Shown here piece by piece: positions 1 to 64,000 of a stretch of 64,000 bases of DNA. The position numbers were made by a program, and so were the translations under genes. This DNA comes from Sabellastarte sp. h YS-2021 (Eukaryota > Annelida > Polychaeta > Sabellida > Sabellidae). The stretch covers positions 9,896,496 through 9,960,495 of the forward strand of contig OZ024936.1 of the NCBI GenBank assembly GCA_964017235.1, given 5' to 3'. The stretch's first letter is position 1. Each line of letters begins with the position of its first letter. A model generated the notes under the pieces. The model ran no database searches, was not told the DNA's origin, and saw nothing but the letters and a program-made list of their open reading frames with translations.

Positions 1-204
1 CACAGCCTGCCATGCCTGCAGCCGCCACAGCCTGCCATGCCTGCAGCCACCACAGCCTGCCATGCCTGCAGCCGCCACAGCCTGGTCTGCCTGCAGCCGC
101 CACAGCCTGCCATGCCTGCAGCCGCCACAGCCTGCCATGCCTGCAGCCGCCACAGCCTGCCATGCCTGCAGCCGCCACAGCCTGCCATGCCTGCAATGCC
201 TACT
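1..204. repeat. 25-bp minisatellite, about 8 copies
   Basis: Copies start every 25 bases at 1, 26, 51, 76, 101, 126, 151 and 176. The core is CCTGCCATGCCTGCAGCCGC preceded by CACAG. Copy 4 has a CCATGCC to GTCTGCC change and the last copy degrades. The unit length is not a multiple of 3, so the frame rotates and the translated period is 25 residues (75 bp). Confidence 0.95.
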
Positions 205-531
205 ACTGCCACAGCCACTACAGCAGCCATGCCTTCTGCCACAGCCTGCCATGCGTCCTATAGCCATGCCTTCTGCTGCCATGCCTCCTGCTGCTATGCC
301 TGCAATGCCTCCTGCTGCTATGCCTCCTGCTGCTATGCCTCCTGCTGCCATGCCTCCTGCTGCCATGCCTCCTGCTGCAATGCCTCCTGCCATGCCTCCT
401 GCTATGCCTCCTGCTGCCATGCCTGGAATGCCTCCTGCTGCCATGCCTGCAGCCGCCACAGCCTGCCATGCCTGCAGCCGCCACAGCCTGCCATGCCAGC
501 CAGAGCTTTGAACAGCAGAAAGGAAACTATG
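1..531 (+). CDS. Putative repeat-encoding exon, block 1 (5' end outside window)
   Basis: The block is Pro/Ala/Met/Cys-rich and open throughout, ending in ACTATG followed by a strong donor (GTGAGTAG at 532). It holds about eight copies of a 25-bp unit, then a 15-bp unit array, then two more 25-bp copies. In the frame starting at 62 it reads repeated AAMPP pentapeptides between 25-residue periods. In the frame from 37 it stays open across the donor to 546. The three similar blocks downstream, each ending at the same donor, suggest one multi-exon gene reading to the right whose start lies upstream. No known domain, signal peptide or homologue is recognisable. The alternative is a non-coding minisatellite whose openness is a by-product of its composition. 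Confidence 0.35.
264..445. repeat. 15-bp minisatellite encoding AAMPP
   Basis: Tandem copies of a 15-bp unit (ATGCCTCCTGCTGCC and variants) give the pentapeptide period AAMPP in the frame starting at 62. Some copies are shortened by 3 or 6 bp and so keep the frame. The array is flanked on both sides by the 25-bp unit. Confidence 0.85.
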
Positions 532-868
532 GTGAGTAGACTTTGATTTGAGTTAATGCAAGATAAGTGCAAATGTATGGCTGCTTGTAGGGTCGTACTT
601 ATTTTTAATTTTTCATTTAAACATATCTTGGATCAAGTTTACATGTAAGTACTGGGCAAACCCGGCTTTTTGGAGGTCATAGGCAACATGTTTTACAAAA
701 ACTATGGGTATTATTTCAGTGCATACATAAACACACTTGGAACTTTAAAATCTATGATATTGTGGTAGAAGAGCCATGGATTACATTTGAAAAATAATAC
801 CAAGTCTGGCTAAGAAAGCTGACACTGTTTAAATACATTGTTTCCTACATGAATCTTTACCTCCACAG
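532..868 (+). other. Intron-like spacer 1
   Basis: It begins GTGAGTAGACTTTG and ends CTTTACCTCCACAG, which are good splice donor and acceptor sequences. It is non-coding and A/T-rich, and similar to the spacers at 1065-1412 and 1684-1983. Exon-like block and spacer were therefore duplicated together. Confidence 0.5.
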
Positions 869-1064
869 GCTCCACTGCAGCTGCCACTGTGCCACGCCTG
901 CAGCTGCCACAGCCACCATACCTGCATACCTTCTGCTACCACAGCCTGCCATGCCTGCAGCCGCCACAGCCTGCCATGCCTGCAGCCGCCACAGCCTGCC
1001 ATGCCTGCAGCCGTCACAGCCTGCCATGCCAGCCAGAGCTTCGAACAGCAGAAAGTAAACTATG
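869..1064 (+). CDS. Putative repeat-encoding exon, block 2
   Basis: The block lies between an acceptor (CTCCACAG ending at 868) and a donor (GTGAGT at 1065), 196 nt. A second donor-like GTAAAC sits 10 bp earlier (1055). Using it gives an exon of exactly 186 nt (62 codons). Four 25-bp units start at 940, 965, 990 and 1015. One frame ends at the TAA inside AAAGTAAAC, and the others run on to the donor. The product would be the same Pro/Ala/Cys-rich 25-residue repeat as block 1. No family is recognised. Confidence 0.35.
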
Positions 1065-1412
1065 GTGAGTAGACTTTGATTTGAGTTAATGCAAGATAAG
1101 TGCAAATGTATGGCTGCTTGTAGGGTCACCCTTATCTTTTTTAATTTTTCATTTAAACATATTTTGGATCAAGTTTAGATGTAATTACTGTATAAACCCG
1201 GCTTTTTGGCGGTCATAGGCAACATGTTTTACCAAAGCTATGGGTATTATTTCAGTGCATACATAAACACACTTGGAACTTTAAAATCTATGATATTGTG
1301 GTAGAAGAGCCATGCATTACATTTGAAAAATAATACCAAGTTACCTAGTCTTGCTAAGAAAGCTGACACTGTTTAAATACATTGTTTACTACATGAATCT
1401 TTACCTCCACAG
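1065..1412 (+). other. Intron-like spacer 2
   Basis: 348 bp, GTGAGTAG...CTCCACAG, close in sequence to spacer 1 with scattered substitutions. No ORF of note. Confidence 0.5.
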
Positions 1413-1683
1413 GCTCCACTGCAGCTGCCACTGTGCCATGCCTGCAGCTGCCACAGCCGCCATACCTGCATGCCTTCTGCTACCACAGCCTGCGTTGCCT
1501 GCAGCCGCCACAGCCTGCGTTGCCTGCAGCCGCCACAGCCTGGCCTGCCTACAGCCGCCACAGCCTGGCCTGCCTGCAGCCGCCGCAGCCTGGCCTGCCT
1601 GCAGCCGCCACAGCCTGCCATGCCTGCAGCCGCCACAGCCTGCCATGCCAGCCAGTGCTTCCAACAGCGGAAAGTAAACTATG
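1413..1683 (+). CDS. Putative repeat-encoding exon, block 3
   Basis: This is the same architecture as block 2 but with seven 25-bp units (starts 1484, 1509, 1534, 1559, 1584, 1609, 1634). It is 75 bp longer, exactly three units or one full 25-residue period. With the upstream GTAAAC donor (1674) the exon is 261 nt, again a multiple of three. With GTGAGT (1684) it is 271 nt. Copies carry CCATGCC, CGTTGCC and GCCTGCC variants, giving AMP, ALP and GLP peptides. Product unknown. Confidence 0.35.
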
Positions 1684-1983
1684 GTGAGTAGACTTTGATT
1701 TGAGTTAATGCAAGATAAGTGCAAATGTATGGCTGCTTGTAGGGTCACCTTTATCTTTTTTAATTTTTCATTTAAACATATCTTGGATCAAGTTTAGATG
1801 TAAGTACTGGGCAAACCCGGCTTTTTGGAGGGTATTATTTCAGTGCATACATAAACACACTTGGAACTTTAAAATCTATGATATTGTGGTAGAAGAGCCA
1901 TGGATTACATTTGAAAAATAATACCAAGTCTGGCTAAGAAAGCTGACACTGTTTAAATACATTGTTTACTACATGAATCACAG
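1684..1983 (+). other. Intron-like spacer 3
   Basis: It begins GTGAGTAG and ends near CATGAATCACAG. It is about 48 bp shorter than spacer 2, having lost an internal segment after GCTTTTTGGAGG and the usual CTTTACCTCC tract. The acceptor is therefore weaker and the exact exon 4 start is uncertain. Confidence 0.4.
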
Positions 1984-2627
1984 TAGCCATGCCTTCTGCT
2001 GCCACAGCAGCCATACCTGCCGGCACCATGCCTGCCACAGCTGCCATGCCTGCTTTCCTCCTGCTGCCACAGCCACCACAGCTGCCATGCCTTCTGCTGC
2101 CAGAACTGGCATGCCTGCTACAGCAGCCATGCTTCCTGCCACCACAGAAGCCATGCTTCCTGCCACCACAAAAGCCATGGTACCTGCTGTACACAGCCGC
2201 CCTGCATCCTGCTGCCACAGCCGCCATGCCTCCTGCTGCCACAGCCGCCATGCCTCTTTGTGCCACAACTGGCATGTCTGCTACAGCAGCCATGCTTCCT
2301 GCCACCACAGCAGGCATGGTACCTGCTGTACACCGCCGCCATGCCTTTTGCTGCCACAGCTCACATGCCTTCTGCTGCCACAGCCACCATGCCTTCCAGA
2401 GCTGCCACACCTGCCATAGCAGCCATGCTTCCTGATGCCACAGCAGCTGTATCTCCAGCTGCCACAGCCGCCATGCCTGCCACAGTCGCCATGCCTGCCA
2501 CAGTCACCATGACTGCCACAGCCGCATTGCCTCATGCTGGCACAGGGCCACACTGCCATATTGCAGCCACCACAAGGCCAAGCCTGCTTCTCACACGGCA
2601 GCCAAGAAGAGTAGAAAGTAAACTAGG
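1984..2627 (+). CDS. Putative repeat-encoding exon, block 4 (divergent)
   Basis: This is the longest and most diverged block. It consists of GCCATGCCTnCTGCTGCCACAG-type repeats rather than clean 25-mers, with larger internal duplications (for example around CTTCCTGCCACCACA at 2131-2180 and 2291-2320). Long ORFs exist in several frames and on both strands. On + the frame ending at 2631 reads Ala/Thr/Met/Pro-rich sequence and then RRVESKLG. The tail AAAGTAAACTAGG-GTGAGT copies the dual-donor arrangement of blocks 2 and 3. The frame cannot be decided from sequence alone. Confidence 0.3.
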
Positions 2628-2890
2628 GTGAGTAGACTTTGATTTCAGTTAATGTAAGATAGTGCAAAAACGTTGCCACGTGTAGGGTCACGTTTGTTTC
2701 CTACTTTTTCATTGTAGATTTAAATATATCGTGGATCAAGTTTAGATGTGATTAATGGAAAAACCTATATAATGCTCTAGAATTTTGGTGCATACAGCAT
2801 TGGCACTTTGAAATATGATAAGTTTTATTATATTGTGGTAGAAGTCTGTCCAAGAAAACTGACATTGTTAAAATACATTGTTTACATCAT
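2628..2890 (+). other. Diverged intron-like spacer, end of block array
   Basis: It starts GTGAGTAGACTTTGATTTCAG and stays recognisably similar to the earlier spacers (GGATCAAGTTTAGATGTGATTA, then ATACATTGTTTAC near 2873). It then gives way to unrelated repeat sequence at about 2894, so no next exon block is present. Confidence 0.5.
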
Positions 2891-2893
2891 TTT

Positions 2894-3130
2894 TAAGCGG
2901 GTTGCATGAAACCAACCCGCTTATCAGATTGATGTGTCCGACATCTGTCTGTCCTTCTGTCTGTCTGTCAACATTTTTGTTTCCAGTCACTAACTCAAAA
3001 ATGCTTTCTCCAATTGAATTCAAACATGACAGGGAAAGATAGATCACTAGCATAGCTAAATTGCTTTCAAAATTTGTGTAATTTTGTGTGTTCATTTGTT
3101 TGTCACTCAACATTTCCATTTTGGGACACT
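2894..3130 (+). repeat. Interspersed tandem-unit repeat, copy 1 left part
   Basis: The copy starts with a hairpin (AGCGGGTT...AACCCGCT, 2896-2922), then TGATGTGTCCGAC, a (CTGT)n tract and a ~135-bp unit whose hallmarks are CAACATTT, AACTCAAAAATGCTT, GATAGATCAC and ATAGCTAA. The same units recur at 9871-10312 and 11278-11600. The copy is cut at 3130 by the Harbinger element and resumes after it. Confidence 0.75.
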
Positions 3131-3505
3131 AATGCCCCTGTTCCACCAAAGGATTAAGCCCCGATCCTGTCGGCGACCCTTAATCGTGGACAGTCGGTGG
3201 AAAAAAAGCAAAAATGGGTGGGAGTATTGGGTCAGTTTTAAAGTCTGGGATTAAGAACAGATCGTCCCCAGGAAGCCGGAGGATGCCTCAGGCGGCCCCA
3301 GACAGTCCCCGGCTGGTCTGGGAATAAGAACCGACTAAGCCGCGTTTCTGGTCGGTTTCAACCATGATCCTGTTGTAGACAAATTGACCGGGTCCCAGGA
3401 CGCCTCAGGCCTCCTGGGACTAAGCCCCGACTAACGCATGATTAAGTCCCGGCGTCCTAAGGCCTCCTCAGTCTTCCCCAAACCAGGATCGCCGAATCGT
3501 TTGCA
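3131..3505. repeat. Left terminal and subterminal inverted repeat of Harbinger
   Basis: 375 bp, matched in inverse orientation by about 9490-9870. Inside it a short motif close to GGATTAAGCCCCGA recurs at 3151, 3248, 3321, 3417 and 3440. A GGACGCCTCAGG-like motif recurs at 3281, 3398 and 3451. Reiterated subterminal motifs are typical transposase-binding sequence, but binding here is inferred. Confidence 0.8.
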
Positions 3506-3577
3506 AAGTTGCTGGATTTTCTGGGTATATATAAAATCAGCAATGTAATATCCTTGCTTTTCTGGGAACACAGCAGG

Positions 3578-4884
3578 ATGCCACCTTTTAATGGAGGACA
3601 GATTCAACAACAACTAAGGGCTTTTTTGGTTTTTATTCAGTTACAAATGATCATGTATTTCCCATTTCTGCATCGACCACAGCAACCACCACCACCAGCA
3701 CCACCACCACCAGCACCCATACAGAGACCTAGAAGAAGGCACAACATGTGGGTCAGGCCATGGCTATTACAGAGAGAGGAGAGGGGAGCCTACCACAACA
3801 TTATGGCTAATCTGTATGCCACAGACATACCAGGATTCACAAATTACATGAGGATGACCCCAGAATTTTTTGAAATGATTAAGACCAGATTGGTACCACA
3901 CCTAGCCAGGCAGGCCACCAACTACAGAGCACCAATCAGTATTGGGGAGAAGTTAGCCCTCATTATCAGATATCTGGCCACTGGGGAGTCCTACACATCA
4001 TTATCCTGTCAGCTCAGGGTTGGAAGATCCACCATTTCCAGGTTTCTACCAGAGGTCTTCAGGGCCATCCAGGATGAGTTCACCAGAGAGTACCTCAGAT
4101 GTCCTACTACTACAGATGAGTGGAAAGAACTGGAGAGGGAATTCAGGATCAGATGGAATGTTCCACATGCCCTGGGAGCTCTGGATGGGAAGCATGTGGC
4201 CCTCAAGAAACCCAAGAACAATGGAGCCCTGTACCACAACTACAAGGAGTTCTTTTCCATTGCGATGTTGGCCCTGGTAGATGGACAGTATAAGTTTAGA
4301 TGGGTGGATGCGGGTACAGAAGGATCTTGCTCAGATGGCCAGATATATAATGCCTCTCAGCTGAAGAGGAGGATTGAAGATGGCAGGATAGGTTTCCCTG
4401 ACCCAGCACCTATAACCCAGGGTGGTCCAGATGTCCCCTACTTCATTCTGGTGATGTTTTTGCCCTGAAGACCTGGCTCATGAAACCCTATGGCAGAAGG
4501 ATGTTAACCAGAGAGGAAAGGATTGCCAATTATAGAATTTCAAGGGGCAGGAGAGTTGTGGAGAACGCTTTTGGCATCCTTGTGTCAAGATTCAGGGTGC
4601 TGAGGACCACCATTGAGCTACCCCCAGCAACAGTCAGGGAAGTGGTCTTCACCTGTGTGGTTCTGCACAACATACTGAGAAGCCAGTATCAAGGTCAACC
4701 TTGTGGTTAGCAGCCTGGGGAGGACGATGATGATGATGTGCCTGGTGATTGTGGATTGATTGGTGGTGCTGCTGGTGGTGGCCAAGACAGAAACCCTGCT
4801 AGTGAAGCCAAGAGACAGAGGGATTACCTGAAGGACCACTTCAACAATGAGGGAGCAGTGGCGTGGCAAGATGGCAGAATATAA
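3578..4884 (+). pseudogene. Harbinger (HARBI1-like) DDE transposase, left copy, broken
   Basis: The enzyme would cut and integrate Harbinger DNA in the nucleus. The chosen start (ATG 3578, MPPFNGG) lies at the edge of a Pro-rich stretch. A helix-turn-helix-like segment (LRVGRSTISRFL) is at about 4012-4050. The DDE_Tnp_4 core follows, with Asp codons at 4184 (in LDGKH) and 4280 (in LVDGQ) and the Glu codon at 4561 (in VENAFG). Two lesions break it: a frameshift near 4450 between PYFI and DVFALKTW, and TAG at 4708-4710. After the TAG the same frame continues as an Asp/Gly-rich tail ending KDHFNNEGAVAWQDGRI with a natural-looking TAA at 4882. Both lesions are also in the right copy. An intron at the 4450 site is conceivable but no good GT-AG pair is evident. 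Confidence 0.85.
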
Positions 4885-4901
4885 GTCCTGCTGCAGTAAC
4901 C

Positions 4902-4965
4902 AGTCCTTTTCAGGACTAACTATAACCGTCCTTTTCAGGACTAACAAAGAGTCCTTTTCAGGACT
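4902..4965. repeat. Triplet of short hairpins after the transposase
   Basis: There are three near-perfect palindromes, AGTCCTTTTCAGGACT, at 4902-4917, 4928-4942 and 4950-4965. Each has a 5-6 bp stem around a 4-base loop. They lie just downstream of the transposase stop and are mirrored in the right arm (8039-8100). Role unknown. They may act in transcript 3' ends or in transposition. Confidence 0.75.
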
Positions 4966-4984
4966 GCCAAATATTCCAAAAACA

Positions 4985-5878
4985 ATGAGCTATGCTTGCT
5001 ACAGACAAACCCCATGCCAAACAGAAGTCACCCAACTGAGAAACAGACAAACACAATGCCCAACAGAAGTCACCCAACTGACAGACAAAACTAGTGCTAA
5101 ACAATATTCTCAAAAACAGGACACAAACCCAAACATAAATTGCTAAGTAGAATAAATATTGCATATAATATGCAAGCTACATCCTCATTTCACTTAATTT
5201 GGGATTTTTATTTGCAAATATATTTGAAACAGAAATGTTTTCCTGGAAATCTTAAAAATAAAATCTTCTACTCCACTTGACAAATATTTCTTTGATATAA
5301 ATACTAAACTGGTTTTAATAATGGGAGATTATGTTTGCAAAACAGTTTGTCAGTTTTTTTGGTTTGGGTTTTGTTTGCTATTGGGTTTGTCAGTTTTTTG
5401 GTTGGGAGTTATGTTTGTCAGTGGGTTTGTCTGTCAGTTGGGAGTTATGTTTGTCAGTGGGTTTGTCTGTCTGTTGGGGGTTATGTTTGGTATTGGGTTT
5501 GTGTGTTTGTGGGTTGGTAAGTATGTGATAATGCCTTTGAACTCTAGGGAAGGTGCAAGTGTTGGACTTTTCAATTAAACATTTTAAAGTATCCCATGGA
5601 TTTTAAGCTAAAATGGGCTGATTATTGTCCATATTGGGAGTTTTTTAAAATTATTTTTTATGTGGCCTTTTTGGTTATGTGTGGTACCATGGTTATTTAT
5701 TTCATGTTTGGGGTGATGTAAGTGTTGGACTTTAATTTTTTTTGTGATAAGTATTTGTACTGAACTTTTTTGTTTTGGGAGGGGAATGTGAACAACCAGC
5801 AGCTTATTAATTGTTTTTGGAAGATTTGGTGGCCCTGAAAAGGGCCCAGCAGGGCAAAGACCTGCCCTGACTGGATGG
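4985..5878. other. Non-coding interval of left arm between convergent genes
   Basis: It holds a small repeat of ACAGAAGTCACCCAACTGA (5022 and 5066). From 5335 to 5515 there is a GT-rich tandem repeat of about 35 bp (TTGGGAGTTATGTTTGTCAG). A hairpin GGCCCTGAAAAGGGCC lies at 5831-5846, next to the partner-gene stop. ORFs here are low-complexity products of the GT repeat and are not credible genes. Confidence 0.7.
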
Positions 5879-6412
5879 CTACTGAGGAGGCTGCTGCTGC
5901 TGTTGAGGCGGTGCTGAAGTGATAGTAAAGAGCTGCTGCTGCGGTTGTTGCAGCTGTGGTTGCTCTACGATCTGTGTTGATGTCAAATCGGGTAGCTGGC
6001 TTAAAATTCCACTCAGGTTATGTCTGCTCCCTTCGTCCTGTACAGTTAGGACAGATGTAGAGTTGCTGAAGCCAATGGGGCTTGGTGTATAGTAGACAAA
6101 ACTGCTGCCAGCTGCTGCTTGAGTGGAACTAGACGCCTGTTGAGTGGTTGGTGGCAGTATCCGGACCCTCTGCGACTCCGTGGTAATAGTGGCTGATCTT
6201 CTGGGTAATTGCTGACATCTATGGTTGCTCTTGATAGTTTCAATGTCTCTAAATATCTTGCCCTTTAACTCTTCAAATTCTTCTTGAGTCATCTATTCGG
6301 CCTCTGATGCCATGTAGTCGAAGAAGGGCTGCCTGTCAGACTTCTGCTGCAGAAAACCTGAGATAAGTGTCCTCATCTGCTCAAAATGTTCCAGAATCTT
6401 GGAGTCTGTTGT
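5879..6412 (-). pseudogene. Harbinger MADF/Myb-like partner gene, left copy fragment
   Basis: In PIF/Harbinger a second protein helps bring the transposase to the nucleus and the DNA ends. Reading leftward from 6412, the fragment gives a DSKILEHFEQMRTLISGF stretch ending in MASEAE, then TAG at 6293-6295. The same frame continues with MTQEEFEELKGKIFRDIE and a Ser/Thr/Gln-rich tail ending in Gln/Pro repeats and TAG at 5879. Upstream of 6412 the frame meets TGA and the MADF N-terminus is missing. It faces the transposase tail convergently. The Q-rich, BESS-like C-terminal character is seen. The family assignment is inferred from context plus the MADF part kept in the other arm. Confidence 0.65.
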
Positions 6413-6634
6413 TCAAACGGGTGTAGATGAAATGATGGAATGACTCCTCTCCCTCAGGACACATGACTCGAGGTTCTGTGTCAGTAGTTGACCCACGTTG
6501 GTTCGAGTCCCAGCGAACGCGTTATGGCAAGCTGTCTAAGCTCAAATCTGGCCAAGCCCCGAGGGAGATGACCAAGAGACAGTCCTGGGTCTACCAACAG
6601 ATGGGTTTCCTTAAAACCGAAAAAGGCCAAAAAG
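6296..6634. other. Non-palindromic centre of the composite element
   Basis: The ~340-bp centre is where the two arms meet. The left side (to about 6440) is the middle part of the partner gene on the - strand. The right side (from about 6463) is its N-terminal MADF part on the + strand. The arms therefore kept different, complementary pieces of the same gene and the centre cannot pair with itself. Confidence 0.6.
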
Positions 6635-7008
6635 ATGACTCAAGAAGAATTTGAAGAATTAAAGGGCAAGATATTTAGAGACATCGAAACTATCAAGCCA
6701 CTATTACCTAGGAGTCGCAGAGGGTCGGGATACTGCCTCCAACCACTCAACAGGCGTCTAGTTCCACTCAAGCATCAGCTGGCAGCAGTTTTGTCTACTA
6801 TACACCAAGCCCCATTGGCTTCAGCAACCCTACATCTGTCCTAACTGTACAGGACGAAGGGAGCAGACAAAACCTGAGTGGAATTTTAAGCCAGCTACCT
6901 GATTTGACATCAACACAGATCGTAGAGCAACCACAGATGCAACAACCGCAGCAGCAGTTCTTTATCACTTCAGCACCGCCTCAACAGCAGCAGCAGCCTC
7001 CTCAGTAG
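6463..7008 (+). pseudogene. Harbinger MADF/Myb-like partner gene, right copy fragment
   Basis: The first part (6463-6654) reads DPRWFESQRTRYGKLSKLK and then a TKRQSWVYQQMGFLK stretch, the Trp- and aromatic-rich core of a MADF-type DNA-binding domain. From 6635 another frame gives MTQEEFEELKGKIFRDIETIK. A 37-bp deletion relative to the left arm, right after that lysine, shifts the frame. The tail (PSPIGFSN, LTVQDEG, Q/P-rich end, TAG 7006-7008) is recoverable only in a different frame. The segment equivalent to left-arm 6296-6412 is absent. Confidence 0.65.
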
Positions 7009-8116
7009 CCATCCAGTCAGGATGGGTCTTTGCCCTGCCAGGCCCTTTTCAGGGCCACCAAATCTTCCAAAAACAATTAATAAGCTGCAAGTTGTTCACA
7101 TTCCCCTCCCAAAACAAAAAAGATCAGTACAAATACTTATCACAAAAAAATTAAAGTCCAACACTTACACCACCCCAAACATGAAATAAATAACCCATGG
7201 CCACATAAAAAATAATTTAAAAAAAACTCCCAATATGGACAATAATCAGCCCATTTTTAGCTTAAAATCCATGGGATACTTTAAAATGTTTAATTGAAAA
7301 GTCCAACACTTGCACCTTCCCTAGAGTTAAAAGGCATTATCACACACTTACAACCCACAAACACACAAACCCAATACCAAACATAACCCCCAACAGACAG
7401 ACAAACCCACTGACAAACATAACTCCCAACTGACAGACAAACCCACTGACAAACATAACTCCCAACCAAAAAACTGACAAACCCAATAGCAAACAAAACC
7501 CAAACCAAAAAAAACTGACAAACTGTTTTGCAAACATAATCTCCCATTATTAAAACCAGTTTAGTATTTATATCAAATATTTGTCAAGTGGAGTAGAAGA
7601 TTTTATTTTTAAGATTTCCAGGAAAACATTTCTGTTTCAAATATATTTGCAAATAAAAATCCCAAATTAAGTGAAATGAGGATGTAGCTTGCATATTATA
7701 TGCAATATTTATTCTACTTAGCAATTTATGTTTGGGTTTGTGTCCTGTTTTTGAGAATATTGTTTAGCACTGGTTTTGTCTGTTTGTCAGTTGGGTGACT
7801 TCTGTTGGGCATTGTGTTTGTCTGTTTCTCAGTTGGGTGGCTTCTGTTTGGCATGGGGTTTGTCTGTTTGTGCGTTAGTACAAGTTATGTTTGGCATGGG
7901 GTTTGTCTGGTTGTGCGTTGGTACAAGTTATGTTTGGCATGGGGTTTGTCTGGTTGTGCGTTGGTACAAGTTATGTTTGGCATGGGGTTTGTCTGTAGCA
8001 AGCATAGCTCATTAATTGTTTTTGGAATATTTGGCAGTCCTGAAAAGGACTCTTTGTTAGTCCTGAAAAAGACTATTATAGTTAGTCCTGAAAAGGACTG
8101 GTTACTGCAGCAGGAC
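7009..8116. other. Non-coding interval of right arm
   Basis: This is the inverted counterpart of 4885-5878. It contains the GGCCCTTTTCAGGGCC hairpin near 7041 and the GT-type tandem repeat on the - strand (7345-7530). A 43-bp tandem expansion absent from the left arm and the hairpin triplet (8039-8100) follow. Apparent ORFs are repeat translations. Confidence 0.7.
7850..7995. repeat. 43-bp tandem repeat private to the right arm
   Basis: Units starting GGCATGGGGTTTGTCTG begin at 7850, 7893, 7936 and (partial) 7979, each exactly 43 bp apart. The left arm has only a single equivalent site near 5000-5016, so the expansion came after the arms formed. Confidence 0.9.
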
Positions 8117-9408
8117 TTATATTCTGCCATCTTGCCACGCCACTGCTCCCTCATTGTTGAAGTAGTCCTTCAGGTAATCCCTCTGTCTCTTGGCTTCACT
8201 AGCAGGGTTTCTGTCTTGGCCACCACCAGCAGCACCACCAATCAATCCACAATCACCAGGCACATCATCATCATCGTCCTCCCCAGGCTGCTAACCACAA
8301 GGTTGACCTTGATACTGGCTTCTCAGTATGTTGTGCAGAACCACACAGGTGAAGACCACTTCCCTGACTGTTGCTGGGGGTAGTTCAATGGTGGTCCTCA
8401 GCACCCTGAATCTTGACGCAAGGATGCCAAAAGCGTTCTCCACAACTCTCCTGCCCCTTGAAATTCTATAGTTGGCAATCCTTTCCTCTCTGGTTAACAT
8501 CCTTCTGCCATAGGGTTTCATGAGCCAGGTCTTCAGGGCAAAAACATCACCAGAATGAAGTAGGGGACATCTGGACCACCCTGGGTTATAGGTGCTGGGT
8601 CAGGGAAACCTATCCTGCCATCTTCAATCCTCCTCTTCAGCTGAGAGGCATTATATATCTGGCCATCTGAGCAAGATCCTTCTGTACCCGCATCCACCCA
8701 TCTAAACTTATACTGTCCATCTACCAGGGCCAACATCACAATGGAAAAGAACCCCTTGTAGTTGTAGTACAGGGCTCCAGTGTTCTTGAGTTTCTTGAGG
8801 GCCACATGCTTCCCATCCAGAGCTGCCAGGGCATGTGGAACATTCCATCTGATCCTGAATTCCCTCTCCAGTTCTTTCCACTCATCTGGAGTAGTAGGAC
8901 ATCTGAGGTACTCTCTGGTGAACTCATCCTGGATGGCCCTGCAGACCTCTGGTAGAAACTTGGAAATGGTGGATCTTCCAACCCTGAGCTGACGGGATAA
9001 TGATGTGTAGGACTCTCCAGTGGCCAGATATCTGATGATGAGGGCTAACTTCTTCCCAATACTGATTGGTGCTCTGTAGTTGGTGGCCTGACTGGCTAGG
9101 TGTGGTTCCAATCTGGTCTTAATCATTTAAAAAAATTCTGGGGTCATCCTCATGTAATTTGTGAATCCTGGTATGTCTGTGGCATACAGATTAGCCATAA
9201 TGTTGTGGTAGGCTCCCCTCTCCTCTCTCTGTAATAGCCATGGCCTGACCCACATGTTGTGCCTTCTTCTAGGTCTCTGTATGGGTGCTGGTGGTGGTGG
9301 TTGCTGTGGTCGACGTAGAAATAGGAAATACATGATTATTTGTAACTGAATAAAAACCAAAAAAGCCCTAAGTTGTTGTTGAATCTGTCCTCCATTAAAA
9401 GGTGGCAT
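8117..9408 (-). pseudogene. Harbinger (HARBI1-like) DDE transposase, right copy, broken
   Basis: This is the mirror copy of the left transposase. The start ATG is the complement of 9406-9408 and the final TAA of 8117-8119. The Asp codons are at 8817-8815 and 8721-8719 and the Glu codon at 8440-8438, so the DDE triad is still readable. It shares the left copy's frameshift (near 8550) and TAG (8291-8293). It adds a private nonsense change: a Glu GAA codon in EFFEM has become TAA at 9127-9129. The Pro-rich N-terminus is five residues shorter than in the left arm. Substitutions such as LDGKHVALKKLKN instead of KKPKN also mark it as a separate, decaying copy. Confidence 0.85.
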
Positions 9409-9489
9409 CCTTCTGAGTTCCCAGAAAAGCAATGATATTAGATTGCTGATTTTATATGTATATATATATATACCCAGAAAATCCAGCAA

Positions 9490-9870
9490 CTTTGCAAAAC
9501 AAGAATCGGCGATCCTGGTCTGGGGAAGACTGAGGAGGCCTCAGGACGCCGGGACTTAATCGTGCGTTAGTTGGGGCTTAGTCCCAGGAGGCCTGAGGTG
9601 TCCTGGGACCCAGTCGGTTTGTCTACAACAGGATCGCAGTTGAAACCGACCAGAAACGCGGCTTAGTCAGTTCTTAGTCATAGACCAGTCGGGGACTGTC
9701 TGGGGCCGCCTGAGGCGTCCTCAGTTTTCCTGGGGACAATCTGTTCTTAATCCCAGACTTTAAAACCGACCCAATATTACCGCCTATTTTTGCTTTTTTT
9801 CCACCGACTGTCCACGATTGAGGGTCGCCGACAGGATCGGGGCTTAATCTTTTGGTGGAACAGGGGCATT
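9490..9870. repeat. Right terminal and subterminal inverted repeat of Harbinger
   Basis: This is the inverse match to 3131-3505, ending CAGGGGCATT at 9861-9870. Just inside it, at about 9451-9474, a (TA)n microsatellite has expanded relative to the left arm. TTGTGTGGTGGAACACC follows the end and slightly resembles the terminus again. Confidence 0.8.
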
Positions 9871-10312
9871 TGTTGTGTGGTGGAACACCCACATAACTTA
9901 AAAATGCTTTGTCCAAATAAATTCCAACTTCACAGGGAGATAGATCACCATCATAGCTAAGTTGCTTTCGAAATTGGTGTAATTCTGTCTTTTTGTCCGT
10001 TCTTTTTTGTCTTTTTTCATTAGGTTTCCGGACAATAACTCAAACGCACTTTGTCTAATCAAAATCACACTTGAACGGAAGGTAGACCACTATCACATAT
10101 CTAAATTGCTTTCAAAATTGGTGTAATTCTGTTTCTTCTTTTGTCCGTTTGCCTGTCCGTCAACATTTTTTTTCTGGACTTTAACTCAAAAACGCTTATT
10201 TTAATCAAATTCAGACTTATTTTAATCAAATTCAGACTCGACAGGGAGATGGATCACCATCATAGCTAAGTTCCTTTCAAAATTGGTGTAATTCCATCTA
10301 TTCTCTAAAATT
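9871..10312 (+). repeat. Interspersed tandem-unit repeat, copy 1 right part
   Basis: Three ~135-bp units resume after the Harbinger element, each with AAAATGCTTTGTCC or AAACGC-like, GATAGATCACCATCATAGC and AAATTGGTGTAATTC hallmarks (near 9903, 10040 and 10185). The last contains a 20-bp duplication of TTATTTTAATCAAATTCAGAC (first 20 bases shown as the repeat core TATTTTAATCAAATTCAGAC). Confidence 0.75.
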
Positions 10313-11277
10313 ATGAACATATTTTTGGTATGTTCATGACCACTTTCACCGCCTTCATACATCTACCATACATCGATCCTTAATTACAGCAGTTGCTAAC
10401 CTTGTTGCTGTCTGCGCAACCTGCCTTTTGGGACATCACAGACCCTCCTGTCATATTTTAATACTGATCAGCAGACATACTAAATGGGACAAGTTTGTAC
10501 AAAATTGAGGCAACAGTGTTGTTCATGAGCAAATCCATCTGTAAGTAGCACAATGTGAACTCTGTCGTAATGGTTAGTGGTTAGTTCGCTGTTTAGAAGT
10601 CTGTCAAGAGGGTCTTGTGTATTCAGAATACTCTTTCACACATAGTTATAAATCCAATAAAGTCTGTTTATACAACACCCATCCTAAAGAGACTGTATGG
10701 CTGTTGAGTACCATTATACCTTCAAAATTGCAACAAGGGTAAAAAAAGTTCTCCATAGTACACCAAAGCTATTTCTGTCCAGTTGCTCCTACAGTGCCAT
10801 GCGTAGTCACCCTGATCAACATTACCTACCACTACCAGCTTTCCACTCTTCACATCACTTCAAGAAAAGTCTTAAAACCTTCCCGTTTTCAAAAGCCACT
10901 ATGCACTCCCCTTCATTGCATGTGTTATGACCAGGCAAATAATTATTCAGTAAGTTTGTTTAGTTGTGTCTTAGTCTGTTAAATGACTGAAATTAGTACT
11001 TCAAGAAGATTTATCAAATAAGATTAGATTCATTTTCAACCGTTTTAAAAATAGACCCATAAACTGAAAACATGATTTTCAGTTATTAGAATTTGAAAGA
11101 ATATTTTTGTGTTTATATAAATACAAGGATAATAATATCTGGCACTATTATAAAGAGACAATGTGCATATTATTTGAGCTATGATTATTAAATCTGTATC
11201 AAATACTTGATGTTTTGTTTTCAGATTTAAAGTAAAAAAATCACCCAAAATTAGACCAATCAGCTGATGATCACTCT
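10313..11277. other. Unassigned sequence
   Basis: No credible gene. ORFs are under 80 codons and do not resemble known domains. I see no repeats shared with the rest of the window. Confidence 0.5.
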
Positions 11278-11600
11278 TTTTAGGCGGGTCGCTTACACGT
11301 AGATTGATGTGTCCGATGTTCGTCTGTCTGTCCGTCAACATTTTCATTTCCGGACTCCATCTTAAAAATGCTCTGTCCAATCTGTCCAATTCAAACTTGG
11401 CAGGAAAATAGATCGCCATCATAGTTAGGTTCCTTTTGAAATTGGTGTAATTTCGTGTGTTTGTCCGTTTTTGTCCATTAACATTTTCGTTTCCGGATTC
11501 TGACTGGAAAACGCTTTGACCAGTCGAATTCAAACATGACCGGGAAATAGATCACCATCGCAGCTAAGTTACTATTGAAATTGATGTAATTCGGTTTATT
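11278..11600 (+). repeat. Interspersed tandem-unit repeat, copy 2
   Basis: The same header (GGCGGGTCGCTT, TGATGTGTCCGA, (CTGT)n, CCGTCAACATTTTC) is followed by two ~135-bp units. It is uninterrupted, so it shows what copy 1 looked like before the Harbinger insertion. The 162-codon - strand ORF across it is a repeat translation. Confidence 0.75.
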
Positions 11601-12296
11601 CATTTGTCAATTTATAGCATAGATACAATTATGTAACCTAGATTACAAGTTTTTACATTTCTTAGCACCTCTAACACATTTACCTTAACTGGGTGACCTA
11701 ACATTTCTTTCCTTGTTTCTTTTTGGGCATTTTTGACCCTGTTATGTTTTTGTGTGTGCCAGATTGTATGAGAGAAATGCAATTTAATTAGTGCAATGTG
11801 TGTTTGGTTTCTTGTATGCAGGTGCTGTGTGTTAATTTCAAATTGATAATTTATATATATTGTATAAACCCCTGAAAGACCTTATCTGTCGATTAGCAGT
11901 CGACAACAAAGTGTATTCTACAGTGCCATGTCTGTTGGCAAGCAGTTGAGTATGCTTACTTAATAGAGACCCTAGGCACGTCATAATTGATTTCTCTTGG
12001 TATATTTCACTCCAGACCTCGTATATAAGCATTTCTGATGACACATTCACATGGCAAATCAGCGTGCTCACTCGGAAGTGGTAAAGTTAAGTCGCTGGGA
12101 CTCAATAGACTCAAAAAAAATGAGTCCTATGTTTCATTTTTGGAGTCCCAATATTTTATTCAATTCCTTGAATGTAATTACTTAAACCAATTTCATGTAA
12201 ACTACTTAAACCAATTTCAATGTTAAATGTCAATTTCAACACTTTGTAAGTAGCTAAAACTGGCTAAAACAATGTAAGTTCAGGAAAAAGTGTCAC
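11601..12296. other. Unassigned sequence
   Basis: No credible gene. A short direct repeat of TACTTAAACCAATTTCA lies at about 12178 and 12202. Otherwise nothing is recognised. Confidence 0.5.
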
Positions 12297-12662
12297 GGGC
12301 AAATGATTTTGTGCAATGAAATAAGCAGTTTTCAGCTGACTTTCTAGTGCATCTGAGGTTTTAAGCACCTGACTGGCTTTGGCCTTTTGAAATTCTTCCC
12401 TTCCTTTAAGAATTTTAAGGCCATCTTAGTGGCTTTAGGAGGCTATTTGATGAAGCAGTTCACTCCTTTGATAATCTTGGCAGCCCTGAGTAAAAATGTT
12501 GCTTTTCCCTGCTTCCTGACATACAGAACAAAACATTCTTGGATCTGAACTACAAGCAGAAGCACTGGCCTCTGCTCCACCCTGTGATTGATTTCCAACA
12601 AATAACCAGGATGTAAAAGTTGAATCATTCAACCAAGATGGGTTATAATGTCTATATTTTTT
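12297..12662 (-). pseudogene. ZNF862/hAT-like zinc-finger fragment
   Basis: Reading leftward from 12662: KKYRHYNPSWLND, then MFCSVCQEAGKSN, FTQGCQDYQRSELLHQ. This is the TTF-type zinc-finger pattern (W...FC.VC...F..GC..(Y/F)..S.L..H) seen at the start of ZNF862-like, DUF4371-containing proteins of hAT origin. The frame then stops (TAG near 12435). In another frame the next conserved piece follows, ALESQLKTAYFIAQNHLP, to about 12299. Only this N-terminal stretch is present. There is no transposase core nearby, so this is a decayed fragment or exon. Family inferred from motif memory. Confidence 0.55.
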
Positions 12663-12718
12663 CTGGAGAGCTGGTGATTCTGACATAATTACAGTATTGC
12701 AGCAGACTGCAGAGAAAA

Positions 12719-12790
12719 ATGTATGTTTTACACTGGAAAATGTATGATTAACGAGGTAAAATGTATGGTTCATGCAGACAAATGTATGAT
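12719..12790. repeat. 21-bp tandem repeat, 4 copies
   Basis: AATGTATG recurs at 12719, 12739, 12760 and 12781 (spacing 20-21 bp) with diverged linkers. On the - strand it reads as VNHTF-type heptapeptides, fused by chance to the zinc-finger fragment's frame. Confidence 0.8.
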
Positions 12791-13213
12791 TCACGTATAT
12801 CACTGTGTCAAACTTGCATAACATCGCGGTAAAACAGAGGAATGAGATCTCGCGATTGAACGAAATCTCGCGGTCAGTTCTCGCGAGCTTTTTACTTGCG
12901 GATTAGCAGTGGGCGATATTAGAGTTTGCAAATTGGACAAAATCCGCAAATTTTCTTATTTTAATTATATAAAAGTACAGGAATATTCATCATTTCGTCC
13001 CCGGGACATAGTCGCCCTTGTTCTCTTTCGTCCGCATCTACAATCACGCGTCCTTAACAACTCGGGGACGACGTAAACGAGTTCACTGCTAATGACATCA
13101 CAAATGACATCATGAAGCTCCAAACCTGTACATATAAGTTGTGGATTGTTTTGGTTTTACTAGCACATGTTTTGTTTGTATCTTGTTATTTCTTTTGGTG
13201 TTTTAGTGCTAAA
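12791..13213. other. CpG-bearing sequence upstream of piggyBac
   Basis: It contains clustered CTCGCG and TCTCGCGA motifs (12847-12890), then AT-rich sequence and ACATCACAAATGACATCA direct repeats (13093-13112). It may include the piggyBac left end and promoter, but I could not find a TTAA plus terminal sequence matching the right end. Confidence 0.4.
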
Positions 13214-15221
13214 ATGGCTAATTTTACTGCATCACAAGCTAGGGATTTAATCTTAGACTGACTTTGAAGACTCACAAGATAGTAGTGATGAATTTGTACC
13301 AACTAGCAGTGATATGGACACAAGTACCTCAGAAAGTTTACCAGAACTTCGTGAACCTGTTAGGTCCAATGAAGGAATGACAATTACGACAAGAGGGGGT
13401 GGGGTTAGGACAAGGGGTGGGTCACATAATGTACAGAATCAGGCTCCAGCATGGGACCATGTTCAACCACGGGGTCAGGGCCGTGGTAGACCACATGGTA
13501 GGGCTCGTGGTCAATACCGAGGTCAAGGAAGGAGGCCTGCTACAGGTGGGGCCAAATGTTACAGGTCCGAATGATAATAATAACCAAGATAATGTACCAG
13601 ATCAAGACATTGATCATGCTTCAGATGATTCATCAATGAATATATCAGAACATGAACAATAACTGCAGGTACCCGAGTGGTACCAACCAAATATGCAAAT
13701 ACCTAATCTGCCTTGATCCACTGCAAGGCCTGATGTGTTAGTTGACACCACAAGACTGAACACCCCAGTTGACTTCTTCAGACATTTTATTGCTGATGAA
13801 ATCATGACAACTATGTTTGATGAAACCAAGCGTTTTACTTATCAGTAAATAGAGCAACACCCAAATCTTCAAAAGTACTCTAATGTAAGGAGTTGGCATC
13901 CTGTGAGGCAGGATGAGTTTTCACAATTTCTGGGATTATCACTCCTTATGGGTCTGGTGAAGAAACCCAAATATACCAACTATTGGTCAACTGACAGTTT
14001 GATGGATACACCCATATTTCGCACAGCATGCAACAGGCAACACTACTTGAATATCCTGAAGTTCTGGCACTTCAATGATAATGACCAGCAACCCAATCCA
14101 CAAGATCCAAATCACGATCACATGTACAAGATCAGACCGGTTATTGACCATTTGAACAGGAAGTTTCAAGCAGCCATTCAAGCAGAACAGGAAGTTGCTT
14201 TGGATGAATCACTTTTGCTTTATAAGGGACATTTGGCCATCAAGCAGTTTTTGCCAGCGAAAAGGTCCAGGTTTGGCATCAAAATTTTCCAGTTGTGTGA
14301 GTCCAAGAGTGGATTTACATACAAGTTTATGATATATCCAGGAAGGCTAGCTCCAGTACAGGATATTATGAACCAGATGCCAAATGTTGAAGGAGCTACA
14401 TCAACTGATAAGCTTAGTTCTTATATGCTTGAGCCTCTCCTTGGTTGTGGCTACCATCTCTATGTTGATAACTGGTACTCCAACCTCAGGTTGTTTAGGT
14501 ACCTACAAAGTCAAAATACTGCTGCTTGTGGTACTATCAGAAAGAACAGACTGCCACAAGAAGTATCTCACTTAGATGTTGGTACTGGTGAAACCAAAAG
14601 TTTATTAAATGATGATCTACTGGTTGTAAGGTACAGCCCAAGGGTCAACAAGTATGTTCATATGCTGATGACCATACACAATGAGCAAACCAGACACGTC
14701 AATGTCCGTGGAAGGCACCATACTAGAGCTCAGAAGCCAGTCTGTGTGATAATTACAACTCTTACATGGGAGGAGTGGACAAAGTTGACCAGTTTCTTCA
14801 GTCTTACAATGCCACAAGGAAGATGTTGAAATGGTATCGCAAAGTTGCACTCCACCTGATGCAAATTGCCATGCTGAATGCCTGGATTCTGTATGTGAAA
14901 TCTACTGGCTCAGATACCACTTTCTTCAAGTTCCAATTGGATGTTTGTGGAAACCTGATATTCCAGAGTCATGTGGATCAGAATCTTGGTAATGCAAACC
15001 TGATGAGATTGACGGTCAGGCACTTTGCACAACCAATAGCAGCCACAAGAGCTCGTGACCAGCCATATCGTAGATGCCGAGTGTGTAGAGTTCGTCACCA
15101 TATCAGGAAAGAAACAAAATATTATTGTCAGGACTGTCCTCATGAACCTGCACTTCGCATACATCCCTGTTTCAGGATATACCACACAGGCTATAACCTG
15201 GAGTTAATTTCTATCAGTTAA
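13214..15221 (+). pseudogene. piggyBac transposase, decayed
   Basis: The start ATG is 13214 (MANFTASQARDLIL). The order is: an acidic N-terminus (SQDSSDEF), an RG-rich stretch (about 13390-13550), the DDE core, and a C-terminal Cys/His zinc-binding domain (CRVC...CQDC...HPCFRIYH, 15075-15185). Asp codons stand at 14203 (ALDESLL), 14467 (YVDNWYS) and 14778 (MGGVDKVD), the places of the piggyBac catalytic triad. Lesions: frameshifts near 13258, 13555 and 14750, and in-frame stops TAA 13660, TGA 13714 and TAA 13846. The longest open stretch is 13849-14829. The family targets TTAA and moves without footprints. This copy cannot make a full protein. Confidence 0.9.
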
Positions 15222-15448
15222 TTTTTCATATACCCTCTGAGAGACATGTGAACATAAAATGAAATATAGACAATGAATTGGTTTAAAATTACAGTAAGGA
15301 GTGAAAATTTGCCTTTGTTAATGAATTTTACTTACTAAAGTCAGTTTGCAAGTCATTTATTGTTTTTTTCCTAATTTTCATGAAAATTAATATTTTTGGA
15401 TTTTTTCTTTCGGTACAGGGGAATTACTCTCCTTTGGTGGTGAAGGGG

Positions 15449-15452
15449 TTAA
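15449..15452. other. Candidate piggyBac right-end TTAA
   Basis: GTGAAGGGG-TTAA at the end of the piggyBac 3' region fits a piggyBac terminus (element end rich in CCC/GGG next to TTAA). The matching left end was not found, so the assignment is tentative. Confidence 0.35.
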
Positions 15453-15748
15453 GTTTGTTTTCTTGAAATATTATGAAATTTAAGGGGTGTTGGCCGGAAG
15501 AAAAGCTTGTCTGGTCTGTATCTGAGAAATCCTGAACTGTAGGAAGTGGATATATGGTATGGATATTTGTTGAGGGATATAGGTGTACAATGTCATGGTG
15601 GAACCTCGATTTGACATTTGACCTTGCTGTAGTGATCTTCAGTTTGAAAATCGTGTCCGGCCTCAGTCTGGAAAATCGTACAGGTATGATGTTGATACTT
15701 GGGACATCAGCTTGAAGGTGGAAGTGTGTAATGTCGTGGTGTGAAATT
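15453..15748. other. Unassigned sequence
   Basis: No gene. The phrases CAATGTCATGGTGGAACCTC (15588) and TAATGTCGTGGTGTGAAATT (15729) resemble each other, suggesting an old repeat. Confidence 0.4.
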
Positions 15749-15794
15749 AAATAAGCGTCCCGCAAGGGACGCTTGTTTGTGTATGGGAGACCTT

Positions 15795-15830
15795 CAGGCT
15801 CCTCCGGCTCCGGCGGCTCCGCCGGCTCCG
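15795..15830. repeat. GC-rich palindromic patch
   Basis: GGCTCCTCCGGCTCC and CGGCGG-CT-CCGCCG (15811-15824) form a CpG-rich inverted repeat in otherwise A/T-rich DNA. It probably belongs to the head of the candidate element. Confidence 0.6.
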
Positions 15831-16149
15831 CATTTTGCTTTCCTTATAACTCTGTAACCGTTAGGCGGATTCTTTTCAAATTTGGCAGGTTTAGGCAGTA
15901 GCCTTGGGGCATTTTTTTGAATATGCTGCAGTGAAATTTCAACCAATCAGAGAGGTCACATGACCAAAAATGTCTTTTTTCGATGGGGAAGCTTGTCCGG
16001 ATGATAACTTGAAAGGAATTTTATCAATTCACCTGAAACTTGGCAAATACATTCATTCTATTAAAATCTGGAAATCATTAGATTTTGGCATTGATTGGTC
16101 AAGAAATGGCGGAGTAATTAATGATTAATTAATCATTACGAATTTTCCA

Positions 16150-16754
16150 AATAAGGAAAACACAAAAATGCTTATATGTCGAAAACCGTGCTAGATTTCG
16201 ACGAAATTTTTCACCCGCAGGATATCTCTGCGGAGTAGTTTTCCCAATTTTCAAAAAAATTTTGTCTCGCCAAAAATGGCGGCCATTTTGAATTTTCGAA
16301 ATTTTCGCAAAAATTGCAAAACACAAAAATGCTTATATCTCGAAAACCGTGCTAGATAGAGCGATTTCGACGAAATTTTTGACCCACAGGGTATCTCTGC
16401 AGAGTAGTTATCCCAATTTTGAAAAAAATTTTGTCTCGCCAAAAATGGCGGCCATTTTGAATTTTCGAATTTTTCGCAAAAATTGCAAAACATAAAAATG
16501 CTTATATCTTGAAAACCGTACTAGATAGAGCGATTTCGACGAAATTTTTGACCCATAGTGTATTTCTGCAGAGTAGCCATGCTAATTTTCAAAAAAATTT
16601 TGTCTCACCAAAAATGGCGGCCATTTTGAATTTTCGAATTTTTGCGCAAAAATTGCAAAACAAAAATGCTAATATTTCGAAAACTGTGCTACATAGAACG
16701 ATTTCGACGAAATTTTTGATCTTCAGGGTATCTCTGCAGAGCAGCTATCCCAAA
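16150..16754. repeat. ~168-bp satellite, about 3.5 copies
   Basis: AAAAATGCTTATAT recurs near 16166, 16327, 16496 and (as GCTAATAT) 16664, giving spacings of 161, 169 and 168 bp. Other shared phrases are CGATTTCGACGAAATTTTT, GTATCTCTGCAGAGTAG and CAAAAATGGCGGCCATTTTG. Small ORFs on both strands are repeat translations. Confidence 0.9.
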
Positions 16755-17820
16755 GAGCTTTCACTTGAAGTTTCAGACCCATAGCTAATTGCTCACCTAC
16801 TCAAAATGAGTAAATGCGAATTACCTCTAAAAGTATTGCAGATAGCCAATTTTTCTCAAATAACTCATTCACCTACTTTTGGAAGAGCTTTCACTTGAAG
16901 TTTCAGACCCGTAGCTAATTACTCACCTACTCAAAATGAGTAAATGCGAATTATCTCAAGAACTATTTGGGATACCCAATTTTTATCAAATAACTCATTC
17001 ATGTACTTTTGGGAGAGCTTTCACATGGTGAAGTTTCAGACCCGTAGATGATTACTCACCTACTCAAAATGAGTAAATGCGAATTATCTCTTAAAAGTAT
17101 TGCAGATAGCCAATTTTTCTCAAATAACTCATTCACCTACTTTTGGAAGATCTTTCACATGGTGAAGTTTCAGACCCATAGCTAATTATTTACCTACTCA
17201 AAATGAGTAAATGCTAATTATCTGTAAAAGTATTGCGGATACCCAGTTTTTATCAAATAACTCATTCATCTACTTGTGGGAGAGCTTTCACATGGTGAAG
17301 TTTCAGACCCATAGCTAATTACTCACCTACTCAAAATGAGTAAATGCAAATTATCTCTAAAAGTATTGCAGATAGCCAATTTTTCTCAAATAACTCATTC
17401 ACCTACTTTTGGGAGAGCTTTCACTCTGTGAAGTTTCAGACCCATAGCTAATTACTCACCTACTCAAAATGAGTAAATGCGAATTATCTGTAAAAGTATT
17501 GCAGATAGCCAATTTTTCTCAAATAACTCATTCACCTACTTTTGGGAGAGCTTTCACATGGTGAAGTTTCAGACCCATAGCTAATTACTCACCTACTCAA
17601 AATGAGTAAATGCGAATTATCTCTAAAAGTATTGCAGAGGGCCAATTTTTCTCAACTCATTCACCTACTTTTGGCAGAGCTTTCACATGGTGAAGTTTCA
17701 GACCCATAGCTAATTACTCACCTACTCAAAATGAGTAAATGCGAATTATCTCTTAATAGTATTGCAGATAGCCAATTTTTCTCAAATAACTCATTCACCT
17801 ACTTTTGGAAGAGCTTTCAC
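16755..17820. repeat. ~131-bp satellite, 8 copies
   Basis: GAGCTTTCAC recurs at 16755, 16885, 17015, 17149 (GATCTTTCAC), 17282, 17415, 17548, 17677 and 17811, a period of 129-134 bp. Each unit contains AGTTTCAGACCC, CACCTACTCAAAATGAGTAA and CAAATAACTCATTCACCTAC. The first two copies lack the ATGGTG insert present in most later ones. Confidence 0.95.
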
Positions 17821-18180
17821 ACACGAAAATGAAAAATTGTGAATATCTCGGAAAAGCTATTTCTTCTGCTTTAATGCTCGGCGGGAGATACACACTGCGG
17901 CAGTGGTCTTGACAAAAATTTTTGTCTCCCAAAAAATGGTGGCCATTTTGAATTTTCAAAGTTTTTGCAAAACACAAAAATGCTTATATCTCGAAAACCG
18001 TGCTATATGGAGCAAACTCAACAAAATTTTTGACCTGCTGGGTATCTCTGCAGAGTAGTCATGCCAATTTTCAAAATATTTTTGTCTCGCCAAATATAGC
18101 GGACATTTTGCATTTTTAAATTTTTTTTGCAAAACACAAAAATGCTTATATCTTGAAAACCGTGCTAGATAGAGCACACT
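17821..18180. repeat. 168-bp satellite again, diverged copies
   Basis: About two copies of the unit seen at 16150-16754 reappear (AATGCTTATATCTCGAAAAC at 17979 and 18143, AAAAATGGTGGCCATTTTG near 17933). The 131-bp array is therefore inserted within, or grew inside, the 168-bp array. Confidence 0.85.
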
Positions 18181-18279
18181 GCGCTGACTTTGGTTGCCAC
18201 AACAGTATAAGGCTAGAAACGAAACATTTTCTTAATACTTTAGCACTCACCTTTATATCCTTTTCGGGACGCTTTATTT

Positions 18280-19479
18280 TTGATATGCAAAAACATTATC
18301 TTTTTTTTTGCGAGCGATCCTCTAGTTGTACCCTTGCACTTGTCCTTATGTGACCTTGACCTTTAAAATCTTCGGGTTGTATCCTTGAAACTATAAGGCG
18401 TATAAAGTTTTTTTGTATGTTTTAAATTTATTATCCAAAGCATATACCTTATTTGATTTAATAAGCTAATATTCCAATAAAGTCTTGTCTGTGCTAAATC
18501 TGAGAAACTGGCAATGGTAAGGTGATGGGTCTCTCTTGGCTTGACTGTTCAAGAGGATGTAAAACCCAAATTTTGGCTTCACATTCCAGTATCTCTTGAT
18601 AACTCAGCCAAATGTAAATGGTCTTTGTGGTAAATTGATGATCACTTTGGGGTCCATAAGAACATTGACAACCGATGTTTGAAACTGTTCAAACTGTCTG
18701 ATAACTCACACTGGGTTTTCTGGGGTACAATGTGTAGGAAATTAAGACTGTGAGAATGAAATGGTTCTGTTTTGTATTTTCAGATGACTGAGTAGTCTGA
18801 CAGTCTGCACAGACATGATGAGAACCTCCAAAAGAATGTTCACCCTGTGTGGTTGCCCAGTTGGGAAGCCAGTGTGATAAGTCTTAACGCACACAGATTC
18901 ATTAAACAGTAGAAAAATCATCTACTTTAATGTATCATTACTCTTGTTGTTGCGTATTATTAGATTGAAAGTCCAATGCTCAGAGAGATAGAATACTGGA
19001 TGGGGTTATTGATTCGGCACTGTAGATGTGCCGTGGTATGATATCCCCTTGAGTTTCTTGTACCTTTCAAGGTCAATTCAGCTCTTGATATTTTTAATAA
19101 AGAAGAAAGTAATTTAATAATTTTGATAAATAAAAATTAAGAATGACAATTACAATAAATAATGATACAAAAAATATAAAAAATACAAAAATACTAATTT
19201 TAATAATTGTTAGAAATCAACAAAATAATAGTAATAAAAGTAAAATTAAATAGAGATTATAATTTTAAAAGTAAATTAAAATTGTACAACTATAAAATAT
19301 ATTATTAATGAGAAACCTGTGCTGTTGTAGTTTTTTACTGATTGGTTAGATCACCAGTAGTGGCCTTAGTTTTACTGTTTAATCGTGTCCAACACCAGTG
19401 TTGCAAGTGACGTAATTATAGAAAAAATTAGTAATAATAAGAATAACATTAACAAAAATAAAACTAATTTATATCAACA
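18280..19479. other. Unassigned, AT-rich in part
   Basis: No credible ORF. 19085-19300 is strongly A/T-rich simple-type sequence. Nothing else is recognised. Confidence 0.5.
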
Positions 19480-21133
19480 GATATTTAGTGATGCCTATTT
19501 CATTGGCACCTATCTGAGTGATGCTTCTTGCCTTTGCATCCCTCCTGTATCCTTTGCATTCACCTCAGCAATGGGTATTTGCTGGTGTTCATGGTGAGTG
19601 ATAACTGATTTTTTTCAACCACCTAATTGATTGCTTACTTGGCATCCATCTGAGCAGTTGTTACTTTGGCAACAATTTGAGTGATGACTGAGACTTAGGC
19701 ATCAATCTGAGTGGTGACAGAATTTTTCATGCATATGACTGCTGGCTTTTACCTTAGCATCCATATGATTTATAGTTCATTTGTTGACATCCATATGAGT
19801 GATGTTTATTTCCTTTGCATCTTAGTTATAGCTGAATCCTTTGCATTCACCTCAGCAATGAGTATTTGCTTGTGTCTATGTGACAGCGTTCCCACATCCT
19901 TGAAAACCCTTGAAAAAATTGCTTCATTTTTTGGGCCTTGAAAGCCTTGAATTTGGCCAAACTTGAAGAAAATCCTTGAAAATTCCTTGAATTTGTTTTT
20001 GCCCAGCTTTTGCATCTGCATCAGTGAGTTTTATGTTATAATCATGTGACAAAAAAGAATTTTGTGGGAGGAACGGATGGCTAGAAGGGGAGGTAAAGGA
20101 GGCCATGCCTTCAAATATATCCTTGAGAATTGTTGTTGACCTTGAAAATCCTTGAAACAATCTTGAATCCAGTTATCAAAAGTCTGTGGGAACCCTGTGT
20201 TAGTGATAACTGATTTTTTCAACCACCTAATTGATTGCTTATTTGGCATCCATCTGAGCAGTTGCTTTTACTTTGGCAACGATTTGAGTGATGACTGAGA
20301 CTTTAAGCATCAATCTGAGTGGTGACAGAATTTTCCATGCATATGACTGCTGGCTTTAACCTTAGCATCCATATGATTTATAGTTCATTTCTTGACATCC
20401 ATATGAGTGATGTTTATTTCCTTTGCATCTTAGTTATAGCTGAATCCTTTGCATTCACCTCAGCAATGGGTATTTGCTTGCGTCCATGTGAGTGATAACT
20501 AATTTTTTTTAACCACCTAATTGATTGCTTACTTGGCATCCATCTGAGCAGTTGCTTTTACTTTGGCAACGATTTGAGTGATGACTGAGACTTAGGCATC
20601 AATCTGAGTGGTGACAGAATTTTTCATGCATATGACTGCTGGCTTTAACCTTAGCATCCATATGATTTATAGTTCATTTCTTGACATCCATATGAGTGAT
20701 GTTTATTTCCTTTGCATCTTAGTTATAGCTGTATCCTTTGTATTCACCTCAGCAATGGGCATTTCCTCGTGTCCATGCAAGTGATAACCGATTTTTGTGT
20801 CAACCACCTAATTTGATTGCTTACTTGGCATCCATCTGAGGGATTGCTGTGACTGTGGCGTCAAATTGAGCGACGACTGAGACTTTAGCATTCATCCAAG
20901 TGGTGACATCTTTGCATTGATCTGACAGCTGGCTTTTACATTATCATCCATCTGAGTTATCCCTGTTTCATTAGCACCCCTCTGAGTTGTGGTTCATTTC
21001 TATACATCCGCATGAGTGATGACTGTTCCTTTGTCTACAACCTCGTTGATTACTTGCTTTGTATCCATATGATTGATTTGTGCGACTTTCGCATCGATTT
21101 GAGTGTTGGCTTGAGACCCTGGCATCCACCTAA
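19480..21133. repeat. Diverged left margin of the satellite
   Basis: The first recognisable subunits (TTAGTGATGCCTATTTC, CACCTATCTGAGTGATGC) are followed by 290-bp modules at about 19610, 20210, 20500 and 20790. They are more varied than interior copies and interrupted by a short hAT-like insertion, as expected at an array edge. Confidence 0.85.
19884..20197. mobile_element. Short non-autonomous hAT-like element rich in CCTTGAAA
   Basis: 314 bp. It starts CAGCGTTCCCACA and ends TGTGGGAACCCTG, inverted ends of the hAT CAG...CTG type with one mismatch. The interior is filled with CCTTGAAA copies (19898-19990, 20130-20165). It splits a subunit (CTATGTGA before it, TGTTAGTG after it), so an 8-bp target duplication is blurred but possible. 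It has no coding capacity. Confidence 0.6.
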
Positions 21134-22868
21134 TTGGTGACAGAACTTTGCATCAACATGACCGCTGGCTTTTATTATGGCTTGTATGCATGTGCTTACT
21201 TAATTCTTGGCATTGGTTTTACTGGTAGCTGCGTCCTTGGTGTCCTAAATATGTGGCTATGCCCTTGGTGCCCGTGTGAGTGGTGGCTGTACACTTTGCA
21301 TCCATCTGGCTCTATACTGAGAATTTATCCGTCTGTGTACTTGATGTCCTGACTATTGGCTGTGTTATTGGTATCCATTTTACTTGTGTCTGTGTCCATC
21401 GCATTCATCTGTGTAATGTCTTTTCTTTGGTATGCATTTGAGTCATGGTTTGTACCTTGGCATATATATGAGTGATGCCTCTTACTTTAGCATCTGTTTT
21501 GGTGATGGCTGTGTCCTTTGCCTTCATCTCAATGATGGAAATTTCTTTGGCGTCTATCTGAGTGATGCTTCTTTCCTTTGCATCCATCTTAGTTATAGCT
21601 GTATCCTTTGCATTCACCTCAGCAATGGTTATTTGCTGGTGTTCATGGTGAGTGATAACTGATTTTTTTCAACCACCTAATTGATTGCTTGCTTGGCATC
21701 CATCTGAGCAGTTGTTACTTTGGCAACGATTTGAGTGATGACTGACACTTATGCATCAATCTGAGTGGTGACAGAATTTTTCATGCATATGACTGCTGGC
21801 TTTAACCTTAGCATCCATATGATTTATAGTTCATTTGTTGACATCCATATGAGTGATGTTTATTTCCTTTGCATCTTAGTTATAGCTGAATCCTTTGCAT
21901 TCACCTCAGCAATGGGTATTTGCTTGCGTCCATGTGAGTGATAACTTAATTTTTTTCAACCACCTAATTGATTGTTTACTTGGCATCCATCTGAGCAGTT
22001 GCTTTTACTTTGGCAACAATTTGAGTGATGACTGAGACTTTAAGCATCAATCTGAGTGGTGACAGAATTTTTCATGCATATGACTGCTGGCTTTAACCTT
22101 AGCATCCATATGATTTATAGTTCATTTCTTGACATCCATATGAGTGATGTTTATTTCCTTTGCATCTTAGTTATAGCTGAATCCTTTGCATTCACCTCAG
22201 CAATGGGTATTTGCTTGCGTCCATGTGAGTGATAACTTAATTTTTTTCAACCACCTAATTGATTGTTTACTTGGCATCCATCTGAGCAGTTGCTTTTACT
22301 TTGGCAACAATTTGAGTGATGACTGAGACTTTAAGCATCAATCTGAGTGGTGACAGAATTTTTCATGCATATGACTGCTGGCTTTAACCTTAGCATCCAT
22401 ATGATTTATAGTTCATTTCTTGACATCCATATGAGTGATGTTTATTTCCTTTGCATCTTAGTTATAGCTGAATCCTTTGCATTCACCTCAGCAAGGGGCG
22501 TTTCCTTGTCCATGCGAGTGATAACCCATTTTTGTGTGAACCACCTAATTTGATTGCTTACTTGGCATCCATCTGAGGGATTGCTGTGACTTTGGCGTCA
22601 AATTGAGTGATGACTGAGACTAGCATTCATCCAAGTGGTGACATCTTGCCATTGATCTGACAGCTGGCTTTTACGTTAGCATCCATCTGAGTTATCCCTG
22701 TTTCATTAGCATCCCTCTGAGTTATGGCTCATTTCTATACATCCGCATGAGTGATGACTGTTCCTTTGTCTACAACCTCGTTGATTACTTGCTTTGTATC
22801 CATATGATTGATTTGTGCGACTTTCGCATCGATTTGAGTGTTGGCTTGAGACCCTGGCATCCACCTAA
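21134..22868. repeat. Satellite monomer A0, three modules (1735 bp)
   Basis: The first well-formed core, followed by three 290-bp modules (about 21655, 21950, 22240). It has CACTTTGCATCC where later copies have TACTTGGCATCC, marking it as an edge variant. Confidence 0.85.
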
Positions 22869-24311
22869 TTGGTGACAGAACTTTGCATCAACATGACCGC
22901 TGGCTTTTATTATGGCTTGTATGCATGTGCTTACTTAATTCTTGGCATTGGTTTTACTGGTAGCTGCGTCCTTGGTGTTCTAAATATGTGGCTATGCCCT
23001 TGGTGCCCGTGTGAGTGGTGGCTGTATACTTGGCATCCATCTGGCTCTATACTGAGAATTTATCCGTCTGTGTACTTGATGTCCTGACTATTGGCTGTGT
23101 TATTGGTATCCATTTTACTTGTGTCTGTGTCCGTCGCATTCATCTGCGTAATGGCTTTTCTTTGGTATGCATTTGAGTCATGGTTTGTACCTTGGCATAT
23201 ATATGAGTGATGCCTCTTACTTTAGCATCTGTTTTGGTGATGGCTGTGTCCTTTGCCTTCATCTCAATGATGGAAATTTCGTTGGCGTCTATCTGAGTGA
23301 TGCTTCTTTCCTTTGCATCCATCTTAGTTATAGCTGTATCCTTTGCATTCACCTCAGCAATGGTTATTTGCTGGTGTTCATGGTGAGTGATAACTGATTT
23401 TTTTCAACCACCTAATTGATTGCTTACTTGGCATCCATCTGAGCAGTTGTTACTTTGGCAACGATTTGAGTGATGACTGAGACTTAGGCATCAATCTGAG
23501 TGGTGACAGAATTTTTCATGCATATGACTGCTGGCTTTAACCTTAGCATCCATATGATTTATAGTTCATTTGTTGACATCCATATGAGTGATGTTTATTT
23601 CCTTTGCATCTTAGTTATAGCTGAATCCTTTGCATTCACCTCAGCAATGGGTATTTGCTTGCGTCCATGTGAGTGATAACTGATTTTTTTCAACCACCTA
23701 ATTGATTGTTTACTTGGCATCCATCTGAGCAGTTGTTACTTTGGCAACGATTTGAGTGATGACTGAGACTTTAAGCATCAATCTGAGTGGTGACAGAATT
23801 TTTCATGCATATAACTGCTGGCTTTAACCTTAGCATCCATATGATTTATAGTTCATTTCTTGACATCCATATGAGTGATGTTTATTTCCTTTGCATCTTA
23901 GTTATAGCTGTATCCTTTGTGTTCACCTCAGCAATGGGCGTTTCCTCATGTCCATGCGAGTGATAACCGATTTTTGTGTCAACCACCTAATTTGATTGCT
24001 TACTTGGCATCCATCTGAGGGATTGCTGTGACTGTGGCGTCAAATTGAGCGACGACTGAGACTTTAGCATTCATCCAAGTGGTGACATCTTTGCATTGAT
24101 CTGACAGCTGGCTTTTACGTTATCATCCATCTGAGTTATCCCTGTTTCATTAGCACCCCTCTGAGTTGTGGTTCATTTCTATACATCCGCATGAGTGATG
24201 ACTGTTCCTTTGTCTACAACCTCGTTGATTACTTGTTTGCATCCATATGATTGATTTGTGCGACTTTCGCATCGATTTGAGTGTTGGCTTGATACCATGG
24301 CATCCACCTAA
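22869..24311. repeat. Satellite monomer type A (1443 bp)
   Basis: Two modules. The diagnostic variant is AAATTTCGTTGGCGTC (23275). The same variant recurs in the A monomers at 51905 and 63390. Confidence 0.85.
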
Positions 24312-27300
24312 GTGGTGACAGAACTTTGGATCAACATGACCGCTGGCTTTTATTATGGCTTGTATGCATGTGCTTACTTAATTCTTGGCATTGGTTTTAC
24401 TGGTAGCTGCGTCCTTGGTGTCCTAAATATGTGGCTATGCCCTTGGTGCCCGTGTGAGTGGTGGCTGTACACTTGGCATCCATCTGGCTCTATACTGAGA
24501 ATTTATCCGTCTGTGTACTTGATGTCCTGACTATTGGCTGTGTTATTGGTATCCATTTTACTTGTGTCTGTGTCCATCGCATTCATCTGTGTAATGTCTT
24601 TTCTTTGGTATGCATTTGAGTCATGGTTTGTACCTTGGCATATATATGAGTGATGCCTCTTACTTTAGCATCTGTTTTGGTGATGGCTGTGTCCTTTGCC
24701 TTCATCTCAATGATGGAAATTTTTTTGGCGTCTATCTGAGTGATGCTTCTTTCCTTTGCATCCATCTTAGTTATAGCTGTATCCTTTGCATTCACCTCAG
24801 CAATGGTTATTTGCTGGTGTTCATGGTGAGTGATAACTGATTTTTTTCAACCACCTAATTGATTGCTTGCTCATCTGAGCAGTTGTTACTTTGGCAACGA
24901 TTTGAGTGATGACTGAGACTTTAAGCATCAATCTGAGTGGTGACAGAATTTTTCATGCATATGACTGCTGGCTTTAACCTTAGCATCCATATGATTTATA
25001 GTTCATTTCTTGACATCCATATGAGTGATGTTTATTTTCTTTGCATCTTAGTTATAGCTGTATCCTTTGCATTCACCTCAGCAATGGGTATTTGCTGGTG
25101 TTTATGGTGAGTGATAACTGATTTTTTTAACCACCTAATTGATTGCTTACTTGGTATCCATCTGAGCAGTTGTTACTTTGGCAACGATTTGAGTGATGAC
25201 TGACACTTAGGCATCAATCTGAGTGGTGACACAATTTTTCATGCATATGACTGCTGGCTTTAACCTTAGCATTCATATGATTTATAGTTCATTTGTTGAC
25301 ATCCATATGAGTGATGTTTATTTCCTTTGCATCTTAGTTATAGCTGTATCCTTTGCATTCACCTCAGCAATGGGCGTTTCCTTGTGTCCATGCGAGTGAT
25401 AACCCATTTTTGTGTCACCCACCTAATTTGATTGCTTACTTGGCATCCATCTGAAGGATTGCTGTGACTTTGGCGTCAAATTGAGTGATGACGGAGACTT
25501 AAACATTCATCCAAGTGGTGACATCTTGCCATTGATCTGACAGCTGGCTTTTACGTTAGCATCCATCTGAGTTATCCCTGTTTCATTAGCATCCCTCTGA
25601 GTTATGGCTCATTACTATACATCCGCATGAGTGATGACTGTTCCTTTGTCTACAACCTCGTTGATTACTTGCTTTGTATCCATATGATTGATTTGTGCGA
25701 CTTTCGCATCGATTTGAGTGTTGGCTTGAGACCCTGGCATCCACCTAATTGGTGACAGAACTTTGCATCAACATGACCGCTGGCTTTTATTATGGCTTGT
25801 ATGCATGTGCTTACTTAATTCTTGGCATTGGTTTTACTGGTAGCTGCGTCCTTGGTGTTCTAAATATGTGGCTATGCCCTTGGTGCCCGTGTGAGTGGTG
25901 GCTGTATACTTGGCATCCATCTGGCTCTATACTGAGAATTTATCCGTCTGTGTACTTGATGTCCTGACTAGTGGCTGTGTTATTGGTATCCATTTTACTT
26001 GTCTGTGTCCATCGCATTCATCTGTGTAATGGCTTTTCTTTGGTATGCATTTGAGTCATGGTTTGTACCTTGGCATATATATGAGTGATGGCTCTTACTT
26101 TAGCATCTGTTTTGGTGATGGCTGTGTCCTTTGCCTTCATCTCAGTGATGGAAATTTCTTTGGCGTCTATCTGAGTGATGCTTCTTTCCTTTGCATCCAT
26201 CTTAGTTATAGCTGTATCCTTTGCATTCACCTCAGCAATGGTTATTTGCTGGTGTTCATGGTGAGTGATAACTGATTTTTTTTCAACCACCTAATTGATT
26301 GCTTGCTTGGCATCCATCTGAGCAGTTGTTACTTTGGCAACGATTTGAGTGATGACTGACACTTATGCATCAATCTGAGTGGTGACAGAATTTTTCATGC
26401 ATATGACTGCTGGCTTTAACCTTAGCATCCATATGATTTATAGTTCATTTGTTGACATCCATATGAGTGATGTTTATTTCCTTTGCATCTTAGTTATAGC
26501 TGAATCCTTTGCATTCACCTCAGCAATGGGTATTTCCTTGCGTCCATGTGAGTGATAACTTAATTTTTTTCAACCACCTAATTGATTGTTTACTTGGCAT
26601 CCATCTGAGCAGTTGCTTTTACTTTGGCAACAATTTGAGTGATGACTGAGACTTTAAGCATCAATCTGAGTGGTGACAGAATTTTTCATGCATATGACTG
26701 CTGGCTTTAACCTTAGCATCCATATGATTTATAGTTCATTTCTTGACATCCATATGAGTGATGTTTATTTCCTTTGCATCTTAGTTATAGCTGAATCCTT
26801 TGCATTCACCTCAGCAAGGGGCGTTTCCTTGTCCATGCGAGTGATAACCCATTTTTGTGTGAACCACCTAATTTGATTGCTTACTTGGCATCCATCTGAG
26901 GGATTGCTGTGACTTTGGCGTCAAATTGAGTGATGACTGAGACTAGCATTCATCCAAGTGGTGACATCTTGCCATTGATCTGACAGCTGGCTTTTACGTT
27001 AGCATCCATCTGAGTTATCCCTGTTTCATTAGCATCCCTCTGAGTTATGGCTCATTTCTATACATCCGCATGAGTGATGACTGTTCCTTTGTCTACAACC
27101 TCGTTGATTACTTGCTTTGTATCCATATGATTGATTTGTGCGACTTTCGCATCGATTTGAGTGTTGGCTTGAGACCCTGGCATCCACCTAAGTGGTGACA
27201 GAACTTTGCATCAACATGACCGCTGGCTTTTATTATGGCTTGTATGCATGTGCTTACTTAATTCTTGGCATTGGTTTTACTGGTAGCTGCGTCCTTGGTG

Positions 27301-30300
27301 TTCTAAATATGTGGCTATGCCCTTGGTGCCCGTGTGAGTGGTGGCTGTATACTTGGCATCCATCTGGCTCTATACTGAGAATTTATCCGTCTGTGTACTT
27401 GATGTCCTGACTATTGGCTGTGTTATTGGTATCCATTTTACTTGTGTCTGTGTCCATCGCATTCATCTGCGTAATGGCTTTTCTTTGGTATGCATTTGAG
27501 TCATGGTTTGTACCTTGGCATATATATGAGTGATGGCTCTTACTTTAGCATCTGATTTGGTGATGGCTGTGTCCTTTGCCTTCATCTCAATGATGGAAAT
27601 TTCTTTGGCATCTGAGTGATGCTTCTTTCCTTTGCATCCATCTTAGTTATAGCTGTATCCTTTGCATTCACCTCAGCAATGGGTATTTGCTGGTGTTCAT
27701 GGTGAGTGATAACTGATTTTTTTCAACCACCTAATTGATTGCTTACTTGGCATCCATCTGAGCAGTTGTTACTTTGGCAACGATTTGAGTGATGACTGAC
27801 ACTTAGGCATCAATCTGAGTGGTGACAGAATTTTTCATGCATATGACTGCTGGCTTTAACCTTAGCATTCATATGATTTATAGTTCATTTGTTGACATCC
27901 ATATGAGTGATGTTTATTTCCTTTGCATCTTAGTTATAGCTGTATCCTTTGCATTCACCTCAGCAATGGGCGTTTCCTTGTGTCCATGCGAGTGATAACC
28001 CATTTTTGTGTCACCCACCTAATTTGATTGCTTACTTGGCATCCATCTGAAGGATTGCTGTGACTTTGGCGTCAAATTGAGTGATGACGGAGACTTAAAC
28101 ATTCATCCAAGTGGTGACATCTTGCCATTGATCTGACAGCTGGCTTTTACGTTAGCATCCATCTGAGTTATCCCTGTTTCATTAGCATCCCTCTGAGTTA
28201 TGGCTCATTACTATACATCCGCATGAGTGATGACTGTTCCTTTGTCTACAACCTTGTTGATTACTTGCTTTGTATCCATATGATTGATTTGTGCGACTTT
28301 CGCATCGATTTGAGTGTTGGCTTGAGACCCTGGCATCCACCTAATTGGTGACAGAACTTTGCATCAACATGACCGCTGGCTTTTATTATGGCTTGTATGC
28401 ATGTGCTTACTTAATTCTTGGCATTGGTTTTACTGGTAGCTGTGTCCTTGGTGTTCTAAATATGTGGCTATGCCCTTGGTGCCCGTGTGAGTGGTGGCTG
28501 TATACTTGGCATCCATCTGGCTCTATACTGAGAATTTATCCGTCTGTGTACTTGATGTCCTGACTAGTGGCTGTGTTATTGGTATCCATTTTACTTGTGT
28601 CTGTGTCCATCGCATTCATCTGTGTAATGGCTTTTCTTTGGTATGCATTTGAGTCATGGTTTGTACCTTGGCATATATATGAGTGATGGCTCTTACTTTA
28701 GCATCTGTTTTGGTGATGGCTGTGTCCTTTGCCTTCATCTCAGTGATGGAAATTTCTTTGGCGTCTATCTGAGTGATGCTTCTTTCCTTTGCATCCATCT
28801 TAGTTATAGCTGTATCCTTTGCATTCACCTCAGCAATGGTTATTTGCTGGTGTTCATGGTGAGTGATAACTGATTTTTTTCAACCACCTAATTGATTGCT
28901 TACTTGGCATCCATCTGAGCAGTTGTTACTTTGGCAACGATTTGAGTGATGACTGACACTTAGGCATCAATCTGAGTGGTGACAGAATTTTTCATGCATA
29001 TGACTGCTGGCTTTAACCTTAGCATTCATATGATTTATAGTTCATTTGTTGACATCCATATGAGTGATGTTTATTTCCTTTGCATCTTAGTTATAGCTGT
29101 ATCCTTTGCATTCACCTCAGCAATGGGCGTTTCCTTGTGTCCATGCGAGTGATAACCCATTTTTGTGTCACCCACCTAATTTGATTGCTTACTTGGCATC
29201 CATCTGAAGGATTGCTGTGACTTTGGCGTCAAATTGAGTGATGACGGAGACTTAAACATTCATCCAAGTGGTGATATCTTGCCATTGATCTGACAGCTGG
29301 CTTTTACGTTAGCATCCATCTGAGTTATCCCTGTTTCATTAGCATCCCTCTGAGTTATGGCTCATTACTATACATCCGCATGAGTGATGACTGTTCCTTT
29401 GTCTACAACCTTGTTGATTACTTGCTTTGTATCCATATGATTGATTTGTGCGACTTTCGCATCGATTTGAGTGTTGGCTTGAGACCCTGGCATCCACCTA
29501 ATTGGTGACAGAACTTTGCATCAACATGACCGCTGGCTTTTATTATGGCTTGTATGCATGTGCTTACTTAATTCTTGGCATTGGTTTTACTGGTAGCTGT
29601 GTCCTTGGTGTTCTAAATATGTGGCTATGCCCTTGGTGCCCGTGTGAGTGGTGGCTGTATACTTGGCATCCATCTGGCTCTATACTGAGAATTTATCCGT
29701 CTGTGTACTTGATGTCCTGACTAGTGGCTGTGTTATTGGTATCCATTTTACTTGTGTCTGTGTCCATCGCATTCATCTGTGTAATGGCTTTTCTTTGGTA
29801 TGCATTTGAGTCATGGTTTGTACCTTGGCATATATATGAGTGATGGCTCTTACTTTAGCATCTGTTTTGGTGATGGCTGTGTCCTTTGCCTTCATCTCAG
29901 TGATGGAAATTTCTTTGGCGTCTATCTGAGTGATGCTTCTTTCCTTTGCATCCATCTTAGTTATAGCTGTATCCTTTGCATTCACCTCAGCAATGGTTAT
30001 TTGCTGGTGTTCATGGTGAGTGATAACTGATTTTTTTCAACCACCTAATTGATTGCTTACTTGGCATCCATCTGAGCAGTTGTTACTTTGGCAACGATTT
30101 GAGTGATGACTGACACTTAGGCATCAATCTGAGTGGTGACAGAATTTTTCATGCATATGACTGCTGGCTTTAACCTTAGCATCCATATGATTTATAGTTC
30201 ATTTGTTGACATCCATATGAGTGATGTTTATTTCCTTTGCATCTTAGTTATAGCTGAATCCTTTGCATTCACCTCAGCAATGGGTATTTGCTTGCGTCCA

Positions 30301-32648
30301 TGTGAGTGATAACTTAATTTTTTTCAACCACCTAATTGATTGTTTACTTGGCATCCATCTGAGCAGTTGTTGTTACTTTGGCAACAATTTGAGTGATGAC
30401 TGAGACTTTAAGCATCAATCTGAGTGGTGACAGAATTTTTCATGCATATGACTGCTGGCTTTAACCTTAGCATCCATATGATTTATAGTTCATTTCTTGA
30501 CATCCATATGAGTGATGTTTATTTCCTTTGCATCTTAGTTATAGCTGAATCCTTTGCATTCACCTCAGCAAGGGGCGTTTCCTTGTCCATGCGAGTGATA
30601 ACCCATTTTTGTGTGAACCACCTAATTGATTGTTTACTTGGCATCCATCTGAGCAGTTGCTTTTACTTTGGCAACGATTTGAGTGATGACTGAGACTTTA
30701 AGCATCATTCTGAGTGGTGACAGAATTTTTCATGCATATGACTGCTGGCTTTAACCTTAGCATCCATATGATTTATAGTTCATTTCTTGACATCCATATG
30801 AGTGATGTTTATTTTCTTTGCATCTTAGTTATAGCTGTATCCTTTGCATTCACCTCAGCAAGGGGCGTTTCCTTGTCCATGCGAGTGATAACCGATTTTT
30901 GTGTCAACCACCTAATTTGATTGCTTACTTGGCATCCATCTGAGGGATTGCTGTGACTTTGGCGTCAAATTGAGTGACGACTGAGACTTTAGCATTCATC
31001 CAAGTGGTGACATCTTTCAATTGATCTGACAGCTGGCTTTTTCGTTAGCATCCCTCTGAGTTATGGCTCATTTCTATACATCCGCATGAGTGATGACTGT
31101 TCCTTTGTCTACAACCTCGTTGATTACTTGCTTTGTATCCATATGATTGATTTGTGCGACTTTCGCATCGATTTGAGTGTTGGCTTGAGACCCTGGCATC
31201 CACCTAATTGGTGACAGAACTTTGCATCAACATGACCGCTGGATTTTAATATGGCTTGTATGCATGTGCTTACTTAATTCTTGGCATTGGTTTTACTGGT
31301 AGCTGCGTCCTTGGTGTTCTAAATATGTGGCTATGCCCTTGGTGCCCGTGTGAGTGGTGGCTGTATACTTGGCATTCATCTGGCTCTATACTGAGAATTT
31401 ATCCATCTGTGTACTTGATGTCTTGACTATTGGCTGTGTTATTGGTATCCATTTTACTTGTGTCTGTGTCCGTCGCATTCATTTGCGTAATGGCTTTTCT
31501 TTGGTATGCATTTGAGTCATGGTTTGTACCTTGGCATATATATGAGTGATGCCTCTTACTTTAGCATCTGTTTTGGTGATGGCTGTGTCCTTTGCCTTCA
31601 TCTCAATGATGGAAATTTCTTTGGCGTCTATCTGAGTGATGCTTCTTTCCTTTGCATCCATCTTAGTTATAGCTGTATCCTTTGCATTCACCTCAGCAAT
31701 GGTTATTTGCTGGTGTTCATGGTGAGTGATAACTGATTTTTTTCAACCACCTAATTGATTGCTTGCTTGGCATCCATCTGAGCAGTTGTTACTTTGGCAA
31801 CGATTTGAGTGATGACTGACACTTATGCATCAATCTGAGTGGTGACAGAATTTTTCATGCATATGACTGCTGGCTTTAACCTTAGCATCCATATGATTTA
31901 TAGTTCATTTGTTGACATCCATATGAGTGATGTTTATTTCCTTTGCATCTTAGTTATAGCTGAATCCTTTGCATTCACCTCAGCAATGGGTATTTGCTTG
32001 CGTCCATGTGAGTGATAACTTAATTTTTTTCAACCACCTAATTGATTGTTTACTTGACATCCATCTGAGCAGTTGTTACTTTGGCAACGATTTGAGTGAT
32101 GACTGAGACTTTAAGCATCAATCTGAGTGGTGACAGAATTTTTCATGCATATAACTGCTGGCTTTAACCTTAGCATCCATATGATTTATAGTTCATTTCT
32201 TGACATCCATATGAGTGATGTTTATTTCCTTTGCATCTTAGTTATAGCTGTATCCTTTGTATTCACCTCAGCAATGGGCGTTTCCTCATGTCCATGCGAG
32301 TGATAACCGATTTTTGTGTCAACCACCTAATTTGATTGCTTACTTGGCATCCATCTGAGGGATTGCTGTGACTGTGGCGTCAAATTGAGCGACGACTGAG
32401 ACTTTAGCATTCATCCAAGTGGTGACATCTTTGCATTGATCTGACAGCTGGCTTTTACGTTATCCATCTGAGTTATCCCTGTTTCATTAGCACCCCTCTG
32501 AGTTGTGGTTCATTTCTATACATCCGCATGAGTGATGACTGTTCCTTTGTCTACAACCTCGTTGATTACTTGTTTGCATCCATATGATTGATTTGTGCGA
32601 CTTTCGCATCGATTTGAGTGTTGGCTTGATACCATGGCATCCACCTAA
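24312..32648. repeat. Higher-order block B-C-D-E-F-G, first copy (8337 bp)
   Basis: Monomer starts: B 24312, C 25749, D 27192, E 28345, F 29502, G 31208. Markers: B has CTTTGGATCAAC. C has a 4-bp shorter CTTGTCTGTGTCC. D lacks part of GGCGTCTATCTGAG. F has GTGATATCTTGCC. G has GCTGGATTTTAATATGG. Confidence 0.85.
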
Positions 32649-35600
32649 GTGGTGACAGAACTTTGGATCAACATGACCGCTGGCTTTTATTATGGCTTGT
32701 ATGCATGTGCTTACTTAATTCTTGGCATTGGTTTTACTGGTAGCTGCGTCCTTGGTGTCCTAAATATGTGGCTATGCCCTTGGTGCCCGTGTGAGTGGTG
32801 GCTGTATACTTGGCATCCATCTGGCTCTATACTGAGAATTTATCCGTCTGTGTACTTGATGTCCTGACTATTGGCTGTGTTATTGGTATCCATTTTACTT
32901 GTGTCTGTGTCCATCGCATTCATCTGTGTAATGGCTTTTCTTTGGTATGCATTTGAGTCATGGTTTGTACCTTGGCATATATATGAGTGATGGCTCTTAC
33001 TTTAGCATCTGTTTTGGTGATGGCTGTGTCCTTTGCCTTCATCTCAGTGATGGAAATTTCTTTGGCGTCTATCTGAGTGATGCTTCTTTCCTTTGCATCC
33101 ATCTTAGTTATAGCTGTATCCTTTGCATTCACCTCAGCAATGGTTATTTGCTGGTGTTCATGGTGAGTGATAACTGATTTTTTTCAACCACCTAATTGAT
33201 TGCTTGCTCATCTGAGCAGTTGTTACTTTGGCAACGATTTGAGTGATGACTGAGACTTTAAGCATCAATCTGAGTGGTGACAGAATTTTTCATGCATATG
33301 ACTGCTGGCTTTAACCTTAGCATCCATATGATTTATAGTTCATTTCTTGACATCCATATGAGTGATGTTTATTTTCTTTGCATCTTAGTTATAGCTGTAT
33401 CCTTTGCATTCACCTCAGCAATGGGTATTTGCTGGTGTTTATGGTGAGTGATAACTGATTTTTTTAACCACCTAATTGATTGCTTACTTGGTATCCATCT
33501 GAGCAGTTGTTACTTTGGCAACGATTTGAGTGATGACTGACACTTAGGCATCAATCTGAGTGGTGACACAATTTTTCATGCATATGACTGCTGGCTTTAA
33601 CCTTAGCATTCATATGATTTATAGTTCATTTGTTGACATCCATATGAGTGATGTTTATTTCCTTTGCATCTTAGTTATAGCTGTATCCTTTGCATTCACC
33701 TCAGCAATGGGCGTTTCCTTGTGTCCATGCGAGTGATAACCCATTTTTGTGTCACCCACCTAATTTGATTGCTTACTTGGCATCCATCTGAAGGATTGCT
33801 GTGACTTTGGCGTCAAATTGAGTGATGACGGAGACTTAAACATTCATCCAAGTGGTGACATCTTGCCATTGATCTGACAGCTGGCTTTTACGTTAGCATC
33901 CATCTGAGTTATCCCTGTTTCATTAGCATCCCTCTGAGTTATGGCTCATTACTATACATCCGCATGAGTGATGACTGTTCCTTTGTCTACAACCTCGTTG
34001 ATTACTTGCTTTGTATCCATATGATTGATTTGTGCGACTTTCGCATCGATTTGAGTGTTGGCTTGAGACCCTGGCATCCACCTAATTGGTGACAGAACTT
34101 TGCATCAACATGACCGCTGGCTTTTATTATGGCTTGTATGCATGTGCTTACTTAATTCTTGGCATTGGTTTTACTGGTAGCTGCGTCCTTGGTGTTCTAA
34201 ATATGTGGCTATGCCCTTGGTGCCCGTGTGAGTGGTGGCTGTATACTTGGCATCCATCTGGCTCTATACTGAGAATTTATCCGTCTGTGTACTTGATGTC
34301 CTGACTAGTGGCTGTGTTATTGGTATCCATTTTACTTGTCTGTGTCCATCGCATTCATCTGTGTAATGGCTTTTCTTTGGTATGCATTTGAGTCATGGTT
34401 TGTACCTTGGCATATATATGAGTGATGGCTCTTACTTTAGCATCTGTTTTGGTGATGGCTGTGTCCTTTGCCTTCATCTCAGTGATGGAAATTTCTTTGG
34501 CGTCTATCTGAGTGATGCTTCTTTCCTTTGCATCCATCTTAGTTATAGCTGTATCCTTTGCATTCACCTCAGCAATGGTTATTTGCTGGTGTTCATGGTG
34601 AGTGATAACTGATTTTTTTCAACCACCTAATTGATTGCTTGCTTGGCATCCATCTGAGCAGTTGTTACTTTGGCAACGATTTGAGTGATGACTGACACTT
34701 ATGCATCAATCTGAGTGGTGACAGAATTTTTCATGCATATGACTGCTGGCTTTAACCTTAGCATCCATATGATTTATAGTTCATTTGTTGACATCCATAT
34801 GAGTGATGTTTATTTCCTTTGCATCTTAGTTATAGCTGAATCCTTTGCATTCACCTCAGCAATGGGTATTTGCTTGCGTCCATGTGAGTGATAACTTAAT
34901 TTTTTTCAACCACCTAATTGATTGTTTACTTGGCATCCATCTGAGCAGTTGCTTTTACTTTGGCAACAATTTGAGTGATGACTGAGACTTTAAGCATCAA
35001 TCTGAGTGGTGACAGAATTTTTCATGCATATGACTGCTGGCTTTAACCTTAGCATCCATATGATTTATAGTTCATTTCTTGACATCCATATGAGTGATGT
35101 TTATTTCCTTTGCATCTTAGTTATAGCTGAATCCTTTGCATTCACCTCAGCAAGGGGCGTTTCCTTGTCCATGCGAGTGATAACCCATTTTTGTGTGAAC
35201 CACCTAATTTGATTGCTTACTTGGCATCCATCTGAGGGATTGCTGTGACTTTGGCGTCAAATTGAGTGATGACTGAGACTAGCATTCATCCAAGTGGTGA
35301 CATCTTGCCATTGATCTGACAGCTGGCTTTTACGTTAGCATCCATCTGAGTTATCCCTGTTTCATTAGCATCCCTCTGAGTTATGGCTCATTTCTATACA
35401 TCCGCATGAGTGATGACTGTTCCTTTGTCTACAACCTCGTTGATTACTTGCTTTGTATCCATATGATTTTGTGCGACTTTCGCATCGATTTGAGTGTTGG
35501 CTTGAGACCCTGGCATCCACCTAAGTGGTGACAGAACTTTGCATCAACATGACCGCTGGCTTTTATTATGGCTTGTATGCATGTGCTTACTTAATTCTTG

Positions 35601-38600
35601 GCATTGGTTTTACTGGTAGCTGCGTCCTTGGTGTTCTAAATATGTGGCTATGCCCTTGGTGCCCGTGTGAGTGGTGGCTGTATACTTGGCATCCATCTGG
35701 CTCTATACTGAGAATTTATCCGTCTGTGTACTTGATGTCCTGACTATTGGCTGTGTTATTGGTATCCATTTTACTTGTGTCTGTGTCCATCGCATTCATC
35801 TGCGTAATGGCTTTTCTTTGGTATGCATTTGAGTCATGGTTTGTACCTTGGCATATATATGAGTGATGGCTCTTACTTTAGCATCTGATTTGGTGATGGC
35901 TGTGTCCTTTGCCTTCATCTCAATGATGGAAATTTCTTTGGCATCTGAGTGATGCTTCTTTCCTTTGCATCCATCTTAGTTATAGCTGTATCCTTTGCAT
36001 TCACCTCAGCAATGGGTATTTGCTGGTGTTCATGGTGAGTGATAACTGATTTTTTTCAACCACCTAATTGATTGCTTACTTGGCATCCATCTGAGCAGTT
36101 GTTACTTTGGCAACGATTTGAGTGATGACTGACACTTAGGCATCAATCTGAGTGGTGACAGAATTTTTCATGCATATGACTGCTGGCTTTAACCTTAGCA
36201 TTCATATGATTTATAGTTCATTTGTTGACATCCATATGAGTGATGTTTATTTCCTTTGCATCTTAGTTATAGCTGTATCCTTTGCATTCACCTCAGCAAT
36301 GGGCGTTTCCTTGTGTCCATGCGAGTGATAACCCATTTTTGTGTCACCCACCTAATTTGATTGCTTACTTGGCATCCATCTGAAGGATTGCTGTGACTTT
36401 GGCGTCAAATTGAGTGATGACGGAGACTTAAACATTCATCCAAGTGGTGACATCTTGCCATTGATCTGACAGCTGGCTTTTACGTTAGCATCCATCTGAG
36501 TTATCCCTGTTTCATTAGCATCCCTCTGAGTTATGGCTCATTACTATACATCCGCATGAGTGATGACTGTTCCTTTGTCTACAACCTTGTTGATTACTTG
36601 CTTTGTATCCATATGATTGATTTGTGCGACTTTCGCATCGATTTGAGTGTTGGCTTGAGACCCTGGCATCCACCTAATTGGTGACAGAACTTTGCATCAA
36701 CATGACCGCTGGCTTTTATTATGGCTTGTATGCATGTGCTTACTTAATTCTTGGCATTGGTTTTACTGGTAGCTGTGTCCTTGGTGTTCTAAATATGTGG
36801 CTATGCCCTTGGTGCCCGTGTGAGTGGTGGCTGTATACTTGGCATCCATCTGGCTCTATACTGAGAATTTATCCGTCTGTGTACTTGATGTCCTGACTAG
36901 TGGCTGTGTTATTGGTATCCATTTTACTTGTGTCTGTGTCCATCGCATTCATCTGTGTAATGGCTTTTCTTTGGTATGCATTTGAGTCATGGTTTGTACC
37001 TTGGCATATATATGAGTGATGGCTCTTACTTTAGCATCTGTTTTGGTGATGGCTGTGTCCTTTGCCTTCATCTCAGTGATGGAAATTTCTTTGGCGTCTA
37101 TCTGAGTGATGCTTCTTTCCTTTGCATCCATCTTAGTTATAGCTGTATCCTTTGCATTCACCTCAGCAATGGTTATTTGCTGGTGTTCATGGTGAGTGAT
37201 AACTGATTTTTTTCAACCACCTAATTGATTGCTTACTTGGCATCCATCTGAGCAGTTGTTACTTTGGCAACGATTTGAGTGATGACTGACACTTAGGCAT
37301 CAATCTGAGTGGTGACAGAATTTTTCATGCATATGACTGCTGGCTTTAACCTTAGCATTCATATGATTTATAGTTCATTTGTTGACATCCATATGAGTGA
37401 TGTTTATTTCCTTTGCATCTTAGTTATAGCTGTATCCTTTGCATTCACCTCAGCAATGGGCGTTTCCTTGTGTCCATGCGAGTGATAACCCATTTTTGTG
37501 TCACCCACCTAATTTGATTGCTTACTTGGCATCCATCTGAAGGATTGCTGTGACTTTGGCGTCAAATTGAGTGATGACGGAGACTTAAACATTCATCCAA
37601 GTGGTGATATCTTGCCATTGATCTGACAGCTGGCTTTTACGTTAGCATCCATCTGAGTTATCCCTGTTTCATTAGCATCCCTCTGAGTTATGGCTCATTA
37701 CTATACATCCGCATGAGTGATGACTGTTCCTTTGTCTACAACCTTGTTGATTACTTGCTTTGTATCCATATGATTGATTTGTGCGACTTTCGCATCGATT
37801 TGAGTGTTGGCTTGAGACCCTGGCATCCACCTAATTGGTGACAGAACTTTGCATCAACATGACCGCTGGCTTTTATTATGGCTTGTATGCATGTGCTTAC
37901 TTAATTCTTGGCATTGGTTTTACTGGTAGCTGTGTCCTTGGTGTTCTAAATATGTGGCTATGCCCTTGGTGCCCGTGTGAGTGGTGGCTGTATACTTGGC
38001 ATCCATCTGGCTCTATACTGAGAATTTATCCGTCTGTGTACTTGATGTCCTGACTAGTGGCTGTGTTATTGGTATCCATTTTACTTGTGTCTGTGTCCAT
38101 CGCATTCATCTGTGTAATGGCTTTTCTTTGGTATGCATTTGAGTCATGGTTTGTACCTTGGCATATATATGAGTGATGGCTCTTACTTTAGCATCTGTTT
38201 TGGTGATGGCTGTGTCCTTTGCCTTCATCTCAGTGATGGAAATTTCTTTGGCGTCTATCTGAGTGATGCTTCTTTCCTTTGCATCCATCTTAGTTATAGC
38301 TGTATCCTTTGCATTCACCTCAGCAATGGTTATTTGCTGGTGTTCATGGTGAGTGATAACTGATTTTTTTCAACCACCTAATTGATTGCTTACTTGGCAT
38401 CCATCTGAGCAGTTGTTACTTTGGCAACGATTTGAGTGATGACTGACACTTAGGCATCAATCTGAGTGGTGACAGAATTTTTCATGCATATGACTGCTGG
38501 CTTTAACCTTAGCATCCATATGATTTATAGTTCATTTGTTGACATCCATATGAGTGATGTTTATTTCCTTTGCATCTTAGTTATAGCTGAATCCTTTGCA

Positions 38601-40984
38601 TTCACCTCAGCAATGGGTATTTGCTTGCGTCCATGTGAGTGATAACTTAATTTTTTTCAACCACCTAATTGATTGTTTACTTGGCATCCATCTGAGCAGT
38701 TGTTGTTACTTTGGCAACAATTTGAGTGATGACTGAGACTTTAAGCATCAATCTGAGTGGTGACAGAATTTTTCATGCATATGACTGCTGGCTTTAACCT
38801 TAGCATCCATATGATTTATAGTTCATTTCTTGACATCCATATGAGTGATGTTTATTTCCTTTGCATCTTAGTTATAGCTGAATCCTTTGCATTCACCTCA
38901 GCAAGGGGCGTTTCCTTGTCCATGCGAGTGATAACCCATTTTTGTGTGAACCACCTAATTGATTGTTTACTTGGCATCCATCTGAGCAGTTGCTTTTACT
39001 TTGGCAACGATTTGAGTGATGACTGAGACTTTAAGCATCATTCTGAGTGGTGACAGAATTTTTCATGCATATGACTGCTGGCTTTAACCTTAGCATCCAT
39101 ATGATTTATAGTTCATTTCTTGACATCCATATGAGTGATGTTTATTTTCTTTGCATCTTAGTTATAGCTGTATCCTTTGCATTCACCTCAGCAAGGGGCG
39201 TTTCCTTGTCCATGCGAGTGATAACCGATTTTTGTGTCAACCACCTAATTTGATTGCTTACTTGGCATCCATCTGAGGGATTGCTGTGACTTTGGCGTCA
39301 AATTGAGTGACGACTGAGACTTTAGCATTCATCCAAGTGGTGACATCTTTCAATTGATCTGACAGCTGGCTTTTTCGTTAGCATCCCTCTGAGTTATGGC
39401 TCATTTCTATACATCCGCATGAGTGATGACTGTTCCTTTGTCTACAACCTCGTTGATTACTTGCTTTGTATCCATATGATTGATTTGTGCGACTTTCGCA
39501 TCGATTTGAGTGTTGGCTTGAGACCCTGGCATCCACCTAATTGGTGACAGAACTTTGCATCAACATGACCGCTGGATTTTAATATGGCTTGTATGCATGT
39601 GCTTACTTAATTCTTGGCATTGGTTTTACTGGTAGCTGCGTCCTTGGTGTTCTAAATATGTGGCTATGCCCTTGGTGCCCGTGTGAGTGGTGGCTGTATA
39701 CTTGGCATTCATCTGGCTCTATACTGAGAATTTATCCATCTGTGTACTTGATGTCTTGACTATTGGCTGTGTTATTGGTATCCATTTTACTTGTGTCTGT
39801 GTCCGTCGCATTCATTTGCGTAATGGCTTTTCTTTGGTATGCATTTGAGTCATGGTTTGTACCTTGGCATATATATGAGTGATGCCTCTTACTTTAGCAT
39901 CTGTTTTGGTGATGGCTGTGTCCTTTGCCTTCATCTCAATGATGGAAATTTCTTTGGCGTCTATCTGAGTGATGCTTCTTTCCTTTGCATCCATCTTAGT
40001 TATAGCTGTATCCTTTGCATTCACCTCAGCAATGGTTATTTGCTGGTGTTCATGGTGAGTGATAACTGATTTTTTTCAACCACCTAATTGATTGCTTGCT
40101 TGGCATCCATCTGAGCAGTTGTTACTTTGGCAACGATTTGAGTGATGACTGACACTTATGCATCAATCTGAGTGGTGACAGAATTTTTCATGCATATGAC
40201 TGCTGGCTTTAACCTTAGCATCCATATGATTTATAGTTCATTTGTTGACATCCATATGAGTGATGTTTATTTCCTTTGCATCTTAGTTATAGCTGAATCC
40301 TTTGCATTCACCTCAGCAATGGGTATTTGCTTGCGTCCATGTGAGTGATAACTTAATTTTTTTCAACCACCTAATTGATTGTTTACTTGGCATCCATCTG
40401 AGCAGTTGCTTTTACTTTGGCAACAATTTGAGTGATGACTGAGACTTTAAGCATCAATCTGAGTGGTGACAGAATTTTTCATGCATATGACTGCTGGCTT
40501 TAACCTTAGCATCCATATGATTTATAGTTCATTTCTTGACATCCATATGAGTGATGTTTATTTCCTTTGCATCTTAGTTATAGCTGAATCCTTTGCATTC
40601 ACCTCAGCAAGGGGCGTTTCCTTGTCCATGCGAGTGATAACCCATTTTTGTGTGAACCACCTAATTTGATTGCTTACTTGGCATCCATCTGAGGGATTGC
40701 TGTGACTTTGGCGTCAAATTGAGTGATGACTGAGACTAGCATTCATCCAAGTGGTGACATCTTGCCATTGATCTGACAGCTGGCTTTTACGTTAGCATCC
40801 ATCTGAGTTATCCCTGTTTCATTAGCATCCCTCTGAGTTATGGCTCATTTCTATACATCCGCATGAGTGATGACTGTTCCTTTGTCTACAACCTCGTTGA
40901 TTACTTGCTTTGTATCCATATGATTGATTTGTGCGACTTTCGCATCGATTTGAGTGTTGGCTTGAGACCCTGGCATCCACCTAA
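32649..40984. repeat. Higher-order block B-C-D-E-F-G, second copy (8336 bp)
   Basis: Starts: B 32649, C 34086, D 35525, E 36678, F 37835, G 39541. This is nearly the same sequence as the first copy. Known differences include TGATTTTGTGCGAC at the C-D junction (35464). The right part of B here resembles C/E (ATCTCAGTGATGG) rather than the B copies at 24312 and 53345. Confidence 0.85.
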
Positions 40985-43900
40985 GTGGTGACAGAACTTT
41001 GCATCAACATGACCGCTGGCTTTTATTATGGCTTGTATGCATGTGCTTACTTAATTCTTGGCATTGGTTTTACTGGTAGCTGCGTCCTTGGTGTTCTAAA
41101 TATGTGGCTATGCCCTTGGTGCCCGTGTGAGTGGTGGCTGTATACTTGGCATCCATCTGGCTCTATACTGAGAATTTATCCGTCTGTGTACTTGATGTCC
41201 TGACTATTGGCTGTGTTATTGGTATCCATTTTACTTGTGTCTGTGTCCATCGCATTCATCTGCGTAATGGCTTTTCTTTGGTATGCATTTGAGTCATGGT
41301 TTGTACCTTGGCATATATATGAGTGATGGCTCTTACTTTAGCATCTGATTTGGTGATGGCTGTGTCCTTTGCCTTCATCTCAATGATGGAAATTTCTTTG
41401 GCATCTGAGTGATGCTTCTTTCCTTTGCATCCATCTTAGTTATAGCTGTATCCTTTGCATTCACCTCAGCAATGGGTATTTGCTGGTGTTCATGGTGAGT
41501 GATAACTGATTTTTTTCAACCACCTAATTGATTGCTTACTTGGCATCCATCTGAGCAGTTGTTACTTTGGCAACGATTTGAGTGATGACTGACACTTAGG
41601 CATCAATCTGAGTGGTGACAGAATTTTTCATGCATATGACTGCTGGCTTTAACCTTAGCATTCATATGATTTATAGTTCATTTGTTGACATCCATATGAG
41701 TGATGTTTATTTCCTTTGCATCTTAGTTATAGCTGTATCCTTTGCATTCACCTCAGCAATGGGCGTTTCCTTGTGTCCATGCGAGTGATAACCCATTTTT
41801 GTGTCACCCACCTAATTTGATTGCTTACTTGGCATCCATCTGAAGGATTGCTGTGACTTTGGCGTCAAATTGAGTGATGACGGAGACTTAAACATTCATC
41901 CAAGTGGTGACATCTTGCCATTGATCTGACAGCTGGCTTTTACGTTAGCATCCATCTGAGTTATCCCTGTTTCATTAGCATCCCTCTGAGTTATGGCTCA
42001 TTACTATACATCCGCATGAGTGATGACTGTTCCTTTGTCTACAACCTTGTTGATTACTTGCTTTGTATCCATATGATTGATTTGTGCGACTTTCGCATCG
42101 ATTTGAGTGTTGGCTTGAGACCCTGGCATCCACCTAATTGGTGACAGAACTTTGCATCAACATGACCGCTGGCTTTTATTATGGCTTGTATGCATGTGCT
42201 TACTTAATTCTTGGCATTGGTTTTACTGGTAGCTGTGTCCTTGGTGTTCTAAATATGTGGCTATGCCCTTGGTGCCCGTGTGAGTGGTGGCTGTATACTT
42301 GGCATCCATCTGGCTCTATACTGAGAATTTATCCGTCTGTGTACTTGATGTCCTGACTAGTGGCTGTGTTATTGGTATCCATTTTACTTGTGTCTGTGTC
42401 CATCGCATTCATCTGTGTAATGGCTTTTCTTTGGTATGCATTTGAGTCATGGTTTGTACCTTGGCATATATATGAGTGATGGCTCTTACTTTAGCATCTG
42501 TTTTGGTGATGGCTGTGTCCTTTGCCTTCATCTCAGTGATGGAAATTTCTTTGGCGTCTATCTGAGTGATGCTTCTTTCCTTTGCATCCATCTTAGTTAT
42601 AGCTGTATCCTTTGCATTCACCTCAGCAATGGTTATTTGCTGGTGTTCATGGTGAGTGATAACTGATTTTTTTCAACCACCTAATTGATTGCTTACTTGG
42701 CATCCATCTGAGCAGTTGTTACTTTGGCAACGATTTGAGTGATGACTGACACTTAGGCATCAATCTGAGTGGTGACAGAATTTTTCATGCATATGACTGC
42801 TGGCTTTAACCTTAGCATTCATATGATTTATAGTTCATTTGTTGACATCCATATGAGTGATGTTTATTTCCTTTGCATCTTAGTTATAGCTGTATCCTTT
42901 GCATTCACCTCAGCAATGGGCGTTTCCTTGTGTCCATGCGAGTGATAACCCATTTTTGTGTCACCCACCTAATTTGATTGCTTACTTGGCATCCATCTGA
43001 AGGATTGCTGTGACTTTGGCGTCAAATTGAGTGATGACGGAGACTTAAACATTCATCCAAGTGGTGATATCTTGCCATTGATCTGACAGCTGGCTTTTAC
43101 GTTAGCATCCATCTGAGTTATCCCTGTTTCATTAGCATCCCTCTGAGTTATGGCTCATTACTATACATCCGCATGAGTGATGACTGTTCCTTTGTCTACA
43201 ACCTTGTTGATTACTTGCTTTGTATCCATATGATTGATTTGTGCGACTTTCGCATCGATTTGAGTGTTGGCTTGAGACCCTGGCATCCACCTAATTGGTG
43301 ACAGAACTTTGCATCAACATGACCGCTGGCTTTTATTATGGCTTGTATGCATGTGCTTACTTAATTCTTGGCATTGGTTTTACTGGTAGCTGTGTCCTTG
43401 GTGTTCTAAATATGTGGCTATGCCCTTGGTGCCCGTGTGAGTGGTGGCTGTATACTTGGCATCCATCTGGCTCTATACTGAGAATTTATCCGTCTGTGTA
43501 CTTGATGTCCTGACTAGTGGCTGTGTTATTGGTATCCATTTTACTTGTGTCTGTGTCCATCGCATTCATCTGTGTAATGGCTTTTCTTTGGTATGCATTT
43601 GAGTCATGGTTTGTACCTTGGCATATATATGAGTGATGGCTCTTACTTTAGCATCTGTTTTGGTGATGGCTGTGTCCTTTGCCTTCATCTCAGTGATGGA
43701 AATTTCTTTGGCGTCTATCTGAGTGATGCTTCTTTCCTTTGCATCCATCTTAGTTATAGCTGTATCCTTTGCATTCACCTCAGCAATGGTTATTTGCTGG
43801 TGTTCATGGTGAGTGATAACTGATTTTTTTCAACCACCTAATTGATTGCTTACTTGGCATCCATCTGAGCAGTTGTTACTTTGGCAACGATTTGAGTGAT

Positions 43901-46444
43901 GACTGACACTTAGGCATCAATCTGAGTGGTGACAGAATTTTTCATGCATATGACTGCTGGCTTTAACCTTAGCATCCATATGATTTATAGTTCATTTGTT
44001 GACATCCATATGAGTGATGTTTATTTCCTTTGCATCTTAGTTATAGCTGAATCCTTTGCATTCACCTCAGCAATGGGTATTTGCTTGCGTCCATGTGAGT
44101 GATAACTTAATTTTTTTCAACCACCTAATTGATTGTTTACTTGGCATCCATCTGAGCAGTTGTTGTTACTTTGGCAACAATTTGAGTGATGACTGAGACT
44201 TTAAGCATCAATCTGAGTGGTGACAGAATTTTTCATGCATATGACTGCTGGCTTTAACCTTAGCATCCATATGATTTATAGTTCATTTCTTGACATCCAT
44301 ATGAGTGATGTTTATTTCCTTTGCATCTTAGTTATAGCTGAATCCTTTGCATTCACCTCAGCAAGGGGCGTTTCCTTGTCCATGCGAGTGATAACCCATT
44401 TTTGTGTGAACCACCTAATTGATTGTTTACTTGGCATCCATCTGAGCAGTTGCTTTTACTTTGGCAACGATTTGAGTGATGACTGAGACTTTAAGCATCA
44501 TTCTGAGTGGTGACAGAATTTTTCATGCATATGACTGCTGGCTTTAACCTTAGCATCCATATGATTTATAGTTCATTTCTTGACATCCATATGAGTGATG
44601 TTTATTTTCTTTGCATCTTAGTTATAGCTGTATCCTTTGCATTCACCTCAGCAAGGGGCGTTTCCTTGTCCATGCGAGTGATAACCGATTTTTGTGTCAA
44701 CCACCTAATTTGATTGCTTACTTGGCATCCATCTGAGGGATTGCTGTGACTTTGGCGTCAAATTGAGTGACGACTGAGACTTTAGCATTCATCCAAGTGG
44801 TGACATCTTTCAATTGATCTGACAGCTGGCTTTTTCGTTAGCATCCCTCTGAGTTATGGCTCATTTCTATACATCCGCATGAGTGATGACTGTTCCTTTG
44901 TCTACAACCTCGTTGATTACTTGCTTTGTATCCATATGATTGATTTGTGCGACTTTCGCATCGATTTGAGTGTTGGCTTGAGACCCTGGCATCCACCTAA
45001 TTGGTGACAGAACTTTGCATCAACATGACCGCTGGATTTTAATATGGCTTGTATGCATGTGCTTACTTAATTCTTGGCATTGGTTTTACTGGTAGCTGCG
45101 TCCTTGGTGTTCTAAATATGTGGCTATGCCCTTGGTGCCCGTGTGAGTGGTGGCTGTATACTTGGCATTCATCTGGCTCTATACTGAGAATTTATCCATC
45201 TGTGTACTTGATGTCTTGACTATTGGCTGTGTTATTGGTATCCATTTTACTTGTGTCTGTGTCCGTCGCATTCATTTGCGTAATGGCTTTTCTTTGGTAT
45301 GCATTTGAGTCATGGTTTGTACCTTGGCATATATATGAGTGATGCCTCTTACTTTAGCATCTGTTTTGGTGATGGCTGTGTCCTTTGCCTTCATCTCAAT
45401 GATGGAAATTTCTTTGGCGTCTATCTGAGTGATGCTTCTTTCCTTTGCATCCATCTTAGTTATAGCTGTATCCTTTGCATTCACCTCAGCAATGGTTATT
45501 TGCTGGTGTTCATGGTGAGTGATAACTGATTTTTTTCAACCACCTAATTGATTGCTTGCTTGGCATCCATCTGAGCAGTTGTTACTTTGGCAACGATTTG
45601 AGTGATGACTGACACTTATGCATCAATCTGAGTGGTGACAGAATTTTTCATGCATATGACTGCTGGCTTTAACCTTAGCATCCATATGATTTATAGTTCA
45701 TTTGTTGACATCCATATGAGTGATGTTTATTTCCTTTGCATCTTAGTTATAGCTGAATCCTTTGCATTCACCTCAGCAATGGGTATTTGCTTGCGTCCAT
45801 GTGAGTGATAACTTAATTTTTTTCAACCACCTAATTGATTGTTTACTTGGCATCCATCTGAGCAGTTGCTTTTACTTTGGCAACAATTTGAGTGATGACT
45901 GAGACTTTAAGCATCAATCTGAGTGGTGACAGAATTTTTCATGCATATGACTGCTGGCTTTAACCTTAGCATCCATATGATTTATAGTTCATTTCTTGAC
46001 ATCCATATGAGTGATGTTTATTTCCTTTGCATCTTAGTTATAGCTGAATCCTTTGCATTCACCTCAGCAAGGGGCGTTTCCTTGTCCATGCGAGTGATAA
46101 CCCATTTTTGTGTGAACCACCTAATTTGATTGCTTACTTGGCATCCATCTGAGGGATTGCTGTGACTTTGGCGTCAAATTGAGTGATGACTGAGACTAGC
46201 ATTCATCCAAGTGGTGACATCTTGCCATTGATCTGACAGCTGGCTTTTACGTTAGCATCCATCTGAGTTATCCCTGTTTCATTAGCATCCCTCTGAGTTA
46301 TGGCTCATTTCTATACATCCGCATGAGTGATGACTGTTCCTTTGTCTACAACCTCGTTGATTACTTGCTTTGTATCCATATGATTGATTTGTGCGACTTT
46401 CGCATCGATTTGAGTGTTGGCTTGAGACCCTGGCATCCACCTAA
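40985..46444. repeat. Higher-order block D-E-F-G (5460 bp)
   Basis: Starts D 40985, E 42138, F 43295, G 45001. The length is identical to the D-E-F-G parts starting at 35525, 46445 and 57930. Over the stretches I compared, the sequence is almost unchanged. Confidence 0.9.
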
Positions 46445-49400
46445 GTGGTGACAGAACTTTGCATCAACATGACCGCTGGCTTTTATTATGGCTTGTATGC
46501 ATGTGCTTACTTAATTCTTGGCATTGGTTTTACTGGTAGCTGCGTCCTTGGTGTTCTAAATATGTGGCTATGCCCTTGGTGCCCGTGTGAGTGGTGGCTG
46601 TATACTTGGCATCCATCTGGCTCTATACTGAGAATTTATCCGTCTGTGTACTTGATGTCCTGACTATTGGCTGTGTTATTGGTATCCATTTTACTTGTGT
46701 CTGTGTCCATCGCATTCATCTGCGTAATGGCTTTTCTTTGGTATGCATTTGAGTCATGGTTTGTACCTTGGCATATATATGAGTGATGGCTCTTACTTTA
46801 GCATCTGATTTGGTGATGGCTGTGTCCTTTGCCTTCATCTCAATGATGGAAATTTCTTTGGCATCTGAGTGATGCTTCTTTCCTTTGCATCCATCTTAGT
46901 TATAGCTGTATCCTTTGCATTCACCTCAGCAATGGGTATTTGCTGGTGTTCATGGTGAGTGATAACTGATTTTTTTCAACCACCTAATTGATTGCTTACT
47001 TGGCATCCATCTGAGCAGTTGTTACTTTGGCAACGATTTGAGTGATGACTGACACTTAGGCATCAATCTGAGTGGTGACAGAATTTTTCATGCATATGAC
47101 TGCTGGCTTTAACCTTAGCATTCATATGATTTATAGTTCATTTGTTGACATCCATATGAGTGATGTTTATTTCCTTTGCATCTTAGTTATAGCTGTATCC
47201 TTTGCATTCACCTCAGCAATGGGCGTTTCCTTGTGTCCATGCGAGTGATAACCCATTTTTGTGTCACCCACCTAATTTGATTGCTTACTTGGCATCCATC
47301 TGAAGGATTGCTGTGACTTTGGCGTCAAATTGAGTGATGACGGAGACTTAAACATTCATCCAAGTGGTGACATCTTGCCATTGATCTGACAGCTGGCTTT
47401 TACGTTAGCATCCATCTGAGTTATCCCTGTTTCATTAGCATCCCTCTGAGTTATGGCTCATTACTATACATCCGCATGAGTGATGACTGTTCCTTTGTCT
47501 ACAACCTTGTTGATTACTTGCTTTGTATCCATATGATTGATTTGTGCGACTTTCGCATCGATTTGAGTGTTGGCTTGAGACCCTGGCATCCACCTAATTG
47601 GTGACAGAACTTTGCATCAACATGACCGCTGGCTTTTATTATGGCTTGTATGCATGTGCTTACTTAATTCTTGGCATTGGTTTTACTGGTAGCTGTGTCC
47701 TTGGTGTTCTAAATATGTGGCTATGCCCTTGGTGCCCGTGTGAGTGGTGGCTGTATACTTGGCATCCATCTGGCTCTATACTGAGAATTTATCCGTCTGT
47801 GTACTTGATGTCCTGACTAGTGGCTGTGTTATTGGTATCCATTTTACTTGTGTCTGTGTCCATCGCATTCATCTGTGTAATGGCTTTTCTTTGGTATGCA
47901 TTTGAGTCATGGTTTGTACCTTGGCATATATATGAGTGATGGCTCTTACTTTAGCATCTGTTTTGGTGATGGCTGTGTCCTTTGCCTTCATCTCAGTGAT
48001 GGAAATTTCTTTGGCGTCTATCTGAGTGATGCTTCTTTCCTTTGCATCCATCTTAGTTATAGCTGTATCCTTTGCATTCACCTCAGCAATGGTTATTTGC
48101 TGGTGTTCATGGTGAGTGATAACTGATTTTTTTCAACCACCTAATTGATTGCTTACTTGGCATCCATCTGAGCAGTTGTTACTTTGGCAACGATTTGAGT
48201 GATGACTGACACTTAGGCATCAATCTGAGTGGTGACAGAATTTTTCATGCATATGACTGCTGGCTTTAACCTTAGCATTCATATGATTTATAGTTCATTT
48301 GTTGACATCCATATGAGTGATGTTTATTTCCTTTGCATCTTAGTTATAGCTGTATCCTTTGCATTCACCTCAGCAATGGGCGTTTCCTTGTGTCCATGCG
48401 AGTGATAACCCATTTTTGTGTCACCCACCTAATTTGATTGCTTACTTGGCATCCATCTGAAGGATTGCTGTGACTTTGGCGTCAAATTGAGTGATGACGG
48501 AGACTTAAACATTCATCCAAGTGGTGATATCTTGCCATTGATCTGACAGCTGGCTTTTACGTTAGCATCCATCTGAGTTATCCCTGTTTCATTAGCATCC
48601 CTCTGAGTTATGGCTCATTACTATACATCCGCATGAGTGATGACTGTTCCTTTGTCTACAACCTTGTTGATTACTTGCTTTGTATCCATATGATTGATTT
48701 GTGCGACTTTCGCATCGATTTGAGTGTTGGCTTGAGACCCTGGCATCCACCTAATTGGTGACAGAACTTTGCATCAACATGACCGCTGGCTTTTATTATG
48801 GCTTGTATGCATGTGCTTACTTAATTCTTGGCATTGGTTTTACTGGTAGCTGTGTCCTTGGTGTTCTAAATATGTGGCTATGCCCTTGGTGCCCGTGTGA
48901 GTGGTGGCTGTATACTTGGCATCCATCTGGCTCTATACTGAGAATTTATCCGTCTGTGTACTTGATGTCCTGACTAGTGGCTGTGTTATTGGTATCCATT
49001 TTACTTGTGTCTGTGTCCATCGCATTCATCTGTGTAATGGCTTTTCTTTGGTATGCATTTGAGTCATGGTTTGTACCTTGGCATATATATGAGTGATGGC
49101 TCTTACTTTAGCATCTGTTTTGGTGATGGCTGTGTCCTTTGCCTTCATCTCAGTGATGGAAATTTCTTTGGCGTCTATCTGAGTGATGCTTCTTTCCTTT
49201 GCATCCATCTTAGTTATAGCTGTATCCTTTGCATTCACCTCAGCAATGGTTATTTGCTGGTGTTCATGGTGAGTGATAACTGATTTTTTTCAACCACCTA
49301 ATTGATTGCTTACTTGGCATCCATCTGAGCAGTTGTTACTTTGGCAACGATTTGAGTGATGACTGACACTTAGGCATCAATCTGAGTGGTGACAGAATTT

Positions 49401-51904
49401 TTCATGCATATGACTGCTGGCTTTAACCTTAGCATCCATATGATTTATAGTTCATTTGTTGACATCCATATGAGTGATGTTTATTTCCTTTGCATCTTAG
49501 TTATAGCTGAATCCTTTGCATTCACCTCAGCAATGGGTATTTGCTTGCGTCCATGTGAGTGATAACTTAATTTTTTTCAACCACCTAATTGATTGTTTAC
49601 TTGGCATCCATCTGAGCAGTTGTTGTTACTTTGGCAACAATTTGAGTGATGACTGAGACTTTAAGCATCAATCTGAGTGGTGACAGAATTTTTCATGCAT
49701 ATGACTGCTGGCTTTAACCTTAGCATCCATATGATTTATAGTTCATTTCTTGACATCCATATGAGTGATGTTTATTTCCTTTGCATCTTAGTTATAGCTG
49801 AATCCTTTGCATTCACCTCAGCAAGGGGCGTTTCCTTGTCCATGCGAGTGATAACCCATTTTTGTGTGAACCACCTAATTGATTGTTTACTTGGCATCCA
49901 TCTGAGCAGTTGCTTTTACTTTGGCAACGATTTGAGTGATGACTGAGACTTTAAGCATCATTCTGAGTGGTGACAGAATTTTTCATGCATATGACTGCTG
50001 GCTTTAACCTTAGCATCCATATGATTTATAGTTCATTTCTTGACATCCATATGAGTGATGTTTATTTTCTTTGCATCTTAGTTATAGCTGTATCCTTTGC
50101 ATTCACCTCAGCAAGGGGCGTTTCCTTGTCCATGCGAGTGATAACCGATTTTTGTGTCAACCACCTAATTTGATTGCTTACTTGGCATCCATCTGAGGGA
50201 TTGCTGTGACTTTGGCGTCAAATTGAGTGACGACTGAGACTTTAGCATTCATCCAAGTGGTGACATCTTTCAATTGATCTGACAGCTGGCTTTTTCGTTA
50301 GCATCCCTCTGAGTTATGGCTCATTTCTATACATCCGCATGAGTGATGACTGTTCCTTTGTCTACAACCTCGTTGATTACTTGCTTTGTATCCATATGAT
50401 TGATTTGTGCGACTTTCGCATCGATTTGAGTGTTGGCTTGAGACCCTGGCATCCACCTAATTGGTGACAGAACTTTGCATCAACATGACCGCTGGATTTT
50501 AATATGGCTTGTATGCATGTGCTTACTTAATTCTTGGCATTGGTTTTACTGGTAGCTGCGTCCTTGGTGTTCTAAATATGTGGCTATGCCCTTGGTGCCC
50601 GTGTGAGTGGTGGCTGTATACTTGGCATTCATCTGGCTCTATACTGAGAATTTATCCATCTGTGTACTTGATGTCTTGACTATTGGCTGTGTTATTGGTA
50701 TCCATTTTACTTGTGTCTGTGTCCGTCGCATTCATTTGCGTAATGGCTTTTCTTTGGTATGCATTTGAGTCATGGTTTGTACCTTGGCATATATATGAGT
50801 GATGCCTCTTACTTTAGCATCTGTTTTGGTGATGGCTGTGTCCTTTGCCTTCATCTCAATGATGGAAATTTCTTTGGCGTCTATCTGAGTGATGCTTCTT
50901 TCCTTTGCATCCATCTTAGTTATAGCTGTATCCTTTGCATTCACCTCAGCAATGGTTATTTGCTGGTGTTCATGGTGAGTGATAACTGATTTTTTTCAAC
51001 CACCTAATTGATTGCTTACTTGGCATCCATCTGAGCAGTTGTTACTTTGGCAACGATTTGAGTGATGACTGACACTTATGCATCAATCTGAGTGGTGACA
51101 GAATTTTTCATGCATATGACTGCTGGCTTTAACCTTAGCATCCATATGATTTATAGTTCATTTGTTGACATCCATATGAGTGATGTTTATTTCCTTTGCA
51201 TCTTAGTTATAGCTGAATCCTTTGCATTCACCTCAGCAATGGGTATTTGCTTGCGTCCATGTGAGTGATAACTTAATTTTTTTCAACCACCTAATTGATT
51301 GTTTACTTGACATCCATCTGAGCAGTTGCTTTTACTTTGGCAACAATTTGAGTGATGACTGAGACTTTAAGCATCAATCTGAGTGGTGACAGAATTTTTC
51401 ATGCATATGACTGCTGGCTTTAACCTTAGCATCCATATGATTTATAGTTCATTTCTTGACATCCATATGAGTGATGTTTATTTCCTTTGCATCTTAGTTA
51501 TAGCTGAATCCTTTGCATTCACCTCAGCAAGGGGCGTTTCCTTGTCCATGCGAGTGATAACCCATTTTTGTGTGAACCACCTAATTTGATTGCTTACTTG
51601 GCATCCATCTGAGGGATTGCTGTGACTTTGGCGTCAAATTGAGTGATGACTGAGACTAGCATTCATCCAAGTGGTGACATCTTGCCATTGATCTGACAGC
51701 TGGCTTTTACGTTAGCATCCATCTGAGTTATCCCTGTTTCATTAGCATCCCTCTGAGTTATGGCTCATTTCTATACATCCGCATGAGTGATGACTGTTCC
51801 TTTGTCTACAACCTTGTTGATTACTTGCTTTGTATCCATATGATTGATTTGTGCGACTTTCGCATCGATTTGAGTGTTGGCTTGAGACCCTGGCATCCAC
51901 CTAA
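46445..51904. repeat. Higher-order block D-E-F-G (5460 bp)
   Basis: Starts D 46445, E 47598, F 48755, G 50461. Its G carries TTGACATCC (51308) instead of TTGGCATCC. That change is seen only in G copies followed by A or B. Confidence 0.9.
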
Positions 51905-54900
51905 TTGGTGACAGAACTTTGCATCAACATGACCGCTGGCTTTTATTATGGCTTGTATGCATGTGCTTACTTAATTCTTGGCATTGGTTTTACTGGTAGC
52001 TGCGTCCTTGGTGTTCTAAATATGTGGCTATGCCCTTGGTGCCCGTGTGAGTGGTGGCTGTATACTTGGCATCCATCTGGCTCTATACTGAGAATTTATC
52101 CGTCTGTGTACTTGATGTCCTGACTATTGGCTGTGTTATTGGTATCCATTTTACTTGTGTCTGTGTCCGTCGCATTCATCTGCGTAATGGCTTTTCTTTG
52201 GTATGCATTTGAGTCATGGTTTGTACCTTGGCATATATATGAGTGATGCCTCTTACTTTAGCATCTGTTTTGGTGATGGCTGTGTCCTTTGCCTTCATCT
52301 CAATGATGGAAATTTCGTTGGCGTCTATCTGAGTGATGCTTCTTTCCTTTGCATCCATCTTAGTTATAGCTGTATCCTTTGCATTCACCTCAGCAATGGT
52401 TATTTGCTGGTGTTCATGGTGAGTGATAACTGATTTTTTTCAACCACCTAATTGATTGCTTACTTGGCATCCATCTGAGCAGTTGTTACTTTGGCAACGA
52501 TTTGAGTGATGACTGAGACTTAGGCATCAATCTGAGTGGTGACAGAATTTTTCATGCATATGACTGCTGGCTTTAACCTTAGCATCCATATGATTTATAG
52601 TTCATTTGTTGACATCCATATGAGTGATGTTTATTTCCTTTGCATCTTAGTTATAGCTGAATCCTTTGCATTCACCTCAGCAATGGGTATTTGCTTGCGT
52701 CCATGTGAGTGATAACTGATTTTTTTCAACCACCTAATTGATTGTTTACTTGGCATCCATCTGAGCAGTTGTTACTTTGGCAACGATTTGAGTGATGACT
52801 GAGACTTTAAGCATCAATCTGAGTGGTGACAGAATTTTTCATGCATATAACTGCTGGCTTTAACCTTAGCATCCATATGATTTATAGTTCATTTCTTGAC
52901 ATCCATATGAGTGATGTTTATTTCCTTTGCATCTTAGTTATAGCTGTATCCTTTGTATTCACCTCAGCAATGGGCGTTTCCTCATGTCCATGCGAGTGAT
53001 AACCGATTTTTGTGTCAACCACCTAATTTGATTGCTTACTTGGCATCCATCTGAGGGATTGCTGTGACTGTGGCGTCAAATTGAGCGACGACTGAGACTT
53101 TAGCATTCATCCAAGTGGTGACATCTTTGCATTGATCTGACAGCTGGCTTTTACGTTATCCATCTGAGTTATCCCTGTTTCATTAGCACCCCTCTGAGTT
53201 GTGGTTCATTTCTATACATCCGCATGAGTGATGACTGTTCCTTTGTCTACAACCTCGTTGATTACTTGTTTGCATCCATATGATTGATTTGTGCGACTTT
53301 CGCATCGATTTGAGTGTTGGCTTGATACCATGGCATCCACCTAAGTGGTGACAGAACTTTGGATCAACATGACCGCTGGCTTTTATTATGGCTTGTATGC
53401 ATGTGCTTACTTAATTCTTGGCATTGGTTTTACTGGTAGCTGCGTCCTTGGTGTCCTAAATATGTGGCTATGCCCTTGGTGCCCGTGTGAGTGGTGGCTG
53501 TACACTTGGCATCCATCTGGCTCTATACTGAGAATTTATCCGTCTGTGTACTTGATGTCCTGACTATTGGCTGTGTTATTGGTATCCATTTTACTTGTGT
53601 CTGTGTCCATCGCATTCATCTGTGTAATGTCTTTTCTTTGGTATGCATTTGAGTCATGGTTTGTACCTTGGCATATATATGAGTGATGCCTCTTACTTTA
53701 GCATCTGTTTTGGTGATGGCTGTGTCCTTTGCCTTCATCTCAATGATGGAAATTTCTTTGGCGTCTATCTGAGTGATGCTTCTTTCCTTTGCATCCATCT
53801 TAGTTATAGCTGTATCCTTTGCATTCACCTCAGCAATGGTTATTTGCTGGTGTTCATGGTGAGTGATAACTGATTTTTTTCAACCACCTAATTGATTGCT
53901 TGCTCATCTGAGCAGTTGTTACTTTGGCAACGATTTGAGTGATGACTGAGACTTTAAGCATCAATCTGAGTGGTGACAGAATTTTTCATGCATATGACTG
54001 CTGGCTTTAACCTTAGCATCCATATGATTTATAGTTCATTTCTTGACATCCATATGAGTGATGTTTATTTTCTTTGCATCTTAGTTATAGCTGTATCCTT
54101 TGCATTCACCTCAGCAATGGGTATTTGCTGGTGTTTATGGTGAGTGATAACTGATTTTTTTAACCACCTAATTGATTGCTTACTTGGTATCCATCTGAGC
54201 AGTTGTTACTTTGGCAACGATTTGAGTGATGACTGACACTTAGGCATCAATCTGAGTGGTGACACAATTTTTCATGCATATGACTGCTGGCTTTAACCTT
54301 AGCATTCATATGATTTATAGTTCATTTGTTGACATCCATATGAGTGATGTTTATTTCCTTTGCATCTTAGTTATAGCTGTATCCTTTGCATTCACCTCAG
54401 CAATGGGCGTTTCCTTGTGTCCATGCGAGTGATAACCCATTTTTGTGTCACCCACCTAATTTGATTGCTTACTTGGCATCCATCTGAAGGATTGCTGTGA
54501 CTTTGGCGTCAAATTGAGTGATGACGGAGACTTAAACATTCATCCAAGTGGTGACATCTTGCCATTGATCTGACAGCTGGCTTTTACGTTAGCATCCATC
54601 TGAGTTATCCCTGTTTCATTAGCATCCCTCTGAGTTATGGCTCATTACTATACATCCGCATGAGTGATGACTGTTCCTTTGTCTACAACCTCGTTGATTA
54701 CTTGCTTTGTATCCATATGATTGATTTGTGCGACTTTCGCATCGATTTGAGTGTTGGCTTGAGACCCTGGCATCCACCTAATTGGTGACAGAACTTTGCA
54801 TCAACATGACCGCTGGCTTTTATTATGGCTTGTATGCATGTGCTTACTTAATTCTTGGCATTGGTTTTACTGGTAGCTGCGTCCTTGGTGTTCTAAATAT

Positions 54901-57900
54901 GTGGCTATGCCCTTGGTGCCCGTGTGAGTGGTGGCTGTATACTTGGCATCCATCTGGCTCTATACTGAGAATTTATCCGTCTGTGTACTTGATGTCCTGA
55001 CTAGTGGCTGTGTTATTGGTATCCATTTTACTTGTCTGTGTCCATCGCATTCATCTGTGTAATGGCTTTTCTTTGGTATGCATTTGAGTCATGGTTTGTA
55101 CCTTGGCATATATATGAGTGATGGCTCTTACTTTAGCATCTGTTTTGGTGATGGCTGTGTCCTTTGCCTTCATCTCAGTGATGGAAATTTCTTTGGCGTC
55201 TATCTGAGTGATGCTTCTTTCCTTTGCATCCATCTTAGTTATAGCTGTATCCTTTGCATTCACCTCAGCAATGGTTATTTGCTGGTGTTCATGGTGAGTG
55301 ATAACTGATTTTTTTCAACCACCTAATTGATTGCTTACTTGGCATCCATCTGAGCAGTTGTTACTTTGGCAACGATTTGAGTGATGACTGACACTTAGGC
55401 ATCAATCTGAGTGGTGACAGAATTTTTCATGCATATGACTGCTGGCTTTAACCTTAGCATCCATATGATTTATAGTTCATTTGTTGACATCCATATGAGT
55501 GATGTTTATTTCCTTTGCATCTTAGTTATAGCTGAATCCTTTGCATTCACCTCAGCAATGGGTATTTGCTTGCGTCCATGTGAGTGATAACTTAATTTTT
55601 TTCAACCACCTAATTGATTGTTTACTTGGCATCCATCTGAGCAGTTGTTGTTACTTTGGCAACAATTTGAGTGATGACTGAGACTTTAAGCATCAATCTG
55701 AGTGGTGACAGAATTTTTCATGCATATGACTGCTGGCTTTAACCTTAGCATCCATATGATTTATAGTTCATTTCTTGACATCCATATGAGTGATGTTTAT
55801 TTCCTTTGCATCTTAGTTATAGCTGAATCCTTTGCATTCACCTCAGCAAGGGGCGTTTCCTTGTCCATGCGAGTGATAACCCATTTTTGTGTGAACCACC
55901 TAATTGATTGTTTACTTGGCATCCATCTGAGCAGTTGCTTTTACTTTGGCAACGATTTGAGTGATGACTGAGACTTTAAGCATCATTCTGAGTGGTGACA
56001 GAATTTTTCATGCATATGACTGCTGGCTTTAACCTTAGCATCCATATGATTTATAGTTCATTTCTTGACATCCATATGAGTGATGTTTATTTTCTTTGCA
56101 TCTTAGTTATAGCTGTATCCTTTGCATTCACCTCAGCAAGGGGCGTTTCCTTGTCCATGCGAGTGATAACCGATTTTTGTGTCAACCACCTAATTTGATT
56201 GCTTACTTGGCATCCATCTGAGGGATTGCTGTGACTTTGGCGTCAAATTGAGTGACGACTGAGACTTTAGCATTCATCCAAGTGGTGACATCTTTCAATT
56301 GATCTGACAGCTGGCTTTTTCGTTAGCATCCCTCTGAGTTATGGCTCATTTCTATACATCCGCATGAGTGATGACTGTTCCTTTGTCTACAACCTCGTTG
56401 ATTACTTGCTTTGTATCCATATGATTGATTTGTGCGACTTTCGCATCGATTTGAGTGTTGGCTTGAGACCCTGGCATCCACCTAATTGGTGACAGAACTT
56501 TGCATCAACATGACCGCTGGATTTTAATATGGCTTGTATGCATGTGCTTACTTAATTCTTGGCATTGGTTTTACTGGTAGCTGCGTCCTTGGTGTTCTAA
56601 ATATGTGGCTATGCCCTTGGTGCCCGTGTGAGTGGTGGCTGTATACTTGGCATTCATCTGGCTCTATACTGAGAATTTATCCATCTGTGTACTTGATGTC
56701 TTGACTATTGGCTGTGTTATTGGTATCCATTTTACTTGTGTCTGTGTCCGTCGCATTCATTTGCGTAATGGCTTTTCTTTGGTATGCATTTGAGTCATGG
56801 TTTGTACCTTGGCATATATATGAGTGATGCCTCTTACTTTAGCATCTGTTTTGGTGATGGCTGTGTCCTTTGCCTTCATCTCAATGATGGAAATTTCTTT
56901 GGCGTCTATCTGAGTGATGCTTCTTTCCTTTGCATCCATCTTAGTTATAGCTGTATCCTTTGCATTCACCTCAGCAATGGTTATTTGCTGGTGTTCATGG
57001 TGAGTGATAACTGATTTTTTTCAACCACCTAATTGATTGCTTGCTTGGCATCCATCTGAGCAGTTGTTACTTTGGCAACGATTTGAGTGATGACTGACAC
57101 TTATGCATCAATCTGAGTGGTGACAGAATTTTTCATGCATATGACTGCTGGCTTTAACCTTAGCATCCATATGATTTATAGTTCATTTGTTGACATCCAT
57201 ATGAGTGATGTTTATTTCCTTTGCATCTTAGTTATAGCTGAATCCTTTGCATTCACCTCAGCAATGGGTATTTGCTTGCGTCCATGTGAGTGATAACTTA
57301 ATTTTTTTCAACCACCTAATTGATTGTTTACTTGGCATCCATCTGAGCAGTTGCTTTTACTTTGGCAACAATTTGAGTGATGACTGAGACTTTAAGCATC
57401 AATCTGAGTGGTGACAGAATTTTTCATGCATATGACTGCTGGCTTTAACCTTAGCATCCATATGATTTATAGTTCATTTCTTGACATCCATATGAGTGAT
57501 GTTTATTTCCTTTGCATCTTAGTTATAGCTGAATCCTTTGCATTCACCTCAGCAAGGGGCGTTTCCTTGTCCATGCGAGTGATAACCCATTTTTGTGTGA
57601 ACCACCTAATTTGATTGCTTACTTGGCATCCATCTGAGGGATTGCTGTGACTTTGGCGTCAAATTGAGTGATGACTGAGACTAGCATTCATCCAAGTGGT
57701 GACATCTTGCCATTGATCTGACAGCTGGCTTTTACGTTAGCATCCATCTGAGTTATCCCTGTTTCATTAGCATCCCTCTGAGTTATGGCTCATTTCTATA
57801 CATCCGCATGAGTGATGACTGTTCCTTTGTCTACAACCTCGTTGATTACTTGCTTTGTATCCATATGATTGATTTGTGCGACTTTCGCATCGATTTGAGT

Positions 57901-57929
57901 GTTGGCTTGAGACCCTGGCATCCACCTAA
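51905..57929. repeat. Rearranged block A-B-(C/F hybrid)-G (6025 bp)
   Basis: Starts A 51905, B 53345, C/F 54782, G 56486. The third monomer begins as C (CTTGTCTGTGTCC near 55033) but ends with three modules like F, so D and E are skipped. This is the footprint of an unequal exchange inside the monomer. Confidence 0.8.
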
Positions 57930-60900
57930 GTGGTGACAGAACTTTGCATCAACATGACCGCTGGCTTTTATTATGGCTTGTATGCATGTGCTTACTTAAT
58001 TCTTGGCATTGGTTTTACTGGTAGCTGCGTCCTTGGTGTTCTAAATATGTGGCTATGCCCTTGGTGCCCGTGTGAGTGGTGGCTGTATACTTGGCATCCA
58101 TCTGGCTCTATACTGAGAATTTATCCGTCTGTGTACTTGATGTCCTGACTATTGGCTGTGTTATTGGTATCCATTTTACTTGTGTCTGTGTCCATCGCAT
58201 TCATCTGCGTAATGGCTTTTCTTTGGTATGCATTTGAGTCATGGTTTGTACCTTGGCATATATATGAGTGATGGCTCTTACTTTAGCATCTGATTTGGTG
58301 ATGGCTGTGTCCTTTGCCTTCATCTCAATGATGGAAATTTCTTTGGCATCTGAGTGATGCTTCTTTCCTTTGCATCCATCTTAGTTATAGCTGTATCCTT
58401 TGCATTCACCTCAGCAATGGGTATTTGCTGGTGTTCATGGTGAGTGATAACTGATTTTTTTCAACCACCTAATTGATTGCTTACTTGGCATCCATCTGAG
58501 CAGTTGTTACTTTGGCAACGATTTGAGTGATGACTGACACTTAGGCATCAATCTGAGTGGTGACAGAATTTTTCATGCATATGACTGCTGGCTTTAACCT
58601 TAGCATTCATATGATTTATAGTTCATTTGTTGACATCCATATGAGTGATGTTTATTTCCTTTGCATCTTAGTTATAGCTGTATCCTTTGCATTCACCTCA
58701 GCAATGGGCGTTTCCTTGTGTCCATGCGAGTGATAACCCATTTTTGTGTCACCCACCTAATTTGATTGCTTACTTGGCATCCATCTGAAGGATTGCTGTG
58801 ACTTTGGCGTCAAATTGAGTGATGACGGAGACTTAAACATTCATCCAAGTGGTGACATCTTGCCATTGATCTGACAGCTGGCTTTTACGTTAGCATCCAT
58901 CTGAGTTATCCCTGTTTCATTAGCATCCCTCTGAGTTATGGCTCATTACTATACATCCGCATGAGTGATGACTGTTCCTTTGTCTACAACCTTGTTGATT
59001 ACTTGCTTTGTATCCATATGATTGATTTGTGCGACTTTCGCATCGATTTGAGTGTTGGCTTGAGACCCTGGCATCCACCTAATTGGTGACAGAACTTTGC
59101 ATCAACATGACCGCTGGCTTTTATTATGGCTTGTATGCATGTGCTTACTTAATTCTTGGCATTGGTTTTACTGGTAGCTGTGTCCTTGGTGTTCTAAATA
59201 TGTGGCTATGCCCTTGGTGCCCGTGTGAGTGGTGGCTGTATACTTGGCATCCATCTGGCTCTATACTGAGAATTTATCCGTCTGTGTACTTGATGTCCTG
59301 ACTAGTGGCTGTGTTATTGGTATCCATTTTACTTGTGTCTGTGTCCATCGCATTCATCTGTGTAATGGCTTTTCTTTGGTATGCATTTGAGTCATGGTTT
59401 GTACCTTGGCATATATATGAGTGATGGCTCTTACTTTAGCATCTGTTTTGGTGATGGCTGTGTCCTTTGCCTTCATCTCAGTGATGGAAATTTCTTTGGC
59501 GTCTATCTGAGTGATGCTTCTTTCCTTTGCATCCATCTTAGTTATAGCTGTATCCTTTGCATTCACCTCAGCAATGGTTATTTGCTGGTGTTCATGGTGA
59601 GTGATAACTGATTTTTTTCAACCACCTAATTGATTGCTTACTTGGCATCCATCTGAGCAGTTGTTACTTTGGCAACGATTTGAGTGATGACTGACACTTA
59701 GGCATCAATCTGAGTGGTGACAGAATTTTTCATGCATATGACTGCTGGCTTTAACCTTAGCATTCATATGATTTATAGTTCATTTGTTGACATCCATATG
59801 AGTGATGTTTATTTCCTTTGCATCTTAGTTATAGCTGTATCCTTTGCATTCACCTCAGCAATGGGCGTTTCCTTGTGTCCATGCGAGTGATAACCCATTT
59901 TTGTGTCACCCACCTAATTTGATTGCTTACTTGGCATCCATCTGAAGGATTGCTGTGACTTTGGCGTCAAATTGAGTGATGACGGAGACTTAAACATTCA
60001 TCCAAGTGGTGATATCTTGCCATTGATCTGACAGCTGGCTTTTACGTTAGCATCCATCTGAGTTATCCCTGTTTCATTAGCATCCCTCTGAGTTATGGCT
60101 CATTACTATACATCCGCATGAGTGATGACTGTTCCTTTGTCTACAACCTTGTTGATTACTTGCTTTGTATCCATATGATTGATTTGTGCGACTTTCGCAT
60201 CGATTTGAGTGTTGGCTTGAGACCCTGGCATCCACCTAATTGGTGACAGAACTTTGCATCAACATGACCGCTGGCTTTTATTATGGCTTGTATGCATGTG
60301 CTTACTTAATTCTTGGCATTGGTTTTACTGGTAGCTGTGTCCTTGGTGTTCTAAATATGTGGCTATGCCCTTGGTGCCCGTGTGAGTGGTGGCTGTATAC
60401 TTGGCATCCATCTGGCTCTATACTGAGAATTTATCCGTCTGTGTACTTGATGTCCTGACTAGTGGCTGTGTTATTGGTATCCATTTTACTTGTGTCTGTG
60501 TCCATCGCATTCATCTGTGTAATGGCTTTTCTTTGGTATGCATTTGAGTCATGGTTTGTACCTTGGCATATATATGAGTGATGGCTCTTACTTTAGCATC
60601 TGTTTTGGTGATGGCTGTGTCCTTTGCCTTCATCTCAGTGATGGAAATTTCTTTGGCGTCTATCTGAGTGATGCTTCTTTCCTTTGCATCCATCTTAGTT
60701 ATAGCTGTATCCTTTGCATTCACCTCAGCAATGGTTATTTGCTGGTGTTCATGGTGAGTGATAACTGATTTTTTTCAACCACCTAATTGATTGCTTACTT
60801 GGCATCCATCTGAGCAGTTGTTACTTTGGCAACGATTTGAGTGATGACTGACACTTATGCATCAATCTGAGTGGTGACAGAATTTTTCATGCATATGACT

Positions 60901-63389
60901 GCTGGCTTTAACCTTAGCATCCATATGATTTATAGTTCATTTGTTGACATCCATATGAGTGATGTTTATTTCCTTTGCATCTTAGTTATAGCTGAATCCT
61001 TTGCATTCACCTCAGCAATGGGTATTTGCTTGCGTCCATGTGAGTGATAACTTAATTTTTTTCAACCACCTAATTGATTGTTTACTTGGCATCCATCTGA
61101 GCAGTTGTTGTTACTTTGGCAACAATTTGAGTGATGACTGAGACTTTAAGCATCAATCTGAGTGGTGACAGAATTTTTCATGCATATGACTGCTGGCTTT
61201 AACCTTAGCATCCATATGATTTATAGTTCATTTCTTGACATCCATATGAGTGATGTTTATTTCCTTTGCATCTTAGTTATAGCTGAATCCTTTGCATTCA
61301 CCTCAGCAAGGGGCGTTTCCTTGTCCATGCGAGTGATAACCCATTTTTGTGTGAACCACCTAATTGATTGTTTACTTGGCATCCATCTGAGCAGTTGCTT
61401 TTACTTTGGCAACGATTTGAGTGATGACTGAGACTTTAAGCATCATTCTGAGTGGTGACAGAATTTTTCATGCATATGACTGCTGGCTTTAACCTTAGCA
61501 TCCATATGATTTATAGTTCATTTCTTGACATCCATATGAGTGATGTTTATTTTCTTTGCATCTTAGTTATAGCTGTATCCTTTGCATTCACCTCAGCAAG
61601 GGGCGTTTCCTTGTCCATGCGAGTGATAACCGATTTTTGTGTCAACCACCTAATTTGATTGCTTACTTGGCATCCATCTGAGGGATTGCTGTGACTTTGG
61701 CGTCAAATTGAGTGACGACTGAGACTTTAGCATTCATCCAAGTGGTGACATCTTTCAATTGATCTGACAGCTGGCTTTTTCGTTAGCATCCCTCTGAGTT
61801 ATGGCTCATTTCTATACATCCGCATGAGTGATGACTGTTCCTTTGTCTACAACCTCGTTGATTACTTGCTTTGTATCCATATGATTGATTTGTGCGACTT
61901 TCGCATCGATTTGAGTGTTGGCTTGAGACCCTGGCATCCACCTAATTGGTGACAGAACTTTGCATCAACATGACCGCTGGATTTTAATATGGCTTGTATG
62001 CATGTGCTTACTTAATTCTTGGCATTGGTTTTACTGGTAGCTGCGTCCTTGGTGTTCTAAATATGTGGCTATGCCCTTGGTGCCCGTGTGAGTGGTGGCT
62101 GTATACTTGGCATTCATCTGGCTCTATACTGAGAATTTATCCATCTGTGTACTTGATGTCTTGACTATTGGCTGTGTTATTGGTATCCATTTTACTTGTG
62201 TCTGTGTCCGTCGCATTCATTTGCGTAATGGCTTTTCTTTGGTATGCATTTGAGTCATGGTTTGTACCTTGGCATATATATGAGTGATGCCTCTTACTTT
62301 AGCATCTGTTTTGGTGATGGCTGTGTCCTTTGCCTTCATCTCAATGATGGAAATTTCTTTGGCGTCTATCTGAGTGATGCTTCTTTCCTTTGCATCCATC
62401 TTAGTTATAGCTGTATCCTTTGCATTCACCTCAGCAATGGTTATTTGCTGGTGTTCATGGTGAGTGATAACTGATTTTTTTCAACCACCTAATTGATTGC
62501 TTGCTTGGCATCCATCTGAGCAGTTGTTACTTTGGCAACGATTTGAGTGATGACTGACACTTATGCATCAATCTGAGTGGTGACAGAATTTTTCATGCAT
62601 ATGACTGCTGGCTTTAACCTTAGCATCCATATGATTTATAGTTCATTTGTTGACATCCATATGAGTGATGTTTATTTCCTTTGCATCTTAGTTATAGCTG
62701 AATCCTTTGCATTCACCTCAGCAATGGGTATTTGCTTGCGTCCATGTGAGTGATAACTTAATTTTTTTCAACCACCTAATTGATTGTTTACTTGACATCC
62801 ATCTGAGCAGTTGCTTTTACTTTGGCAACAATTTGAGTGATGACTGAGACTTTAAGCATCAATCTGAGTGGTGACAGAATTTTTCATGCATATGACTGCT
62901 GGCTTTAACCTTAGCATCCATATGATTTATAGTTCATTTCTTGACATCCATATGAGTGATGTTTATTTCCTTTGCATCTTAGTTATAGCTGAATCCTTTG
63001 CATTCACCTCAGCAAGGGGCGTTTCCTTGTCCATGCGAGTGATAACCCATTTTTGTGTGAACCACCTAATTTGATTGCTTACTTGGCATCCATCTGAGGG
63101 ATTGCTGTGACTTTGGCGTCAAATTGAGTGATGACTGAGACTAGCATTCATCCAAGTGGTGACATCTTGCCATTGATCTGACAGCTGGCTTTTACGTTAG
63201 CATCCATCTGAGTTATCCCTGTTTCATTAGCATCCCTCTGAGTTATGGCTCATTTCTATACATCCGCATGAGTGATGACTGTTCCTTTGTCTACAACCTC
63301 GTTGATTACTTGCTTTGTATCCATATGATTGATTTGTGCGACTTTCGCATCGATTTGAGTGTTGGCTTGAGACCCTGGCATCCACCTAA
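57930..63389. repeat. Higher-order block D-E-F-G (5460 bp)
   Basis: Starts D 57930, E 59083, F 60240, G 61946. The G again has TTGACATCC (62793) and is followed by A, repeating the order seen 11,485 bp earlier. Confidence 0.9.
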
Positions 63390-64000
63390 TTGGTGACAGA
63401 ACTTTGCATCAACATGACCGCTGGCTTTTATTATGGCTTGTATGCATGTGCTTACTTAATTCTTGGCATTGGTTTTACTGGTAGCTGCGTCCTTGGTGTT
63501 CTAAATATGTGGCTATGCCCTTGGTGCCCGTGTGAGTGGTGGCTGTATACTTGGCATCCATCTGGCTCTATACTGAGAATTTATCCGTCTGTGTACTTGA
63601 TGTCCTGACTATTGGCTGTGTTATTGGTATCCATTTTACTTGTGTCTGTGTCCGTCGCATTCATCTGCGTAATGGCTTTTCTTTGGTATGCATTTGAGTC
63701 ATGGTTTGTACCTTGGCATATATATGAGTGATGCCTCTTACTTTAGCATCTGTTTTGGTGATGGCTGTGTCCTTTGCCTTCATCTCAATGATGGAAATTT
63801 CGTTGGCGTCTATCTGAGTGATGCTTCTTTCCTTTGCATCCATCTTAGTTATAGCTGTATCCTTTGCATTCACCTCAGCAATGGTTATTTGCTGGTGTTC
63901 ATGGTGAGTGATAACTGATTTTTTTCAACCACCTAATTGATTGCTTACTTGGCATCCATCTGAGCAGTTGTTACTTTGGCAACGATTTGAGTGATGACTG
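63390..64000. repeat. Satellite monomer type A, cut by window end
   Basis: It carries the AAATTTCGTTGGCGTC marker (63794) of type A. The array clearly continues beyond the window. Confidence 0.85.

Follow-up and report, generated by a model that had tools for sequence, protein, structure and literature searches.

A nested satellite array of 30-bp units in the genome of the annelid Sabellastarte sp.

Nested organisation of the array

The window, by which we mean the whole 64,000-nt stretch of DNA that was analysed (C14:9,896,496-9,960,495 in the 1.786-Gb assembly), is occupied from ~19.46 kb to its end by a single tandem array, an insertion of ~317 bp aside. This array, which we call array 1 (19462..64000, annotated without a strand), is a same-orientation satellite of 30-bp units and continues beyond the window as far as position ~74,640 on the window's numbering. 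The sequence-only reading had let it start at 19480; the left edge lies nearer 19,460, and the right end falls outside the window. The left flank is rich in transposons and tandem repeats. In the mitochondrial contig of the assembly, AGA/AGG codons stand at positions usually conserved as serine, AAA stands at lysines, and TGA occurs within COX1 and COB; this speaks against a vertebrate code and makes a protostome probable.

With the insertion omitted, the part of array 1 in the window comprises 1,501 units of 30 bp, all but one of which (1,500) have at least 22 aligned bases. The units have a mean identity of 0.705 to the window's consensus unit, TTTGCATCCATCTGAGTGATGGCTGTTTCC, and occur as 130 distinct strings; the 44.5 kb of array 1 contain 3,173 distinct 20-mers. 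In a wrap-around alignment against this consensus, one 1,735-bp monomer scored 1292, compared with -113 ± 28 for 15 dinucleotide shuffles of the same monomer and -386 to -548 for seven segments of equal length from the left flank. At lag 10 the AA/TT dinucleotides gave a ratio of 0.82, so that no 10-bp phasing suggestive of curvature or nucleosome positioning was seen, and the 30-bp unit pattern had no match among the IMG/VR viral contigs.

About ten units make up a module of ~290 bp, of which the window contains 60 copies in 10 sequence classes that are 93.6-98.3% identical to each other (mean 0.962); our reference module, of class d, lies at 21645..21935 on the plus strand. The second building block is a core, represented by the 865-bp reference at 22515..23379 (plus strand), which consists of about 29 diverged 30-bp units and holds older, degenerate module-like stretches, the three longest matches of which are 71-77% identical to module f. 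A monomer is one ~865-bp core plus one, two or three modules, giving lengths of 1,157, 1,435-1,444 and 1,706-1,735 bp. We found 31 core anchors in the window, spaced at 1153/1157, 1437-1444, 1704/1706 and 1735 bp, and 38 over the whole of array 1, including the part beyond the window. In the five monomer types checked, the core measures 861-867 bp in four and 837 bp in the 1706-bp type, where it is shorter by one 30-bp unit. The anchor spacings and the core lengths thus agree with the rule, proposed from the letters, that monomer length follows the number of modules.

The 30 complete monomers, a count that excludes the interrupted edge monomer as well as the truncated pieces at either end of the window, fall into six clusters, one of which divides at a constant single base. 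The seven types A-G described earlier are accordingly recovered as six clusters, and as seven only after this single-base split is matched. The types differ by 0.35-3.6%, with a mean identity of 0.975 between and 0.999 within types; the smallest difference, 0.35%, is that of C and E, apart from one module that is present in one and absent from the other.

In these letters, the monomers follow each other as A BC DEFG BC DEFG DEFG DEFG D'BC G DEFG D'. The four-monomer block DEFG is present in five copies, all on the plus strand, at 26258..31718 (5461 bp), 34595..40051 (5457 bp), 40052..45511 (5460 bp), 45512..50971 (5460 bp, the same sequence as the preceding copy) and 56997..62456 (5460 bp). 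The near identity that the sequence-only reading had noted holds, with 0-5 differing columns between copies, but its four copies of exactly 5,460 bp become five of 5,457-5,461 bp, three of them at exactly 5,460. At a still larger register, an 11,485-bp repeat of eight monomers (G DEFG D' B C) extends over 43806..55290 on the plus strand and is followed by a second copy at 55291-66775, which extends beyond the window end; at an offset of 11,485, identity is 99.85% over 43541-55912, in agreement with the 11.5-kb level seen earlier. Alignment and anchor spacing therefore recovered all the nested levels that had been proposed, namely 30 bp, ~290 bp, the monomer, ~5.46 kb and 11.5 kb, and these levels bear out a higher-order organisation made of minisatellite-size subunits. 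As in a higher-order repeat satellite, the blocks differ at 0-5 columns in ~5,460 bp, compared with an identity of 0.975 between monomer types.

The insertion in the edge monomer, which had been read as part of the satellite, is instead a MITE-like dispersed element of ~317 bp (19882..20198, no strand assigned) with the ends CAGCGTTCCCACA and TGTGGGAACCCTG. Ends of this kind suggest a hAT-like element, a tentative label with no target-site duplication established. From 943 first-look candidates on many contigs, 40 copies were scored, every one of them complete or almost so; leaving aside the copy in the window, the other 39 are 88-91% identical. Within the window's array, the element is confined to the edge monomer, since the lengths of the other 30 monomers rule out its presence there.

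Related arrays with locus-specific periods

A second array begins only 5.6 kb downstream of array 1 and spans ~80.2 to ~140.7 kb (window coordinates) in the same orientation. This array 2 is built from a plain 1,273-bp monomer, and its central monomer used as query gave 47 matches, 42 of them at 98.7-100% and the five at the ends at 96.1-97.8%. On another contig, C18, an array of ~87 kb starts at 2.787 Mb and has periods of 417 and 2,159 bp, its middle 40 kb being known from DNA search matches throughout rather than from reading. The same contig contains a nearly homogeneous 30-bp array at 5.745 Mb (35 copies, 91% matches), whose unit agrees with the window's consensus at 27 of 30 bases, and diverged 30-bp units on the opposite strand at 6.65 Mb. 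Further diverged units are found at 138.28-138.33 Mb of C6 and on contig C15 (1.27 Mb). Across nine stretches, the consensus units lie 0-4 of 30 bases from that of the window, a range in which the weakly matching stretches are biased toward the starting consensus. These locus-specific periods on related 30-bp units indicate that a separate higher-order structure was built at each locus.

Arrays 1 and 2 and the C18 arrays at 2.79-2.81 and 5.745 Mb, the four compared in this way, share no 25-mer. Older collinear blocks are shared nonetheless: array 2 is collinear with the C6 locus over ~630 bp at 72-75%, and array 1 shares a block of ~375 bp with C18:2.8 at 0.70. When pairs of stretches were compared with 15 unit-permuted controls, 16 of 21 pairs, one of them from the same array, beat all controls. 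Among the five that did not rise above them are the pair formed by array 1 and C18:6.653 and that formed by array 2 and C18:2.79.

A 23-base unit pattern, allowing up to three mismatches, matched the whole genome 547 times in forward and 22 times in reverse orientation, and the reversed control of the pattern gave no genome match. The stretches that we fetched account for 480 forward and 17 reverse matches; of the remaining 72, those listed lie on C6, C15 and C18. DNA searches with three different stretches, by a method that skips very common words, placed the family on C6, C14 and C18 only, among the best candidates scored. A protein search added C15 as well as weak matches at C18:17.566 Mb and C6:136.62 Mb, the former of which turned out to be a different 30-bp minisatellite.

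Origin of the array

We consider it likely, with a probability of about 0.82, that array 1 is a minisatellite-derived, non-coding satellite shaped by local concerted evolution through unequal crossing-over and conversion in several registers. On this reading, a 30-bp tandem repeat close to the consensus unit would have seeded a small number of genomic sites. The units at each seeded locus would then have diverged, blocks of about 10 units would have become modules, and several modules would have been joined into one monomer. The resulting block would have been amplified and homogenised locus by locus, through unequal crossing-over and gene conversion in successively larger registers, to yield in array 1 periods of 5,460 and 11,485 bp, in array 2 one of 1,273 bp, and on C18 periods of 417 and 2,159 bp.

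What the sequences show directly is that identities are nested, that variants are shuffled between monomers and that the periods are specific to each locus. Identity climbs with level, from the units (0.705) through the module classes (mean 0.962) and the monomers (0.975 between and 0.999 within types) to the blocks with their 0-5 differing columns. The length changes are of whole modules or of one whole 30-bp unit. Fourteen distinct monomers provide 60 informative sites and hence 1,770 site pairs, of which 127 fail the four-gamete test, and some of these failures may reflect recurrent mutation; under the assumption of no recurrent mutation, the minimum is five exchanges. In array 2, the end monomers are 96-98.8% identical, compared with at least 99% near the reference monomer. 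The divergent ends of array 2, as well as the restriction of the insertion to the edge monomer of array 1, are expected if array ends escape homogenisation. Taken together, the graded identity, whole-unit length changes, shuffled variants and edge insertion fit unequal crossing-over and conversion, and we infer unequal exchange as the mechanism and a 30-bp array as the probable ancestor. Long blocks without differences would likewise be produced by rolling-circle reinsertion. The most likely effect on the chromosome is none beyond local heterochromatin or a change in copy number.

Array 1 appears, from its letters, to be non-coding. A frame of ~86 aa with a decapeptide-like ITQMDAK reading recurs within the monomer (21411..21668, minus strand), but we judge it to be a by-product of the 30-bp period and not a gene; eight other copies, one of them trimmed, each carry 1-3 replacement changes and no silent change relative to the first. 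Each minus-strand frame of array 1 contains 761-777 stops per 44.5 kb, and there is about one frame-shifting indel per 30-bp unit (59 in 59). In 38 units with 304 substitutions, the codon pattern was not significant (permutation p = 0.30), with 71 of the 304 synonymous in the decapeptide frame compared with 0.200 ± 0.023. One monomer counted whole, so that its modules enter three times, leans toward third positions of this frame, which take 193 of 451 changes; synonymous changes make up 125 of the 451, where 0.20 is expected. A protein-coding array on C14 was rejected in view of the stops, the frame shifts, the lack of a significant codon pattern and the failure of any of the three frames scanned to reach a Pfam cut-off; the non-significant third-position and synonymous lean in array 1 would still be compatible with a coding ancestor.

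Two readings start from such an ancestor. In one, which we regard as very improbable, a single ten-codon repeat would be the common source of a decapeptide-repeat protein expressed from C18:6.65 or C18:5.745 Mb and of independent non-coding satellites elsewhere, each with a higher-order structure of its own; if true, this shared origin would mean that coding repeats can seed satellites repeatedly within one genome. In the other, which is very unlikely, the satellite is a decayed protein-coding repeat whose 30-bp unit corresponds to ten codons on the minus strand (...AITQMDAKDT...), produced by amplification of a gene's repeat exon, and some loci may still code. Besides the non-significant lean in array 1, a coding history could explain the open frame of 217 aa at C18:6.653 Mb, which runs through 20 diverged units with no net change of frame, and the open 269 aa in the decapeptide frame at C18:5.745 Mb, where frames reach up to 363 aa. 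The latter frame matched the Pfam family HC2 with an E-value of 6.2e-9 and 36.7 bits, below the cut-off of 40, which we take as a low-complexity match; none of the three frames scanned reached a Pfam cut-off, and the C18:6.653 frame, the one compared, had no match in the PDB. Furthermore, the open C18 loci show no clear silent bias, with 41 of 169 (C18:6.653) and 10 of 76 changes synonymous where 0.20 is expected. In the homogeneous 30-bp array, three minus frames and one plus frame all stay open. On C14, frame shifts are numerous in both arrays, as are stops in array 1.

The sequence-only reading had also raised a centromeric or pericentromeric role. In such a role the array would make up, wholly or partly, the C14 centromere or the region flanking it, and would bind CENP-A or form the cohesion domain. 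The higher-order organisation of array 1, its CpG depletion (observed/expected 0.31, though the left flank is also low at 0.37) and the repeat-rich left flank are in line with this, and the sequence is compatible with a centromere of C14 alone. We nevertheless found no support for the proposal and consider it highly improbable, because, among at least 13 large contigs, the family was found on only three (C6, C14 and C18), and otherwise on the small C15, large contigs being those that reach beyond 30 Mb as counted from search coordinates. The arrays of ~55, ~60 and ~87 kb stay below 100 kb and well short of megabases, although the assembly may omit arrays; presence on all or most chromosomes in megabase arrays, as expected of a centromeric satellite, was not found in the assembly as searched. 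The loci lie at 9.9 of 99.7 Mb on C14, at 2.8-6.7 of 94.9 Mb on C18 and at 138.3 of 143.6 Mb on C6, 5.3 Mb from the other end, and the four arrays compared have no 25-mer in common. A scan of the window for the CENP-B box, a motif also quoted in a passage of PMC7288315, gave one match with one mismatch (13672-13686, with 1.73 expected by chance), which lies outside the array; the window's array itself contains no CENP-B-like box. Exact (TTAGGG)6 occurs only three times in the genome, so that contig ends are uninformative about the true telomeres.

That the near-perfect blocks are partly an assembly artefact, with 5.46-kb blocks repeated or mis-ordered, could account for the identity of the third and fourth copies over 5,460 bp and the exact 10,090-bp match at an offset of 5,460, but is very unlikely given that the first, second and fifth copies each have their own differences, that B, C and D' monomers interrupt the blocks and that the 144 kb examined contain no Ns.

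Relation to known satellites

Alpha satellite, with which array 1 had been compared, is generally described as consisting of 171-bp monomers in the centromeres of all human chromosomes. The resemblance is loose: the near-identical multi-monomer blocks are alike, but the strongly diverged level here is the 30-bp unit, the monomers are ~1.2-1.7 kb long and only 0.35-3.6% apart, and the family was found at a few loci. A further likeness is that monomer types recur inside the 11,485-bp block, as passages of PMC11050224 describe for cascading human alpha-satellite higher-order repeats, where the same monomer type appears more than once in a single copy.

Ruminant satellite I appears to be a closer precedent by organisation, with a subrepeat of 31 bp there and 30 bp here. 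It is reportedly treated by Lee et al. 1997 and Bogenberger et al. 1985, to go by the titles. According to passages of PMC7288315 and PMC2760882, this family (bovine 1.715; cervid) is held to derive from a 31-bp subrepeat and has monomers of 0.8 and 1 kb in deer, where PMC7288315 describes it as the commonest family and centromeric. Both systems combine a ~30-bp subrepeat with higher-order monomers of ~1 kb in tandem arrays, and in ruminants the monomer size varies by lineage. In contrast to ruminant satellite I, the present family occupies few loci in small arrays of an invertebrate genome and has an explicit module level as well as blocks of 5-11 kb.

Among molluscan satellites, Ac4p1 of Adamussium colbecki has ~33-bp repeats formed from ~11-bp subrepeats, and new higher-order units are ascribed to unequal crossing-over and slippage, according to passages of PMC5874043. 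Short subrepeats in variable number are common to both, as far as those passages go, although the 33-bp repeats were described from a short clone, and the blocks here are multi-kilobase.

A literature search for chicken W XhoI repeats, a possible analogue, found none, nor did we find a paper uniting minisatellite, macrosatellite, nested, higher-order and satellite DNA; array 1 was not found described in a search made without the species name. To judge from the parts of these sources consulted, the kind is nevertheless already known from ruminant satellite I, the molluscan satellites, PMC4053949 and the cascading human repeats. The processes have been described for other satellites, and the array alone settles no long-standing question. 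What is unusual is the number of levels and the presence of adjoining arrays with different periods. The family offers a small natural experiment in satellite growth by nested amplification and in the reach of homogenisation: related 30-bp units have given rise to at least three higher-order architectures in one genome, two of them only 5.6 kb apart, and a nearly homogeneous 30-bp array persists as well.

An inverted repeat with transposase fragments in the left flank

We observed a large inverted repeat at positions 3128-9873 of the window, centred near 6.5 kb, whose longer arm pieces are 92-100% complementary to each other and which holds two Harbinger-type DDE_Tnp_4 fragments in opposite orientations. 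Inside this inverted Harbinger region lies a match to the histone 3' UTR stem-loop (7036-7081), which at 35.8 bits scores above the Rfam gathering score of 34. Hairpins resembling this stem-loop, AGTCCTTTTCAGGACT, also occur near ~4.9 and ~8.05 kb. Visual inspection of the listed frames of 120 aa or longer picked out no histone gene.

A piggyBac-type transposase with DDE_Tnp_1_7 and zf-Tnp_2 domains follows at 13849-15221, broken and spread across two overlapping frames. Two adjoining tandem arrays with periods of 169 and 133 bp (16157-17821) show, by eye, no kinship to the 30-bp family.

30-bp repeats and their surroundings on contig C18

The sequence between the two 30-bp arrays at C18:5.745 Mb (4825-5160 of the fetched stretch L024) contains a ~158-bp dispersed element, for which a first look gave 1,868 candidates genome-wide; the element is perhaps a clue to the seeding of the 30-bp unit. 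At C18:6.653 Mb, a 217-aa open frame of diverged ITQMDAK-like decapeptide repeats (L025 2949-3602) runs across 20 units with no net frame shift.

Because C18:17.566 Mb holds a homogeneous 30-bp minisatellite that differs from the window's family (L039 1467-3142; 56 copies, 93% matches), 30-bp periods recur in this genome. Several frames are open through this minisatellite, and a frame judged by eye to be reverse-transcriptase-like adjoins it.
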